From the NCBI GenBank assembly GCA_963281255.1, contig OY725493.1, positions 2,759,857-2,823,856 on the forward strand: DNA of 64,000 bases. The letters are read 5' to 3'. This DNA comes from Aphrocallistes beatrix. Its lineage: Eukaryota > Porifera > Hexactinellida > Sceptrulophora > Aphrocallistidae. The notes below the pieces were generated by a model, which made no database searches, was not told the origin of the DNA, and saw only the letters and a program-made list of their open reading frames with translations. This document shows, piece after piece, positions 1 to 64,000 of this stretch; the stretch's first letter is position 1, and every line of letters starts with the position of its first letter. Made by a program: the position numbers and the translations under genes.

Positions 1-3000
1 TCAATTGCGTCCATTCTAAAAGCAAGAAAGCAATCTTCGACCATCAATTCGTTAGTACATATATCTTTACGTTTAATCTCGTTCAAATCATCTCTGGAGA
101 AGTAAATAATTATATCAGGGGAGTTGCTATCTGAAGTAAATCCAGAGGAGAGCTGGTGCTGAGAATCCATTTGAAATACAACACTCCTATTGTTCCGAAT
201 AACCCAATAATTAAACACTACACTGCTGCTCAAAACTGTTTCATCGAAGTTGAGCACCAAAACTCCTAAATCAAGATCCATCGTGAAATTGTATAGAGAA
301 GGAGAAGTTATGTCCATAGTGTAATTTGCTACTCGTAAGGTAGCGATCGATAGAGTATTCATGTTCATATCAAGAATTGTATTTTCTCCGACAGCTATAT
401 AAGTTGTCGATACATTTATAGCCAGATTTTGAAAAGATTTGATTGAGTTTAGATCATTTCTAGTCAATGAAAATGTAAACTCAGGCCCATTAGAAGATAC
501 AGAAACATATTGGCCAGAAAGTATAAATATCTCTCCTGAGAGATCGAGTGAAGAAGAGATGGTTATTTGAGAGGTATCAAGACTTGAAGTGTTAACTGAT
601 TCTGATAATCTAAATGTAATCGTTCCGACGTCCATGTCCAAATCGAATGAGTCAAGAACAGGCTTAACTGAATCTGGAGTAAAGGTATCCACTTGAAAAT
701 GCATGACAATAGGGATGCAATTATTAAATACGTCCCTTATGAAGCACCTTGAAAACAAAAAGGTATTCGCTTTAGAAGTAGCCAAATCATTTCTGATCTT
801 GATTTCATTTAAATCATTGAGTGATATTTTGACCCGCATAACATTGGAATCTGATGAAGTTAGAACAGTGCTAGTCTCTAGTTGGTAGAAACTATGATAG
901 GCCTGAGATGTATTGGAAGAGCCATTAGATAACGCAATGATGTTTGGAAGAAATGATTGATAACTCACAGTCTCTGAAAAGGAAAAAACAATTTCTTCGG
1001 TCGTAAGGTCTAATAAGAACGATTCCAATTCAGGTGGAATACTATCTGGAGTAAAGGAAGACACAGGTAAGGCTGATATTCCAGCGAGTCTCATGTTAGC
1101 AAAGTTTCCATTAACATCTTGAATTGCTAGATCAGAAAGGGTAATGAATGCAGTTGAGCTTGAGAGAGCTATTTTCTCAATTTTTAAAACGTTTGTATCA
1201 TTACGGCTGAGGGAGAGAAGAAGTGCTGAGCTTAATGCAGTCGACGAGACAGTGGTACGGGATGAGAGTATGTGCACCTTTGATGATTGGACACCAGAAG
1301 TAGTCTGTAAATTGATCGCGGAAATATTCAAAGTTATCGGATCTATGATTTCATCAAATTGAAGCGTAAGGATGTTGGAAGTGAGATTAAGCTCCCATGA
1401 AATCAAGTTAGGTCCAGTTGAGTCATCGATGAATTGAGTTACTCGGAGTGCGTTGTTCGAGGTTATAGGCACAACTCTATTCGACGATAGGTCTTGCACG
1501 AGCGAGTCTGTGTGAGACAAGAAAGTGCTAGTATTAGACCTCAATAAGGATGAAAGTTCTTTCATTGCATTTATATCAAATTGAGTAAGGTTAATCATGA
1601 CCATTAATCCATTAGAAGTACTGATGGTTCCATCAGTAAGTTTGTAATTTTGTGTCCCTTGCAAGTTGGATTCAGTTGAAGAGAATGTGATGGAAGTAAG
1701 GTTTAATGTTGAAGCTTTAATAGGTTCATCAAAGTTCAATATCAACTCACCTCTATTAAAGTTTAATGCGAATGCTGTCAGCTTTGGTCTTACAGTATCA
1801 CGGAAATAACTGCTCATGGAGGTGCATTGGGATTGCATCAAGTTGTAATTGGCAGATTGCGCAGTATCTTGGATGGTATTTGCCATAATTGTAATGCAGG
1901 TTGTGTTTGCACTAGTTGCCAATTGAGTATTTAGTTTTATTTGATCCAGGTCGATTTTCAGGAGATAAATATCTAATCCAGTGCTCAGCGAAGTTGAAAC
2001 TTGGCTCTCTCCAGTCAAGAGGTAAAATTCAGATTCCCCGACTAGAAGACTCCTCTTCAGTTCTATTCTACTGGAAATGACGGTGTCTGGGACGATTATC
2101 TCGTCGAAGGTGAGAGATAGTCTTCCATCAGTGAGATTAAGTCCCACTTCTAATAACCTAGGCGGTGAAGAATCGGCAGTATATGTCTCAGCGATGCGAG
2201 CATTTCCGTTAGAAATCTCTATGAGGGAAAGTCCCACAAAATCGTTAATAAGCTCATTCGTTGCGCTTAGATATGTTGTCGATAAATTTGAAGCAAGAGA
2301 CGTCAACTTTTTTATTTCATTCAAATCTTCCGTGCTAATTCGAATAAGAATCTTCGTTAACGATTGCATTGTTGAATTTCCTCGAGCGAGCTGATGAGAA
2401 GAAGAATCTGAGGCACCAGCAGATTGAATTTGGATAGAAGAGATGTCTAAGCTAGAAATATTAACTACTTCTGAGAAAGAGAGGGATAACTCTCCTAGAT
2501 TCAAATCGAACTCGTGAGAGAGCAGGCGAGGCCGAGAGGTGTCAGGGACATAAAGGGAGACCCCCAAAGAGTCGAGAATGTTAATCGCGCGATATTGGTT
2601 GTTAGCAGAGTCTGTTACAGTGCCTAGTTGTAAGGTGAGGTAGGTTGAAGTGTTAGATACAGCTAATAGAGCTAAATATTTTATTTGATCAACATCAACT
2701 TGTTCAAGATTGATAGAAATGACCGTTGGATTGGAAACATTTGCCGATCCTCCGGTAGCCATACCGCCAGTGATAGAGTGTGCCTGAGACTGTAGAGATC
2801 GATTGTGGTGAAGCGTTATCGTATTTGAGAATAGTTGCAGTGGCATGACAGTCTCAGAAAAGGTAAGCGTAAGAAGGAAGGCGTCTAAATCTAATCCAAA
2901 AGACAGCAGAATCGGAGGGGTAGTATCCTGGGTAAAGTTACTTGTTAAGATAATATCGGGACAGAGAGAGTTATCTGCCATATCGGAAAATGATAGCGCA

Positions 3001-6000
3001 CTCATATTTAGTAAAGTATTCGAGCGGTCAGATGCCAAGTTAGAATAGAACTTAATCTGATCCAAATCCATCTGAGATAAATCTATTTTTATAATAGTTC
3101 CATCACTTGATCGAGTAGCGGCATTTTTTAGTTGATACCTAGTTGAGAGAGTTGAATTAGCTGATATGAAAGTAATTCCATTCGGATTAAGAGAAGAGGA
3201 GTTTATTGTTTCATCGAAAGTGAGAAATAGTGAGCCGCTGTCAAGGTCAAATGTATAATATAACACACGAGGGCAGGTAACATCTCGATCAAAAGAAATA
3301 GCTTGAATTGCATTAGAATCAGGTCTCTGAACGACAGGGTTTCCAAAAGTATCTAGGATGAGATTTTCAGGATAGCTGAGGTAGAGATTGTCTCGCGAAG
3401 TGGCCAAGGATGTTAACAATTTAATCTCATTTAGGTCTCCAGGATTTATGAGAAAAGAAATGGTCGTGAAATCTATGAAGGAAAGTAAGGATATATTGTA
3501 TTCCAATGAATAAGAAATTATCGTGCTAGTGCTATTCTCTTGCAGAATTAGTGATCTATGATTAAGAGAATAAATGTTTGGTGTTTCCGAGAAAGAAATT
3601 TGAAACAGTCCGGTGTTCAGATCAAAAGAGAAATTTTGAATATCAGGAGCAGTAATGTCACGGAGGAACCATGAGACTCTAACAGCATCTGTTGAAGAGA
3701 TTGGTGTCAGGGGATTTGAATTCATGTCCAATACAGCCGAGGAAGTGACAGTGATAAACGTAGAGTTAACGTCTTCAGCAAGATTCGCAATACTCTTTAT
3801 GTGATTAAGATCAAAGTTTGAGAGGTAAATCACAATGATATTACTATTCAATTGAGACGCAATGGAAGAAGTCAAGGCTAGCGAATTTAAACTCTGATTC
3901 TGGAGAGACTGCAATGAAATTGCTGGGATTCGGAAGGAAGAAGCATTCACAGTCTCACTGAACGTAAGATTGAGCAACCCTGAGTTCATGTCAAGAGAAA
4001 ATGAATCCAGAGTAGGAGGAGTCATGTCAGCGGTGAAATTAGAAACTTGTAGAGCAGTAGCGTTGTTGATTGGATTGACGTCATTTCCATTCATGTCCTT
4101 GATCGCGTCTTCAGTTATTACCAGGAACGAATTACTTCCATCAGTGGCTAGGGTGTCGTAAAATTTAATCGCATTCAAATCATAGTTAGATATCATTACT
4201 GTAATGCTAACAGAGAAAGACGAATTGGAATAAGATTGAGAACTAAGAGAATGCCACACTGAATCCAATCTTCTTGAAGAATACAGACTAATCTGTCCGA
4301 CCAAAAGTGAAGATGCGTTTATAGTTTCACTAAAGTAAAGCTGCAATAATCCCCTGTTCAAATCTAAACTAAAAGCATTGAGTGAAGGCCTGATTTTGTC
4401 AGGGTAAAAACCAGCAGCTTTGAGAGGAGAAAAGAGTGGAGTAACAGGGTTGCCGTTCGTGTCAGATATTAAATCTGATGAGAAAGTAATGAAAGTGGAA
4501 TTTAAAGAAATAGCCAACTCAGTATTCTCCTTGATTATATTTAGGTCCGGATTAGTCAGTGACAGCTCAAAATAAATATCATTTGTCTGATTTATCACGT
4601 GCCCTCCAGTTAAATAGAGAAGTGAAGAGATGTTGTTAGTAAGAACTATTTGCGAAGCGAACAGAGATTTCAAGTTTATTGGTTCATTAAAGGTTAGTGC
4701 TAATATTTCAGACGTTAAATTGAGAGAAAATTCGGTTATATCGGGAGCAGTCGAGTCATTAAGGTACTGGGATACAGATAGCGCATTAGCCGGGGTGATA
4801 GAAACGAGTGCATTACGATACATATCCTGCGCTGTTTCATTAGAAACTGTAATAAAAGTGTTTGTTCTCATAGTGGCTAGTGAAAATAAAATCTTTATTT
4901 CATTCAAGTCAACTTCATTCAGTGTAAATGAAATTGTAGGGTCGTCAGAATCCTCTGTCAGCAAGCCACCGGTCAAAGAATAGGAAGTGGAGTTACTTCC
5001 TGCGCGATTCATATTCTGCAATGCTATCGTTTCTGGTCTGAGAGAAGAAGAGTTGATTGTCTCATTAAAGTATAGAGTGATTACGCCGGAATTGAGATCC
5101 AAGTCAAAAGCGAAAAGATTTGGATTACTAATATCTGGATAAAGTGTAGACACCATTTTAGCGAAAGAAGATGATATATTAACTACTTGGTTGTTATCCA
5201 TGTCTTTGATCAAATCACTACCAAAGCTTATATAAGTATTAGACAGAGAAGTAGCGAGCTGAACGATTCTTTTGATGTTGTTTAGGTCTGATTGGAGAAT
5301 GGAAACCGATACAAGTGGCTGATTGTAAGCTGTCATATCAAACCTAGGATCAAAAGGAGCAGAGAAAGCTGCTCCCTGGAGAGAGTAGCCAAATAGTGTA
5401 GATGTGGAATTCATTTGTAGAAGTATTGAGTTGGGGGAGAATGGACTGATATTCACTACTTCACTGAATGTCAGTATTAGCATTCCAGTATTCAAATTGA
5501 GCGAAAAAGATACAAGAATCGGCCTTGCCGTATCTGATATATAACTGCGTACTTGCAAGCTGGAATTATTGATAGGAAGTATGCCATTGGAAGACATATC
5601 TGCTACAAATCCAGAATTGATTATCAAGAAGGTATTCGCTTCTCTGGTTGCAAGCTGCTCGCGTTTCTTTATTTCGTTAAAGTCTTCGTCTGTGATAGTG
5701 AAAAGTAGAACGGGTCCACTCGAATTAGTAGTGAAGGTAGATTGAAGAGTATAAAATAAATCGCTTGTGTTTAGAATTGGAGGATTTTGATGTACGAGTG
5801 ACAGTCGGGAAACGTTGAGAGATGAAACATTTACAGTTTCAGAAAAGTAGAGCGATAGAGTTCTTGAATTAAGGTTGATGTCAAATGAAAATAATCGTGG
5901 ATTTACGTTATCAGAGATGAACACTGACGCGTTTAAAGTAGAATTGGCAGCTATTGCTTGAATGGGATTATCAAACGTGTCATTTATAAACTTAGATGAT

Positions 6001-9000
6001 ATAGAAATAAAGGTGTTAGCTAGACTTGTTGATAGTTCTGATAATTGTTTAATAGAATTTAGGTCTGAAAGGCCGAGATATAAAATTAAAGCATCGGAGT
6101 CTGTCGAGTTCGAGAAAGTGACAGAGGTGAGGGTATACGTTTCAGAGCTGTCATTTCTCTGAGAGTGGAATGTCAACATAGTCACATCAAGTGTTGCTAC
6201 TGATATCGTTTCTGAAAAGTTCAGTAAAAGAATTCCATCTGTGAGGTCTAGTGAGAAGCTAATTAGAACAGGTGGCGTAGTGTCAGGGACGTATGTGGAC
6301 ACTCTTAGCGTGTTTACTCCGTTCTTCAGCTCCTGAACTCGCTGATTGCTCTTATCCACAATCGCACTGCTCTCGATGGCGAGATAAGTGAAGTTTTCCA
6401 ATCGAGCAATTCTTCTTTGTTTTAAAACGTTCAAGTCCGAATTGATGAGTTGGAGATAAGCGATAGTGCTATCCCCCAGCACGAACAGATTGCCGTCAGT
6501 AAGAGAGTATCTATTGCTCGAGAGGGTGACATTAGCCGCCTTTTGAAAAGTGATACTTTCAAACATGACACTCGACACATCAACAGTTTCGGGGAAGGTG
6601 AGGCTTAAGATCCCTTCGTCCATATCGAGACCAAAACTAACAATAACTGGCATCGTCGTATCGTTAATGAAAAAGATTGCTTGAATTGGTGAAAATAGAG
6701 AATTAACTGGATTATTATTAATATCACGTACGAGATTCGAGGCTACGTAGAGGAACGAGGTACTCCTGTTGACAAACAGAGCATCAATACGCTTGATTTC
6801 ATTGAGGTCGTCATCAGATAAATTAACTAGAAGCATCAAATCATCAGTATTGTTAGCGAAAGCATCTTTTACGCTGTAAGATTGGGAAATTGATTGGTTT
6901 GGGGAGTAAGCTAGAAATATACTATTTGTGACATTAAAACTGGAAGTTAGAACAGGTTCATCGAAGTTGAGAGTGAGAACTCCCGAATTCAGATCCACCA
7001 TAAAAGATATTATATTCGGGTTCACTTTGTCACTGGTAAATGATCTCGCGCGAATCGGAGAAAATTGAAGATTGGGATTGGGCATTAAAGCCATATCCAA
7101 AATAGAATCATTCAAGAGTACGAGATAGGTATCGTTGATTGAAGTGGCAAGTTGTCTGTTCAGTTTAAGAGCATTAATGTCATCTCGATTTATCGTCACT
7201 GTCACAAGAGTAGAATTATTCTCAGAAATATTTCTATATGTCGAACTAAAGGCAAATGAATTAGAAGAGATAATATCTGACAAAAGTCTTATCCGAGAAA
7301 GGCTGAGACTCTGCACATGAACTATTTCATCGAATGTAAGTGTCAGAATATCGAAATTTAAGTTGAAAGCAAACGACAATAGCAAAGGTCCCTCAGTGTC
7401 AGGGAAATAGTTCTCCGCTCTCGTAGCTGCAAACGCAGAGATAGGGATTATTTGGTTGTCGTTCATGTCTGTAAGGAAGCTAGAAGTGAAACTGATAAAA
7501 GTATTATCAGGACTGGTTGCTAACCCTGGCAAAACCTTCAATGAGTTGGCGTTGGTAATTCCAAGAATAATATGAGTATTAGGACTGTCTATTAAAGAAA
7601 TGTTGGAATTCTTATTTTGGAGGGAAATATTACTTCCAGTGGTATTGGCGCTGGATTGTAAGATAATAGTGGATATGTTGAGACTGGAAGCAAGAATCGT
7701 CTCAGAAAAATTTAAGGAGAGTAGAGCAAGGTTCATGTCGAGGCTGAACTCGACCAAATAAGGTCTCACGGCATCTTCTATATAAAGCGATGCTTGAAGT
7801 GAATTTGATTTTGAAATAGAGTTCACAAAATTCCAATTCATATCAGTAATAACATCTGACTGTAATGATAAAAATGTATTATTGATGTCTGTGGCCAGGT
7901 AATTTAGCTTTTTAATGTTGTTAGAATCATTAATTCCAAAAATGATAACAATAGAGTCATGATTTGCAGAAGTTGAATAGGATTCGGATAGAGTAAAGCA
8001 AGTAGACTCGTTCAAACTGCTGATAGTTTGGGACGGGCTTAAAGTGATGCCTGATACTTGTAGAGTAGACGTACGAACAATCTCAGAGAAATACAGGATG
8101 AGCTCGCTGGAGTTAAGATTGAGGGTGAACCTCACTAAGATTGGGCTGGTAACGTCTGGGACGTATTTATCGGCAATCAGAGCTGAATCAGGATAAATTG
8201 CGTTAACTCTGTTGTTATTCATATCTTTAATTATATCAGTCGTAAAAGAGAGATATGAGTTGGTCAGGTTAGTAGCCAGTGAAGAGATGCGTTTAATTTC
8301 ATTTAAGTCGCTGTGACCAATTTGAATTATAATCGAAAAATTATTCATTGAGACTGTAATACTGGCAGGGGTCAGAGAATAAAAAGTGGTAGTAGGTTGA
8401 AAGGGAGAAGAATTTTGAAGTGTTAGTAGTGACACATTTAAAGATGAAACGCGCACAGTTTCTGAAAATGTGAGGTGTAGCAAACCAAGATTCATATCCA
8501 GTATGAAAGAGATGAAATTAGGGTTGGTTTTGTCTGAAGTGAAGGAGGCTACTGGTAGAGGAGATTGTGAAATGACTGGAACCAATAGATTTCTGTTCAT
8601 GTCCAATACGCCTCTTTCTAAAGCAGAGAGAAAGGTAGTGGATTTGGATGTTGCCAGTATAGGAATCCTTCGAATCTCATTGCTGTCTATTAATGAGATA
8701 TTAAGATATATAATAGGGCGATTACTGGCACTCAAATTCCCGCTGGTGAAGGTATATGAAGAAGAATTCAAATAGGAAGAATTTTGAGAACTATGAATCG
8801 TAAAAAGATTTGGCATAAGGGATGATACGTTCACTGTTTCAGAGAAATATAAAGTTAGGACATTCGAATTTAAGTCCAAATCAAAACTCTCTAAAACTGG
8901 AGAAATAAAATCTCCGAAAAAGTTAAACACTTTTATTGGGCTCGACCTTGTAACTTCAACTAACAAATTCCTATTCATATCTCTAATAGTGTCCTTAAGA

Positions 9001-12000
9001 GCAGAAATATAAGTATTATTAGCTTCTGTCGCCAGTAACGGGATGCTCTTAATAGCATTTAAATCTGTTAAGGATAAATAGACAGCTATTACATTGTCGT
9101 AAACAAAAGAGGAGCGACCCTCTGTAAGACTATAAGAATTTTCCAAAAATTGATCATGGAAGGATAATTCTGAGATGATAAATGAACTTCCGTTAACAGT
9201 CTCGTCAAAAGTCAAAATTAAGAGTTCTGATGTCAGATTGAGAGAGAAGGAAAGTAATAGGGGGCTGGTTGTATCAGAGCTAAAGTTAGCAGCCATGAAA
9301 CTTGAGGAATTAAGTACAGGAGAAACAGAGTTCTCCATCATATCTGATGCCAAAATTGCAGAATAAGAAATAAACGTATTCAAACGGCTTGTAGCGAGAG
9401 TAGGTCGAGCCTTTAGGGCATTAAGGTCGGTATGGTTAATGAAAGTGACTAGAGTTGTAGAATTTTGCAGTGACGAAGTACCATACTTGAGAGGATATGA
9501 TATGGTTTGATTGGACAAGAAACGCGAATTGTGAAGTATGATATTGCTAGGAGTAAAGCTGTCAGCTCTAATTATCTCATCAAAAGTGAGAATAATTTGG
9601 CCTACATTTAGATCGAGTGTAAAATTGAGCAGGAAAGGAGAAGTTTTGTCAGCTATATAAAGCCAGGCTTGTATAGCTTTCTCGTGAGTAATTGCTAACA
9701 CATCTCTCCCAAATACATCGTCAAAAGAGTCTGCCCTCATACTGAGGAAGCTATTGGTAATAAGCGTCGCTATATAAAAATTTAGTTTTATTTCATTCAA
9801 ATCAAGAGTCGATAGCTGCAAAGTGATGTAATAGCCATCTTCACTCTCAGTAATAGTTGAGCTAGAAAGTGAATGCATAAATTCTAAATCAAGAATTTGA
9901 GACTGTTGGATTGTAAACACGTTTGAATAAAGAGTGGATGACCTTATGATATCATTAAAAGTAAGGTTAAGCAGTCCAATGTTCATATCCAAAGAAAATG
10001 CGACAAGTGATGCCCTCGTATCATCAGGAACTAGCCGAGTAGATTGCAAGGACACTGAAAGAGGAATGGTCTGAACGATGTTGCCGGTCATATCTCTAAT
10101 CCCATCAAACTGCACACGTATATAAGTATCATCTCGCGTAGTCCCAAGCAAAGAAGAGAGTTTAATGTACCGAATATCTTGCTGAGTAAGGTAGATGGAA
10201 ATAATCATCGTCCCGTTATAATTAGTACTATCAACTATATATCCACCTGAGAGAGTGAGATAGTCATTCGGAGCAGAGGTGTCAGAAACTAAGGTGAATT
10301 TGGAAACGTTAAGTGTAGATATTCTGATGGGCTCATCGAACTGCAAAGTCAGACTATCTGAATCCAGGTCCAATGAGAAGGAGTCGATAGTTGGCGGGGT
10401 CATGTCTCTCGTGTAATTCGAGGCTCTCAGTGCTGAACTTGGTAGGAATCCGTTTATGTTGTTGGGTGAACGTTTGGCCAGATCTGTGATTAAATTATCA
10501 CTAAAATAAACAAAAGTATTCGAAGTAGATGTTGCTAAAGTATCAATAGATTTTAGCATATTGACATCCTCCAATGCTAGATTCAGGGAGATTAGGATGC
10601 CATCATCGCTAGTTGAATAGCCACTAGTCAACATGTGCGAAAATTGAGAATTTGAAAAAGAAACATTGTTTTGGAATATTAGAGAAGATGGGTTGAGAGA
10701 AGCGACACTGACAGGCTCGTCAAATGTTAGAATAAGGAGATCAGAGTCAAGATTAATTGAGTAAGTGAGTAAATTGGGAGAGGTAGTGTCATCTATGAAT
10801 GAGACTGATGCTATTGCATTGGAAGATGGGATAATGTTGACCGCATTATCTGCCATGTCCAATACAAAACTGTCGGAAAATGAAAGCCAGCAATTGTTTT
10901 GGTCAGAACAAAGTCCAGGAAAGAGCTTAATAGCTTGAATATCTGGTAGAGTTAGTTTAAATTTAATGGTATAGGATGGAGAAGAAATTACAGTCCCGCC
11001 AGTTAACCTAAAGTAAGATTGAGGAGTTCTGAAGAATGACTGAAGAGAAATCTTGGTTAAATTAACGCTGGTGATGTTAATCGTTTCGTCCAGAATTAAG
11101 GTAATTGTACCGTTATTAAGATCAAATTCACTAAATTGTAGAACAGAGGGTGGAGTGTTATCATCTACAAAAACGCTGGCAGAAAAACCACAACCTTCAA
11201 ATACAGGTTCAACTGGATTACTATTCAAATCGAAAATGCGATCCCCATTAAATGTTAAGCAACAGTCAGCAGCTTTATTATCATCAGTACATAATGATGC
11301 AAATTTGATGTCGTTTAAATCTTGTTGAGTGAGATAACAAGTGAAGAATGTTTGATCAATGCTAGTGCACTGACCTCCAGTCAGAGTGTGGTTGTAAATA
11401 GATGTGGTGTTGGACACATTTGAATAAATTCTGCTATAGTAACAACAATCTAGGAGAGTTAGTTGTTGGATTCGTAAAGATGAAATTGTAATTGCTTCGC
11501 TAAAATTTAATCCAAGTTTCCCAACGTCCATATCGACCTCAAATGTGTTGAGAATGGGGTTAATTCTATCAGAAGTAAAATTAAACGCATTGAGGGCGTT
11601 TACTGGGAATATCTCGAGAACATCATTATTATTCATGTCTCTTATCCCACCTGGCATAAATGAGAGGAATGTTGTATTCAGTGAGGTAACGAGGGTAGGC
11701 ATCAACTTCAAATTATTCAGATCATTGAAAGTGAGCTGGAGGGTAAGTATGTCACTGTTAAACTGAGATATTGTACCGCCGGTGAGGGTATAGGTAGCGA
11801 CATCATAAGAAGAGTTTGAGCGGTTCTGAAACGTAATCGCACCCGCAATCAGAGACTGAAATTGCACAACTTCTGAAAACGTGAACACTAATTCAGCGAG
11901 AGAGAGGTCAAGAGAATAGTTGAGGAGAACAGGCGCTGTTGTATCTGGAATATATTGAGTTACTCGATTCCCTCCACCATTCAATATTGGTTCTACCAAA

Positions 12001-15000
12001 TTATCATTCATGTCCGTAATAAAAGAAGAACTGAATGTGATATATGTCGATTCGGGGCTGATTGCAATATTGGTATCTAGTTTTATAATATTTAAGTCTG
12101 CAGTATCAAAATAAATATTAATGGTTGAACTATTGACTTCAGATGCGCGAGAATTCTGGAACCAGATGCCATATATAGAATTTGGGAGATGCTGCAAATA
12201 TAACTGCGATATGTTAAGAGAAGAAATCTTGATAGTTTCTGAAAAGTTAAGCGTCAAATGACCGTCCCCGTCCAGGTCTAAATCAAATGATGTTAGATAA
12301 GGTCTGACCCTATCCGGCCAAAAGCTAGATGGAGGTAGTGGCGACGAGGTAGGAATATCACGTATTGGATTCCCAAACATATCTTGCACAGTTAAATTAG
12401 AAATAGACACAAATGTATTGTTGATAGAGGTAGCAAGAGAGTAGAGCTGCTTGATCCGATTGAGATCGGTAACTGAGAGAATGAGAATTAAAACAGGAGA
12501 ATTTTCAGAGAGTGTGCTTCTGAAACCAGACAGAGCATAGTGCTGTACAGTAGAAATGCGATCATATGACACTGGTTGGGAAAGCAATGTGATTTGCTCT
12601 ATCGAAAAAGTAGTAATGTTAATAGTCTCTGAAAAAGAAAGATATAACACTTCTGAACTCAAATTGAGTGAAAATGCTATCAATTGGGGACTTACTGAAT
12701 CAGTAGTAAAATTGGATACTTTCAATGGGAAGTTTGTAGGAATTCCCTGGACAATATTTCCAACATAATCTGAAATTGATTCAGATGGGAAAGATAGATA
12801 CGTATGGTTGGAATCTATCAGTAAATCAGTTAGACTTTTGATATTATTAATATCTTCGGACCCAATATTGATCTTGATGATCGGGTTGTCTGGAGAAGTC
12901 GAATGGGAGGCAGAAGTTAGGGTATAAGATTCATAGTATATTCTTACAGGAATTTCTACGCTCTGGAAACTTAGTATTTCAGTGGAAATGGTGCTGGTTA
13001 GGACAGTCTCAGAGAAAAATAGAGTAATACAATCAGTGGAGAGATCAACATTATATGAAGCAAGATAGGGCTTAGTTGTATCAGGTATAAATGTCATTGG
13101 AGCAGTGGCGTTGATCGAGTCGATTTGAGGCAGAATAGATATCGCTGTCATATCATAGATAGTACCGGGAGGAAACACAAGCCAACTTGTTAAATTGCTA
13201 GAGCCAATGCCTCTGCTCTTAATTCTGTTCAAATCAGTATCTGTGACCAGAAAAGAGAGAGAAACATTGTTATCTGAAGAGATAAGGGTCCCGTCTGTAA
13301 ATGTATAAGAAAAAAGAGTTAGGTTTCTAACTGAAGGAGAACTTTGAAGAGTAAGTTTAGAAAAGTTGAGAGAAGTAACATTCACAGTTTCAGTAAATTG
13401 TAAACTGAGAATACCTTCATCCATGTCCAGACCAAACCTGGCCAATGCTGGGCCAGTTTTATCGTTCCTGAAAGAAATAGCTTGAAGCGCATTGCCATTT
13501 TCAATCGGGGCGAGCTGGTTACGATTCATATCTTGAATGAAACTTTCCTCAACCACTATGTAGGAAGTATCTCGGCTAATAAAAAGTTGATCTTTACGTT
13601 TAATTTCATTCAAATCGAAGTTATTAAGATTAATGACAACTTGGAGACCGTTAGAATTGAGAGTGCTTCCGCCTGAAATCCTTACTTCATCATTCGTAGA
13701 GGTTGAGATTTTGTCATTCTGAAGCAGCAATCCCATTAAGTATATGCTGGAGACATTCACAGGTTCATTAAAATTTAGAGTTAATGTACCAAAATCTAAG
13801 TCTACAGTGAAGTTCAGTAGTTGGGGCGATGTCAAATCAGGAAAAAATTGGCTGACAGGCAAAATTGTATATCTATTAGGATTCGCAATCAAGCTGGTGT
13901 CAGTAAATGTATTATTTTGCATATAAATGTACGTATTAAATACACTTGTAGCGAGATTGGTAAGCAGTTTAATAGCGTTAAGATCAAAATCAGATAAGCG
14001 TATGTCAACAATATAGGAGTCTTCTAGTGATATCACATACGAATTGGTCAGTGAGTATGTGCTAACACTAAGGGACGAATTGAGAGTATAAAATGAATTG
14101 CTCAATAGAGATATTCGATTTATCGAATTGGAGGAAATATCAATAATCTCATCAAAAGTTAGGGAAAGGAGTTCGCTAGTAAGGTTGAGCGAAAAGTGAT
14201 CAAGAGTTGGAGTAGTAGTGTCAGGTATATAATTAGACACGAGTATGGCGGAATGTGCTGGAATCGGAACTATGGGATTAGAAAAAGTGTCGTTAACGAG
14301 AGAAGAGCTAAAAGAGAGGTAAGTATCATTCAAAGACCGTGCTATCTCGAGATCTTTCTTGATTATATTCAAATTAGTAATTCCTAGCATAATAGTCACT
14401 ATGTGATTATCTGAATCAGAAGTATAAGCACATCCTACACACCCTTCTAACAAGGTGTGATATGAATGCATCAGATCTGAGTTGTTTGAAACAGATTGTA
14501 AATTTAATGTGTTGATACGTAGAGAAGCAATGTCTATAGTTTCAGAGTAGTAAAGGGAGATTCTCCCCCCACTATCCATGTCAAGGTTAAAGAATAGCAA
14601 AACAGGTGGGATCATATCTCTATAAAAAGCGGACACTGGCAAGGCATCAGTACTAGGTATATCTACCAATGCGTTTCTGTTCATATCAAAAATAAGATTA
14701 GACTCAAAGAAGAGATAAGTGTCATATACAGAAGTAGACAAATTTCTAATTCGCTTCAAAGAATTCGAATCTGTTAAACTCAAGTAAATAATAATGAAAA
14801 CGCCATCAGATGACGTAGTCGATGATGAAGATGAGAGGCGGTAGAATGCTGGCTCGTTAGATTGCGATACATTATTAATGTTCTGTAAGAAAAGATCTGA
14901 AATGATCAAAGAAGATGAATTGACAGTCTCTGAAAACGTTAGGATGATTTTATTATCCGTTAAATTAAGAGAAAACTCAAGAAGAATCGGGGCAGTATTA

Positions 15001-18000
15001 TCAGGAATAAAAACAAATGCATTTCTCCCAATTGTGGACAATACTCTGTTCTCATTTGTATCAGAGATTAGTGAATCTGTAAAAGATATATAAGTATTGT
15101 TAGTCTCAGTAGCAAGAGACCGCAGACGTTTTATCTCATTAAGATCATCGTAATTCAAGGATAGGTCAATCCTACTGTCGTTATAGCGGGAGAAATTCGA
15201 AGGAGTAATCCATATAGAATTGTTTATGTCCAAAATAAAGGAATTATGTAAGATGATATCTGTTTCATTGAAGGTGTCAATGTTTATGGTCTCAGAGAAT
15301 GTCAGAAACAATGATCCAATATTCATATCCAACGTGAAAGTAGTCAAAAAGGGCTGTGTAGTATCCGGTATGAAAGTACTTGCTTGCCTCGCAGTAGTCG
15401 AATTAATCGCAATTAATTCATTTCTATTCATATCTAAAATACCGCCCTGCGAAATGGAAAGGTAGGAGGTTTCCCTAGAAGTAGAGAGCAAATATAAACG
15501 CTTAATTTGCTCTAGGTCAGAATATGTAAAATTTATTTGAATAAATACAGAATTTTGAGAAGAAACTGTCCCGCTTGTTAGTGTAAACATATTCGAAGTA
15601 TCATTAGAGGTCGAATAAGAGTTCTGAAGTGTGTAGGATTGGAATATTAAGGAACTTGCATTGACAGTCTCAGAAAAGGTCAATTGTAAATTCCCATCGT
15701 CCATATCAAGAGTAAAATATTCGAGCTGGGGAGAAGTAGTATCGGGAGTGAATCCAGAAACTCTCCTACCCATTTCATTTGATAGTGGGATTACTGGATT
15801 CATATTCATATCTCGAACAAGCATTTCATTATAACTAATGAAAGCATTGTTTGGACTGGAGGCTATAGACTCGAAACGTTTAATTTCATCAAGATCTGGC
15901 TTAGTGAGGTTGAAGTATATGCTAGTCGCATCCAGTGGATCATGATATCCTCCAGTTAAGGTATAGGATTCGAAAAAGAGAGTAGAAACATTTGCCATGG
16001 ACTGTAGAGTCACACTGGTCGGATTGAGAGTGGATGCATTCACAGTCTCGCTAAAGAATAGTAACAAGTTCCCTGCGCCATTCAGATTCAAATTCCACAT
16101 AGTTACAGTTGGATTGGTTGTATCGGGAATAAACTCATCCACAACAATCAGACTGAGAGGAGATATCCTGGCTACCATATTCATATTCATGTCGAGTATA
16201 GTATCGTTCGAGAAAAATATATAGGTTGTGCTTTTGGAAATAGCAATATCGGGAAGTCTTTTAAGTTCGTTAAGATCATATTGTGAAAGTGTAATGTTAA
16301 CTGAAGGCTCGTCATCGTAGAGAGTGTGATTACTCTGGTTGGTCAGAACATGGGTCAGCCCCAGAGGGAGAAGATCGGTCAAGGATAAGGTTAAATTAAT
16401 GGTAGCAGAGCCATGCAACACAACGTTCGTGATAATAAAGGTATCACTCTTAATTGTTTCAGAAAAGAACAAGTACAAGATACCTTGGTTCATGTCTAGG
16501 TTAAAAGAGAGCAATACTGGTGATGTCGTATCAGGAGTATACAGATAAACTTGAATGGCTTCAGAAGTATGTGGAATAACAAACAGACCCCTTTCATCTG
16601 TTATCAACTCTCTGGGATGTATCAACCAGGAATTAGTCACGTCAGTTACAAGGCCTTGATTTCTTTTCAAAGCATTCAGATCAGGCAATGTTAAATTAGC
16701 AATGATGACGTATCCATCTGGAGAGGGAGTAGATCCTCCTGTCAGTGCATACGAGTTACTGTTAATGAGGGAAGATTTGTTCAGTAAGGTTATTTGATTG
16801 GGGTCGAAATTATTGGAAGAAATAACATCATTGAATGTTAGAGTGAGCGTTCCTTCATCGAGGTCGATATCAAATCTGACGAGGGAAGGACTAATTGCAT
16901 CCAAGATAAGATTACCAGAAATAGCTGATGTATTCGGAACGGAGAGAATTGGATTTGAACTCATATCCTCAATCATATTATGCAGCACGGAAACGAAGAC
17001 GCTAGTAGATATTTCTCGGCCCGTCTTAATTTCAAGAATGTCATTGGGAGTGATATTAATTAGAATGGTAGTTTTTCTCGTAGCACTAGGATCATACATG
17101 AAAGAGCCTCCAGTCAGGGAATAGTTTGCAGTCCCTGTTATTGATATGTCACGCATGCTTTGGAAAGTGACATAAGTTGGTTTTGTCGTGTTGAGTCTTA
17201 CTGGCTCATCAAATGTTAAAGATAAGTAATATTCTTGTAAGTTCAGTGTGAAGCTTAATAATCGGGGTGGAGTAGAGTCAGGCGTGTAAGAATTGGCTCG
17301 TAGGGGATTGGACAGTAAAATTGGAGCAAGGACATTCCCGTTCATATCCTGAACCAAATTCGATGTGACAGAGATATAAGTATCATTAATGTTAGTTGCT
17401 AGATTTTCAAAATGCTTAATTATTAAAATATCTTCATCCGTTATATTGAATGAGAGGTATATCCAATTCTGCGAGCTTAATACACTCCCAATTGATGATA
17501 GGGTGTGGGATTCAGAGTGATTAGGAAAATTAAGGAAGGTAATTTCAAGCGAATTAAAAGTGGCTATATCAATCGTTTCATCAAAAGTTAGAGTAACATT
17601 TTGTCTCTCAATATCAATTGAAAATCCTATAAGCTTAGGATTCACAGTATCAAGGGTAAGAGTTTCAGGAGATTCTGTTACAAACGAAACCATGGTATTA
17701 TCGACTACCATCACAACTTGGTTATTAGCCATATCTCTCAGTAAATGCTCAGTGAATCTAATATAACACGCTCCCTTAACCTGGCAAAGACTGGTGTCTT
17801 GCTTTATAATATTAAGGTCATAGTCTGATACAATGAATGAAGCATAGAGGTCATTTTCCTGGGTAAGAAGGATAGATGGATTCAGACTTACCCTGTTAAA
17901 GGGCCTGGGATTATCATTGTTATCAAAAAACAATCTTTGTATTATTATCTGGGTTATATCAAAGGTAGATATGTTTACTGTCTCAGAAAATAAGAGAGTA

Positions 18001-21000
18001 ATGATTCCACTAGATAGGTTAAAATGGACGAATCGATCCAGGATAGGGCGGGTCATGTCTCGGATGTAGTTGGACACTTGTTCCGATCGGTTATAAGAGA
18101 CGGGGAGTAGGGCATTGCCGTTCATGTCTTGAATGGCATACATTGATAAAGAAATGAAACAGTTGGAAGTTTGGAGACGGTCGGTACAGAGATTTAACTT
18201 CTTGAGCAAGTTTAAATCTGAAGTGGAAAATTGATAACTGACACTGGTACTATCATTCGATAATATAATGCCTTGTTCAAGGGTAAGGTTAGCAATTCCA
18301 GTTAAGTCAAAACCAGTGTCGGATATTTCTTGGTTATTGAGTAAAATTTGGCTGAAGTTAGTGCTAGAACTGTTGACGGTCTCGCTGAAGGATAGAATAA
18401 ACCGTCCTTCATCCAGATCAATTAGCCATCGAGTTAACTGGGGACGAGTTGAATCTTCTGTGAATAAATAAGCATTTAGAGCTCTTGATGGCAAAATGGG
18501 TACAATGCTATTTCCGCTCATATCTCTAATCAATTGAGTTGTATGGCTAATATAAGTGGAGTTGAGTGATATTGCAAGCATAAAAATCTCTTTGATTTTA
18601 TCTAAATCATCATCTGACAATGTCAACAAGAGTGTGGTCAGATTGCTATGGGAAAATGTGCCACCTGTTAAAGTGTAATTTACAGTGTTAGTTTCATCTT
18701 CTTGCGATTGGATCGTGAGCTGATTTGAATTAAATGTATTTCCATTGATTGATTCAGAAAAGGTGAGACTCAATTCACCACTATTCATGTCTAAAGAGAA
18801 GGAATCGAGTCGGGGGGGCGTGGAATCCACGGAATGCTCTGAGGCTTGCAACGCATTTCCATCAGAACGATTTAGTATCGGATTAGCATTCATGTCGGAG
18901 ATGAATCCACTTGCATATGTTATATAAGTATCAGCAGTGGCGGTAGCAAGACTCGTATTCTGTTTGAGGAAATTAGAGTCCATATCATTAAGGTATATCG
19001 TTATGAAAGTGCTATTTGTAAGAGAGACAAGGCCTCCTGTGAGAGTCCGGGAGTCTTCTGCTATCAGGCCGTCTTGCAGTGTGAGATAAATCGGAATTAG
19101 AGAGTCGCGGTTGACAGTCTCACTGAAAGTCAACGTTAGACTGTTTGAGTCCATGTCTAAAGAGAATTGTTGAATTTCAGGCGGGAGCATATCTTCAGTA
19201 AATTCAGTGACACGAAGAGATTGGTTTGCGGAGATGGGAGTATTGTAATTGTAATTTATATCTTGAACTAACCTATTGGTAACCGAAATAAATGTATTAG
19301 AGGGACTTGTGGCAATATTTGTCAATCGTTTGATATTATTTAAGTCAAATTTCGAAAAACTCAGAGCGAGAATAGGATCATTGTAAGACTGAGCCACAGA
19401 TCCATTAATTAAGTGATAGAATTCAGTACTTGATGAGTCGAGTACAAAAGTTATCTGTGATGCATTCAGAGTTGCAAATCGGACAGTTTCAGAAAAGAAT
19501 AACTTCAGCTGTCCTAAAGTCAGATCTAAGTCAAAGCGTTGGAGAGTTGGAGATGTTGAATCTGGATAGAAATTTGAAGCTTGAATTGGATCAGAAAATA
19601 AAACTTGATTAATTGGATTACCAAACATATCGGTAATTAGGGCCGAGGTAAAAGACAGGTATGTATTATTAATTGAAGTAGCAAGTTGAGTAATCCTCTT
19701 AATGTTGTTGCTATCAGAAAGGGATAGAAGCGTCGATAGAAAGGGACCGTCCATTGTGTTGACTGAACCCCCAGATATATTGTAACTCGAAATGTTGCTT
19801 GCATTTTGAAAGAAGAGAAGATTGACATTGAACGTGCTCACATCAACACTCTCATCAAAACTAAGATTGAGGTGACCATAGTTCAAGTCCAAAATAAACA
19901 TAGATAGGTTGGGAGAAGTTGTATCATATGTGAAATTAGCAACATTTAGAGTATTGATATTGGAGATTATTGGGTAGTTAATGTTACCATTCATGTCTAA
20001 TACCGTTTCATTAGAAGCGGTTAGCCAGGTAGAATTAGGAAATTGACCAATGAGAAGTATTTTAAGAGTGTTCAGATCGTTTGTACTAATCATAATGGTG
20101 ACCGTTGTCAAGTTTATATCGTTTAGGACTGTCCCGTCAATCAAATGATGAGAATTAAATCTAGAAGATCGATTATCTCGAGTTGTTTGCAACCCAATCT
20201 CCATCGTATTCAATGAAGAGGCATCAACAGTTTCAGAAAATGTGAGAACAAGTATTCCGATATTCATATCCAAGCTAAAACTTTCTAAGCTCGGAAGATT
20301 CGAATCATTTACTACTCGCTGTATCAAACTAGGATTAGAAGAATAAATAGGAATAAGACTATTCCCAGAATTGTCTAAAATGGTATCACTCCCTGCAGAT
20401 AAATAGCAATCTTGACCAAAGGTCGTGCAGAGAAAATCATTCTGCTTTATCGCATTGAGATCTCGCGTTGTTAACTGAATTTCGATGCTAAACCCATCAG
20501 GAGAAATAGTGGTTCCCCCAGTCAGTTGGACAGTTGTGTTAGAATCAGAATCAGTTTGCAGCCCAATTCTAGTAGCATTCAAGGAGTCTCGGGCAACTGG
20601 TTCGTTAAAGGCAAGAATGAGCTTACCTTCATCTAAATCGAGCAGAACTCCAGTAATATCGATCATCGGTCCCGTGTTATCAGGAACATAAACGCCAACT
20701 GGTAGGGTTGAATTAGAATTAGGGTTAAAACTCAATGAGGCATCTCGAGCAGCGCCATCATCGATAAAGAGCCAAGTATTATTTCTGTTTGTAGCAAGTA
20801 GTAAGTTAGTTTTGATCCCAAGTATAGTAGTGTCATCAAGCTGTAAGGTGATAGATTCTGAGTCGTCTGAATTTGACACTTGTCCGCTAAGAACGTATTT
20901 GATATTTGGAACACTATCACTGTCCATTAGCGTGTATAGGTTAGGCCTGATACTACTCACCCTCACAACCTCGTCAAAGTTGAGAGTAAGAACTCCTATG

Positions 21001-24000
21001 TCCATATTAAGGTCAAATGAAAGCAATTTAGGGCCAGTTCTATCTCCAATATACTCAGAGGTAATTGTTGCATTTTCTCGAGTTATTTCTAAAATAGCCA
21101 GACCAGCCATATCTCTAATTAGTTGTGACGTTACGCTAATGTAAGTATTAGAGGTCATCTTCGCAATTTGGGGAACCCTTTTGATGTTATTAAGGTCACC
21201 ATTCAAAATCCGGATATACAAAACTGATGCTGGACCATCATTCATAACAATGGCATCAGACAAAGTAACGGAATGTGTCCCATTTCTATCGTTCAATATG
21301 CTAATCTGTGATCCGTTAAAAGTACTGGTGTCGACAGTTTCACTGAATGTGAAGATAAGAATACTCATATCAACATCAAATGAAAATCTACTCAGCACTG
21401 GATTTGTTGTGTCTTGGATAAATGAATAAGCTTGTATTGCACTCAAATTAGATATTGTATTAACTGGATTCAAATTCATATCTGAAAATGCATTGCTTGA
21501 TAACGAGATAAACGTGTTGTTCACACCTGTAGCCAACAGTCTAATTTGCTTTATAGCGTTAAGATCTTCGATTGATAATTCAGTGCTTATTATATAATAG
21601 TTTGCATTAGAAACAAAAAGATTTCTCAAAACATAGGAGTTTATTAAATTGGTATCATTTTGCAATAGAATGGCAGAGGGGTATACAGAAGCAGACATTA
21701 TAACTTCATCAAAAGTAAACTCGATCAAGCCAGAATCGAGATCTAGAGAGAAGTTGATGAGTTTAGGAGAGACATTGTCTGGGATAAATTTAGAAACTGA
21801 TAAAATGCTACTAGATGAAAATGGTCGCGCGATTATTGGATTTCCAGAAATATCAGAAACAAATGTATTAGGGTATGAAAGGAAACAATTCGAAGTTTGA
21901 GTACATAATTCAGTCTGTAACTGAATGTTAATTGAGTCATTGAAAGCTATAACGATGGTGAGCACATCAGTAGAAGAGGCGTTATAGAAGCTATTCCGGA
22001 AGGAAATGTTTTGAGTGATCCCACTATCGATTGGGCTTCGTAAAACAAGTTGGTTAAGCTGAAGTGTGTTCACAACATCAACAGCCTCAGAGAAAGTCAA
22101 AACCAGAATTCCGATATTGAGGTCAAGTGTGAAGCTAACTACCTCAGGAGAAATTAGATCAGGAAAGAACTGCTGAGCAAAGAGTAGCGTAGGAGTAACA
22201 TAATTGCCGCTGACATCTGTTGAGACGGCAGCGCTGAGGAATAGGAACGTATTCTCGCGTAAAGTTGCGATAGTTGAAAGCAGTTTTAACTGATTGAGAT
22301 CAGGTGTCGACAAGGAAATGTCAACTATGTGATAGTTTCTAATTGAAATAACATTTCCTCCTGTTAAGGGATAGCTAGCAGATGAATTATTAGAAATCTC
22401 AAATTGTGTCAAGTCAATAGATAATATATCTATTGTCTCAGAAAACATAACAGACATAATTTCGGAGGACATATTCAAAGAAAAAGAGTTTGGGTTTGGT
22501 CGAGTCGCGTCACTGATAAACATATCAGCCTGAAATGCGTTTTCAAAAGATAAAGGTACATTGAAATTGTTTGACATATCCAAAATAACAAACCCAGTTA
22601 GTGATATAAACGTATTAGCAATGGATACAGCCAGAGATCCTTGCTCTTTAATGGCATTCTGGTCATTGACTCCAAGATTTATAGCAATCACATCTGAATA
22701 AAGGAGAAGAGGAGTGGAGCTGTTGAAAAGAGTATGCTGATTGCCCTCAAAAGGATAAGTAAATATTGTTATTTGTGATATGTTAAGAGAAGAGCTATTC
22801 ACAATCTCAGAAAAGTTTAAGATCAATTCGTTAGTATTGAGATCAAAACTGAAGCTAACCAAACTAGGCCCTAAACCATCCTCGATAAACAACGAGGCCT
22901 GTAAGATTTGAGTGAGGTTTAGGTAATTACCATTAGTATCTCTGATAATATTTGGATATGTTGTTATGAAGGTGTTAGATATAGAAGTTGCGATTGAAGG
23001 ATCTCTCGTGAGCAGATTAATATCATTTTGTGACAAGTTAATTAAAAGGGTTGTCAATTGTACCCTACTGAAATTGGTATCAAGCGAAAAAGCAGGTAAC
23101 CTTGCACCAAAATATGAACCATGGACTTTGAATTTAGAAACATTAAAGCTATTAGCGTCAATAGTCTCAGTGAAAGTTAGAAGAATAGTGTTTGAGTTTA
23201 AATCAAGTGTGAAATTAGTGAGATATGGTGAGGTGGAATCAGGAATTACCAAGTGAGCTTGAATTATATTTTGATCAGTTGTAGCAAGCACATCTACTCC
23301 ATAAACATCATTCAATGTATTTGCATATAAAGTGATATAGGTATCATTGACACTAGTCGCAATTGCTAAATTATCTTTCAATCTATTCAGGTCATCAGCT
23401 GTTAGATTGATAGCTACGCTGTATCCATTTTGCAAGGTGGCCGAAGTAAAAGATGTCAGCGTATGTCTACTCAGAAGTGGCGAGTATGCCATACTCTGAA
23501 TAGTAATACCATTTATATTTAAAGAGTTCATAGTCATCACATCATTGAATGTCAGATACAAGATTCCTCTATCCATGTCGAGACTAAAAGACTCCAATCT
23601 TGCAGGAACTGTGTCAAAAATGTACTCAGCAATACTGGTAATAGCAAGGTTGGGTTGCAGTTGTGTATCTGTAATAGCACCATATTGAAGTGAGATGTAA
23701 ACAGAATCTCCGGGATTCATATAACCACTATGGTTCTTTATTGACACAAGATCACCCCGAATTAACTGAAATATGATCGTATCTGAATTTTCCAAAACAA
23801 ACAGCATTCCACCAGTTAGGTTCTGACTCGTTAAAGGAGAGAAATTTTGAGAACTACTTAAAGTTATTAAATTAAATCGAAGGCTATTGGGTACAACAGG
23901 CTCATTAAATTTTAAGGTTAATAAATCATCTCTGAGGTCAATCGTAGTCTGAACAAGTATAGGACCGGAAGCATCAGGATAGTGAAAACGAACTTGATTA

Positions 24001-27000
24001 GCTGATGGCAGCGATATAGGAAGAACGTAGTTGGGAGGTTGAGCTCTATCGATCAGAAGAGTGGAAGGGAAAGTTATATAAGAATCGTTCTTTCCTTTAA
24101 CAAATGAGGTTCGTCGAATAGCGAGTAGATCTTTTGAAGAAATCTGAAGTACGACAGTGCGAACATCTACTAGTGATGTTGATTCGTCCGACAATCGATA
24201 AGCATCGGAACTATTCGATGAAGAGTGGAATGAAATGGGAAATAGATCTGTCTCCACAGATACGGGCTCGTTAAAATAAAGCCAAATCGTGCCATTGTCG
24301 ACAGATATGTCCCAAAACAGAAGAAAAGGTTGGAGATTATCTTTTATAAAATTGAGTACGTATTTCGCATTGAAATTGTAAATGGCACTGCTTGGGTTAC
24401 TGGCCATATCAAAAACAGAGGCGTTCGCAAGACTGATCCAGCAAAGATTCCTCTTTGTGCATACTTTAGGATGTGACTTAATCGAGTCAACATCTTGCTG
24501 ACCAATTTGGATCGTGACAAGATGAGAATTTGAATGTGAAATTAATCCAGTAGTCAGTGTGATATGGAATTCGGGGTCTTCGAAAAAAGTTTGGAGAGTA
24601 ATCGTAGCAAAATCAAAAGTTGAAACATTAACAGTCTCATCATATTGTAGTGTAAGAGTAAGATTGACAAGATTAAATTCTGTGAAAAACATCAGAAATG
24701 GTTTTCTCTGGTCAGGAATAAAAATATCAGGTTGAATAGCTGAAGCAGGCCCTATGGAAATAATTGGATTTCCGGCCATATCGCTAATAGTACTATTTGT
24801 AAACGTCAAGTAGCAATCGTTTTCACGTAACAAATCAGTGCACAAAGACTTGAATTTTATTTCATTGAGGTCAACGTCAGTTAGTTGGATATTGGAAAAC
24901 GTACCATCTGGCACTAAGCTCATTCCTCCTGTTAACCTATGATAAAAGTTATTGACGGAAGAATTGAGTGATCTCATAATAGAAATTGAAAAAATATTTC
25001 TCTGATTTAACAGAATGATTTCTTGTACAGACAGAGTAGATATGTCAACTGTTTCATCAAAACTGAGAGTTATTATTCCCTGGTTCATATCAATTGCAAA
25101 CCTTACAAGTGAAGGAAGAGTGGTGTCTGGATATAGATTTGCTGCTTGGAGAGCAGATTGTGCTAATATCTCAACGATTTGGTTCCCTGAAGTGTCTTGA
25201 ACAAGATTTGATGTCGAGTGCAAAAATGTGCTGTTTCGAGTTACTGCCAAGCTAGTCAACCTCTTTAATTCATTCAAATCTGTAGCTGAGATGTTCAAAT
25301 ATATTTTAGTATAATTTTTTAAGATGTAAAAACCACCAGTGAGCTGATAAGACACAGAGTTGATAACGGAGGAATCTCCACTAGACTGAATCGTGATTTC
25401 TACCGGCGTAAATGTGTCTATACTTACAGTCTCGGAAAAGGTTAGATATAACAAACCTAGGTTAATATCTAAAGAGAATGTTTCTAATTTTGGCCTAACT
25501 ATGTCGCGAATAAAAATATCAACTTGAGATGCTATGTCATTAGAAATTGAAATGACTGGATTCCCAGCCATATCCCTAATCGATTGTGATGTGAAGGATA
25601 GGTAGGTAGAAGATTTAGAAACAACGAATGATTGAGATTGGAGCTCCTTGATTCTATTAAGATCTTCGTCTGACAACAGAATTACAATATTAGGGGAGTT
25701 GGGAGAAAGAATAATAATATTTTGTAGGCGATAGTACACTCCATTGCTAGAACGGGCATTTTGTAACAAAAACTCCCCAATATTAAAACTCGATATATCA
25801 ACCGTTTCAGAATAAAATAACGACAAATAACCGAGAGTAAGATCAAGTTGGAAAGAATTGAGATAAGGGGGCGTGCTATCAGCTGTAAAATTATTAACAG
25901 CTTTTACAACAACATTAACACAATTTCCAGCCATATCCTTGATGAATGATTCGTTATATATATGCAAGAATAAATTATTCATAGTTGTGGCCAACTCAGT
26001 GAGATTTTTAATTTTGTTCAAATCTAATTGAGTAAGTCTGATTTCGACAACAGGACTATTGGAACCGAGAACTAGCCCGTCTGTAATGTTATAAGATTGG
26101 CCTGCATTAAGAGAACCCGAGGATGATATCAATAAAGTGCTTTGGAACTGAATAGTAGAGATGTCCATTGTTTCTGAGAAGGATAGTAACAAAATTTCTG
26201 AGTTCAAATTAAGGTCAAACGAAATCAGAATGGGGGACTTTTTATCTGATACAAAATTACCCACAATCTTGGCATCTGTATTCATAATAGGATCAATAGC
26301 ATTGTTTACCGTATCCTTTAGCAATAAAGGCGAATGGTAGATGTAAGTAGAAGAGGCAGATACAGCTAGGGTTTCAATTCGCTTAATCTCATTCAGATCA
26401 TGAAGGCTTATTTCAACAGAAAATTGATTGTCATTAATCAGTGTTACAACAGTACTATTGAGAGTTAAGGTATAAGAAGGGTAACCAGTACCATTTCTCC
26501 GATTTTGAAATGATAGTTGGTTTAGAGTGATAGAAGATACAGAAATGGTTTCTGACAGATAGAGCGTCAGAACGCCAGTGTTCATATCTAAGTCAAAATC
26601 CATCAAATAAGGACTGGTTGTGTCAGATGTATAATTAAAAACTTGAATGGCATTAAAACCATTCAAATGTGGAACCGCAAAATTTTGGTTCATATCCCGC
26701 ACAGTTTGATTATCAAAAGTTAAAAATAACGTCGCACTGCTTAACCCGATGCCCCTCCTTTTGATCTCGTTAAGATCTTCTGTACTCAATACGAGCATAA
26801 TCAGGGAAGAAGGTTCCAAAGAGACAATATCATTCGTCTCTAAAAAGTAAGAATAACTGCTACTGTTGACAAATGAATATCTTTGCAAAGATATTCCGCT
26901 GATGTCCAAAGAAGTGATGTTCATAGTTTCAGTAAAATTGAGTGAAAGTAGGCCAGAATCAAGATCAAAATTAAAGTTAATAAGTCTGGGCATTAAACTA

Positions 27001-30000
27001 TCCATAATATACATTGATGCTCCCAAGGCATCCTGAAAGGTTCTCGGAATAATGGATCTAAAGTTTAAGTCAGACACTAAATTAGTTGTAAAAGAGACAA
27101 AAGATGTTTCCACTGAAGTAAACAATTCAGTTTTCTCTTTGATACCATTTAAATCCTGCAAAGATAATTGTATTGTAATACTAAGGCCATTTAGGTTTAC
27201 AGAATTGTTATTGGGAATGAATGAAATAGGATAGATAACCCGATATAAAACACCAGTCTCAGAGAGATTATAGAAAGATTGAAGTGTCAAAGCAGCTATA
27301 TTAAAAGAATTCCCCAATACTGGCTCGTTAAAATTGAAAATTATTTGCCCAAGGGATAGATCTACAACAAAACTTTCCAAATTAGGATGAAGCAAATCTT
27401 GAGTAAAGTTGGATACTTGGAGAGTTAAAGGTACAGCATAATTTGGAATTAGAGAAAAGTCTTTAACTGCACCAGTTGCAATTGTAAGAAACGAATTTGA
27501 AGAAGCAGTTGCTATAGATGTATCCAACTTAATTATATTGAGGATATCAACATTAAGTTTCAAAATAATTGCATTGTGATCGAATGCTCTGGAGGTTCCA
27601 TCAAGAGTAGTCAATGTTGAGTTGAGCGAAGATCCCAAATATAATGATTTGGGATTAAAACTGGATATATTGATGGTTTCATCAAAATATAAAATTACTG
27701 TTCCATCAGAGAGATTAAGATCAAATATTTGAAGAACAGGTCCTTGTGTGTCGGGGACAAAATCCTGAGCCTGTAATCCATCCATAGAGGGTATAGAATT
27801 AATAATGAGGGAAGACATATCTTGGATTGTGTAGTTACTGAGTGAAACGAAAGTGTTATTTAAATCTGTAGCGAGAGATGGAATGTGCTTGATGGAATTA
27901 AGATCATTCACCTGAATGGATATTTTGATAATTGTATCATCTGTATTCAAAAGTACGGTCTCGCCTTGATTCAATGTATATGCATCAATAGTCCCTGCCA
28001 TTGCAGATTGCAGAGTAATCCCATCGACACGTAGTGAAGAAGCATTGACTGTTTCTGAAAAGGTCAGAGTAAGCAACCCTGCATTGAGGTCTAAACTAAA
28101 GTATAATAAACTAGGTCTCGTAGAATCCGGGATAAATCCCAAGGCTTGGGTGGCATTACTGCTATTGACGGCTTGAACTGGATTGAAATTCATGTCACTT
28201 ATTGTCAGAGAAGAAATTGTCAAGAAAGTAGAATTTATATTTTCTGCAAGTCCAATGAGTCGCTTCAGTTCATTCAAGTCTGTTTTACTAAGGACTACGA
28301 CCATAATTGTAGAATCTGAAGAAGTGGTGTTAGTAGGAACATTTAACCTCAATGTAATATTCTCAGCAAGATACCTGTCTGATTGTAATCTGAGACCTGA
28401 GGGATCGAATGTTGAGCTATCTACAGTTTCTGAAAATGTTAATAGCAAAATACCCGAATTGAGATTAAGAATGTAACTAATCAGTTTGGGCTTTGTAAGG
28501 TCTGGAATAAGTTCAGAAATGGAAAGAGGATTTGAAGTTTCTACAGGCACCAATAAATTCCCATTCATGTCAGCTATTGTAAATTGAGTAGCAGTAAGGT
28601 AGATATTATTCATATTAGTTGCAAATGCCCTGATACGTTTTAATTCATTTAAATCATTTTCAGGAAAGAGCAGAGTAATAGCAGTATTGGAATCGCCAAG
28701 TGCAGAGGCGGGACTTAGTGTTAGCCTTGTGGTTAAATTTGTCACGGGCACTGCACTGAAGAATGTTAATTGCGTTGTATCCAATGAAGGAGTAAATACA
28801 GTTTCGGAAAAGGAAAGTGCTAAAACCCCCGAATCAATATCTAATGCAAAATCTAGCAAGGTAGGATCCATTTTATCTTGAGTATAAATACTAACCTGTT
28901 GTATTGTACTCCTCACATAATTCTGATTCATATCCGCGATACTGAAGTTGAGTAAAGAAAGAAAAGTGTCATCCCGAGTTGTTGCCAGATCCATAAAATA
29001 TCTTATCCGATCAGAATCAATCTTACCAAGTGTAATGCTTATAAATATGTCGTCGTAAGTCGAACGATTTCCGGAACTTAATGGATAGAAACGAGTGTGA
29101 TTCATACCTTTATTGGTCAGAGTGAAACGTGGAAACAAAATGCTACTAGAATTCATTGTTTCAGAAAAGGTTAATCTGAGCATGTCTGAATTGAGATCTA
29201 AATCGAAGGATTGCAACATTGGATCAACAGAGTCTGGAGTAAAGGACTTAACTTGCTGTGCATCGGTAGATGGAATGGGGAGAAATGGGTTATTTGACAT
29301 ATCTGATACTAAGAGATTGTGAGCATATACGAACGTTGTATTGATATCAGTAGCAACTGTTGTAAGCCTCTTGATGTTATTGAGATCTTCAAAAGAAAGC
29401 CTGAGGTTGAGATAAATAGAATCGAAGGTTGTAACGTCACCACCTGTCAGTTGATAGGCAGAACCACCTTGTGAAGAAGATTGAAAAAATAACTCAGAAG
29501 GTGAGAAGGTATTGGCTCTTATTGTCTCTGAAAAAGTAAGTCGTAAAAATTCGGAAGTAAGATCAAGGTCGTAGGACACAAGAATAGGTTGAGTAGAATC
29601 GGGAAGAAATAAGTCCGCTTGTTTCGTATTTGTTGAAAGGATTGGTACAATCGGATTGTTGTTCATATCATAAAGAGTTGTGTTGCTAAAATAAATAAAG
29701 GAATCATTTATCGATGTAAAAATTCCAGGGGTTATCCTCTTAAGTTCATTCAAGTCACTAAAACTTAATGCAATAATGATAACAACACTATCTTCGTCAG
29801 TAGAGCTGCCGCCATTCAAAGGAATGATTATTGATGAATTGGAAACATTTGGTGCATTAATTAGAATAAGATTGGAAATAACTAGAGTAGAAGCTCTTAC
29901 AGTTTCAGAAAAGGTTAAACGAATCTCGCCTCTATCCATATTTACAACAAAGATGCGTAAACTTGGTTGATTAGTGTCAGGAATAAAACTAGAAACAAAA

Positions 30001-33000
30001 ACACAGTCAATAGTAGGATTGACTTTGCGATTATTGGTATCAACTAAAGGAGAAAAGGGAAAATCTAGTATATTTAAACAAGTATTGTTGGCTTGTGTAG
30101 TTAACAATAAATCTTTTTTCAGAGCATTTAAATCTAGACTAGAAAAAAGTATTGTGAAAAAGTAATTCGAGTCTGTTATAGCTATGGATCCTGAAGTGAA
30201 AGTGTAGTTTGTTGAACTAAAAGAATTTCTATTATCTTGTAGAACCAACCCAGTAGGGTTGAAGTCACGAATTAAAATGACATCATCGAAGAAAAGTGTC
30301 ATCGTTCCTTCGTCCAAATCAATGTTGAACGATAATAGGTTGGCAGGGAGATTATCCCCACTGAACATATTAACCTGGAGAGCTGATAGATTGGAGAAAA
30401 CAAGAGAAGGGTTATTAAACATATCTCTGAATCCATCTGAGAGAACAGATGTAAAACTATTATCTTGAGATGTTAAGAAAAAGTCATTTAACAAGATGGG
30501 AAGTAGATTTTCTCTAAACAAATCTATTCTCAAAACTCTCTTTTGGTTTGATAGAGGTTGATGATAAGAAATGTTACCATTGATTAAATTTTCGTAGAAA
30601 GTTGTATTTATTGTTATATTTTTAGAAGACTGAAGAGTAATAAAAGGAGGTTTCACAGATGAGAGGTATACAGGTTCGTTCGCTGTTAGGAGGATGTATT
30701 TATCGCTGAGATCTATATCAAACTGTGAAAGGGATGGATTAGTCATATCTGGGACGAATGTTTGAGGCTGAATACCACCAGAAGATGTGGTTGAGATAGG
30801 CTTGTTATTATTAACATCTTCAATAATCTGATCAGTTATTGTAATAAAAGTTGAGCTAGCGTCAATTGCCAAGCTTTCTAAAGCTTTAAGTTCAAAAGAA
30901 TCGAATTCATTCAGTCCGAAATGAACATATATCCAGTTTACCGAAGTGAAGGGAGCGACTCCAAGGACTGTCCCAGTAAGAGTATGATTTTGAGTTGAAT
31001 TTATAACGTAATTACCAATGGTAATTCCTCGAGCATCGAAATCGGAGACGGACACGACTTCATCAAAAGTTAAAGTAATGTTCAACAAATCTAGATTAAT
31101 ACTGAAATCGAGAAGTATCGGCTCCTTGGTATCCTCAGTGAACATGTCTGCGTGCTCAAAAGTAAAGATTTGCTGCATTGTTGAATCATTAAGACTTCTT
31201 GCCAGATTTCCCGCCATGTCCCTAATAACGAATTGAGTGAACCGTATAAAACAGCCCCTGCGAGTAGGACATACGTTTGAACTCTGCTTTATTCTATTGA
31301 GATCAAATCTCTCCAACGTAAAGCGAACTGTGAGTTCATCAAGTTGGACAATGTTGTATCCTCCTGTGAGATATATCACATTAAAGGGGTTGAAGTTACC
31401 GTCGTCGAACCCCCAAGGTTGAAATCTGATTTGAGTCGGATCAAAAGTAGATACGTTTACAGTTTCGTCAAACTGAATTGTAGCAGTTTCTTCGTTGTAA
31501 TTAAAATCAATAAATTGACGGAGAAAAGGGGAATATCTATCTGGAGTAAAAAATCTTGCTTGGATAGGATTTCCAAGTGTTCTGGGTTCAATATTATTAT
31601 TATTCATATCTCGAACTAGCTGATTAGTGAACGATAAATAGCAATCTGATTGTCTTCCAAACTCGGAACACAACTCCAAGTTTTTGATAATGTTGCTATC
31701 CTCAAAGGGAATCGTCACTTTGATTGAAATGCCGCTTTGCTGAGAGAAAGATCCACCAGTTAGAGTATAGTTAAATACAGAAACCCGAATTGTTTCATTC
31801 ATAAACTCTCCAGATGTATTTGAGAGCACCAATGAAGCATTGCTTAGAAGAGTAAGTTTTGTTACATCTAAAGTGCTTGCATTTACTGTTTCATTGAAAT
31901 TAAGATGGATGCAAGGAAGCGCGTCATTAAAATCAATATCAAATGAATTTAAAATTGGGTCAGTATTGTCGCTGAAATAAAGCCTAACAATTGAAGCATT
32001 TCCATTTATTTGGGGTATGATCGGATTGCCATTCATGTCATTAATCAAATCGCTCGCAAAACTAATAAATGTAGTAGTATTGGAAACAGCCAGATTCGAG
32101 AACAATTTCAGTGTGTCTAAATCCGGTTTCAATATTCTGAAGCAGAATTCAGTGTCGTTCATGAGCGAGAAGTTCCCTCCTGTAAGCATCAGATCTAACT
32201 CATTACCTCGGCTAGTTGTTTCATCATTTTGAATCGCAATAAGATTAGGCTTAAAAGAATTGACATTGATTGTTTCTGAGAAATAGAGAAAAATCTGACC
32301 ATTATCCATATCGAAGTCAAAATAGCTTAAGTATGGTCTTGTAGAGTCAGGAATATACGAGTTTGCTCTTATCCCCATTTCTCTTTCAGTAGGAACAATG
32401 GTATTTAGATTCATATCGGTTACTAGAGCAGAGCTGTGACTAAGATAAGTGTCGTTAATATGTCTAAATAGAAGTGTATTCTGCTTGACATATTCGACAT
32501 CTTCCTTGGCTAATATTAGTTGGACGAAAGTTTCATTTTGGCCAAATGTGGCTCCACCTGTTAAATTACGATAATTTTGGGAAATGCTGAAATCTTGTAG
32601 AGTGATATGTATTGGATCAAAAGAAACAATATTTACAATTTCAGAAAACGTCAACGAAAGTACAGGGGTTCCATCAAAATCTAGGTTAAATGAGTTAAGC
32701 ATTGGAGGGACTAGATCAGGAGAGTAGCTACTCACACCGAGAGATTGAGAAGCTAATATACTGGTGACATTATTGTTATTCATATCAGCGATAAAATGTG
32801 GAGTGATCGAAACGAAGGTATCCTGTTCAGAAGTAGCTAAATTGATCAATTTTTTTATTTCATTTAGATCAATTTGCTGAAGTACAATTGTAATAACATC
32901 ATCATCCCCAAATGCAGAGATCCCATCAGTTAAAGAGTAATTTGTTGATTTAGCGGAAGAATACGAGTGAAAGGTGATTTGACTAATGTTTAAACTACTT

Positions 33001-33585
33001 GCAAGGACAGTTTCAGAGAAAGAGAGTTTAAGTATTTCACTAGTAAAATTGACATCAAAACTCAGGAGCATTGGTGAAACTAAATCAGGGTAAAATAGCG
33101 TAACGGCTAAAGAGGAATTGGTAGATATAGGTCGGACTTGATTTTGGAAAGTATCAGATATGAAATCAGAGCTAAAACTCAAGAAAGTCGAGTTTGTTGA
33201 AACAACAAGATTTATCAAACGCTTTATGTTATTTAAATCATATGTACTGAGATTGATGGTAAAATCGGTGGCGACATCACCAGTACTCGTGCTAGAATTA
33301 GTTAAGGTATATTCAGAAGAGGCAATATATCTTGAATTCTGAAACGTAAGAAATTCAACCCTAAGACTTGAACTGATGTCGACTACTTCATCAAATCTTA
33401 ACAAAATATTTTCATTAGTGAGATCGACATCAAAGGAGAACAATTCAGGTGAAGTAATATCCGACTGATATAACGACTGATTACTCTGAAGGGGTGAAAG
33501 TGCGTCGATTTGTGTATAAACCTGCTGGTTAACCAGATCACTAATGGCTGTACTGTCAATAATGAGAAAACTCTGGTATGAATAT
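1..33585 (-). CDS. Giant exon (partial) of an Ig-like tandem-repeat protein, about 89 modules
   Basis: The minus strand stays open in one frame from 33585 to the left edge, about 11,194 codons without a stop. I confirmed the same frame by translation near 1-250, 9960, 19840-20280, 28020 and 33585. The acceptor is a pyrimidine/AT-rich tract ending CCTAG just before 33585. It supplies the one base that completes the AG left by the previous exon, and the join (..LGIG-R-YSYQSF..) fits the repeat. Every ~377 bp the module recurs: D-x-x-x-P-x-L-x-x-F-x-L-D-L-N-x-G-x-L-x-L-T-F-S-E-T-V-N, then L-T-G-G, D-L-N-x-I-K, N-N-T-F-L-S and D-M-N-G-N. This resembles the SbsA-type Ig-like fold (Big_5, with 'tFsepv' and 'D-x-x-G-N' signatures). 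Many N-x-S/T sequons and paired cysteines suggest an extracellular location. The role is inferred to be adhesive or structural. The C-terminus lies beyond position 1. The coding status and frame are near certain; the domain family is probable. Confidence 0.95.
1..33585 (-). repeat. Array of about 89 coding tandem repeats, period about 377 bp (125-126 codons)
   Basis: The F-x-E-T-V motif centres read by eye (within about 10 bp) lie at 243, 602, 975, 1350, 1727, 2100, 2468, 2850, 3207, 3583, 3953, 4327, 4685, 5060, 5460, 5836, 6208, 6584, 6957, 7323, 7700, 8082, 8458, 8836, 9199, 9574, 9950, 10332, 10712, 11083, 11495, 11872, 12235, 12623, 13003, 13385, 13760, 14142, 14540, 14923, 15287, 15668, 16042, 16457, 16822, 17203, 17573, 17977, 18378, 18750, 19116, 19481, 19846, 20228, 20598, 20969, 21336, 21700, 22080, 22433, 22801, 23160, 23534, 23898, 24261, 24630, 25041, 25426, 25801, 26167, 26544, 26924, 27318, 27673, 28048, 28420, 28797, 29155, 29520, 29899, 30275, 30670, 31053, 31460, 31886, 32269, 32635, 33007 and 33384. 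Mean spacing is about 376.6 bp. Units differ widely in sequence, so the array is old rather than a recent satellite. Confidence 0.93.
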
Positions 33586-34085
33586 CTAGGAATTAAAGTT
33601 ATAATAAATTTCAGGAAATTAAGCTTGATGGTAAGTTCAGAATCTAATCATTATCCCTGAAATTTGATAAATTTTAGATTGTTTTGTGGCAGGGGCGTAA
33701 GGAAGGGGGGAAATTGAGCCGCCATAAGTTAATACGTCATCATGGTACATTAATACTCAAATTAATTGACTGATATGCTTATAACACGAGATATATAAAT
33801 TCTACAAACACTAAAATGGACATAAAAAAAAACAACGTAACATTCTTACATTATTATTCCAAAATGATTACTCATCATGAGTGATGACTATATTGTCACC
33901 ATTCTTTTATTTTTAGTTTAACCATGGCCTACTCAATAGAAGGCCTAACAGTAGATTGAAAATTATGGACTATGGATGAAGGAGTAGCAGATTGAAATAA
34001 TACTAGCCTAGAATCGTTAACCATGCAGAATAGTATCTATGAATCTATTACCAGCATATATAAACATGGTGTCAAAGTACACATA

Positions 34086-34490
34086 CAGTGGAAACCGGTT
34101 ATAAGAACATCGTTGGGAGTTGAAAAAAAAGTTCTTATAACCGGTATGTTCTTATAACAGTATTTCGGTTATAAGAACATGTTCTTATAACCGATATAAG
34201 AGGTTAGATATGTCGGTTATAAGAACATATTTTGTTCTTTTTATCGGTTAAGGAATATATGTATTGGTTGATTTGGTACATACGTACCATATGTTGAGTA
34301 TAACTATACTGTACACGTACACTACCTACAATACTACTGCAAAATGAGAACTTGACTACTAATAGTTTAGAATTTATCGATAGAAAGTTCTTATAACCGA
34401 TATTAGATGTTCTTATAACCGGTTATGTTTAAATAGCAATGCATAGAAAAAAATCCGTTCCCAAATAAATGGTTCTTATAACCGACACTG
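34086..34490. mobile_element. TA-flanked CAGT-ended MITE (Tc1/mariner/pogo-like), 405 bp
   Basis: It begins CAGTGGAAACCGGTTATAAG and ends with the inverse CTTATAACCGACACTG. It is flanked by TA on both sides (34084-34085, 34491-34492). The GGTTATAAGAAC motif also recurs inside near both ends. No transposase is encoded, so it is non-autonomous. The TA duplication and CAGT ends are typical of the pogo/Tigger branch. Confidence 0.85.
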
Positions 34491-34618
34491 TATCTTATCA
34501 AATTTTGACTAGTCATCATAATGTTGCGCAACAGGCCATATTAAGGACGAATTCAGCGATTTTCGCTATTTTAAACCTACTTTAGGTATGATTTGGGTGT
34601 AGAACCAAGATGACTAAT

Positions 34619-35431
34619 CAGGGTTGGCTAATTTAACCCACCCCCCGGGTTAAACCCGGATTTAACCCGGGTTAAACCCGGGCTGGGCAAAACCCCCTTT
34701 TGTGGGTTAAACTGGGTTAAAGTGGGTTTTATTCTAATGTACTTGTAAATCAAGTTAATTTTAGCGATATCAATTGTTTGGATTGAAAATTCTTATTCTG
34801 CAAGTATTATATTGAGATTCCGTAATGATATTTTTAATAATACCTGATGTACGAACAATGGAATTTCTTAAAAGTTACAACAATCTGAGGTGCATTAAGT
34901 AAACAATCAAAGGATACTACGTACTATTATTTATGTAGAGCAGTTTGTTCATCTTACCTACTCTAATCATAGCGGTTACTACATGTATAATGCTAATTTT
35001 GTTGGTGGCTCAGTGATCCTGTTCAAAGCTTTTTTCTAAAAGTAGAAGGTCCAAGGTGAGGCGCATAAATGCTTCAATTGAGCGGATATTTTCTAACTTT
35101 AGTTTAGTCCAGAACAAACTTCGAAATAGATTAGACTTAGAGAACCAGCAAAATTGGTAATCTGTTATCGGGAATTGAGAGGTTCAGTGGAGTTTGACTG
35201 GTGATTTGCTTTTCATTTGTTTTAGATTTTCATTTGTGACTAGATTTTGATATGCACCTCTTACAATAAGTACGCTTATATAATTAATTATATCGTTGAA
35301 TTTGAAAACAAGGACAATGACTGGGAAAATCCGTTTCTGGACAATAAAACCCGTTTTAACCCGGGTTTTACCCGGGTTTAACCCACTGGGCTGGGCAAAA
35401 CCTATTTAACCCGGGTTAAATTCCAACCCTG
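34619..35431. mobile_element. hAT-type non-autonomous element, 813 bp
   Basis: The ends are CAGGGTTGGCTAATTTAACC and the near-inverse GGGTTAAATTCCAACCCTG. They are bounded by an exact 8-bp duplication, TGACTAAT, at 34611-34618 and 35432-35439. Both subterminal regions are rich in GGGTTAAACCCGGG palindromes. No transposase reading frame is present. An 8-bp duplication and CAG..CTG ends are diagnostic of hAT. Confidence 0.92.
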
Positions 35432-35533
35432 TGACTAATGGATGATGTGAAAAATTTAATTGTTGATATGGGAAAGCATTTTGATCATTTGGGGTCATTC
35501 TTGGAAACCGTAATAACTAGGCATTCAAATTAC

Positions 35534-37254
35534 CTTCCAATTCCTAGTTGTTTCATAAGATTAAGATCATCTCTTGATATCTGAATGTATACAACTGTAT
35601 CATGATCTTGATTGAGTACAATGCCATCACGAAGTCTAATTCCAGCACTCTGGCTTGAATTGAAAGTGGACTGGAGTCCAATACCAGGAAACATTATAGA
35701 AGAAATATTCACAGGTTCACTAAAAGTTAAACTTATAATGCCACTATCCATGTCCAAACTCCAATCATTTATACGGGGTCCTTTTATGTCAGAAATATAC
35801 AATGTTGCCGCAGTAGCTTGCGTCCTGTTTATCTCTAGAACCTGATTACCTGCAATATCAACACACATCGATGAAGGGAATGATATGAAAGAATTGTTAA
35901 TCGAACTAAGAAGCATTGGAATGCGCTTAATAGCATCTAGATCAGATTTGAGAACATTGATTATAATAATCTTCCCATCTTGACTTGAGGTGCTTCCGCC
36001 ACTTAGAAGATAGTGATCTGTAGAATTACTTACAAAATAACTTTGAGATTGAACGGTAATCAAATATGACAAAACACTCTCTGCTTTGATAGGTTCATTA
36101 AATACGAGGGTAAAAGTTGATTTGTCAATGTCGGGGTACCATAAAACAAGGCGAGGTCTATTCGTATCGGTGATAAGCACATTAACCTGTAAGGTAATGG
36201 GTAAAATTTCATTCTGAGGAGATGCCAAATCAAATCCTGCCTGAGAAAAAATACTTAAGAAAGTATTATTATTAACTGTTGCAAAATCTCGCATCGTTTT
36301 CAGAAAATTAAGAGATATTTCGTTAAGATAGATAAGAATGTCGGGAGAATTAAATTGATTTAAAGAACTACCAGTTAGTACAACAAACTGCTGCGAAAGG
36401 AAATCTGTACTTGAATTGGATAGAACAAACCTATGAAGAATAAGAGTAGAAGTATTTATAGTTTCATCAAAGTGCAAGAATAAACTACCCTCATTCAGAT
36501 CTAAATCAAATGAAGTAAGTTGAGGTCTTGTAGTATCAAGCACATAGGATTCAGCTCGAAAGGCATTCAAACGTGATATTTGAGCAAGAAAATTCATATT
36601 CATGTCTTGGATGGAACTAGTACCAATGAAAATATATGAATCGTTTAGTTGAGTCGCTAGACATATCATTCTTTTAACTAAATTAAGATCGTAATTACTT
36701 AATTTGATAATTACAATTGGAGAGTTGGGGGAGAGAATTGTTCCCTCAGTTAATGATAGGCTGCAATTTGATGAATCAACAGAAATACCTTGTAAATATA
36801 ATTGCGTTATATTGAAAGATGACACATTCATGGTTTCGTCAAATGTTAAAACTAATTTACCATCGTCTAAATCTAATGAGAAAGCGGATAGAGAAGGAGG
36901 AATCAAGTCGGGAGTAAAAACAGTGACTTGTAGAGTGTTGGATGGTAAGATAGGCACTGCAGGATTTCCTTCGATATCGAAAATGGAAAAATTTGAAAGA
37001 GACAAATATGTATTATTCTTCATTGTTGCAAGTCCTGTCAGGTTCTTTATATAGTTAAGATCGGAATTATCGATTAAAAAGGAATGATAAGTTGAAGGTC
37101 GATCGTTTGATACAAATAGATTTGTAAATGTGTAATTTTCAAAAATCAAAGCAATATTAGAATTGAAATTCGAGTTGTCAAATGCATTTTGTAGAGAAAA
37201 TTGAGTTGAACTAATTGTAGAGGGATCGACAGGCTCGTTAAAAGAAAAAGAGAT
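35534..37254 (-). CDS. Exon of the giant repeat protein, about 4.6 modules
   Basis: This exon is 1721 bp and open throughout. The acceptor TTTTTAG|ATCTCT at 37254 joins in phase 0 to the previous exon (..FFSLNLSSSL | ISFSFNEPV..), and the donor GGAAG|GTAATT leaves phase 2. F-x-E motifs lie near 37222, 36832, 36463, 36090 and 35716, about 375 bp apart. Modules read for example PSLSAFSLDLDDGKLVLTF and PQLTSFDLDLNEGSLFLHF, followed by D-I-E-G-N and D-I-A-G-N C-terminal turns. Many N-x-S/T sites are present. It is certainly part of the same protein as its neighbours, since both joins restore the consensus. Confidence 0.95.
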
Positions 37255-37669
37255 CTAAAAATGATACACATGATAATATAGGAAAGAGCAACTATTTTAA
37301 AGAGAATATCATGAAATAAAATACCCTATATTAACACAATTTGCAGTGAATATGTTAAATTTGAATAGACACTTATAATATAAAAGCAGGAGGTGGTGTA
37401 ACTTCGTGAAAAAAGATAGTGCATATATACATCATATTGGTATTCCACATGTGAAATTTGGCATAATTCGAACTGTTAGATTTCGCAGAATCCAAGATAA
37501 TTTTTAATATACTGGAGTATTAGCAAGTGGCTCTCGCATGTTCGAGCCTCAGACGAATAAAAATGCATCAAGAAATGATGTCATTGTCACATTTTTTAGG
37601 ATTAAAAATTCCGGATTGTCCAACATATGTCTCCTTGCCATTTGATAGTAGATTTAAATTAATCTAGAG

Positions 37670-38609
37670 CAGGGGTCAGCAAACTCCGGCCCGCGACGTC
37701 ATTACATTATCATCCAAACACATCCTTGAGAGCCAACTGAAACCCTGATTGACCTGTGATATCTACAGCAATTTTGTTTTGATAGGATATTTCTTGTTTT
37801 CTCTTAAATATAAATACTAAAATTTTAATAGCTTTCTTTAAATAACAAGTGTCGGATTCTCGAGTAAACAATGGCATCGACTAATAAAAGACACAAAGTG
37901 GATCAGGAAAATCGTTTATTTAAGATGTACGGAAAATACTTTTTTATCATGCATGAAAATGCCAATTTTAATCACTTTTATGTTCAAAGTGTGCAAATTA
38001 AAACGTTACTACCTGACGAAATATTCTGTGAAACTCGATTCTTACTGGGAATCAGTAGCGGCTCCATGGGAGGGTGAGAGGGGACAGTTATAAAGTTGCT
38101 TTCTACTTTTGTCTTGATTTTTATGCATCAAAATGAAAGAATAATAAGATAAATTAGATCAAAATTATTGCTTCATAGATGATCAGAATAGCTGTAGATC
38201 GATATTTCAGCGTCTAAGATTTGGAAATTTTCTGGGGGCTTACCCCCCAGATCCCCTTATTTGCTCGCTTCGCTTGCTCAGGCCCCCAATCCTTAATTCT
38301 GGCAACGCCCCTGCATTAACGCTGGTCTTCTCATTTTAGGACAGTCGAATTTAAGTTCCCCTAAATAAAAATATCTGGAGCCGCCACTGCTGAGGATGCA
38401 CGTAGAATAAGATAGCATCTTTGAAAAAGTATTCTTTAAATAAATATATCATTGAAAGATCTTAAATACAATAAAATATACATTCTTTATTAGACTTTTT
38501 TATATCCAGTTGAAAAATAATGAAATATGGGATGTTAGGCTCCTCCGGCCCGCGTGCGTATAGAAGTTAGTCATTCTGGCCCGTGGGCTGAAAAGTTTTC
38601 CTACCCTCG
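37670..38609 (+). mobile_element. hAT-family element carrying a transposase N-terminal remnant, 940 bp
   Basis: The ends are CAGGGGTCAGCAAACTCCGG and an inverse GTTTTCCTACCCTCG, with an exact 8-bp duplication ATCTAGAG at 37662-37669 and 38610-38617. It encodes a short frame at 37871-38052 (MASTNKRHKVDQENRLFK.., then YFFIMHENANF). This resembles the start of hAT transposases of the group that includes GTF2IRD2/EPM2AIP1-like proteins. The rest of the transposase is missing, so this is an internally deleted, dead copy. A second element (38053-38399) sits inside it. Confidence 0.85.
38053..38399. mobile_element. MITE nested in the hAT element, 347 bp
   Basis: The ends are CAGTAGCGGCTCC and GGAGCCGCCACTG, flanked by CTGGGAAT (38045-38052) and CTGAGGAT (38400-38407), an 8-bp duplication with two mismatches. 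Its interior (GGGGGCTTACCCCCCAGATC.., GCTCGCTTCGCTTGCTCAGG) resembles the reverse complement of the interior near 46131-46210, so the two elements are related hAT-type MITEs. Confidence 0.7.
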
Positions 38610-39084
38610 ATCTAGAGTGCATGATAACATGTAAATCAGATGATGAACCATCAAACACAAAACTTAGTTATAATCGGAAATCCTTACTCATCACAGATGA
38701 TAACTTCATTGTCACCTTTTAAATATTCTCAATTTTACATATGTCACATAGTGTCCGCCAGCTGAGCAAGCGCAAGTGAGTGAATTTTGTATATTATAAA
38801 TATATATATTAAGGTAAATTCAATCAGTATCACAAGGTTTGTTGTTCTACATAGTCCGGCGCCACTCTGCAGTGGTGGATTCTTATTTTGATAAATGAGG
38901 GAACTGTGTTAAGTACATGGGAGCTTTCCTAGCTACAAGGTAGGGAAATCATTTCGCCCTCGAAAAATAAGTAAAAGCGAGAGAATGAGTTCCCTTTCGC
39001 TGGAATTGCGGGTTTTAATTAAAATTTTGGAAATAATTTTATAGCATTTCTAAATAAAAGAATATACACGTATATAACACTTAC

Positions 39085-40184
39085 CAGTGAAGAACTTAAA
39101 TTTAGAGAGAAAAATAATAATGAGGGTGGAGAAATATCGGGATATAATTCATTCACTTTTAATGCATCCATTTGAAATATAGGTTGTATTAGATTTCCAT
39201 TCATGTCAATAATCATGCAATAGCCTTGAAAGAGGTATGTATTATCCACTGCATTAACAAATGAAGGAATTAATTTAATAGAATTGAGATCAAAAGTTGA
39301 AATTTGAATGGGGATAATATGATAATTGCTATTGATGGTACTGGAAAAGTTAGAAAGGTTGTAAAATTCAGTGGATGTTCTGGAATTAGTCAAAATAATT
39401 CGGCAGGAATGGACACTGTTAACTCTTACAGTTTCTGAAAATGTTAAATATAAAATCCCGTCATCCATATCGAGTGAGAATTCAGTGAGAGACGGAGGGA
39501 ATAAGTCGGAGTTAAATGAATCGAATGGGCTAGACATCGACTGATTAATCGGAATAATTGAATTTTCTGCCATATCACGAATAAACTCCTGAGTAAAAGA
39601 ATAGAAAATGTTTGAGATGTTTGTAGCAAAGTTAGTATCTTTTTTAATCAAATTTAAATCATTCATATTAAGTGAGATAGTAATAGTCGGTGAATTATTC
39701 GGAGATATCATTCCACCAGATAGTGTTAGTGATTGTAGAGAAGATGGAATACTGTGTAGTGCAAATTCGAACAAGTTACCTGATGACACTCGCATCGTCT
39801 CACTAAATATTAGCGTCATTATACCATTGGTGAGATTTATATGATTGGAGTAAAGCAAAGGTCTGGTACTGTCTGGAGTGTAGCTTGAAACCTGAAGAGA
39901 CATAGAGAGGGAAATTTCATTGGAAAAGACCCCATTCATATCCATTACGAGATTGGGACCAATTGCTAGGAAAGTGGAATTGGCATCAGTTGCAAGTTCG
40001 GATTTCATCTTGATATTATTAGAATCCAAGGTTGATAATTGTATTAAGGCAATATCAGAATTATTATTGATCTGAATAGAATCAATTAAAGAGTAGTCTT
40101 GTGAAACTTTGTTGGTTAAAGTAAGCATATCAACCAAGAAAGTTGAGGCGTTAATAATCTCTGAAAAATACAGCTGGATCAAAC
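39085..40184 (-). CDS. Exon of the giant repeat protein, about 3 modules
   Basis: This exon is 1100 bp. The acceptor TTTGTTTAG|GTTTG at 40184 completes a glycine codon started in the previous exon (phase 1), rebuilding D-L-N-Q-G-L-I-Q-L-Y-F-S-E. The donor TCACTG|GTAAGT at 39085 is phase 0 and splits the next module in its first strand. F-x-E motifs lie near 40158, 39795 and 39433. Typical stretches are FSLDMDDGILYLTFSETV and YCMIIDMNGN. The open frame runs past the acceptor, but that upstream part (to 40263) is intron. Confidence 0.94.
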
Positions 40185-40284
40185 CTAAACAAATATATAA
40201 ATAAAAAAGATGGTCGACAGACCGATAGTGCAGCCCCAGTAAATGATGATATTCGGGGCGCATGAATTAGGTCGAATTCTGATG

Positions 40285-40585
40285 TTGTCGATAGATCGAA
40301 TTTATTATTAGGAGATTGTGGCCAAATGCCTCATTCTTCTATGACGAAAGATTGATGCTCAAATCATCACTCCAAAAATCCTAAACGGCCAATCATTTGA
40401 TCACCATTCCTCATCTGAAATGCCTCTCGAAACACCCTTCAGAAAGAAATGCTACTTTCACTTTCAGATTCACAATAAGATAAACAAAAAGTGCATACTT
40501 TCCTTGTATTCTTACAGATATCTTTCCTTAAAATGGAGTCGATCTATCGACAAGATAGCTGAAATTAAATTCGATCTATCGACAA
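40285..40585. repeat. Short inverted-repeat element (MITE-like)
   Basis: TTGTCGATAGATCGAATTT at 40285-40303 is matched exactly by its inverse at 40567-40585. A further GTCGATCTATCGACAAG copy lies near 40535. Imperfect AATTCT matches extend beyond both ends. I found no convincing target duplication, so the superfamily is open. Confidence 0.6.
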
Positions 40586-41164
40586 CCAAGAGAATTGAAA
40601 GCAAGAAAATTTTTTTAACAACCAATATATGCTGTAAAACGAACGCAATAAATTAAGTAGTCCATAGAAATACGTAAATGATGAGTCTAAGATTAAGTTC
40701 GAAGATCTAAGCGAAATCTTCACACCTCGCTGAGATAGGTGACAAATTGTGCTAACCAATAAAATTCGATTATTTTATAATGCAAATACATTGGGGTCTG
40801 AACAGTAGTGACTTACATTTACAATGCATACAATCGAAGGGACTATTTATGATAGAATTCAGTTATTTTGAGTATATTATTTGATCGTTAAAAGTTATTT
40901 AATGGTCAAATTGATTGATTATAGTACATAACACATACCTCGATTGTTGTTTACTCGACTGAAGTTGTTTGAGTCGTTCAAATATAATACTCTTTATATT
41001 GTGAATTTTGTAGTTTCAAATTGACATTACATTCTTGGATTAGTTAGCTTAATATTAAGCAAATTCCATTTATCATGAACTTAATTTACTTCACCGGTTC
41101 TGAATTCATGATTAACCATAGATAAATGACAGTTTTTAGTAGAAAATTAGAATATCCCCAGGTA

Positions 41165-41260
41165 CTTGCAGGGTTACTCTGCGGACACATGTGTCCGCAA
41201 GCCGCGCAGCGCAAATAAGCGAAGCGTGCTTGTAGCAATAAAAAAGTTAAGTGTATATTT
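41165..41260 (-). repeat. GC-rich hairpin-head dispersed repeat
   Basis: GGTTACTCTGCGGACACATG, then TGTCCGCAAGCCGCGCAGCG and AAGCGAAGCGTGCTTG, matches 54795-54890 in the opposite orientation. A second partial copy with CTCTGCGGACACCAAG lies at about 41380-41445. Further copies are near 38750 and 51525. The TGTCCGCA/TGCGGACA core can form a hairpin. Confidence 0.7.
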
Positions 41261-41473
41261 TCACACCTTTATATACATATATTCACTCCATTTGACGAAT
41301 TTTGAAAAATATGCTAGAGAAATTAATTTTTAAATGGATTAATGAAAAGAATCAATATTAGGCACTATTTAATATCGACTCTGCGGACACCAAGTGAACC
41401 GCGATATGCAAGTTCCCGAAGCGGGCTTGTACAAAGTATATTGATCCGATTAAACTAAACATCGAAATCTTAC

Positions 41474-42656
41474 CTTGGTTCAAATCAAAATTGAATCTTA
41501 GAATTCGGGGAGGTATGGTATCAGGAATAAACTTTCTTACTCTGATAGGTGTCCTATCGGATATTGAAAATACCATATTTAGTCCGAAATCCAAGACAGT
41601 ATTATTTGTGAGTGAGAGATAAGTATTTAAGAAAGAAGTAATAAGTCTAGGATTAAATTTGATCAAGTTAATGGTATCAATCGTAAGATTCAACAAAATT
41701 GTTGAAATAGAGAAGTAGGAACTCTGAGTCAAGTTAGACAATTGTAAGTGAGTAAGATTATCATTTCCAGATAGTAAACGTATTTGATCAGGTTTAAATG
41801 TTGCAATATCAATTGTTTCGCTAAAATATAATGTAAGCAAGGCTTCATTTAAATCAAAATCAAAGGAAATGAGGCGAGGTTGTGTGGTATCTGGGGTATA
41901 ACTAGACGCAATAACGGCATTACCATCTGTAACTGCAATAATATCTCTATTATATATATCATCAAGAACCCCCGCGCCAAGTGTAAGATATGTGGAGTTA
42001 ATATCTGTAGCCAGATCTGGAATAAATTTAACACTATTTAGATCAATATCTGATAGGTATATATTAAGAACATAGCCGTCACTGCTGTTGGTGAAGGAAG
42101 TCGAATTCAGTGCATAAACTGAGTTAGAATCAGATAATTTTGAGTTCTGAATTCGTAGACTTCTAGGATCAAATGAACCAGTATTTATAACGTCGTTAAA
42201 CGTTAAAATGAATAAGCCTAGGTTTAAATCGAGTGTAAAACTTTCAAATTGTGCAGGTGTAGAATCTGAAACGAAATTAGATACAATCTGATACTCTAAA
42301 AGATTGTTAGGCGTAAAAGATGTATCACGAATAGCACCAGGTAAGAGTGAAAGGTAGGTATTAGATTGTGAAGTTGCTAACATCCGAGATACTTTAAGCT
42401 CTCTAATATCTGCGCGAGTCATCTTAATGACCACTTGCATTATTCCCGAGAAAAATGATGAAGTTTCGACATCACCACCAGTAATTGTATAATTAACAGA
42501 ACCAGTCAATGGAGCTGAATAAAAAGTCAAAAGAGAAAAATTAAGAGTAGAAATAATAACCGGTTCATTAAAATATAGCGAAAGCTCATCACTGTTAAAA
42601 TCCAAAGTGAAAGATTGAAGAACTGGACCAATTAGATCTCCAGTATAGTTTTGAAC
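41474..42656 (-). CDS. Exon of the giant repeat protein, about 3.2 modules
   Basis: This exon is 1183 bp. The acceptor TTTTTCTAG|GTTCAAAAC at 42656 is phase 0, so the exon opens at a module boundary (VQNYTGDLIGPVLQSFTLDF). The donor CAACCAAG|GTAAGA at 41474 is phase 1, inside the D-L-N-Q-G motif. F-x-E motifs lie near 42562, 42189 and 41815. The C-terminal turns of its modules are D-T-S-F-T-P-N, D-I-Y-N-R-D and D-F-G-L-N, so the usual G-N is partly eroded. It is intact and in frame with both neighbours. Confidence 0.95.
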
Positions 42657-43972
42657 CTAGAAAAAGAAATTTTATATCTTGATTATTTAAACTTTACATA
42701 TATTAAATATCGTATACAGTGGCGCAGCCAGCTCTAGACTTTTGGTGGTGCATTGGTGGTGCGCGGGGTTGTCTCATTCAACCTCACCACCTTGGCTACA
42801 CCTCTGATCGTATACAATGTTAATTACACACACGTGTATGCAGCCTAAAATTCCAATTGACAAAAGTTTAGAAGAAAAATTACGGACGGAGGGACGGACA
42901 CCAAATTTCAAGGTGCAAGAATGAAACTAGAAGTTCTAAGGATAACTATACTGCGATAGCAAAATAGAATCAAGAAAAAAAAGCTGGATACCACTTACTA
43001 TTTTAGGAAACATATACTATACAAAGAAATTGAACATCACCCCCACCGGTCAAAAAAGAAAATCGGCCTTTGGGTATTACAATTAATTAATTATTCATTT
43101 TATCACAGGTTTGCTAAATTCCTCTCTCAAATTCACAATCACATGCATGTGAATATTATGGAGAGGTTTCCTCTCAAGTGATCGATGAATTTCAATAATC
43201 TTACCCAAGAATTAAATGGTGTACCACCACCAATACGAGACAAGCCTGACATATGATCCTGGGAATCATAAAGTAACCTGTGGAAAAGGCTGCGAATATT
43301 CTGATAGGATAATACTTAATACAAGCATCTATAAGTGCATACACTAAAATGGGCAAACAAAAATTGTTTCTTATGCGGGATATACCATAGTTACCAGCAT
43401 ATATAAACACAATATAAGAGTACTCGAATCTGTTGTCAAAATGTGCTTTGTCATCATCATATTGCGTAACAAGGTATGTTTAGAATAAATTCGATTTTCT
43501 TACCTGTTTTATATAGTTTTAATGACTTTATTAATAGTTATTGTTAAATTAATGTAGGAAATCTACTAGATACAGGTGTTAGAAATACATATGTGAAAAT
43601 TTTCATTGCAATCCGCACATTCCTGAGTGGCTAAGGAAATGTAATTTTAATAACTGGGAGTATATCTCGAAAATTGCAAATGCAGACACTAATATATAGT
43701 GAGAGTTGAAAGGCAATTGGCTAGGTTCGAATGGAACCATTCATTTATCATTGAGAATCTTAGCAATTCTAAGTAGTACCATATATTGGATTAAAATATA
43801 AACTTGATTCTTAATTATTCTAACGGGCAAATTCTACAAACGAAGCAACTTCGATATACCTTATGCATATACAATTTCCATGCTTAATAAGGTGTATAGT
43901 ATCAAAAGGTTTTATTATAACACTCGTCATTGTAAAATACAATTGTAAACTACACTAAACATAAATAAATAC
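42657..43972 (-). other. Intron with a small hAT MITE and a foldback fragment
   Basis: Phase 0 intron, with donor TTAAAG|GTATTT at 43973/43972. It contains the 90-bp MITE at 42717-42806. It also holds a diverged foldback arm at about 43390-43520 (TTACCAGCATATATAAACAC, TTGCGTAACAAGGTATG). Nothing else was recognised in 42820-43380 or 43530-43970. Confidence 0.7.
42717..42806. mobile_element. hAT-type MITE, 90 bp
   Basis: The ends are CAGTGGCGCAGCCAGC and TTGGCTACACCTCTG, with an exact 8-bp duplication ATCGTATA at 42709-42716 and 42807-42814. Its ends resemble the element at 53222-53308, which has CAGTGGCGTAGC ends. Confidence 0.9.
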
Positions 43973-44383
43973 CTTTAATGGTAAAGATGGTAAAATTTCT
44001 ATTACGAAATTAGGAACTAGTGCCAAATCGAAAATGGTACGATTGGTAATAGATAAGAAAGTAGTATTCACACTTTTGAAATACAAAGTGGTCGTCTTCA
44101 GAGCTGTCTGGTCTGCATCAGTAATGCGAAGTGATATAATTCTGCCATTCATCGAATTCGTACTACCACCGGTAAGAGTGTAATTCTGAGGAAGAGAGTT
44201 TGTGATGTTAACTGCACCAAGTAGAGAAATTTCTTTTGGTTGTAATGAAGAGGAACTGACAGGTTCGGAGAAAGTGAGGAAAATTATGCCATCGATTAAG
44301 TCCAAATTAAACGAGTTTAAAATTGGTGATATCGTATCAGAAACGAAATTCAATACTGGATATCCAGGGAATCCATCAACAAC
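43973..44383 (-). CDS. Exon of the giant repeat protein, one module (137 codons)
   Basis: This exon is 411 bp with phase 0 at both ends, so it is a complete in-frame unit. The acceptor is AATTTCTAG|GTTGTTGAT at 44383 and the donor TTAAAG|GTATTT at 43973. It reads VVDGFPGYPVLNFVSDTIS, then PILNSFNLDLIDGIIFLTF and SEPVSSSSL, with YTLTGGSTNSMNG and an NTTFLSI loop. The extra residues are at the N-terminal linker. It fits between its neighbours with no adjustment. Confidence 0.94.
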
Positions 44384-45126
44384 CTAGAAATTTAGGAAGA
44401 AAATTATAGCATAATTAGTCTAAAAAATGATAGAATTATCCTGTTGGAAAAAGTATTCTATCTATTTCGTTTAAAATGTTGATAATTAGAGTGGTTACGA
44501 TGATTTGATAATTCAATTTTAATGAGGGGTACAGTGGAACCTCCTTAATGTAAAAGAGAGAAGTGAGATGGAGTGAATATACTACGTTCTCCTACATATT
44601 TGGTAAAATATTTGCAATAGAGAGATCAAAAATTTGAAAAATTTAATAAAAATGAACAACAATAACCGGGATCTGATCTTTGAAAACGCTAAATTTTAGT
44701 ATGTCGCATAAAATCACAACTATTCCCCTCACTTTTTCGAATTGATTTATGCCTATGGCTGTAGTACCAACGACTTTTAGTGTGCAGCTCCATTCTAAGG
44801 GATGAAAAATGTGGTTTCCTCTTTTTAAGAGCGATTATTGAGGGAAGTCTACTATTCCACTATACATCGTACACTCTACCTAATTAAGGAAGCTAATACC
44901 GCGATAAATTAAATTCATTTGACAAAAACGATCATTTAATTGAGCGCGTTAAATCCAAGAGTTTGTTCTTTCTTAACTCAAGACCATCGGAAACAAGAGA
45001 TGAGGCAGCCCTAGACAGCCCAACTTTTGCTAAACTTATTAACATGTTTATTATCCAGTCTTCTACCCTACTGGTATACAAATGTGATCATTAAATGTGA
45101 AAGTGTAGATATAATATTGAAATTAC
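44384..45126 (-). other. Intron with a diverged TA-flanked element
   Basis: Phase 0 intron, with donor AATGAG|GTAATT at 45127/45126. It contains the element at 44532-44862. Nothing was recognised in 44870-45120. Confidence 0.7.
44532..44862. mobile_element. Diverged TA-flanked CAGT-ended MITE, 331 bp
   Basis: It starts CAGTGGAACCTCCTTAATG and ends with a weak inverse, AGTCTACTATTCCACTA. It is flanked by TA at 44530-44531 and 44863-44864. The arms have drifted, so it is older than 34086-34490 or 62411-62742. Tc1/mariner/pogo-like by its ends and target site. Confidence 0.6.
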
Positions 45127-45682
45127 CTCATTAATTAGATTTCCATATACATCTTCTATGAAATATGAGAGAAGTTTAAGATAGCAATCTCCTCTATAGT
45201 TGCAAACAAATTTATCCAACTTGATTCTGTCAACATCCCGTTCATCAAGTTTTAGCAAGACCGAAGTTGAGTTCATGATATATGCGATGCCAGGATATAT
45301 TAACTGCACAAGGCTAATAGGATTCTCAAATAGACACTGCAAAATGATAGCACTTGTGTTGATACTGTTGGCGTTTACAGTCTCGTCGATAGTAAATAAT
45401 ATGCTATTATTGGCAAAGTTAAATTCATCAAATTGAACTAAGGAAGGCTTTGAAGTATCGGGTATGACAGAAACCATTAGACCATTTCCATCTATTATTT
45501 CTTCTAGTGTAAATCCAACCATATCTAAAATTGCATCCCTGGAGTGACTAAGATAACAATTGAGATTATTCGTACAAAATGGGAGACCATTTAGAGAGTT
45601 AAGGTTTACAGATGAAAGTTGAAACGTCAAGACATCACTCTCCGAATTTAGAGATATTCCTCCAGTGAGGCGAAGCCAATAT
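45127..45682 (-). CDS. Exon of the giant repeat protein, about 1.5 modules with cysteine pairs
   Basis: This exon is 556 bp. The acceptor AATTTTAG|ATATTGG at 45682 supplies the one base that completes an Arg codon begun in the previous exon (AG|A), restoring H-R-Y-W-L-R-L-T-G-G. The donor AATGAG|GTAATT is phase 0. Both loops that usually carry an N-x-T sequon instead carry cysteine pairs (FCTNNLNCYLS and FVCNYRGDCYLK). F-x-E is replaced by F-T-I-D-E-T-V near 45378. It is intact and in frame. Confidence 0.94.
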
Positions 45683-46419
45683 CTAAAATTGAGGAAAAAA
45701 GCGTTAATATACTCCTTTCCAACCTATTTACTATACAAATTTCAAAAATAGGGTAGGAATAATGATATAGATATAAGTAGTATTTTCTGATACTGTATTG
45801 ATATCTGTCACACATCTTCACAACCATTGGGTAAATCCATAGCCTACTGCATATAAGGCCTCACAGTAACTTGCCGATTTTGGACTAGGAATGCGGTAGA
45901 AGATGGTTGAACTAATACATGAGCTGCCTTAAATCATTAACCAAGCACAATAGAGCTTAGTAATGTATTACCAGCATGTATAAATATGATGTCAAGGTAC
46001 CCATATCCGTTGTTAAAATTTAGATTAGTCACCATATGGTTGTACAATATGTGATATTTGTGACAAATATAACGTAATGCGTAATCATATGGCGACTATC
46101 ATAGGCGGCAAGTTTTGGAAAATAAAATAAAGCCTGGGGGGGGCCAAGAGTTAGCGAAGCGAGCGACGGTAAGAGGGGGTCTGGGGGGTTTGCCCCTCAG
46201 AAAAAGTTTTTAATCTTAGACGCTCTAATATCGATATACAGCTAGGGAAATGAAGTAATGGGATATACTACTATCTCTAGACTCAATTAACATAATTTTG
46301 GGGTTTAGTTGCAACCTATAAGTTTGTGTGAAGTCCTGACATACCACAGCTTCCTCTGAGGCGCATGCATTAGTGCGGATTTCTGGGGTTGTCACTAGTG
46401 CGAATTTCCCAAGTTGTCA

Positions 46420-46935
46420 TTAGTTCTACTCTACTTTTGAGAGAGTTGGCATTAGTTCTACTCTACTTTTGAGAGGGTTGTCATTAGTTCTACTCTACTT
46501 TTGAGAGGGTTGCCATTAGTTCTACTCTACTTTTGAGAGGGTTGTCATTAGTTCTACTCTACTTTTGAGAGGGTTGTCATTAGTTCTACTCTACTTTTGA
46601 GAGGGTTGTCATTAGTTCTACTCTACTTTTGAGAGGGTTGTCATTAGTTCTACTCTACTTTTGAGAGGGTTGTCATTAGTTCTACTCTACTTTTGAGAGA
46701 GTTGGCATTAGTTCTACTCTACTTTTGAGAGGGTTGTCATTAGTTCTACTCTACTTTTGAGAGGGTTGTCATTAGTTCTACTCTACTTTTGAGAGGGTTG
46801 TCATTAGTTCTACTCTACTTTTGAGAGGGTTGCCATTAGTTCTACTCTACTTTTGGAGAGTTGCCATTAGTTCTACTCTACTTTTGGAGAGTTGGCATTA
46901 GTTCTACTCGAATTTTGGGAGAGTAGGGATTAGTT
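46420..46935. repeat. Minisatellite, 31-32-bp unit, about 16-17 copies
   Basis: The unit contains ATTAGTTCTACTCTACTTTT followed by GAGAGGGTTGTC. Variants ending TTGGC, TTGCC and TTGTC are interspersed. It forms the left half of an inverted pair with 47085-47385. Confidence 0.93.
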
Positions 46936-47084
46936 CTTAATGATCAATTCTTGATATTTACTCATTGTTATGCTTCCAAACCTCACAAAATTATTTCAAA
47001 CTTAAAATGCCTACTTTCACTTTCTGCAATTATTTTCTCCGCAACCATATTTCCGTTAACGAATGTCTACTCTCAATAAAATCG

Positions 47085-47385
47085 AGTAAAACTAATGCCA
47101 ACCCTCCAAAACGCGAGTAGAACTAATGCCAACCCTCCAAAACGCGAGTAGAACTAATGCCAACCCTCCAAAACGCGAGTAGAACTAATGACAACCCTCC
47201 AAAACGCGAGTAGAACTAATGACAACCCTCCAAAACGCGAGTAGAACTAATGACAACCCTCCAAAACGCGAGTAGAACTAATGACAACCCTCCAAAAGTA
47301 GAGTAGAACTAATGACAACCCTCCAAAAGTAGAGTAGAACTAATGACAACTCTCTCAAAAGTAGAGTAGAACTAATGACAACCCC
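47085..47385. repeat. Inverse minisatellite, 31-bp unit, about 10 copies
   Basis: Units read AGTAGAACTAATGACAACCC then TCCAAAACGCG or TCCAAAAGTAG. This is the reverse complement of the 46420-46935 unit with a diverged middle in the first seven copies. Confidence 0.93.
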
Positions 47386-47855
47386 AGAAATTCGTCCCCC
47401 TTCTTCCACGCCCCCCCCCCCCCAAGTACCCACACTTGGCGCCTATGGCGACTAGTCTAAATTTTAACAACGGATATGGGTACTTTGACACAATAATTAT
47501 ACATGCTGGTAATACATTCCTAAGCTCTATTGTGCTTGGTTAATGATTTAAGGCAGCTCATGTATTAGTTCAACCATCTTCTACCGCATCCCTAGTCCAA
47601 AATCCGCAGAGTTACTGTGAGGCCTTATATGCAGTAGGCTATGACTATACATATATAAACCGGAAATCGTGGCAAAAAATATCAAGCACATATGTGCCTT
47701 ATACTATATATAATCCTATTACCAAATTTCATGCATTATAAATGCACAAAAAATCAACTGATAAGCTTATACTACACTTTTGATAATATTGCGTAAACTG
47801 TCTTTAATAAACACTCGTCTGGTATATATTTTGAGAGTTTTAATCTTTTTGCATA

Positions 47856-48089
47856 ATGGAGTACACAATTGAAGATTTCAAACGTACTACAGGAAGGGTT
47901 TTTACAACTTCAGATGGACACAAGTATATCAAATCCAAAACTAACACAAACTCCACTTACCTTAGATGCGTGTTATTTAAGACATTTAGATGCAAGGGAA
48001 CAAGTAAACTGCAGTTTATTATAAGCAAACAGCATGATCATTATTGCAGCCACCTTCAATTAAATAGTATAAACCATAGCCTACTATAA
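47856..48089 (+). pseudogene. FLYWCH-like zinc-finger reading frame, truncated by an insertion
   Basis: Starting at ATG 47856, the frame reads MEYTIEDFKRTTGRVFTTSD, then GHKYIKSKTNTNSTYLRC, FRCKGTSKLQF and KQHDHYC. The order aromatic/Gly-Y, then W/L-R-C, then C-K-G, then H-x-H matches the FLYWCH zinc finger, with C-x(n)-C and H-x-H ligands. FLYWCH domains occur in host regulators and in MULE-type transposon proteins; I cannot tell which applies here. The last codons (HSLL) come from the foldback element that begins at 48075. The original frame would continue at 49109 for about 18 codons before a stop. It lies antisense in an intron of the giant gene. An AT-rich stretch with TATATA motifs precedes it. 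Confidence 0.5.
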
Positions 48090-49101
48090 TAAGGCCTCGA
48101 ATTTGGCACTAGAAGATGGTTGAAGAAATACAAATCATTAACAAAGCACAATAGAGCTTAGGAATGTATTACCAGCATATATAAATATGGTGTCAAAGCA
48201 CCCATATCCGTTGTTAAAATTTAGATTAGCAATCAAATGATTGCGCAACAGGCTATATTTCGGTCAAATTTAGTGATTTTCAGAGGTCGTTTAAGGGCTC
48301 TTCTAAGTGTTTTTATTATAAAGTTTTTCGCATAGAACTGAGAAGTGAATGTGTTAATACGAAAAATTTGGAATTTTTTCATGGAATGTTCTTACATTCC
48401 AGTGTTGCTATGGAAACGTATTTTGGTCAGTTGGGGCTATATCTTGAAAACAGCGATAGCTAGACATTCAAATTTAATCCCATTTGATAGCAAATAGGCT
48501 ACTTCCTATTAAGCTATAATACAATTTCTATGTCTTAATTCAATAATTATTAGACAATTTATCATATTGGTCACATTTGGTAATTTGTCGAATATCTCGT
48601 AAACCATTGAATTTAGACACAGAAATTGTATTATAGCTAAATAGGAAGTAGCCTATTTGCTATCAAATGGGATTATATTTGAATGTCTAGCTATCGCTGT
48701 TTTCAAGATATAGCCCCAACTGACCAAAATACGTTTCCATAGCAACACTGGAATGTAAGAACATTCCATGAAAAAATTCCAAATTTTTCGTATTAACACA
48801 TTCACTTCTCAGTTCTATGCGAAAAACTTTATAATAAAAACACTTAGAAGTGCCCTTAAACGACCTCTGAAAATCACTAAATTTGACCGAAATATAGCCT
48901 GTTGCGCAATCATTTGATTGCTAATCTAAATTTTAACAACGGATATGGGTGCTTTGACACCATATTTATATATGCTGGTAATACATTCCTAAGCTCTATT
49001 GTGCTTTGTTAATGATTTAAGGCAGCTCATGTATTTCTTCATCCATCTTCTACCGCATCCCTGGTTAAGTTACTCTTAGGCCTTATATATAGTAGGCTAT
49101 G
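48075..49101. mobile_element. Palindromic foldback element, 1027 bp, intact ends
   Basis: Each arm is about 500 bp and nearly identical to the inverse of the other, meeting at about 48588. The termini are CATAGCCTACT and AGTAGGCTATG. A 7-bp duplication TATAAAC flanks it at 48068-48074 and 49102-49108. Arms contain TTCCAGTGTTGCTATGGAAA and TCTTGAAAACAGCGATAGC. No protein is encoded. I do not recognise the superfamily; 7-bp duplications are uncommon. Confidence 0.92.
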
Positions 49102-49119
49102 TATAAACATTATATGTTA

Positions 49120-49310
49120 TGCCGATTCTAACTTGTTACAATCTACTAAAAATTGATTCTAACTTGTTACAATCTACTTACAAATTGGTTCTAACTTGTT
49201 ACAATCTACTACAAATTGATTCTAACTTGTTACAATATACTACAAATTGATTCTAACTTGTTACAATTCATAAAATTCTAACTAATGACAATCTAAAAAT
49301 TCTAACTAAA
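49120..49310. repeat. Minisatellite, about 31-32-bp unit, 5 copies plus degenerate ends
   Basis: Units contain ATTCTAACTTGTTACAATCT followed by ACTACAAATTG. The trailing degenerate part (ATTCTAACTAATGACAATC, then a CAGTGCCCCCTT stretch) recalls the layout of the inverse array at 47085-47420, so it may be a remnant of a related element. Confidence 0.85.
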
Positions 49311-49695
49311 GCAGTGCCCCCTTTTGATACAGATAGGCATGTTATTAACCGTACATTAGTTACTGTGTTCCATAACAGTAGTTAATAAGCTTTGTGTTAG
49401 CTGGACCTTTGTCCCTATTTATGTATGTCTTTATTGAATACAACTTCACATTATATTAGGCGCTAAAAGCCTTGACTAGTTGGGTACGCGGGTTTATTCC
49501 AACACTTCCATATGATTCTTTGCCCCCCCCTAACTAACTAATGGATAATACTTTCATATAATTTGCGAAACCCGATGTTGAAGTTAATACTACCATTGGG
49601 AGAAGTGTTAAACCGCAGGGCCAAAAATCCCTCTAAATGTGCGAAACAAAAAACAGAATGACTTACTATATTTTATAATACATTTAACGATTGAA

Positions 49696-50563
49696 CATAG
49701 CCTACTGCATATAAGGCCTCACAGTAACTTGCGGATTTTGGACTAGGGATGCGGTAGAAGATGGTTAAACTAATACATGAGCTGCCTTAAATCATTAACA
49801 AAGCACAATAGAGCTTAGGAATGTATTACCAGCATGTATAAATATGGTGTCAAAGTACCCATATCCGTTATATTTGTGACAAATTTGGTGATTGGGGTTA
49901 TATCTTGAAAACTGCAATAGCTACACATTCAAATGTAATTTCATTTGATAGCAAATAGACTACTTCCTATTAAGCGATAATATAATTTCGACCTCTACAT
50001 TCAATGATTTACGAGATATTCGACAAATTACCAAATGTGACCAATATGATACATTGTCGAATATCTCGTAAACCATTGAAGAGGTCGAAATTATATTATT
50101 GCTTGGTGGGAAGTGGTGTATTCGCTGTCAAATGGAATTACATTTGGGTGTAAACTATTGCAGTTTTCAAGATATAACCTCAACTGACCAAAACACGTTT
50201 CCATAGCAACACTGGAATGTAGCAACATTCCATGAAAAAATTTCGTATTAACCCATTCACATCTCAGTTCTATGCGAAAAATTTTATAATAAAAACACTT
50301 AGAAGTGCCCCTAAACGGCCTCTGAAAATAACCAAATTTGTCACAAATATAACCTATTGCGCAACCATATGGTGACTAATCTAAATTTTAACGGATATGG
50401 GTACTTTGACACCATATTTATACATGTTGGTAATACATTACTAAGCTCTATTGTGCTTGGTTAATGATTTAAGGTAGCTCATGTATTAGTTCAACCATCT
50501 TCTACCGCATCCCTAGTCTCAAATCCGCAAGTTACTGTGAGGCTTTATATACAGTAGGTTATG
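49696..50563. mobile_element. CATAGCC foldback element, third copy, 868 bp
   Basis: The termini are CATAGCCTACTGCATATAAG and CTTTATATACAGTAGGTTATG. The long arms meet near 50040. The left arm lacks a block of roughly 200 bp that the right arm retains (the TTCCATAGCAACACTGGAAT region). No clear target duplication is seen. Confidence 0.87.
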
Positions 50564-50708
50564 GTATTACCTTTTAAAAATTGAATTATAAAAATAAAAA
50601 GGTCAAAAATTACAAATTAATTATGTAAGGACCATACTACTTGTAATACTGAAGTAATTTGGTTTTGATGTGTCGCAAAAAGAAAAGTTAGCATTATTTA
50701 TAAAATAC

Positions 50709-51250
50709 CTATGAGCAGTCGTGTTATCTTGTAAGGTGAACATGCTAATATCCAAGGTAGACTCTCGTACAGTCTCTGAAAACGAAAGTAAAATAGAACC
50801 TTGATCAAGATTTAAAATACTTGAAATTATATAAGGCCTTGTTTGGTCAGGGTAGAACATACTCAATCCTAAGGCCATAATATCAGAACGGATCTCTTCG
50901 TTGAAATTATCATTCATATCTCTGATAAAAAGTGAAGTTGCAGCTAAAAAGGTATTAGAAGATGGGTCACCATTAGCGTCTGCCAGTCCATCTATGGCTT
51001 TAATTGAGTTTAAACCTGAAATATTCAAGAGAATAGTGATAGAAGGACCATTTGGAGTAAGCACAGAACCACCTGTGAGTCGATAAACAAGAGATGGATA
51101 AAATTGTCTGTTCTGAAGTGTAATCTGCGTGAGGAGTATAGAACTCGCATTAACCGTTTCGGAAAAAACAAGGGATAGATATCCAAGATTGAGATCCAGT
51201 GAAAAAGATCTTATAATTGGTTTTGTCTTGTCCTCAGTAAAATACCGCAC
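50709..51250 (-). CDS. Exon of the giant repeat protein, about 1.4 modules
   Basis: This exon is 542 bp. The acceptor TATCTTACAG|GTGCGG at 51250 is phase 0 and joins ..NPIQ to VRYFTEDKTKP at a module boundary. The donor CATAG|GTATTT leaves phase 2, completed by the A at 45682. F-x-E motifs lie near 51158 and 50771: SFSLDLNLGYLSLVFSETVN and SILNLDQGSILLSFSETV. The frame runs open past the donor to 50621, but the repeat consensus resumes only after the splice. The D-M-N-D-N turn and the LTGGSVLTPNG hairpin are typical. Confidence 0.94.
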
Positions 51251-51524
51251 CTGTAAGATATATAATTGATTATTATCCAAAAAATAAAAATAAAAACGCA
51301 TTATTAAAGAGTTTTTCTAAAACAGCAAACTACGTTGCTGCATAGAAGAACTAATAATAGTGATGATAATATACATTTCTTTTAATAGGCACGGTGGGAA
51401 ACACTGCTCCTACTTGGTAGTTAAATCACTGCACAACAGTACCGAATCTTGAAGAAATGAGTATCTGATACCCTTACTATTAAAACTCGATTAATGGTTA
51501 TATATTTGTTTATAAATAAATACA

Positions 51525-52030
51525 AGCGCGCTTTGCTTGCTTGCGCTGCACGGCTGGCGGACACTTTGATGTCCGCCAGAGGCATCCTTCGGAAGCCTAG
51601 GCTCACATTGATTAACTGAAGGTAGATAACATCTCTAAATACGTCTGTTTTACTGTTATAATCGATATCACTTGAAAAATCACAAGATTTGGTCATTTTT
51701 TCAATTTTGATGCGTAATGATGACGTCATGACAGAGTGATGAGTCATCATTTTTGATGATGGTTGCATCATATGTGAGGTATATTAATATACACATTCTG
51801 TTAAAATTTCAGTCTTCTATCACCTAAAATGGCTGAGTTAAAGTCGAAAAACTGAAATTTCTAATTATAAAAAGGTGACAATGAAGTCATAATTCCATGA
51901 TGAGTTGACATTTTCTTCTGAGGTCAGAACTTAGTGGAGCCATAGCCAAAAGACTCCCACATGCCAAAATCAGCATTCTGTGCCTGGCAGTTTCCTCAAT
52001 CAATTCGTTACAGAGATATATATCCCTATT
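51525..52030 (+). repeat. Hairpin-head dispersed repeat, second form
   Basis: The head AAGCGCGCTTTGCTTGCTTG, then CTGCACGGCTGGCGGACAC, matches 54795 onward. The tail CCTCAATCAATTCGTTACAG matches TTCTTCAATCAATTCGGAC near 55665-55680. The interiors differ. Confidence 0.6.
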
Positions 52031-52319
52031 TGTTAAAACTCAATTTTTATTTTTGTACGATCTATAGAGAAGTAATGAGGAAGTGATAGTTTGCGGATTG
52101 AATGGTATCATTTCTTAGTGTCTACGATCTATACCTTTTGAGTTATGGCTTAAACATTCAATTTTTTGTTTCCATAACAACTGAGAAATGCATAGACATT
52201 CCAATTAAGATTTTCAGATTTGTTGGATTAAGCCATTCCTATTGTTGTTCCATAAAAAAATAAGCATTAGAAATGCAGATAACGATGTTTTACAAGAGCT
52301 AGAATAGCAGCATTTTTAG

Positions 52320-52545
52320 CTCTAAAAAGAGCCTATTGCGCAATCACATGATGACATGATTACATCAACTTTTTGACAGCTGAATTGCATACTCTGATAT
52401 GATGATTGTATATGGTAATAATACATTTCAAAGGTCAATTGTATACGGTTTTTGATTTATCGGTCTAATTAAAATTTGACTGTGTTAAAACTGCCTTTCT
52501 CGGTGACATACACGTCCGTGTATTAAGTAGGCCATGCAAGATATC
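52320..52545. repeat. Diverged end of a CATAGCC foldback element
   Basis: Contains TATTGCGCAATCACATGATG, a TATATGGTAATAATACATTT segment and a TATTAAGTAGGCCATG terminus, in the order of a right arm. No opposite arm was recognised. Confidence 0.5.
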
Positions 52546-53221
52546 ATAAAAATTGAAGTATATTTTTATAAAATGTATAATATTATCTGTCTATCTCCAT
52601 AATAAGATACTAGTACTACATATTTCAATTGGAATAGCAAGATTGAGAAAATGAGAGCTGAATCAGGGGGTGGATAGCCATCAAAGTTACAGCCTGCTGT
52701 TTTGCAGCCAATACTCAAATTAAAAATTCAACTGGTTTACTCTGTTCAGAATTATGTTTGAGTTCTGGACTTGTCAGATTTTATAGTGATTTATTTAGAA
52801 AAAAGAATCGAAATAGTAAATATCACCCAATCACCTCCTCAAGAAATTAAAATGCCACTTTCATACTCAATTGAACAACTATAGGGTGTTTCAAATGTCT
52901 TAGCTGTGAATCTAATTAGTATTCATTCTTTACGAGTACCTCCAACCGGGAAAGCGGAATACGTCCTACGAAAATATCGGAAAATGTCCTACAAACAATG
53001 TAGGAATATGTCCTACACAGTTGAAATGAAGCTTTTGAGGGCATTTTTGTTGTTAGTGTTGATGGGGAGTGTTTTTAAGGGATTTTTAGGAATTTTTGCA
53101 TTTTTAGTGATTTTTCTTATTTTTCTTTGGGATGTCCAAGCAGAAATTGCGATAGTAATAATTGAAACGAAAATTAGTACAACGGTTTTCCATATAAATG
53201 CTTAATGTATTACCCTGCATT

Positions 53222-53308
53222 CAGTGGCGTAGCAAATATTTAACTTGGGAGTTAGCTGGTGGTGTACCCAGATATATACCACCGCACGCCACCATGGATA
53301 CGCCTCTG
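53222..53308. mobile_element. hAT-type MITE, 87 bp
   Basis: The ends are CAGTGGCGTAGC and ATGGATACGCCTCTG. The 8-bp duplication is CCTGCATT (53214-53221) and CCTACATT (53309-53316), one mismatch. Same style as 42717-42806. Confidence 0.82.
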
Positions 53309-54509
53309 CCTACATTAGATATATATTTAATTAGTCGATATGCCGTTATCTCAAGTCGGGATGTACCTTTGAATGCAACTTTATCTTGTTGCTGTTTTCT
53401 TGTATATCCTAAGAACAATTTTGATATACACATCTTTGTTCAGTTCTTTATATATTAACAAGTTTCCCATTTCAATTTGCTCATTTTAGATCAATACTTT
53501 TTAAATAATTTTCATGTTGAAGGGTATTTTTTCAAATTATTTCTTTTTTGTGGTGGCTGTGCTGATATCAATAAGGCAACCATTATTTTTCTGTGCCATA
53601 AATAATTTATTCAGTTATTTAAAGTATTAGGAAACTCATAACTAAATTCCAATCAAACTTTAAAATATTCTGTGAATTGCTTGGACAACCTAGTAATTTA
53701 TTTAAATTACTGTTCGATAATATTGACCAATTTGATAATGTTTATGTGCCTCCGATACTATTACTATATTAGTCCTGTCATTTTCGGGTCAAAAAGTTTT
53801 TGATCACTAATTGTAACTGAAATGATTTCATTCTTTTGAATATTATATTTACCCTTTATAACATATTAAAAGTCTGCAGGAATCCAAGTTGGGCTGGACA
53901 TGTCATATGATATTTGGAATCATTTCCTCCCCTAGCAACCAAGGAATGTATCAGGAATGTACACATTTTTCTCGGAGGATTCTGGCAATTTTCAACCGAA
54001 TGCTTTTTAGATATGAAGAGTAAATTAAGTCTATTTTTAATTAATAATATATATATTATTATGGAATTTTGCGATAATTTTGCCTAAAAAAGTGCTACCC
54101 CATGATATGTAATTATTGTTTCACTATCACTATCTTGCTTATTCTTGGTTGCCACACTACTTTCCAGCATTACGGCATAGAGGTGTGGGTTTACTTTAAA
54201 TAATTCCTGACCAGCAGTAATATTAGCAGAGTATTAAAGTAGCGTGCTGTTTTTTTGCAACAGTTAAGGCTGGAGTCAACTCCTTTTAATTGAGTTCAAA
54301 AGCAAATTTTAGCAAATTTTTAATTTAATATAAATTTTATTGTTTGTACAAGTTAAATCAGGGCGTGCTGGTCACCCCGGGCGGCGATTTTTGGCTTGAC
54401 TCATTTACCCCATGGTATCTATTTTTTGACAAATATTGTTTTTATTTGGTCACTCAACCAAAAGTGGAATGTACGTAGTGCTATAACGAAAAAATATAGC
54501 ATATTTCTC

Positions 54510-54689
54510 TTAGTATACATCCATCTCTTCTATCCTCCTGAGAATTTTGAAAATAATTTCTAAATGAGGGTATAGAGAACCGAGCTCATAAATTTCAGGA
54601 GCACAGGAGCACAATTGCAGAAGGTCCGGATGAACCATTTCAATCGTTGCAGTACAAACCGATTTGGTACTTGCTTCCAAAGAACTCAT
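54510..54689 (-). CDS. Unrecognised 59-codon frame
   Basis: From ATG at 54689 it reads MSSLEASTKSVCTATIEMVH, ending IFKILRRIEEMDVY before a stop. The composition looks more protein-like than the surrounding AT-rich DNA, with balanced charges and three cysteines. I recognise no family. The open frame extends upstream to 54941, but that part overlaps the hairpin-head repeat and is probably not coding. It could be a terminal exon, a gene remnant or chance. Confidence 0.2.
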   Translation of the reverse strand: MSSLEASTKSVCTATIEMVHPDLLQLCSCAPEIYELGSLYPHLEIIFKILRRIEEMDVY

Positions 54690-54794
54690 ATTTGGAATAA
54701 AATATAATTTCCAAACATACAGTATTGTAGTGTATTGTAGTAAAAATAGGTGGCATAAGTAAGTTGCGATGCATCGAATTTCAAATTTCATACC

Positions 54795-55720
54795 GAATTT
54801 ATTTATACAAGCACGCTTCGCTTGCTTGCGCTGCGCGGCTTGCAGACACTGCGTGTCCGCAGAGTCACCCTGCGGGTGCCTGGAGTTACTCAATCTAACA
54901 TATTTTGGGATTTTTTTCCTTGATATAAATATTTTAAACAAAGGTCAACGAAGAATTTCTCATACGGATCCGAAAATATAATATTCGAAATCTACAGCAC
55001 TAAAAACCCCATGTCAACCGTTGGAAGCTAGTCTCTGGACTATTTTTGTAATTTGTTTACTTTATGTATCTATTGTAAACAAAAGTAAACAAATAATTCA
55101 TTATATCGATCTGAAAATATGATATTCGAAATCTACACCCCTAAAAACCCCACGCCACCCGTTGGAAGCTAGTTTCTAGCATATTTTTGAGATTTGTTTA
55201 CTTTAAGTATCTATTGTAAACAAAAGTAAACAAATAATTCATCACATCGATCTGAAAATATGATATTCGAAATCTACACCCCTAAAAACCCCATGTCACC
55301 CGTCGGAAGCTAGTTTCTAGCATAATTTTCAAAATTCGTCAAATCGTGTGAAAATATGTATATAAAGGTGTGAAAATATACAAATAACCTTTTTAACTGC
55401 CATACACTATAATATATAATTGAGACATTCATAAAACTTATTGCTTTGAAGTATTAATTACAATTACAGCCTACAATATTGTCGTATAATGATTTCTATT
55501 GTGAGAGTGAAGCCGTACATAGTATTGTATAGAAAAGGTGTGAAAAATTGTTTTCCATTTTTTTTGCAGAGGTGTGAACATTTCGCTTAGATCTTAGAAC
55601 TTAATCGTAGATTCATCATTTGACACCTACATGCCAATTTTCACATCTCTACGACTTGCCAATTCTTCAATCAATTCGGACAAACAAACAAACAAAAAAT
55701 CCTAGCATTTTAATATATAA
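54795..55720 (+). repeat. Hairpin-head dispersed repeat with possible LINE-like tail
   Basis: The head CAAGCACGCTTCGCTTGCTT then TGCGCTGCGCGGCTTGCAG includes a hairpin (TGCAGACAC/GTGTCCGCA). The end is GACAAACAAACAAACAAAAA followed by CATTTTAATATATAAGAT. Such an AAAC-rich tail recalls the 3' ends of RTE-type non-LTR retrotransposons; this is a resemblance, not a proof. No coding region is present. Confidence 0.5.
54955..55330. repeat. Tandem repeat, about 140-bp unit, about 2.7 copies
   Basis: The CTAAAAACCCCATG.. block followed by GTTGGAAGCTAG recurs near 54999, 55138 and 55282. Between the blocks lie TATTGTAAACAAAAGTAAAC and GAAAATATGATATTCGAAAT. It sits inside the hairpin-head repeat. Confidence 0.85.
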
Positions 55721-55729
55721 GATACAGTA

Positions 55730-56439
55730 CAGTGTGACACAAAAGTTATGTTACTAGCTTTAATGGATATAAAATTTCTAAAATTTGAAAAATCTTATTA
55801 TGGTTTTTAGAGTTTGTAATTCGAATATTTCCAATGATTTTGAAAGAGGTTTTTTGAGTATAAGACCTGGATTATGTTTGTATGGTGAGTCTGGTGAAGA
55901 AAAAATGTGTCCTGGCACGCGGCGAAAATCGCGAATCAGGGCCCACTGCTTTTCAAGTAATCTTTCCAGAGTATTCAAATTCTAAGAAAAATTAGCTCAC
56001 ACATTTTACTCGAACATTCTAAATTTATAGAAATATAGGATGTTCAGATCAGTGCATTTTGGGAACCTTTTGATCATATTTTTTGGTGAAATGAAGAAAA
56101 GTGCCATTTTTGGTGATTTTGCAAAATGTAGCTAATTTGAACTCACGAATGAATAACTTTCTCTCATGTCTGATAATGAATTCGATGGATTTGTGAAATA
56201 TTTCCAAAAGGCATTACAGAAGCAGTGGGGCCTGATTCGCGATTTTCGCTGCGTACTACGACACATTTTTGCTTAACAAAACACAGTTTTCTGTCTAGAC
56301 TCGAAAAAGCTTTTTTAAAATCATTGAAAATATTCGAATTAGAATCTAAAAAATAAAGACCATAATAACTAAGATTGCTCGAGAATAAAAATTTTTTTAC
56401 CTATAATGAAGCTTTTAACATAACTTACATGTCACCCTG
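55730..56439. mobile_element. TA-flanked foldback element (mariner-like ends), 710 bp
   Basis: The ends are CAGTGTGACACAAAAGTTAT and its inverse ATAACTTACATGTCACCCTG, with TA at 55728-55729 and 56440-56441. The arms are about 240 bp and share GCGAAAATCGCGAATCAGGG. Both arms carry a GATTTTGAAAGAGG/AATTCGAATATTT block. The CAGGGTGTC-type ends resemble mariner elements. No transposase was seen. Confidence 0.75.
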
Positions 56440-56977
56440 TAGTATTGCAATTTTTGACTTTAGCCTTGAATGACCTATAGTTTGTCAGATTGGAGGTGAT
56501 AAATTTCGGATACAATTTCGAGTTTAGAATGGAAATCGTGGAAAATTTGGATAGGATTGAAAACAAATTCCTGTGGCAACTATGTTCAGAATTATTTTTA
56601 CGAGAGTTTGAAACAATAAATTGGATATTTTTTATTATAAGTAAAATAACATAAAGTGGCGCAATAGTGTCGCGATGAGTCTGATTGAAAACCTTGTTCT
56701 GCAAATAAATAATCTAAATCTTGTGTCAAACTTTCCTTCATTTTACACTTACGGTTTTCCCAAATATCCGTTGTGGAGCAAAAAAAAAACAAAATTAAAA
56801 AAAAGGGAGCCTGGTGTTTTAGAAGTAGGCTACTATACAAAGTATAGTTGACGAACTAAAACCATCAAATCCACAACTCTGGCCTGGGCACATAAAGTTT
56901 ATCAGGGCAGGGTACTTCCGGGTCTACGTCATTGCCAACAAAAGAAAGCGAAGTATGCTTGTAAATATTACAAGTAC

Positions 56978-57355
56978 CTGTATTGGATTTTGAAGAGCGA
57001 TTGAAACAGCTTCATTTCCAATTAGATCAACAATGGAGCCACGTTGGAGTGACAAAAACGTATTGTGCATAGATGTAGCAAGATTAGTAATATTTTTTAT
57101 TACATATAAATCTTCATTAGCAAGACCTATTTCAATAACAGACATATTGGGGCTTATTGAGACATAAGTAGCATTGGTAAGTTGGAAGGATGATCGATTG
57201 GTCTCGTTTATTGCTGAAAAAAGTTCAATATAATTGATAATTAAGGAAGATATCTGCACTTGTTCACTATAATATAGGGTTAGCATATCAGATGTCAAAT
57301 CTAGATCAAAATAGAGTAACTCTGGAGGTTTCAAATCAGCAAGCAATTGATTTAC
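56978..57355 (-). CDS. Exon of the giant repeat protein, exactly one module (126 codons)
   Basis: This exon is 378 bp with phase 0 at both ends. The acceptor is TTTTTCCAATAG|GTAAATC at 57355 and the donor ATACAG|GTACTTG at 56978. It reads VNQLLADLKPPELLYFDLDL and MLTLYYSEQVQISSL, with NTFLSLQRGSIVDLIGNEAV, ending ALQNPIQ. Its length equals the mean period of the giant exon, so one exon equals one module here. It is the most upstream exon in the window; earlier exons and the start codon must lie beyond 64000, unless they are too short or divergent to recognise. Confidence 0.93.
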
Positions 57356-58800
57356 CTATTGGAAAAAGAAATATATTAATTAATTAATAATTATCACTTG
57401 CATGCCCATAGCGAAAGTGAAAGTAAATTGAAAGTGAACTGAAAGTGAAAATGAAAATGGGGTCATTTCTATTTATACCTTTGACCCCAAAGGCATTGCA
57501 GGGTTATTAATAAGAGGTAATCAACATAAGATAAATACAGCACACTTAAAAATATTAAAAACATTTCTGGGGATGAATTTCTCAAAATTATCGGCAGGAA
57601 ATGGTAAATATGCCAATAAAGTCCAACAATATGAACGAGATATACCTGTCTTCATTATATTTTCTTAATTTGTTTAACGCTTCAATGAATAACAAGATAT
57701 TATCCGTTCTCCATTAGTGTCTACAGCGAAACAAATCTTGTGATTTGGTGTCGATTGCCACCAAATGTAGCGATAAGTCATCAAAATCCTGAGTCTGGTG
57801 GATAACTAAGCCACCAATTTTATCAAGTATTATTCTGTTTATATATGGTATTTAGAAGTTGGTGGTTCCTAGTAAAAAGTCCTCCTAAATACGCATAAGA
57901 TATTGTCAACAATATTGACAGCGGATGAGTATTCGAACCATATTTATAGTATACTATCCTGGTAATACTTTCTTGACATCATTCGTAATTTGAGGAACCA
58001 AGTCATTCTTTGCCCCCGAAGATATTAGTATTTAATAATGTACTATAGTGTAGTGCGCGTAAATTCTGAAATTTTTATCGCGGGGAAAATTCGTTTTCAA
58101 AAGATATTGACATTTTTATCTCTTGGTTGATTGTTAGCTCCTGTCAGTCAAACTATTCTATGTCGCTCTACTAAACAAATTTATCGTTTAGAGTGCACTT
58201 CATTGCATTTACTTTTAACAAAAGTATAAAGAAGAATGTCTGTGTTCATTAATTTAATCCTTATCCATTCAATTTTCGAGATGTAATCACTTTATCAGCT
58301 GTGTAACACCGCTTTCATTTCCCCCCCCCCTATTTTTCCAAAGTATTTTTTTATTGAAATAATTATGCCCCTCAAGTGATTTGGGTTTTACCCTCTCTCT
58401 TGATAGAAACAAAGTTTTCAAATGCATTATTTTCATGATAATGATTTATTTAAGCTAAATATCGAATATCAATTGAAAGGAACACTTTTCATAAACGAAT
58501 GCATAATTTTAAAATCACGTATAATATTCAAAATATATTCAATTAACATTCAGAGTACTAATAATAATATTTTTCATTTCTCATATTAATGACCAATAAC
58601 TATGTACACATTTATACCATATCAACACAATATTACAGTTGGAGCGTAACCACAATTACTATTTGTTTTCATATAAATTATATTACATTCCATTTCGCAT
58701 TTGCATCGTCGCAATATTATAGATTGCATTATATTATCTGAGATTGAGGTATTTAAACAATAATTTATAGAATATTCAAAACTTTCAATATTCAGTGATT
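57356..58800. other. Gene-poor stretch upstream of the first visible exon
   Basis: Contains a GTGAAAGT/GAAAGTGAA simple repeat at about 57410-57455 and a C run at about 58320. A weak foldback-like segment lies at about 57900-57990 (ATTCGAACCATATTTATAGT, CCTGGTAATACTTTC). No exon of the giant gene or other gene was recognised. Confidence 0.6.
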
Positions 58801-58803
58801 TAA

Positions 58804-59335
58804 GTGTTACTAATTTTCATGGATGGTTTCAGAATACATTCAGAAGCTATTCAATTAATCTGTCACATATTTTTAGAGAAGAAGAAATTAAAAGGTGATT
58901 TAAGGCCATTAAATTCTGATATCAATAAACATCTTAATCAATACTATGGAATTAGTCCTGACGAAGAAATCGCTTTCGGTTTTTATCCACAAAGAATTTT
59001 AAGGGATGTGCATCATCTATTTCAAAAGGTCGTCTAACTAAATTGAAAAAAGTTGAATTTGCTCTGACGTCACGTAAAATTACCATGAGACGCGATTCAG
59101 CTAGCTGCGGAATATGTAATATTTTTCATAAAACTTCTATAGTAGGTAGATCAAGTAAAACAAAAATACAATCATCACAAAAGTCCAATGATCAAACTTA
59201 AATATCATTCAAGAGATCTAGCTCTTTCCAGTCTTTAGATCCAGAATTGTGCAGGCATTGCTTGAGTGCTAAAATCATTGGACATGAATGCAACCGAAAA
59301 GCTTTACAGTCTAGTCAAAATAGGAAGCAAACAGT
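58804..59335 (+). pseudogene. Left piece of a broken transposon-like protein, family unknown
   Basis: A frame from 58804 reads MLLIFMDGFRIHSEAIQLIC, then LRPLNSDINKHLNQYYGISP. Coding-like sequence follows to about 59335 with CGICNIFHKTS and CRHCLSAKIIGHECNRKA, which look like zinc-binding C-x-x-C modules. I do not recognise the family. It is a fossil with several breaks, cut on its right by the long-inverted-repeat element at about 59336. The pieces at 61876-63840 may belong to the same old element. Confidence 0.4.
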
Positions 59336-59893
59336 CCCAACCCAAAAAAAATTGCAAGAATTGTTTTATTGCATTTTTCCGTTGTATTATGTCTTGGAGT
59401 AACATACTAAAAGTTTACCGAAATCGGAATATCAGAAAGTGATTTGGCACGACCCCGTCGTTGACCCGGACTATAAAAATCGCCGCTTTTGAAAACTGAG
59501 ATATAACCTTTCAAATGATTGCAAATCAGTTTTTATTGTCATATTCGTGCTCAGCATCAAATTTCCGGCAATTTGATATATATATTGACTATATTTTGAG
59601 CAAAATATTTTGGGCCCTCCCTAGCAACAACCTGGAATGTAAAAATTCCGATCTCTCGATTTGGTGTAAACCATATCGAGTGACCCCTTGTTTTTCTCGG
59701 CTATACTTGCTGAGTACGAATTTCTTAATATAAATAGTCTAAACGTTAGTTTTAAAATATTATAAATACATGAATATAAAATATAGTCATGTATTTTTAA
59801 AGGTAAACATTCTCATAAATTTTTGTTTTGTCGCTTTAACTCCTATGAAATATAAGAATGGAAAATTTAGGTGGCATAGATGGATTGATATGT

Positions 59894-60184
59894 TCACATT
59901 TCAATTTCGGTTTCATCATCCGATGCAATTCCTTCTTTCATATTGCCACAGTTGTCATCTTGGCATCGTCCGCAAGCTTGGGAACAGTCGAGTCCTTGTT
60001 TTCTGCAGCTACATCTGAGACAACTATAGCCTGTGGAACAGCTACAGTGGATCATTTTCAGGAGTGCTTCGGGTTCAGGGTTACTGTCCAACATGACTGG
60101 GATTAGGCTGTTATCTTGGCAGTTCCATCCCCATTCGGTGACCTTCATACCATCAGCCATGCCCATCCACAACATCACCTGCAA
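59894..60184 (-). pseudogene. Left-arm copy of a PIN-like protein C-terminal end
   Basis: Reads GMADGMKVTEWGWNCQDN, then LLKMIHCSCSTGYSCLRCSC and RKQGLDCSQACGRCQDDNC. The cysteine pattern (C-x-C, C-S-C-R-K-x-G-L-x-C-S, C-G-x-C, C) is the C-terminal signature of a widespread invertebrate family with an N-terminal PIN/FEN1-like domain. It is nearly identical to 60877-61173 in inverse orientation and lacks the rest of the gene, so it is a duplicate made by the inverted-repeat arms. Confidence 0.7.
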
Positions 60185-60240
60185 ATAGCACCTCAGAGAG
60201 TGAAATTTCGTGGCGGAGGCTGTAGTAATAAGGAGGAACC

Positions 60241-61173
60241 CTTTCCAATCAAGCCAACAAACAGGCCATCATCCATCTCATTTCTGAACGTATGAGAGAA
60301 AGAGGGTGCCATGTAATACAGGCTGAGGAGGATGCCGTGTTGACATTGTGAAGGCAGCAGTATCAATGGCCTCCTTCAAGACAACAACTCTCATAGGCGA
60401 GGATATGGATCTTTTGGTTCTGTTGCTGCACTACACTCCTAACAACAATGCAAAGAAGATATACTTATCCTCTGATAAAGGGAAACCAACTGTAGTGCAT
60501 GATATCAAGGTGATAAAGCAGGTGCTTGGGGACGAAATCTGCCACAGCCTGCTTTTTATGCATGCATTCACCCGATGTGACACCACTTCCAGCATTTTCG
60601 AGCTCTGAAAGAAGTCTGCTCTGTACAAGTTCAAAGAGGATTCCATCTTAAAAAGCTATGCTAGGGTGTTTTCTGCACCAAACCAAGACCCAGTTGTGAT
60701 GAAATCACTGGTTATAAAGTCATGATCGCGGTGTTCAATGCAAAACTTGGGGACAGTCTTCGCGACTTGAGATACACTATCCTCTGCAAGAAAGTGAGTG
60801 CAGCCATAAGCTTCGTCACACCCGAAAGACTGCCACCTACAGCCTCCGCCACAAATTTCACTCTCAGAGGTGCTATTTGCAGGTGATTTTGTGGATGGGC
60901 ATGGCTGATGGTATGGAGGTCACCGAATGGGGATGGAACTGCCAAGATAACAGCCTAACCCCAGTCATGTTGGACAGTAACTCTGAACCCGAAGCACTCC
61001 TGAAAATGATCCACTGTAGCTGTTCCATAGGCTATAGTAGTCTCAGATGTAGCTGCAGAAAACAAGGACTCAACTGTTCCCAAGCTTGCGGACGATGTCA
61101 AGATGACAACTGTGGCAATATGAAAGAAGGAATTGCATCGGATGATGAAACCGAAGATGAAATTGAAATGTGA
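60241..61173 (+). pseudogene. Captured C-terminal half of a PIN/FEN1-like protein gene
   Basis: Fragments in order: QAIIHLISERMRERGCHV (about 60260), TTTLIGEDMDLLVLLLHY (about 60380), LLFMHAFTRCDTTSSIFEL (about 60550), NAKLGDSLRDLRYTILCKKV (about 60735), ERLPPTASATNF (about 60825), then TEWGWNCQDN and the C-S-C-R-K-x-G-L cluster to the stop at 61171-61173. The G-E-D-x-D-L-L-V-L and H-A-F-x-x-C-D-T-T-S motifs carry the acidic residues of the PIN-like nuclease fold. The N-terminal half is absent and the frame is disturbed at several points (for example a stop in place of the usual G-I-G-K after CDTTSSIF). It is a dead passenger inside the long-inverted-repeat element. Confidence 0.7.
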
Positions 61174-61178
61174 ACATA

Positions 61179-61335
61179 GTGGAATTCCCTTATTAGCAAT
61201 ATTGCTCTATTAGCAACCAATTTTCAGGTCCCAGGTGAAGATTTTGTGTTAATTCTGTTCCCTTATTAGCAACTTCGCGTATTAGCAACCATTTTATGAG
61301 TAAAACTCGAGTTGCTAATAAGCGAATTCCACTGT
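61179..61335. mobile_element. TA-flanked MITE in the right arm, 157 bp
   Basis: Starts GTGGAATTCCCTTATTAGCA (the first CA appears lost) and ends TTGCTAATAAGCGAATTCCACTG, flanked by TA at 61177-61178 and 61336-61337. The left arm of the host element has the empty site: the inverse of 59885-59915 reads GTGAACATATCAATCC with a single TA. Pogo-like by ends and target. Confidence 0.9.
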
Positions 61336-61875
61336 ATCAATCCATCTATGCCACCTAAATTTTCCATTCTTATATTTCATAGGAGTTAAAGCGACAAAAC
61401 AAAAATTTATGAGAATGTTTACCGTTAAAAATACATGACTATATTTTACATTCATGTATTTATAATATTTTAAAACTAACGTTTAGACTATTTATATTAA
61501 GAAATTCGTACTCAGCAAGCATAGCCGAGAAAAACAAGGGGTCACTCGATATGGTTTACACCAAATCGAGAGATCGGAATTTTTACATTCCAGGTTGTTG
61601 CTAGGGAGGGCCCAAAATATTTTGCTCAAAATATAGTTAATATATATATCAAATTGCCGGAAATTTGATGCTGAGCACGAATATGATTTGCAATCATTTG
61701 AAAGGTTATATCTCAGTTTTCAAAAGCGGCGATTTTTATAGTCCGGGTCAACGACGGGATCGTGCCAAATCACTTTTTGATATTCCGATTTCGGTAAACT
61801 TTTAGTATGTTACTCCTATGACATGATACAACGGAAAAATACAATAAAACAATTTCTTGCAATATTTTTGGGGTC

Positions 61876-63840
61876 ATGCATCATATTGACCTGACTCTTA
61901 AGAATGCATGCGATGTACTTCAAGCAAAAGGAATAGAAGATAAAGCAATAGCGTCTCTATTAAGAAAAAATGCCGATAATTCAAAGTCACCTGAATTAGA
62001 AGTTGAACGTCTTCGTATTCGCTTATTAAATGGGAGGCTTGGAAAACCATATGAAACCCCATCGATTACCAGAGATTATTTAACTGAATAAATAAGTGAA
62101 GTTAGCATCTCTGAAGAATGGTTAAGGAAGATAGTTCCGTGGTTAAAATTGCACGGAATCAAATCTCCCAGCGCTAGGTCAATTGTATCTGGCATTGATG
62201 ATATTTATCCCTTATTTTCTGTAACTAAACTGAAATTACAGCATAAGATCAAGACGTATGATGGAGAAGAGGAAGGCAGTGATGCTACCGGCTATGTCCA
62301 AACAGATACTGAGGTCGTCTTTTTCAACGACGTTCAGTCATTAATAGAACATACCGATCGACTTCATCAACTAGTTAGTTTCGATGGGGCGTTGATCACG
62401 GGAAAGGATACAGTGCACCCTCGCTAATCCGAACCTCGCTAGTCCGAACCCTCGCTAATCCGAACACTTCATTCTTACAATCCGAACACCCGAAATATAA
62501 TCTTATTCGCCTCTATGCCTTAAATCAACGTTTATAATATTATATATTTCAATAAGATTGAGAAACCTCATTAAAGAAGCAATTATAACAAATTATTATC
62601 CTTAATATTCTAACAATACAAATTTTTTATAGTTAATACCCCATTGAATTAGTGTTATTTCACTAATCGGAACAAATTCACTAATCCGAACGATTTTTTC
62701 GATCATTGGCACAGAGCTGTTCGGATTAGCGAGGGTGTACTGTACTTAAAAGTTGTATTACAACAATTATATACCTGATTATATAGTAGATAGTATCAAA
62801 GCGTGTTTATTAGTAGCAGTCACCAACGCACCGGAAACCCGTTCAAATCTAAGACAGATTCTTGGTATTTTCCCATTTTTAGACTTAACAGATCCGAGAC
62901 ATGTATTCATGCTATCGTTGTACTTACTGCTGGACTAGTGAACAAGAAGGTGTACCCAGGACTTGGTTGCATTATAATGCGATGGCAGAAATGCTAATCA
63001 AAGAATATGGATCTGATAGCAAATTTGCAAAAAAATGCTATGGCGTGACAGCACAACCAATAATACAATTCGATGATCCTAATCGGGCCTTCCCTATCGC
63101 CGCAGTTCACACACAACTTGGTTTGCGGATAAACTTATTGATAAATTTGCAAAAAAGCTTCTAGAAGAATTAGATCATCGGCATTTGCAGTTGGACACCA
63201 AAAGCAATATCATGGCAGAGCCTATACTGGAAAAGCAAGTTTGACGATATTAGATAATGCAAACAAGATAAATTTAGTTAACTTAACATTTTATTAATTG
63301 AAAATTAAATATATTTTTATTAATTAATGTTAATTACTTTATTTCCTGTTTTGGTCGCTGCTTCGAAATTGTTACACGCTATCTGTGGGAAAATTCTCAA
63401 AGAAGATTGGAAACAAAAAGCTCCAATCTTTCATCAGCGAATATGAAAAGTTCAGAGTCCTTCTCAAGGCGAATGCTGTTCTTCATTACCAGACGACAGG
63501 GGATTGGCCCGAATATTTAATTAAGAGTAAATCTATTCAAGGTGATGAGAGTGAATGTAAAAAAATCAAAATCGCAGTACAAGCTTTTACAAAGCCAACG
63601 GTAAAGTTTCACATCCTATTAAATCATCTCGAAGACTATCTCGTTGATGAAAAGTGCTCCTCCCAATTGATATTCGATATTTAGCGATCGAAATTGGTCC
63701 AGGATTTCCATTTCTCTGAGGTCTGACTACCGATACGCTTTGGAGGATAGATTTGTTTTATCACAACTTGATAACCACCATGGATGCGCAATATCAGAGC
63801 TACCCAACTCATTTCGTTCATGGGCCAAATTGAATGCTTA
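61876..63840 (+). pseudogene. Right pieces of a broken transposon-like protein, family unknown
   Basis: Separate coding-like segments lie at 61876-62091 (HHIDLTLKNACDVLQAKGI), 62149-62408 (SARSIVSGIDDIYPLFSVTK, LIEHTDRLHQLVSFDGAL), 62753-63164 (TRSNLRQILGIFPFLDLTDP, YGVTAQPIIQFDDPNRAFPI) and 63385-63684 (FRVLLKANAVLHYQTTGDWP, KPTVKFHILLNHLEDYL). The K-F-H-I-L-L-N-H motif recalls the C-terminal part of several invertebrate transposon proteins, but I cannot name the superfamily. It is a fossil with several breaks and one inserted element (62411-62742). Confidence 0.4.
62411..62742. mobile_element. TA-flanked CAGT-ended MITE, 332 bp
   Basis: Starts CAGTGCACCCTCGCTAATCC and ends with the inverse TTCGGATTAGCGAGGGTGTACTG, flanked by TA at 62409-62410 and 62743-62744. 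The CTAATCCGAAC motif recurs near both ends. Pogo/Tigger-like and non-autonomous. It splits the broken transposon-like frame. Confidence 0.9.
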
Positions 63841-63844
63841 GTGA

Positions 63845-64000
63845 TGAGTATCTGGCCAAATTGGAAATTATTTTTTCTAACTTATATACTACAAAGGTAA
63901 TTCAGTCGAAGAAATGTAATAACTAACATCGTTATTTAAATAATAAAGATACTGGATATAATTACTTTTTATAATTCACACTCTGTAGAGATACTGGAAA
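63845..64000. other. No feature recognised
   Basis: AT-rich sequence to the window edge without a convincing frame or repeat. Confidence 0.5.

Follow-up and report, generated by a model that had tools for sequence, protein, structure and literature searches.

MUC16, a secreted or cell-surface glycoprotein, has a very long exon, and algal giant polyketide synthase genes and some protist genes possibly have exons as long as, or longer than, the one described here. The 17,106-bp exon of titin reportedly codes for the super-repeats of that protein. In the available text of two papers, this is the largest titin exon (PMC9845391, PMC12198301). An earlier sequence-only reading of the present DNA had compared its giant exon with the largest human exons, and for titin that comparison stands. 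The titin value contradicts the available part of a review, which names the 11,487-bp SACS exon as the longest in vertebrates (PMC8745260), and the accessible portion of PMC12300183 merely mentions gigasynthases. The C-zone super-repeats of titin, according to the accessible text of PMC10665226, comprise 11 domains, span approximately 43 nm, and are most alike between domains at equal positions. In the literature covered (titles and abstract openings, with few subscription papers or preprints), neither a coding exon as long as ours nor this protein was reported.

The exon described here is about twice as long as the longest of titin; we claim no record for it among all known exons. The locus resembles titin in encoding a giant chain of Ig-like beta-sandwich domains with higher-order super-repeats and in that one exon of the gene is very long, but the domain family is different and the period is 18 domains. 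Titin is cytoplasmic, whereas the protein encoded here is probably secreted and glycosylated.

The window, i.e., the whole 64,000-nt stretch of DNA that was analyzed, is open in one frame of the minus strand from position 33647 to its left edge (11,215 codons without a stop in an open-reading-frame scan). The acceptor TCCTAG, followed by ATATTC, places the start of the giant exon at 33585. Counted from the acceptor, the exon (1..33585, minus strand) has 33,585 bp in the window, or 11,195 stop-free codons, and the chance of such a run from base composition alone is log10 P of approximately −297. It encodes the final part of repeat 16, followed by repeats 17 to 105, of an Ig-like array, and no intron was seen in it. 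Repeat 105 is truncated at the window edge; since the edge falls inside a repeat, the true exon is presumably longer than 33,585 bp, with its 3′ end beyond the window. The remaining open stretches of at least 300 codons (574, 432, and 415 codons, each on the minus strand) carry upstream exons of the same gene. These results agree with the sequence-only reading, which had proposed one coding exon spanning 33.6 kb or more, open from 33585 to the window edge and ending outside it; at the level of genomic sequence, the single exon is borne out by the acceptor, the unbroken frame, an intron-less tiling by repeats, and a register shared with the upstream exons.

Repeat tiling served as a coding test independent of the openness of the frame. 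A repeat HMM, built from the frame itself, gave 90 matches along the open frame, beginning with the end of repeat 16, and 89 copies of an Ig-like domain of approximately 125 residues covered the giant exon from one end to the other. Identity between repeats was 41%, 52%, and 33% at codon positions 1, 2, and 3, respectively, vs. 27%, 28%, and 30% expected from composition. Mean pairwise protein identity among the 105 repeats was 0.293 (maximum 0.443), and in view of this low identity the array looks old and maintained by protein-level selection. Recent duplication from neighbor to neighbor was rejected, with a mean identity at lag 1 of 0.294 vs. 0.293 overall. When the DNA of the giant exon was compared with itself, three matches of 22–43 bp were found (E ≤ 1e-3), one of them a 22-bp palindrome; with self-similarity this close to zero, collapse or misjoining of near-identical repeats is unlikely as a source of the exon.

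Upstream, the same Ig-like repeat array is interrupted by seven introns. The upstream exons were found by repeat-HMM matches in seven open pieces, and the GT-AG splice sites were picked by eye, including the acceptor CAATAG of the most upstream exon. All features lie on the minus strand. The giant exon is preceded by a GT-AG intron of 1,948 bp in phase 2 (33586..35533) and an exon of 1,721 bp (35534..37254), which contains Ig-like repeats and ends within repeat 16. Then follow, in the upstream direction, an exon of 1,100 bp that also contains Ig-like repeats (39085..40184); one of 1,183 bp that starts in phase 0, six codons ahead of the first Asp of a repeat (41474..42656); one of 411 bp with a phase-0 start fifteen codons ahead of the first Asp (43973..44383); one of 556 bp with the paired Cys residues of repeats 3 and 4 (45127..45682); and one of 542 bp, again with a phase-0 start six codons ahead of the first Asp (50709..51250). 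The most upstream exon found (56978..57355, phase 0-0) has 378 bp, which is one repeat length. It is preceded by CAATAG, so at least one further upstream exon presumably exists. The seven introns, all GT-AG, measure 5,727, 5,026, 743, 1,316, 1,289, 1,830, and 1,948 bp. When spliced, the eight exons formed one stop-free frame of 13,158 residues and 105 repeats, open at both ends, with both termini of the protein outside the stretch assembled from the window, and the other two frames contained 969 and 1,300 stops. The calculated mass of this part of the protein is 1.46 MDa and its pI is 4.3. Codon usage in the giant exon was correlated with that of the upstream exons at r = 0.958 (introns, 0.51).

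It is conceivable, but in our view unlikely, that the giant exon is split in life by coding introns (exitrons) or by alternative splicing that removes whole domains, with mature exons shorter than 33.6 kb. Seven normal introns are present upstream, and the excision of in-frame repeat-coding DNA would still leave a valid protein and would be invisible to the frame. However, nothing in the giant exon resembles the introns of the gene, of which the smallest upstream has 743 bp. Over the 105 repeats, inserts reached 14 aa at most and neighboring repeats were separated by no more than 17 aa, which leaves no room in the giant exon for an ordinary intron of the gene's own kind. Several introns hold many dispersed, inverted, or tandem repeats, whereas the giant exon has hardly any.

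Other features of the window were recorded as follows. The 5,026-bp intron contains two tandem arrays (46413–46937 and 47083–47384; units of 32 and 31 bp) that are mutually inverse and may represent a mobile element whose inverted ends are repeated. A near-palindrome of 963 columns (about 48110–49052), 93% identical to its own reverse complement, lies in the same intron, and the 5,727-bp intron contains 2.9 copies of a 141-bp tandem unit (54930–55333). Inverted copies were found at about 59340–60225 and 60837–61874, with matches of 343 and 553 bp, each at 95% DNA identity. They hold a Cys-rich CXC-like ORF (59897–60268, minus strand; 60718–61170, plus strand) without a Pfam match at E ≤ 0.1, which we take to be of a type found in transposon-derived genes of invertebrates. 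Six other ORFs of the window matched no Pfam family at E ≤ 0.1, and the tRNA and Rfam scans gave no match.

Repeats 1–90 form five super-units of 18 domains each (1–18, 19–36, 37–54, 55–72, and 73–90), as indicated by lag analysis and Cys pairs; introns included, this region extends over 5535..57337 on the minus strand. In the lag analysis, the mean of each repeat was removed first and lags 1–94 were compared with 200 shuffles of repeat order. The highest z-scores for identity were found at lags 36 (9.35), 18 (6.73), 54 (5.64), and 72 (4.17), followed by 1.62 for the next best lag. The shuffle maximum across lags 1–94 was 4.07, and lag 72 alone was marginal. Lags 18, 36, and 54 were recovered by BLAST bit scores and with the repeats of the giant exon alone; in the latter set, with few pairs left, lag 72 had a z-score of 1.74 by BLAST scores. 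Lags one to three off the multiples of 18 showed no consistent signal in blocks of twelve starting repeats. Super-unit partners were 30–35% identical, vs. 29% for nonpartners. By unit position, partner likeness was strong at positions 4 (class z = 7.1), 7 (8.5), 15 (4.9), 16 (5.3), 17 (4.8), and 18 (4.3), and there was no partner signal at position 9 (class z = −0.4).

Cys pairs of the form C-x5-8-C, at an equivalent place in each domain, occurred in repeats 3, 4, 21, 22, 39, 40, 57, 58, 75, and 76, and elsewhere in repeats 47, 103, and 105 only; a looser pattern added repeat 51. Positions 3 and 4 were Cys-paired in each of the five units, and these positions, chosen post hoc, accounted for 10 of the 11 Cys-pair repeats among repeats 1–90 (P = 2e-12). 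The 18-domain super-pattern is a new observation. Judged from identities and Cys pairs, the period of 18 over repeats 1–90 is a super-repeat design of the titin type. No 18-domain register was found in repeats 91–105 (1..5534), and for repeats 91–104 the best of 18 shifted registers was unconvincing (z = 2.8). The Cys pair of repeat 105 could mark the start of the next unit after an insertion of approximately 12 domains.

The register points to a single gene, since unit 1 (repeats 1–18) covers every upstream exon found and continues into the giant exon. Repeat genes are generally prone to misassembly, and the sequence-only reading had named the joining of separate genes by the assembly as a point to be checked. 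We consider an artefact uniting separate repeat genes very improbable here: the repeats are at most 44% identical, the giant exon is almost without DNA self-matches, and the 18-domain register and the codon usage run on continuously into the upstream exons. What the earlier reading missed is the intron-split array upstream, the identity of the domain, and the super-repeat.

AlphaFold2 predicted a beta sandwich whose one helix lies at the DLNxIK motif, both for single repeats (pLDDT 96.8, pTM 0.88) and for 87 tandem pairs (pLDDT 96.8, pTM 0.89). Asp 1 and Asp 102 of the repeat were invariant among 87 repeats and Glu 25 was nearly so. The best PDB structure matches of the single repeat, and the only ones at E ≤ 0.001, were SbsC structures 4uic and 4uj6 (TM 0.60 over the query, rmsd 3.3, 16% identity). 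The best PDB matches of a two-repeat model were ordinary Ig, FnIII, and antibody chains (TM 0.2–0.3), and in its Foldseek search 7dm0, the C region of a biofilm-associated protein, ranked fifth (TM 0.23 over the query). The BFVD fold search had among its matches phage proteins of the Ig-like and FnIII types, with partial TM. PDB sequence searches returned a single weak match each (E of 0.0072, 0.23, and 0.52), and NCBIfam and PHROGs gave isolated weak matches, none common to more than one of the 87 repeats.

Among Pfam families, Big_5 (PF13205) matched 8 of the 87 repeats at E ≤ 0.1 (best 3.3e-4; member 1, 15.9 bits), and the DxTxP ... FSE motif of the repeat is presumably typical of that family. 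By Pfam score the array does not qualify for Big_5: the best larger piece (35530–37254) scored 21.7 bits, below the cut-off of 23.6, and no single repeat among the scores listed reached the curated threshold. We therefore term the repeat SbsC/Big_5-like and not a Big_5 member, and a TM of 0.60 denotes resemblance of fold, not proven kinship. The likeness consists of the best fold match of the single repeat and partial Pfam matches, whereas the gene here has introns, at least 105 copies of the domain, and 16% identity to SbsC. A weak match to the Ig-like domain of NUP210 was found in 2 of the 87 repeats (E = 0.085). Two families were rejected after a Pfam search of seven pieces (27003–33647, 21003–27002, 9003–15002, and 3–3002 of the giant frame, and three upstream) and among the best 25 of 32 families listed for the 87 repeats: titin/connectin, with no I-set Ig, FnIII, or kinase match, and the cadherins, with no cadherin match. 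Mucins of the MUC16 type were also rejected. MUC16 and this locus share a very long exon, but the protein here has confidently predicted folded domains instead of disordered Pro/Thr/Ser tandem repeats, no mucin tract, and, in the part encoded by the exon, a proline content of 3.7%.

N-glycosylation sequons were more frequent in the repeats than expected: 358 were counted, vs. 266 ± 10.6 in 300 within-column shuffles (maximum 300) and 269 for the reversed motif. When the giant exon was divided into ten segments, sequons outnumbered the reversed motif in nine and equaled it in the other. This excess indicates passage through the secretory pathway, and the protein is probably secreted.

The nearest solved fold of the single repeat is that of bacterial SbsC, and together with the Big_5 hints it could suggest that the gene is not eukaryotic but bacterial, encoding an adhesin or S-layer protein, or that the DNA is a contaminant. 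Against this origin, to which we give almost no credence, splicing of seven GT-AG introns yields one frame, several of these introns are rich in repeats, the sequons are in excess, and two pattern-limited scans found no relative among 84,980 prokaryote species. Pattern scans of viral contigs, including one with a neighboring transposon-like ORF, and of prokaryote genome contigs found no relatives, nor did tblastn against plasmids and phages. The long query comprised 2,215 of the 11,215 residues, and as the collections cover prokaryotes, viruses, and plasmids, these negatives do not bear on animals. Bacterial giant adhesins and biofilm proteins (Bap and others) are likewise rods of tandem Ig-like domains; however, no sequence kinship with them was found, and the gene here has introns.

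In the best reading of these data, the giant protein would be secreted and rod-like, would serve as a scaffold or in adhesion, and would have a titin-like design built from a different domain family. We consider it fairly probable that the locus is part of a single gene of a eukaryote, probably an animal, whose giant secreted product consists almost entirely of tandem Ig-like domains resembling the SbsC/Big_5 type and would act as an extracellular rod with periodic scaffold or ruler function. The animal assignment draws on the introns, the transposon-like DNA, and the type of the CXC-like ORF. Once exported, the chain would extend as a rod covered with glycans, within a matrix or coat outside the cell. 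Ca2+ binding at domain joints is known for the Ig domains of S-layer proteins and adhesins, and the conserved acidic residues of the repeat (the first Asp, the FSE Glu, and the IxDM Asp) may stiffen the joints through putative Ca2+ binding. At the spacing of titin (11 domains per approximately 43 nm in the accessible text of PMC10665226), each 18-domain unit would measure approximately 70 nm. The same candidate binding sites would recur in every unit, namely the Cys-paired domains 3–4 and the better-conserved positions 4, 7, and 15–18, the latter being natural candidates for periodic binding sites since partner likeness is strongest there. With such regular recurrence the protein could act as a ruler or as a scaffold with periodic sites; in titin, a super-pattern of this kind allows muscle filaments to be measured.

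The giant exon, with introns on its 5′ side only, most likely arose by duplication of super-units within an intron-free 3′ array or by later loss of introns there, for instance, through recombination with a partial cDNA. Loss through partial cDNA is expected to strip 3′ introns preferentially, and, in the available text of PMC3652778, not all studies find this bias. The data fit intron loss via partial cDNA as well as an array that expanded without introns and acquired its 5′ ones later. The exon starts at 57355, 51250, and 42656 fall at the identical codon of the repeat, in phase 0, six residues before the first Asp, and each begins with Val, which suggests an old arrangement of one repeat per exon. 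A full version of this history, in which an array of one domain per exon lost the introns on its 3′ side, for example through partial cDNA, and so produced the longest animal coding exon on record, and in which the protein is an extracellular ruler, a secreted megadalton filament with an 18-domain, S-layer-type Ig super-repeat of approximately 70 nm, convergent with titin, seems doubtful to us.

The same protein could have a different history, in which the giant exon is ancestral and was never split, and intron gain, confined to the 5′ part, followed the duplication of the super-units. To this we give somewhat less than an even chance. Five of the seven introns lie at differing places in the repeat (HMM positions of approximately 47, 112, 17, 19, and 86; phases 2, 0, 1, 0, and 2), as expected for independent gains, and the corresponding sites in units 2–5, all contained within the giant exon, are free of introns. 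However, the three exon starts at one codon and phase suggest an organization that the 3′ array has lost.

On our preferred reading of a secreted scaffold or adhesion protein, the locus would encode a giant protein of folded domains, with a calculated 1.46 MDa in the window and one exon about twice as long as the longest of titin. The protein is probably not a muscle protein, which would place a super-repeat architecture outside muscle. The finding raises the question of how a spliced gene gains an intron-free stretch of more than 33 kb, and exons of this length bear on exon definition and nonsense-mediated decay. It also raises the question of whether super-repeats may serve as rulers in extracellular assemblies.
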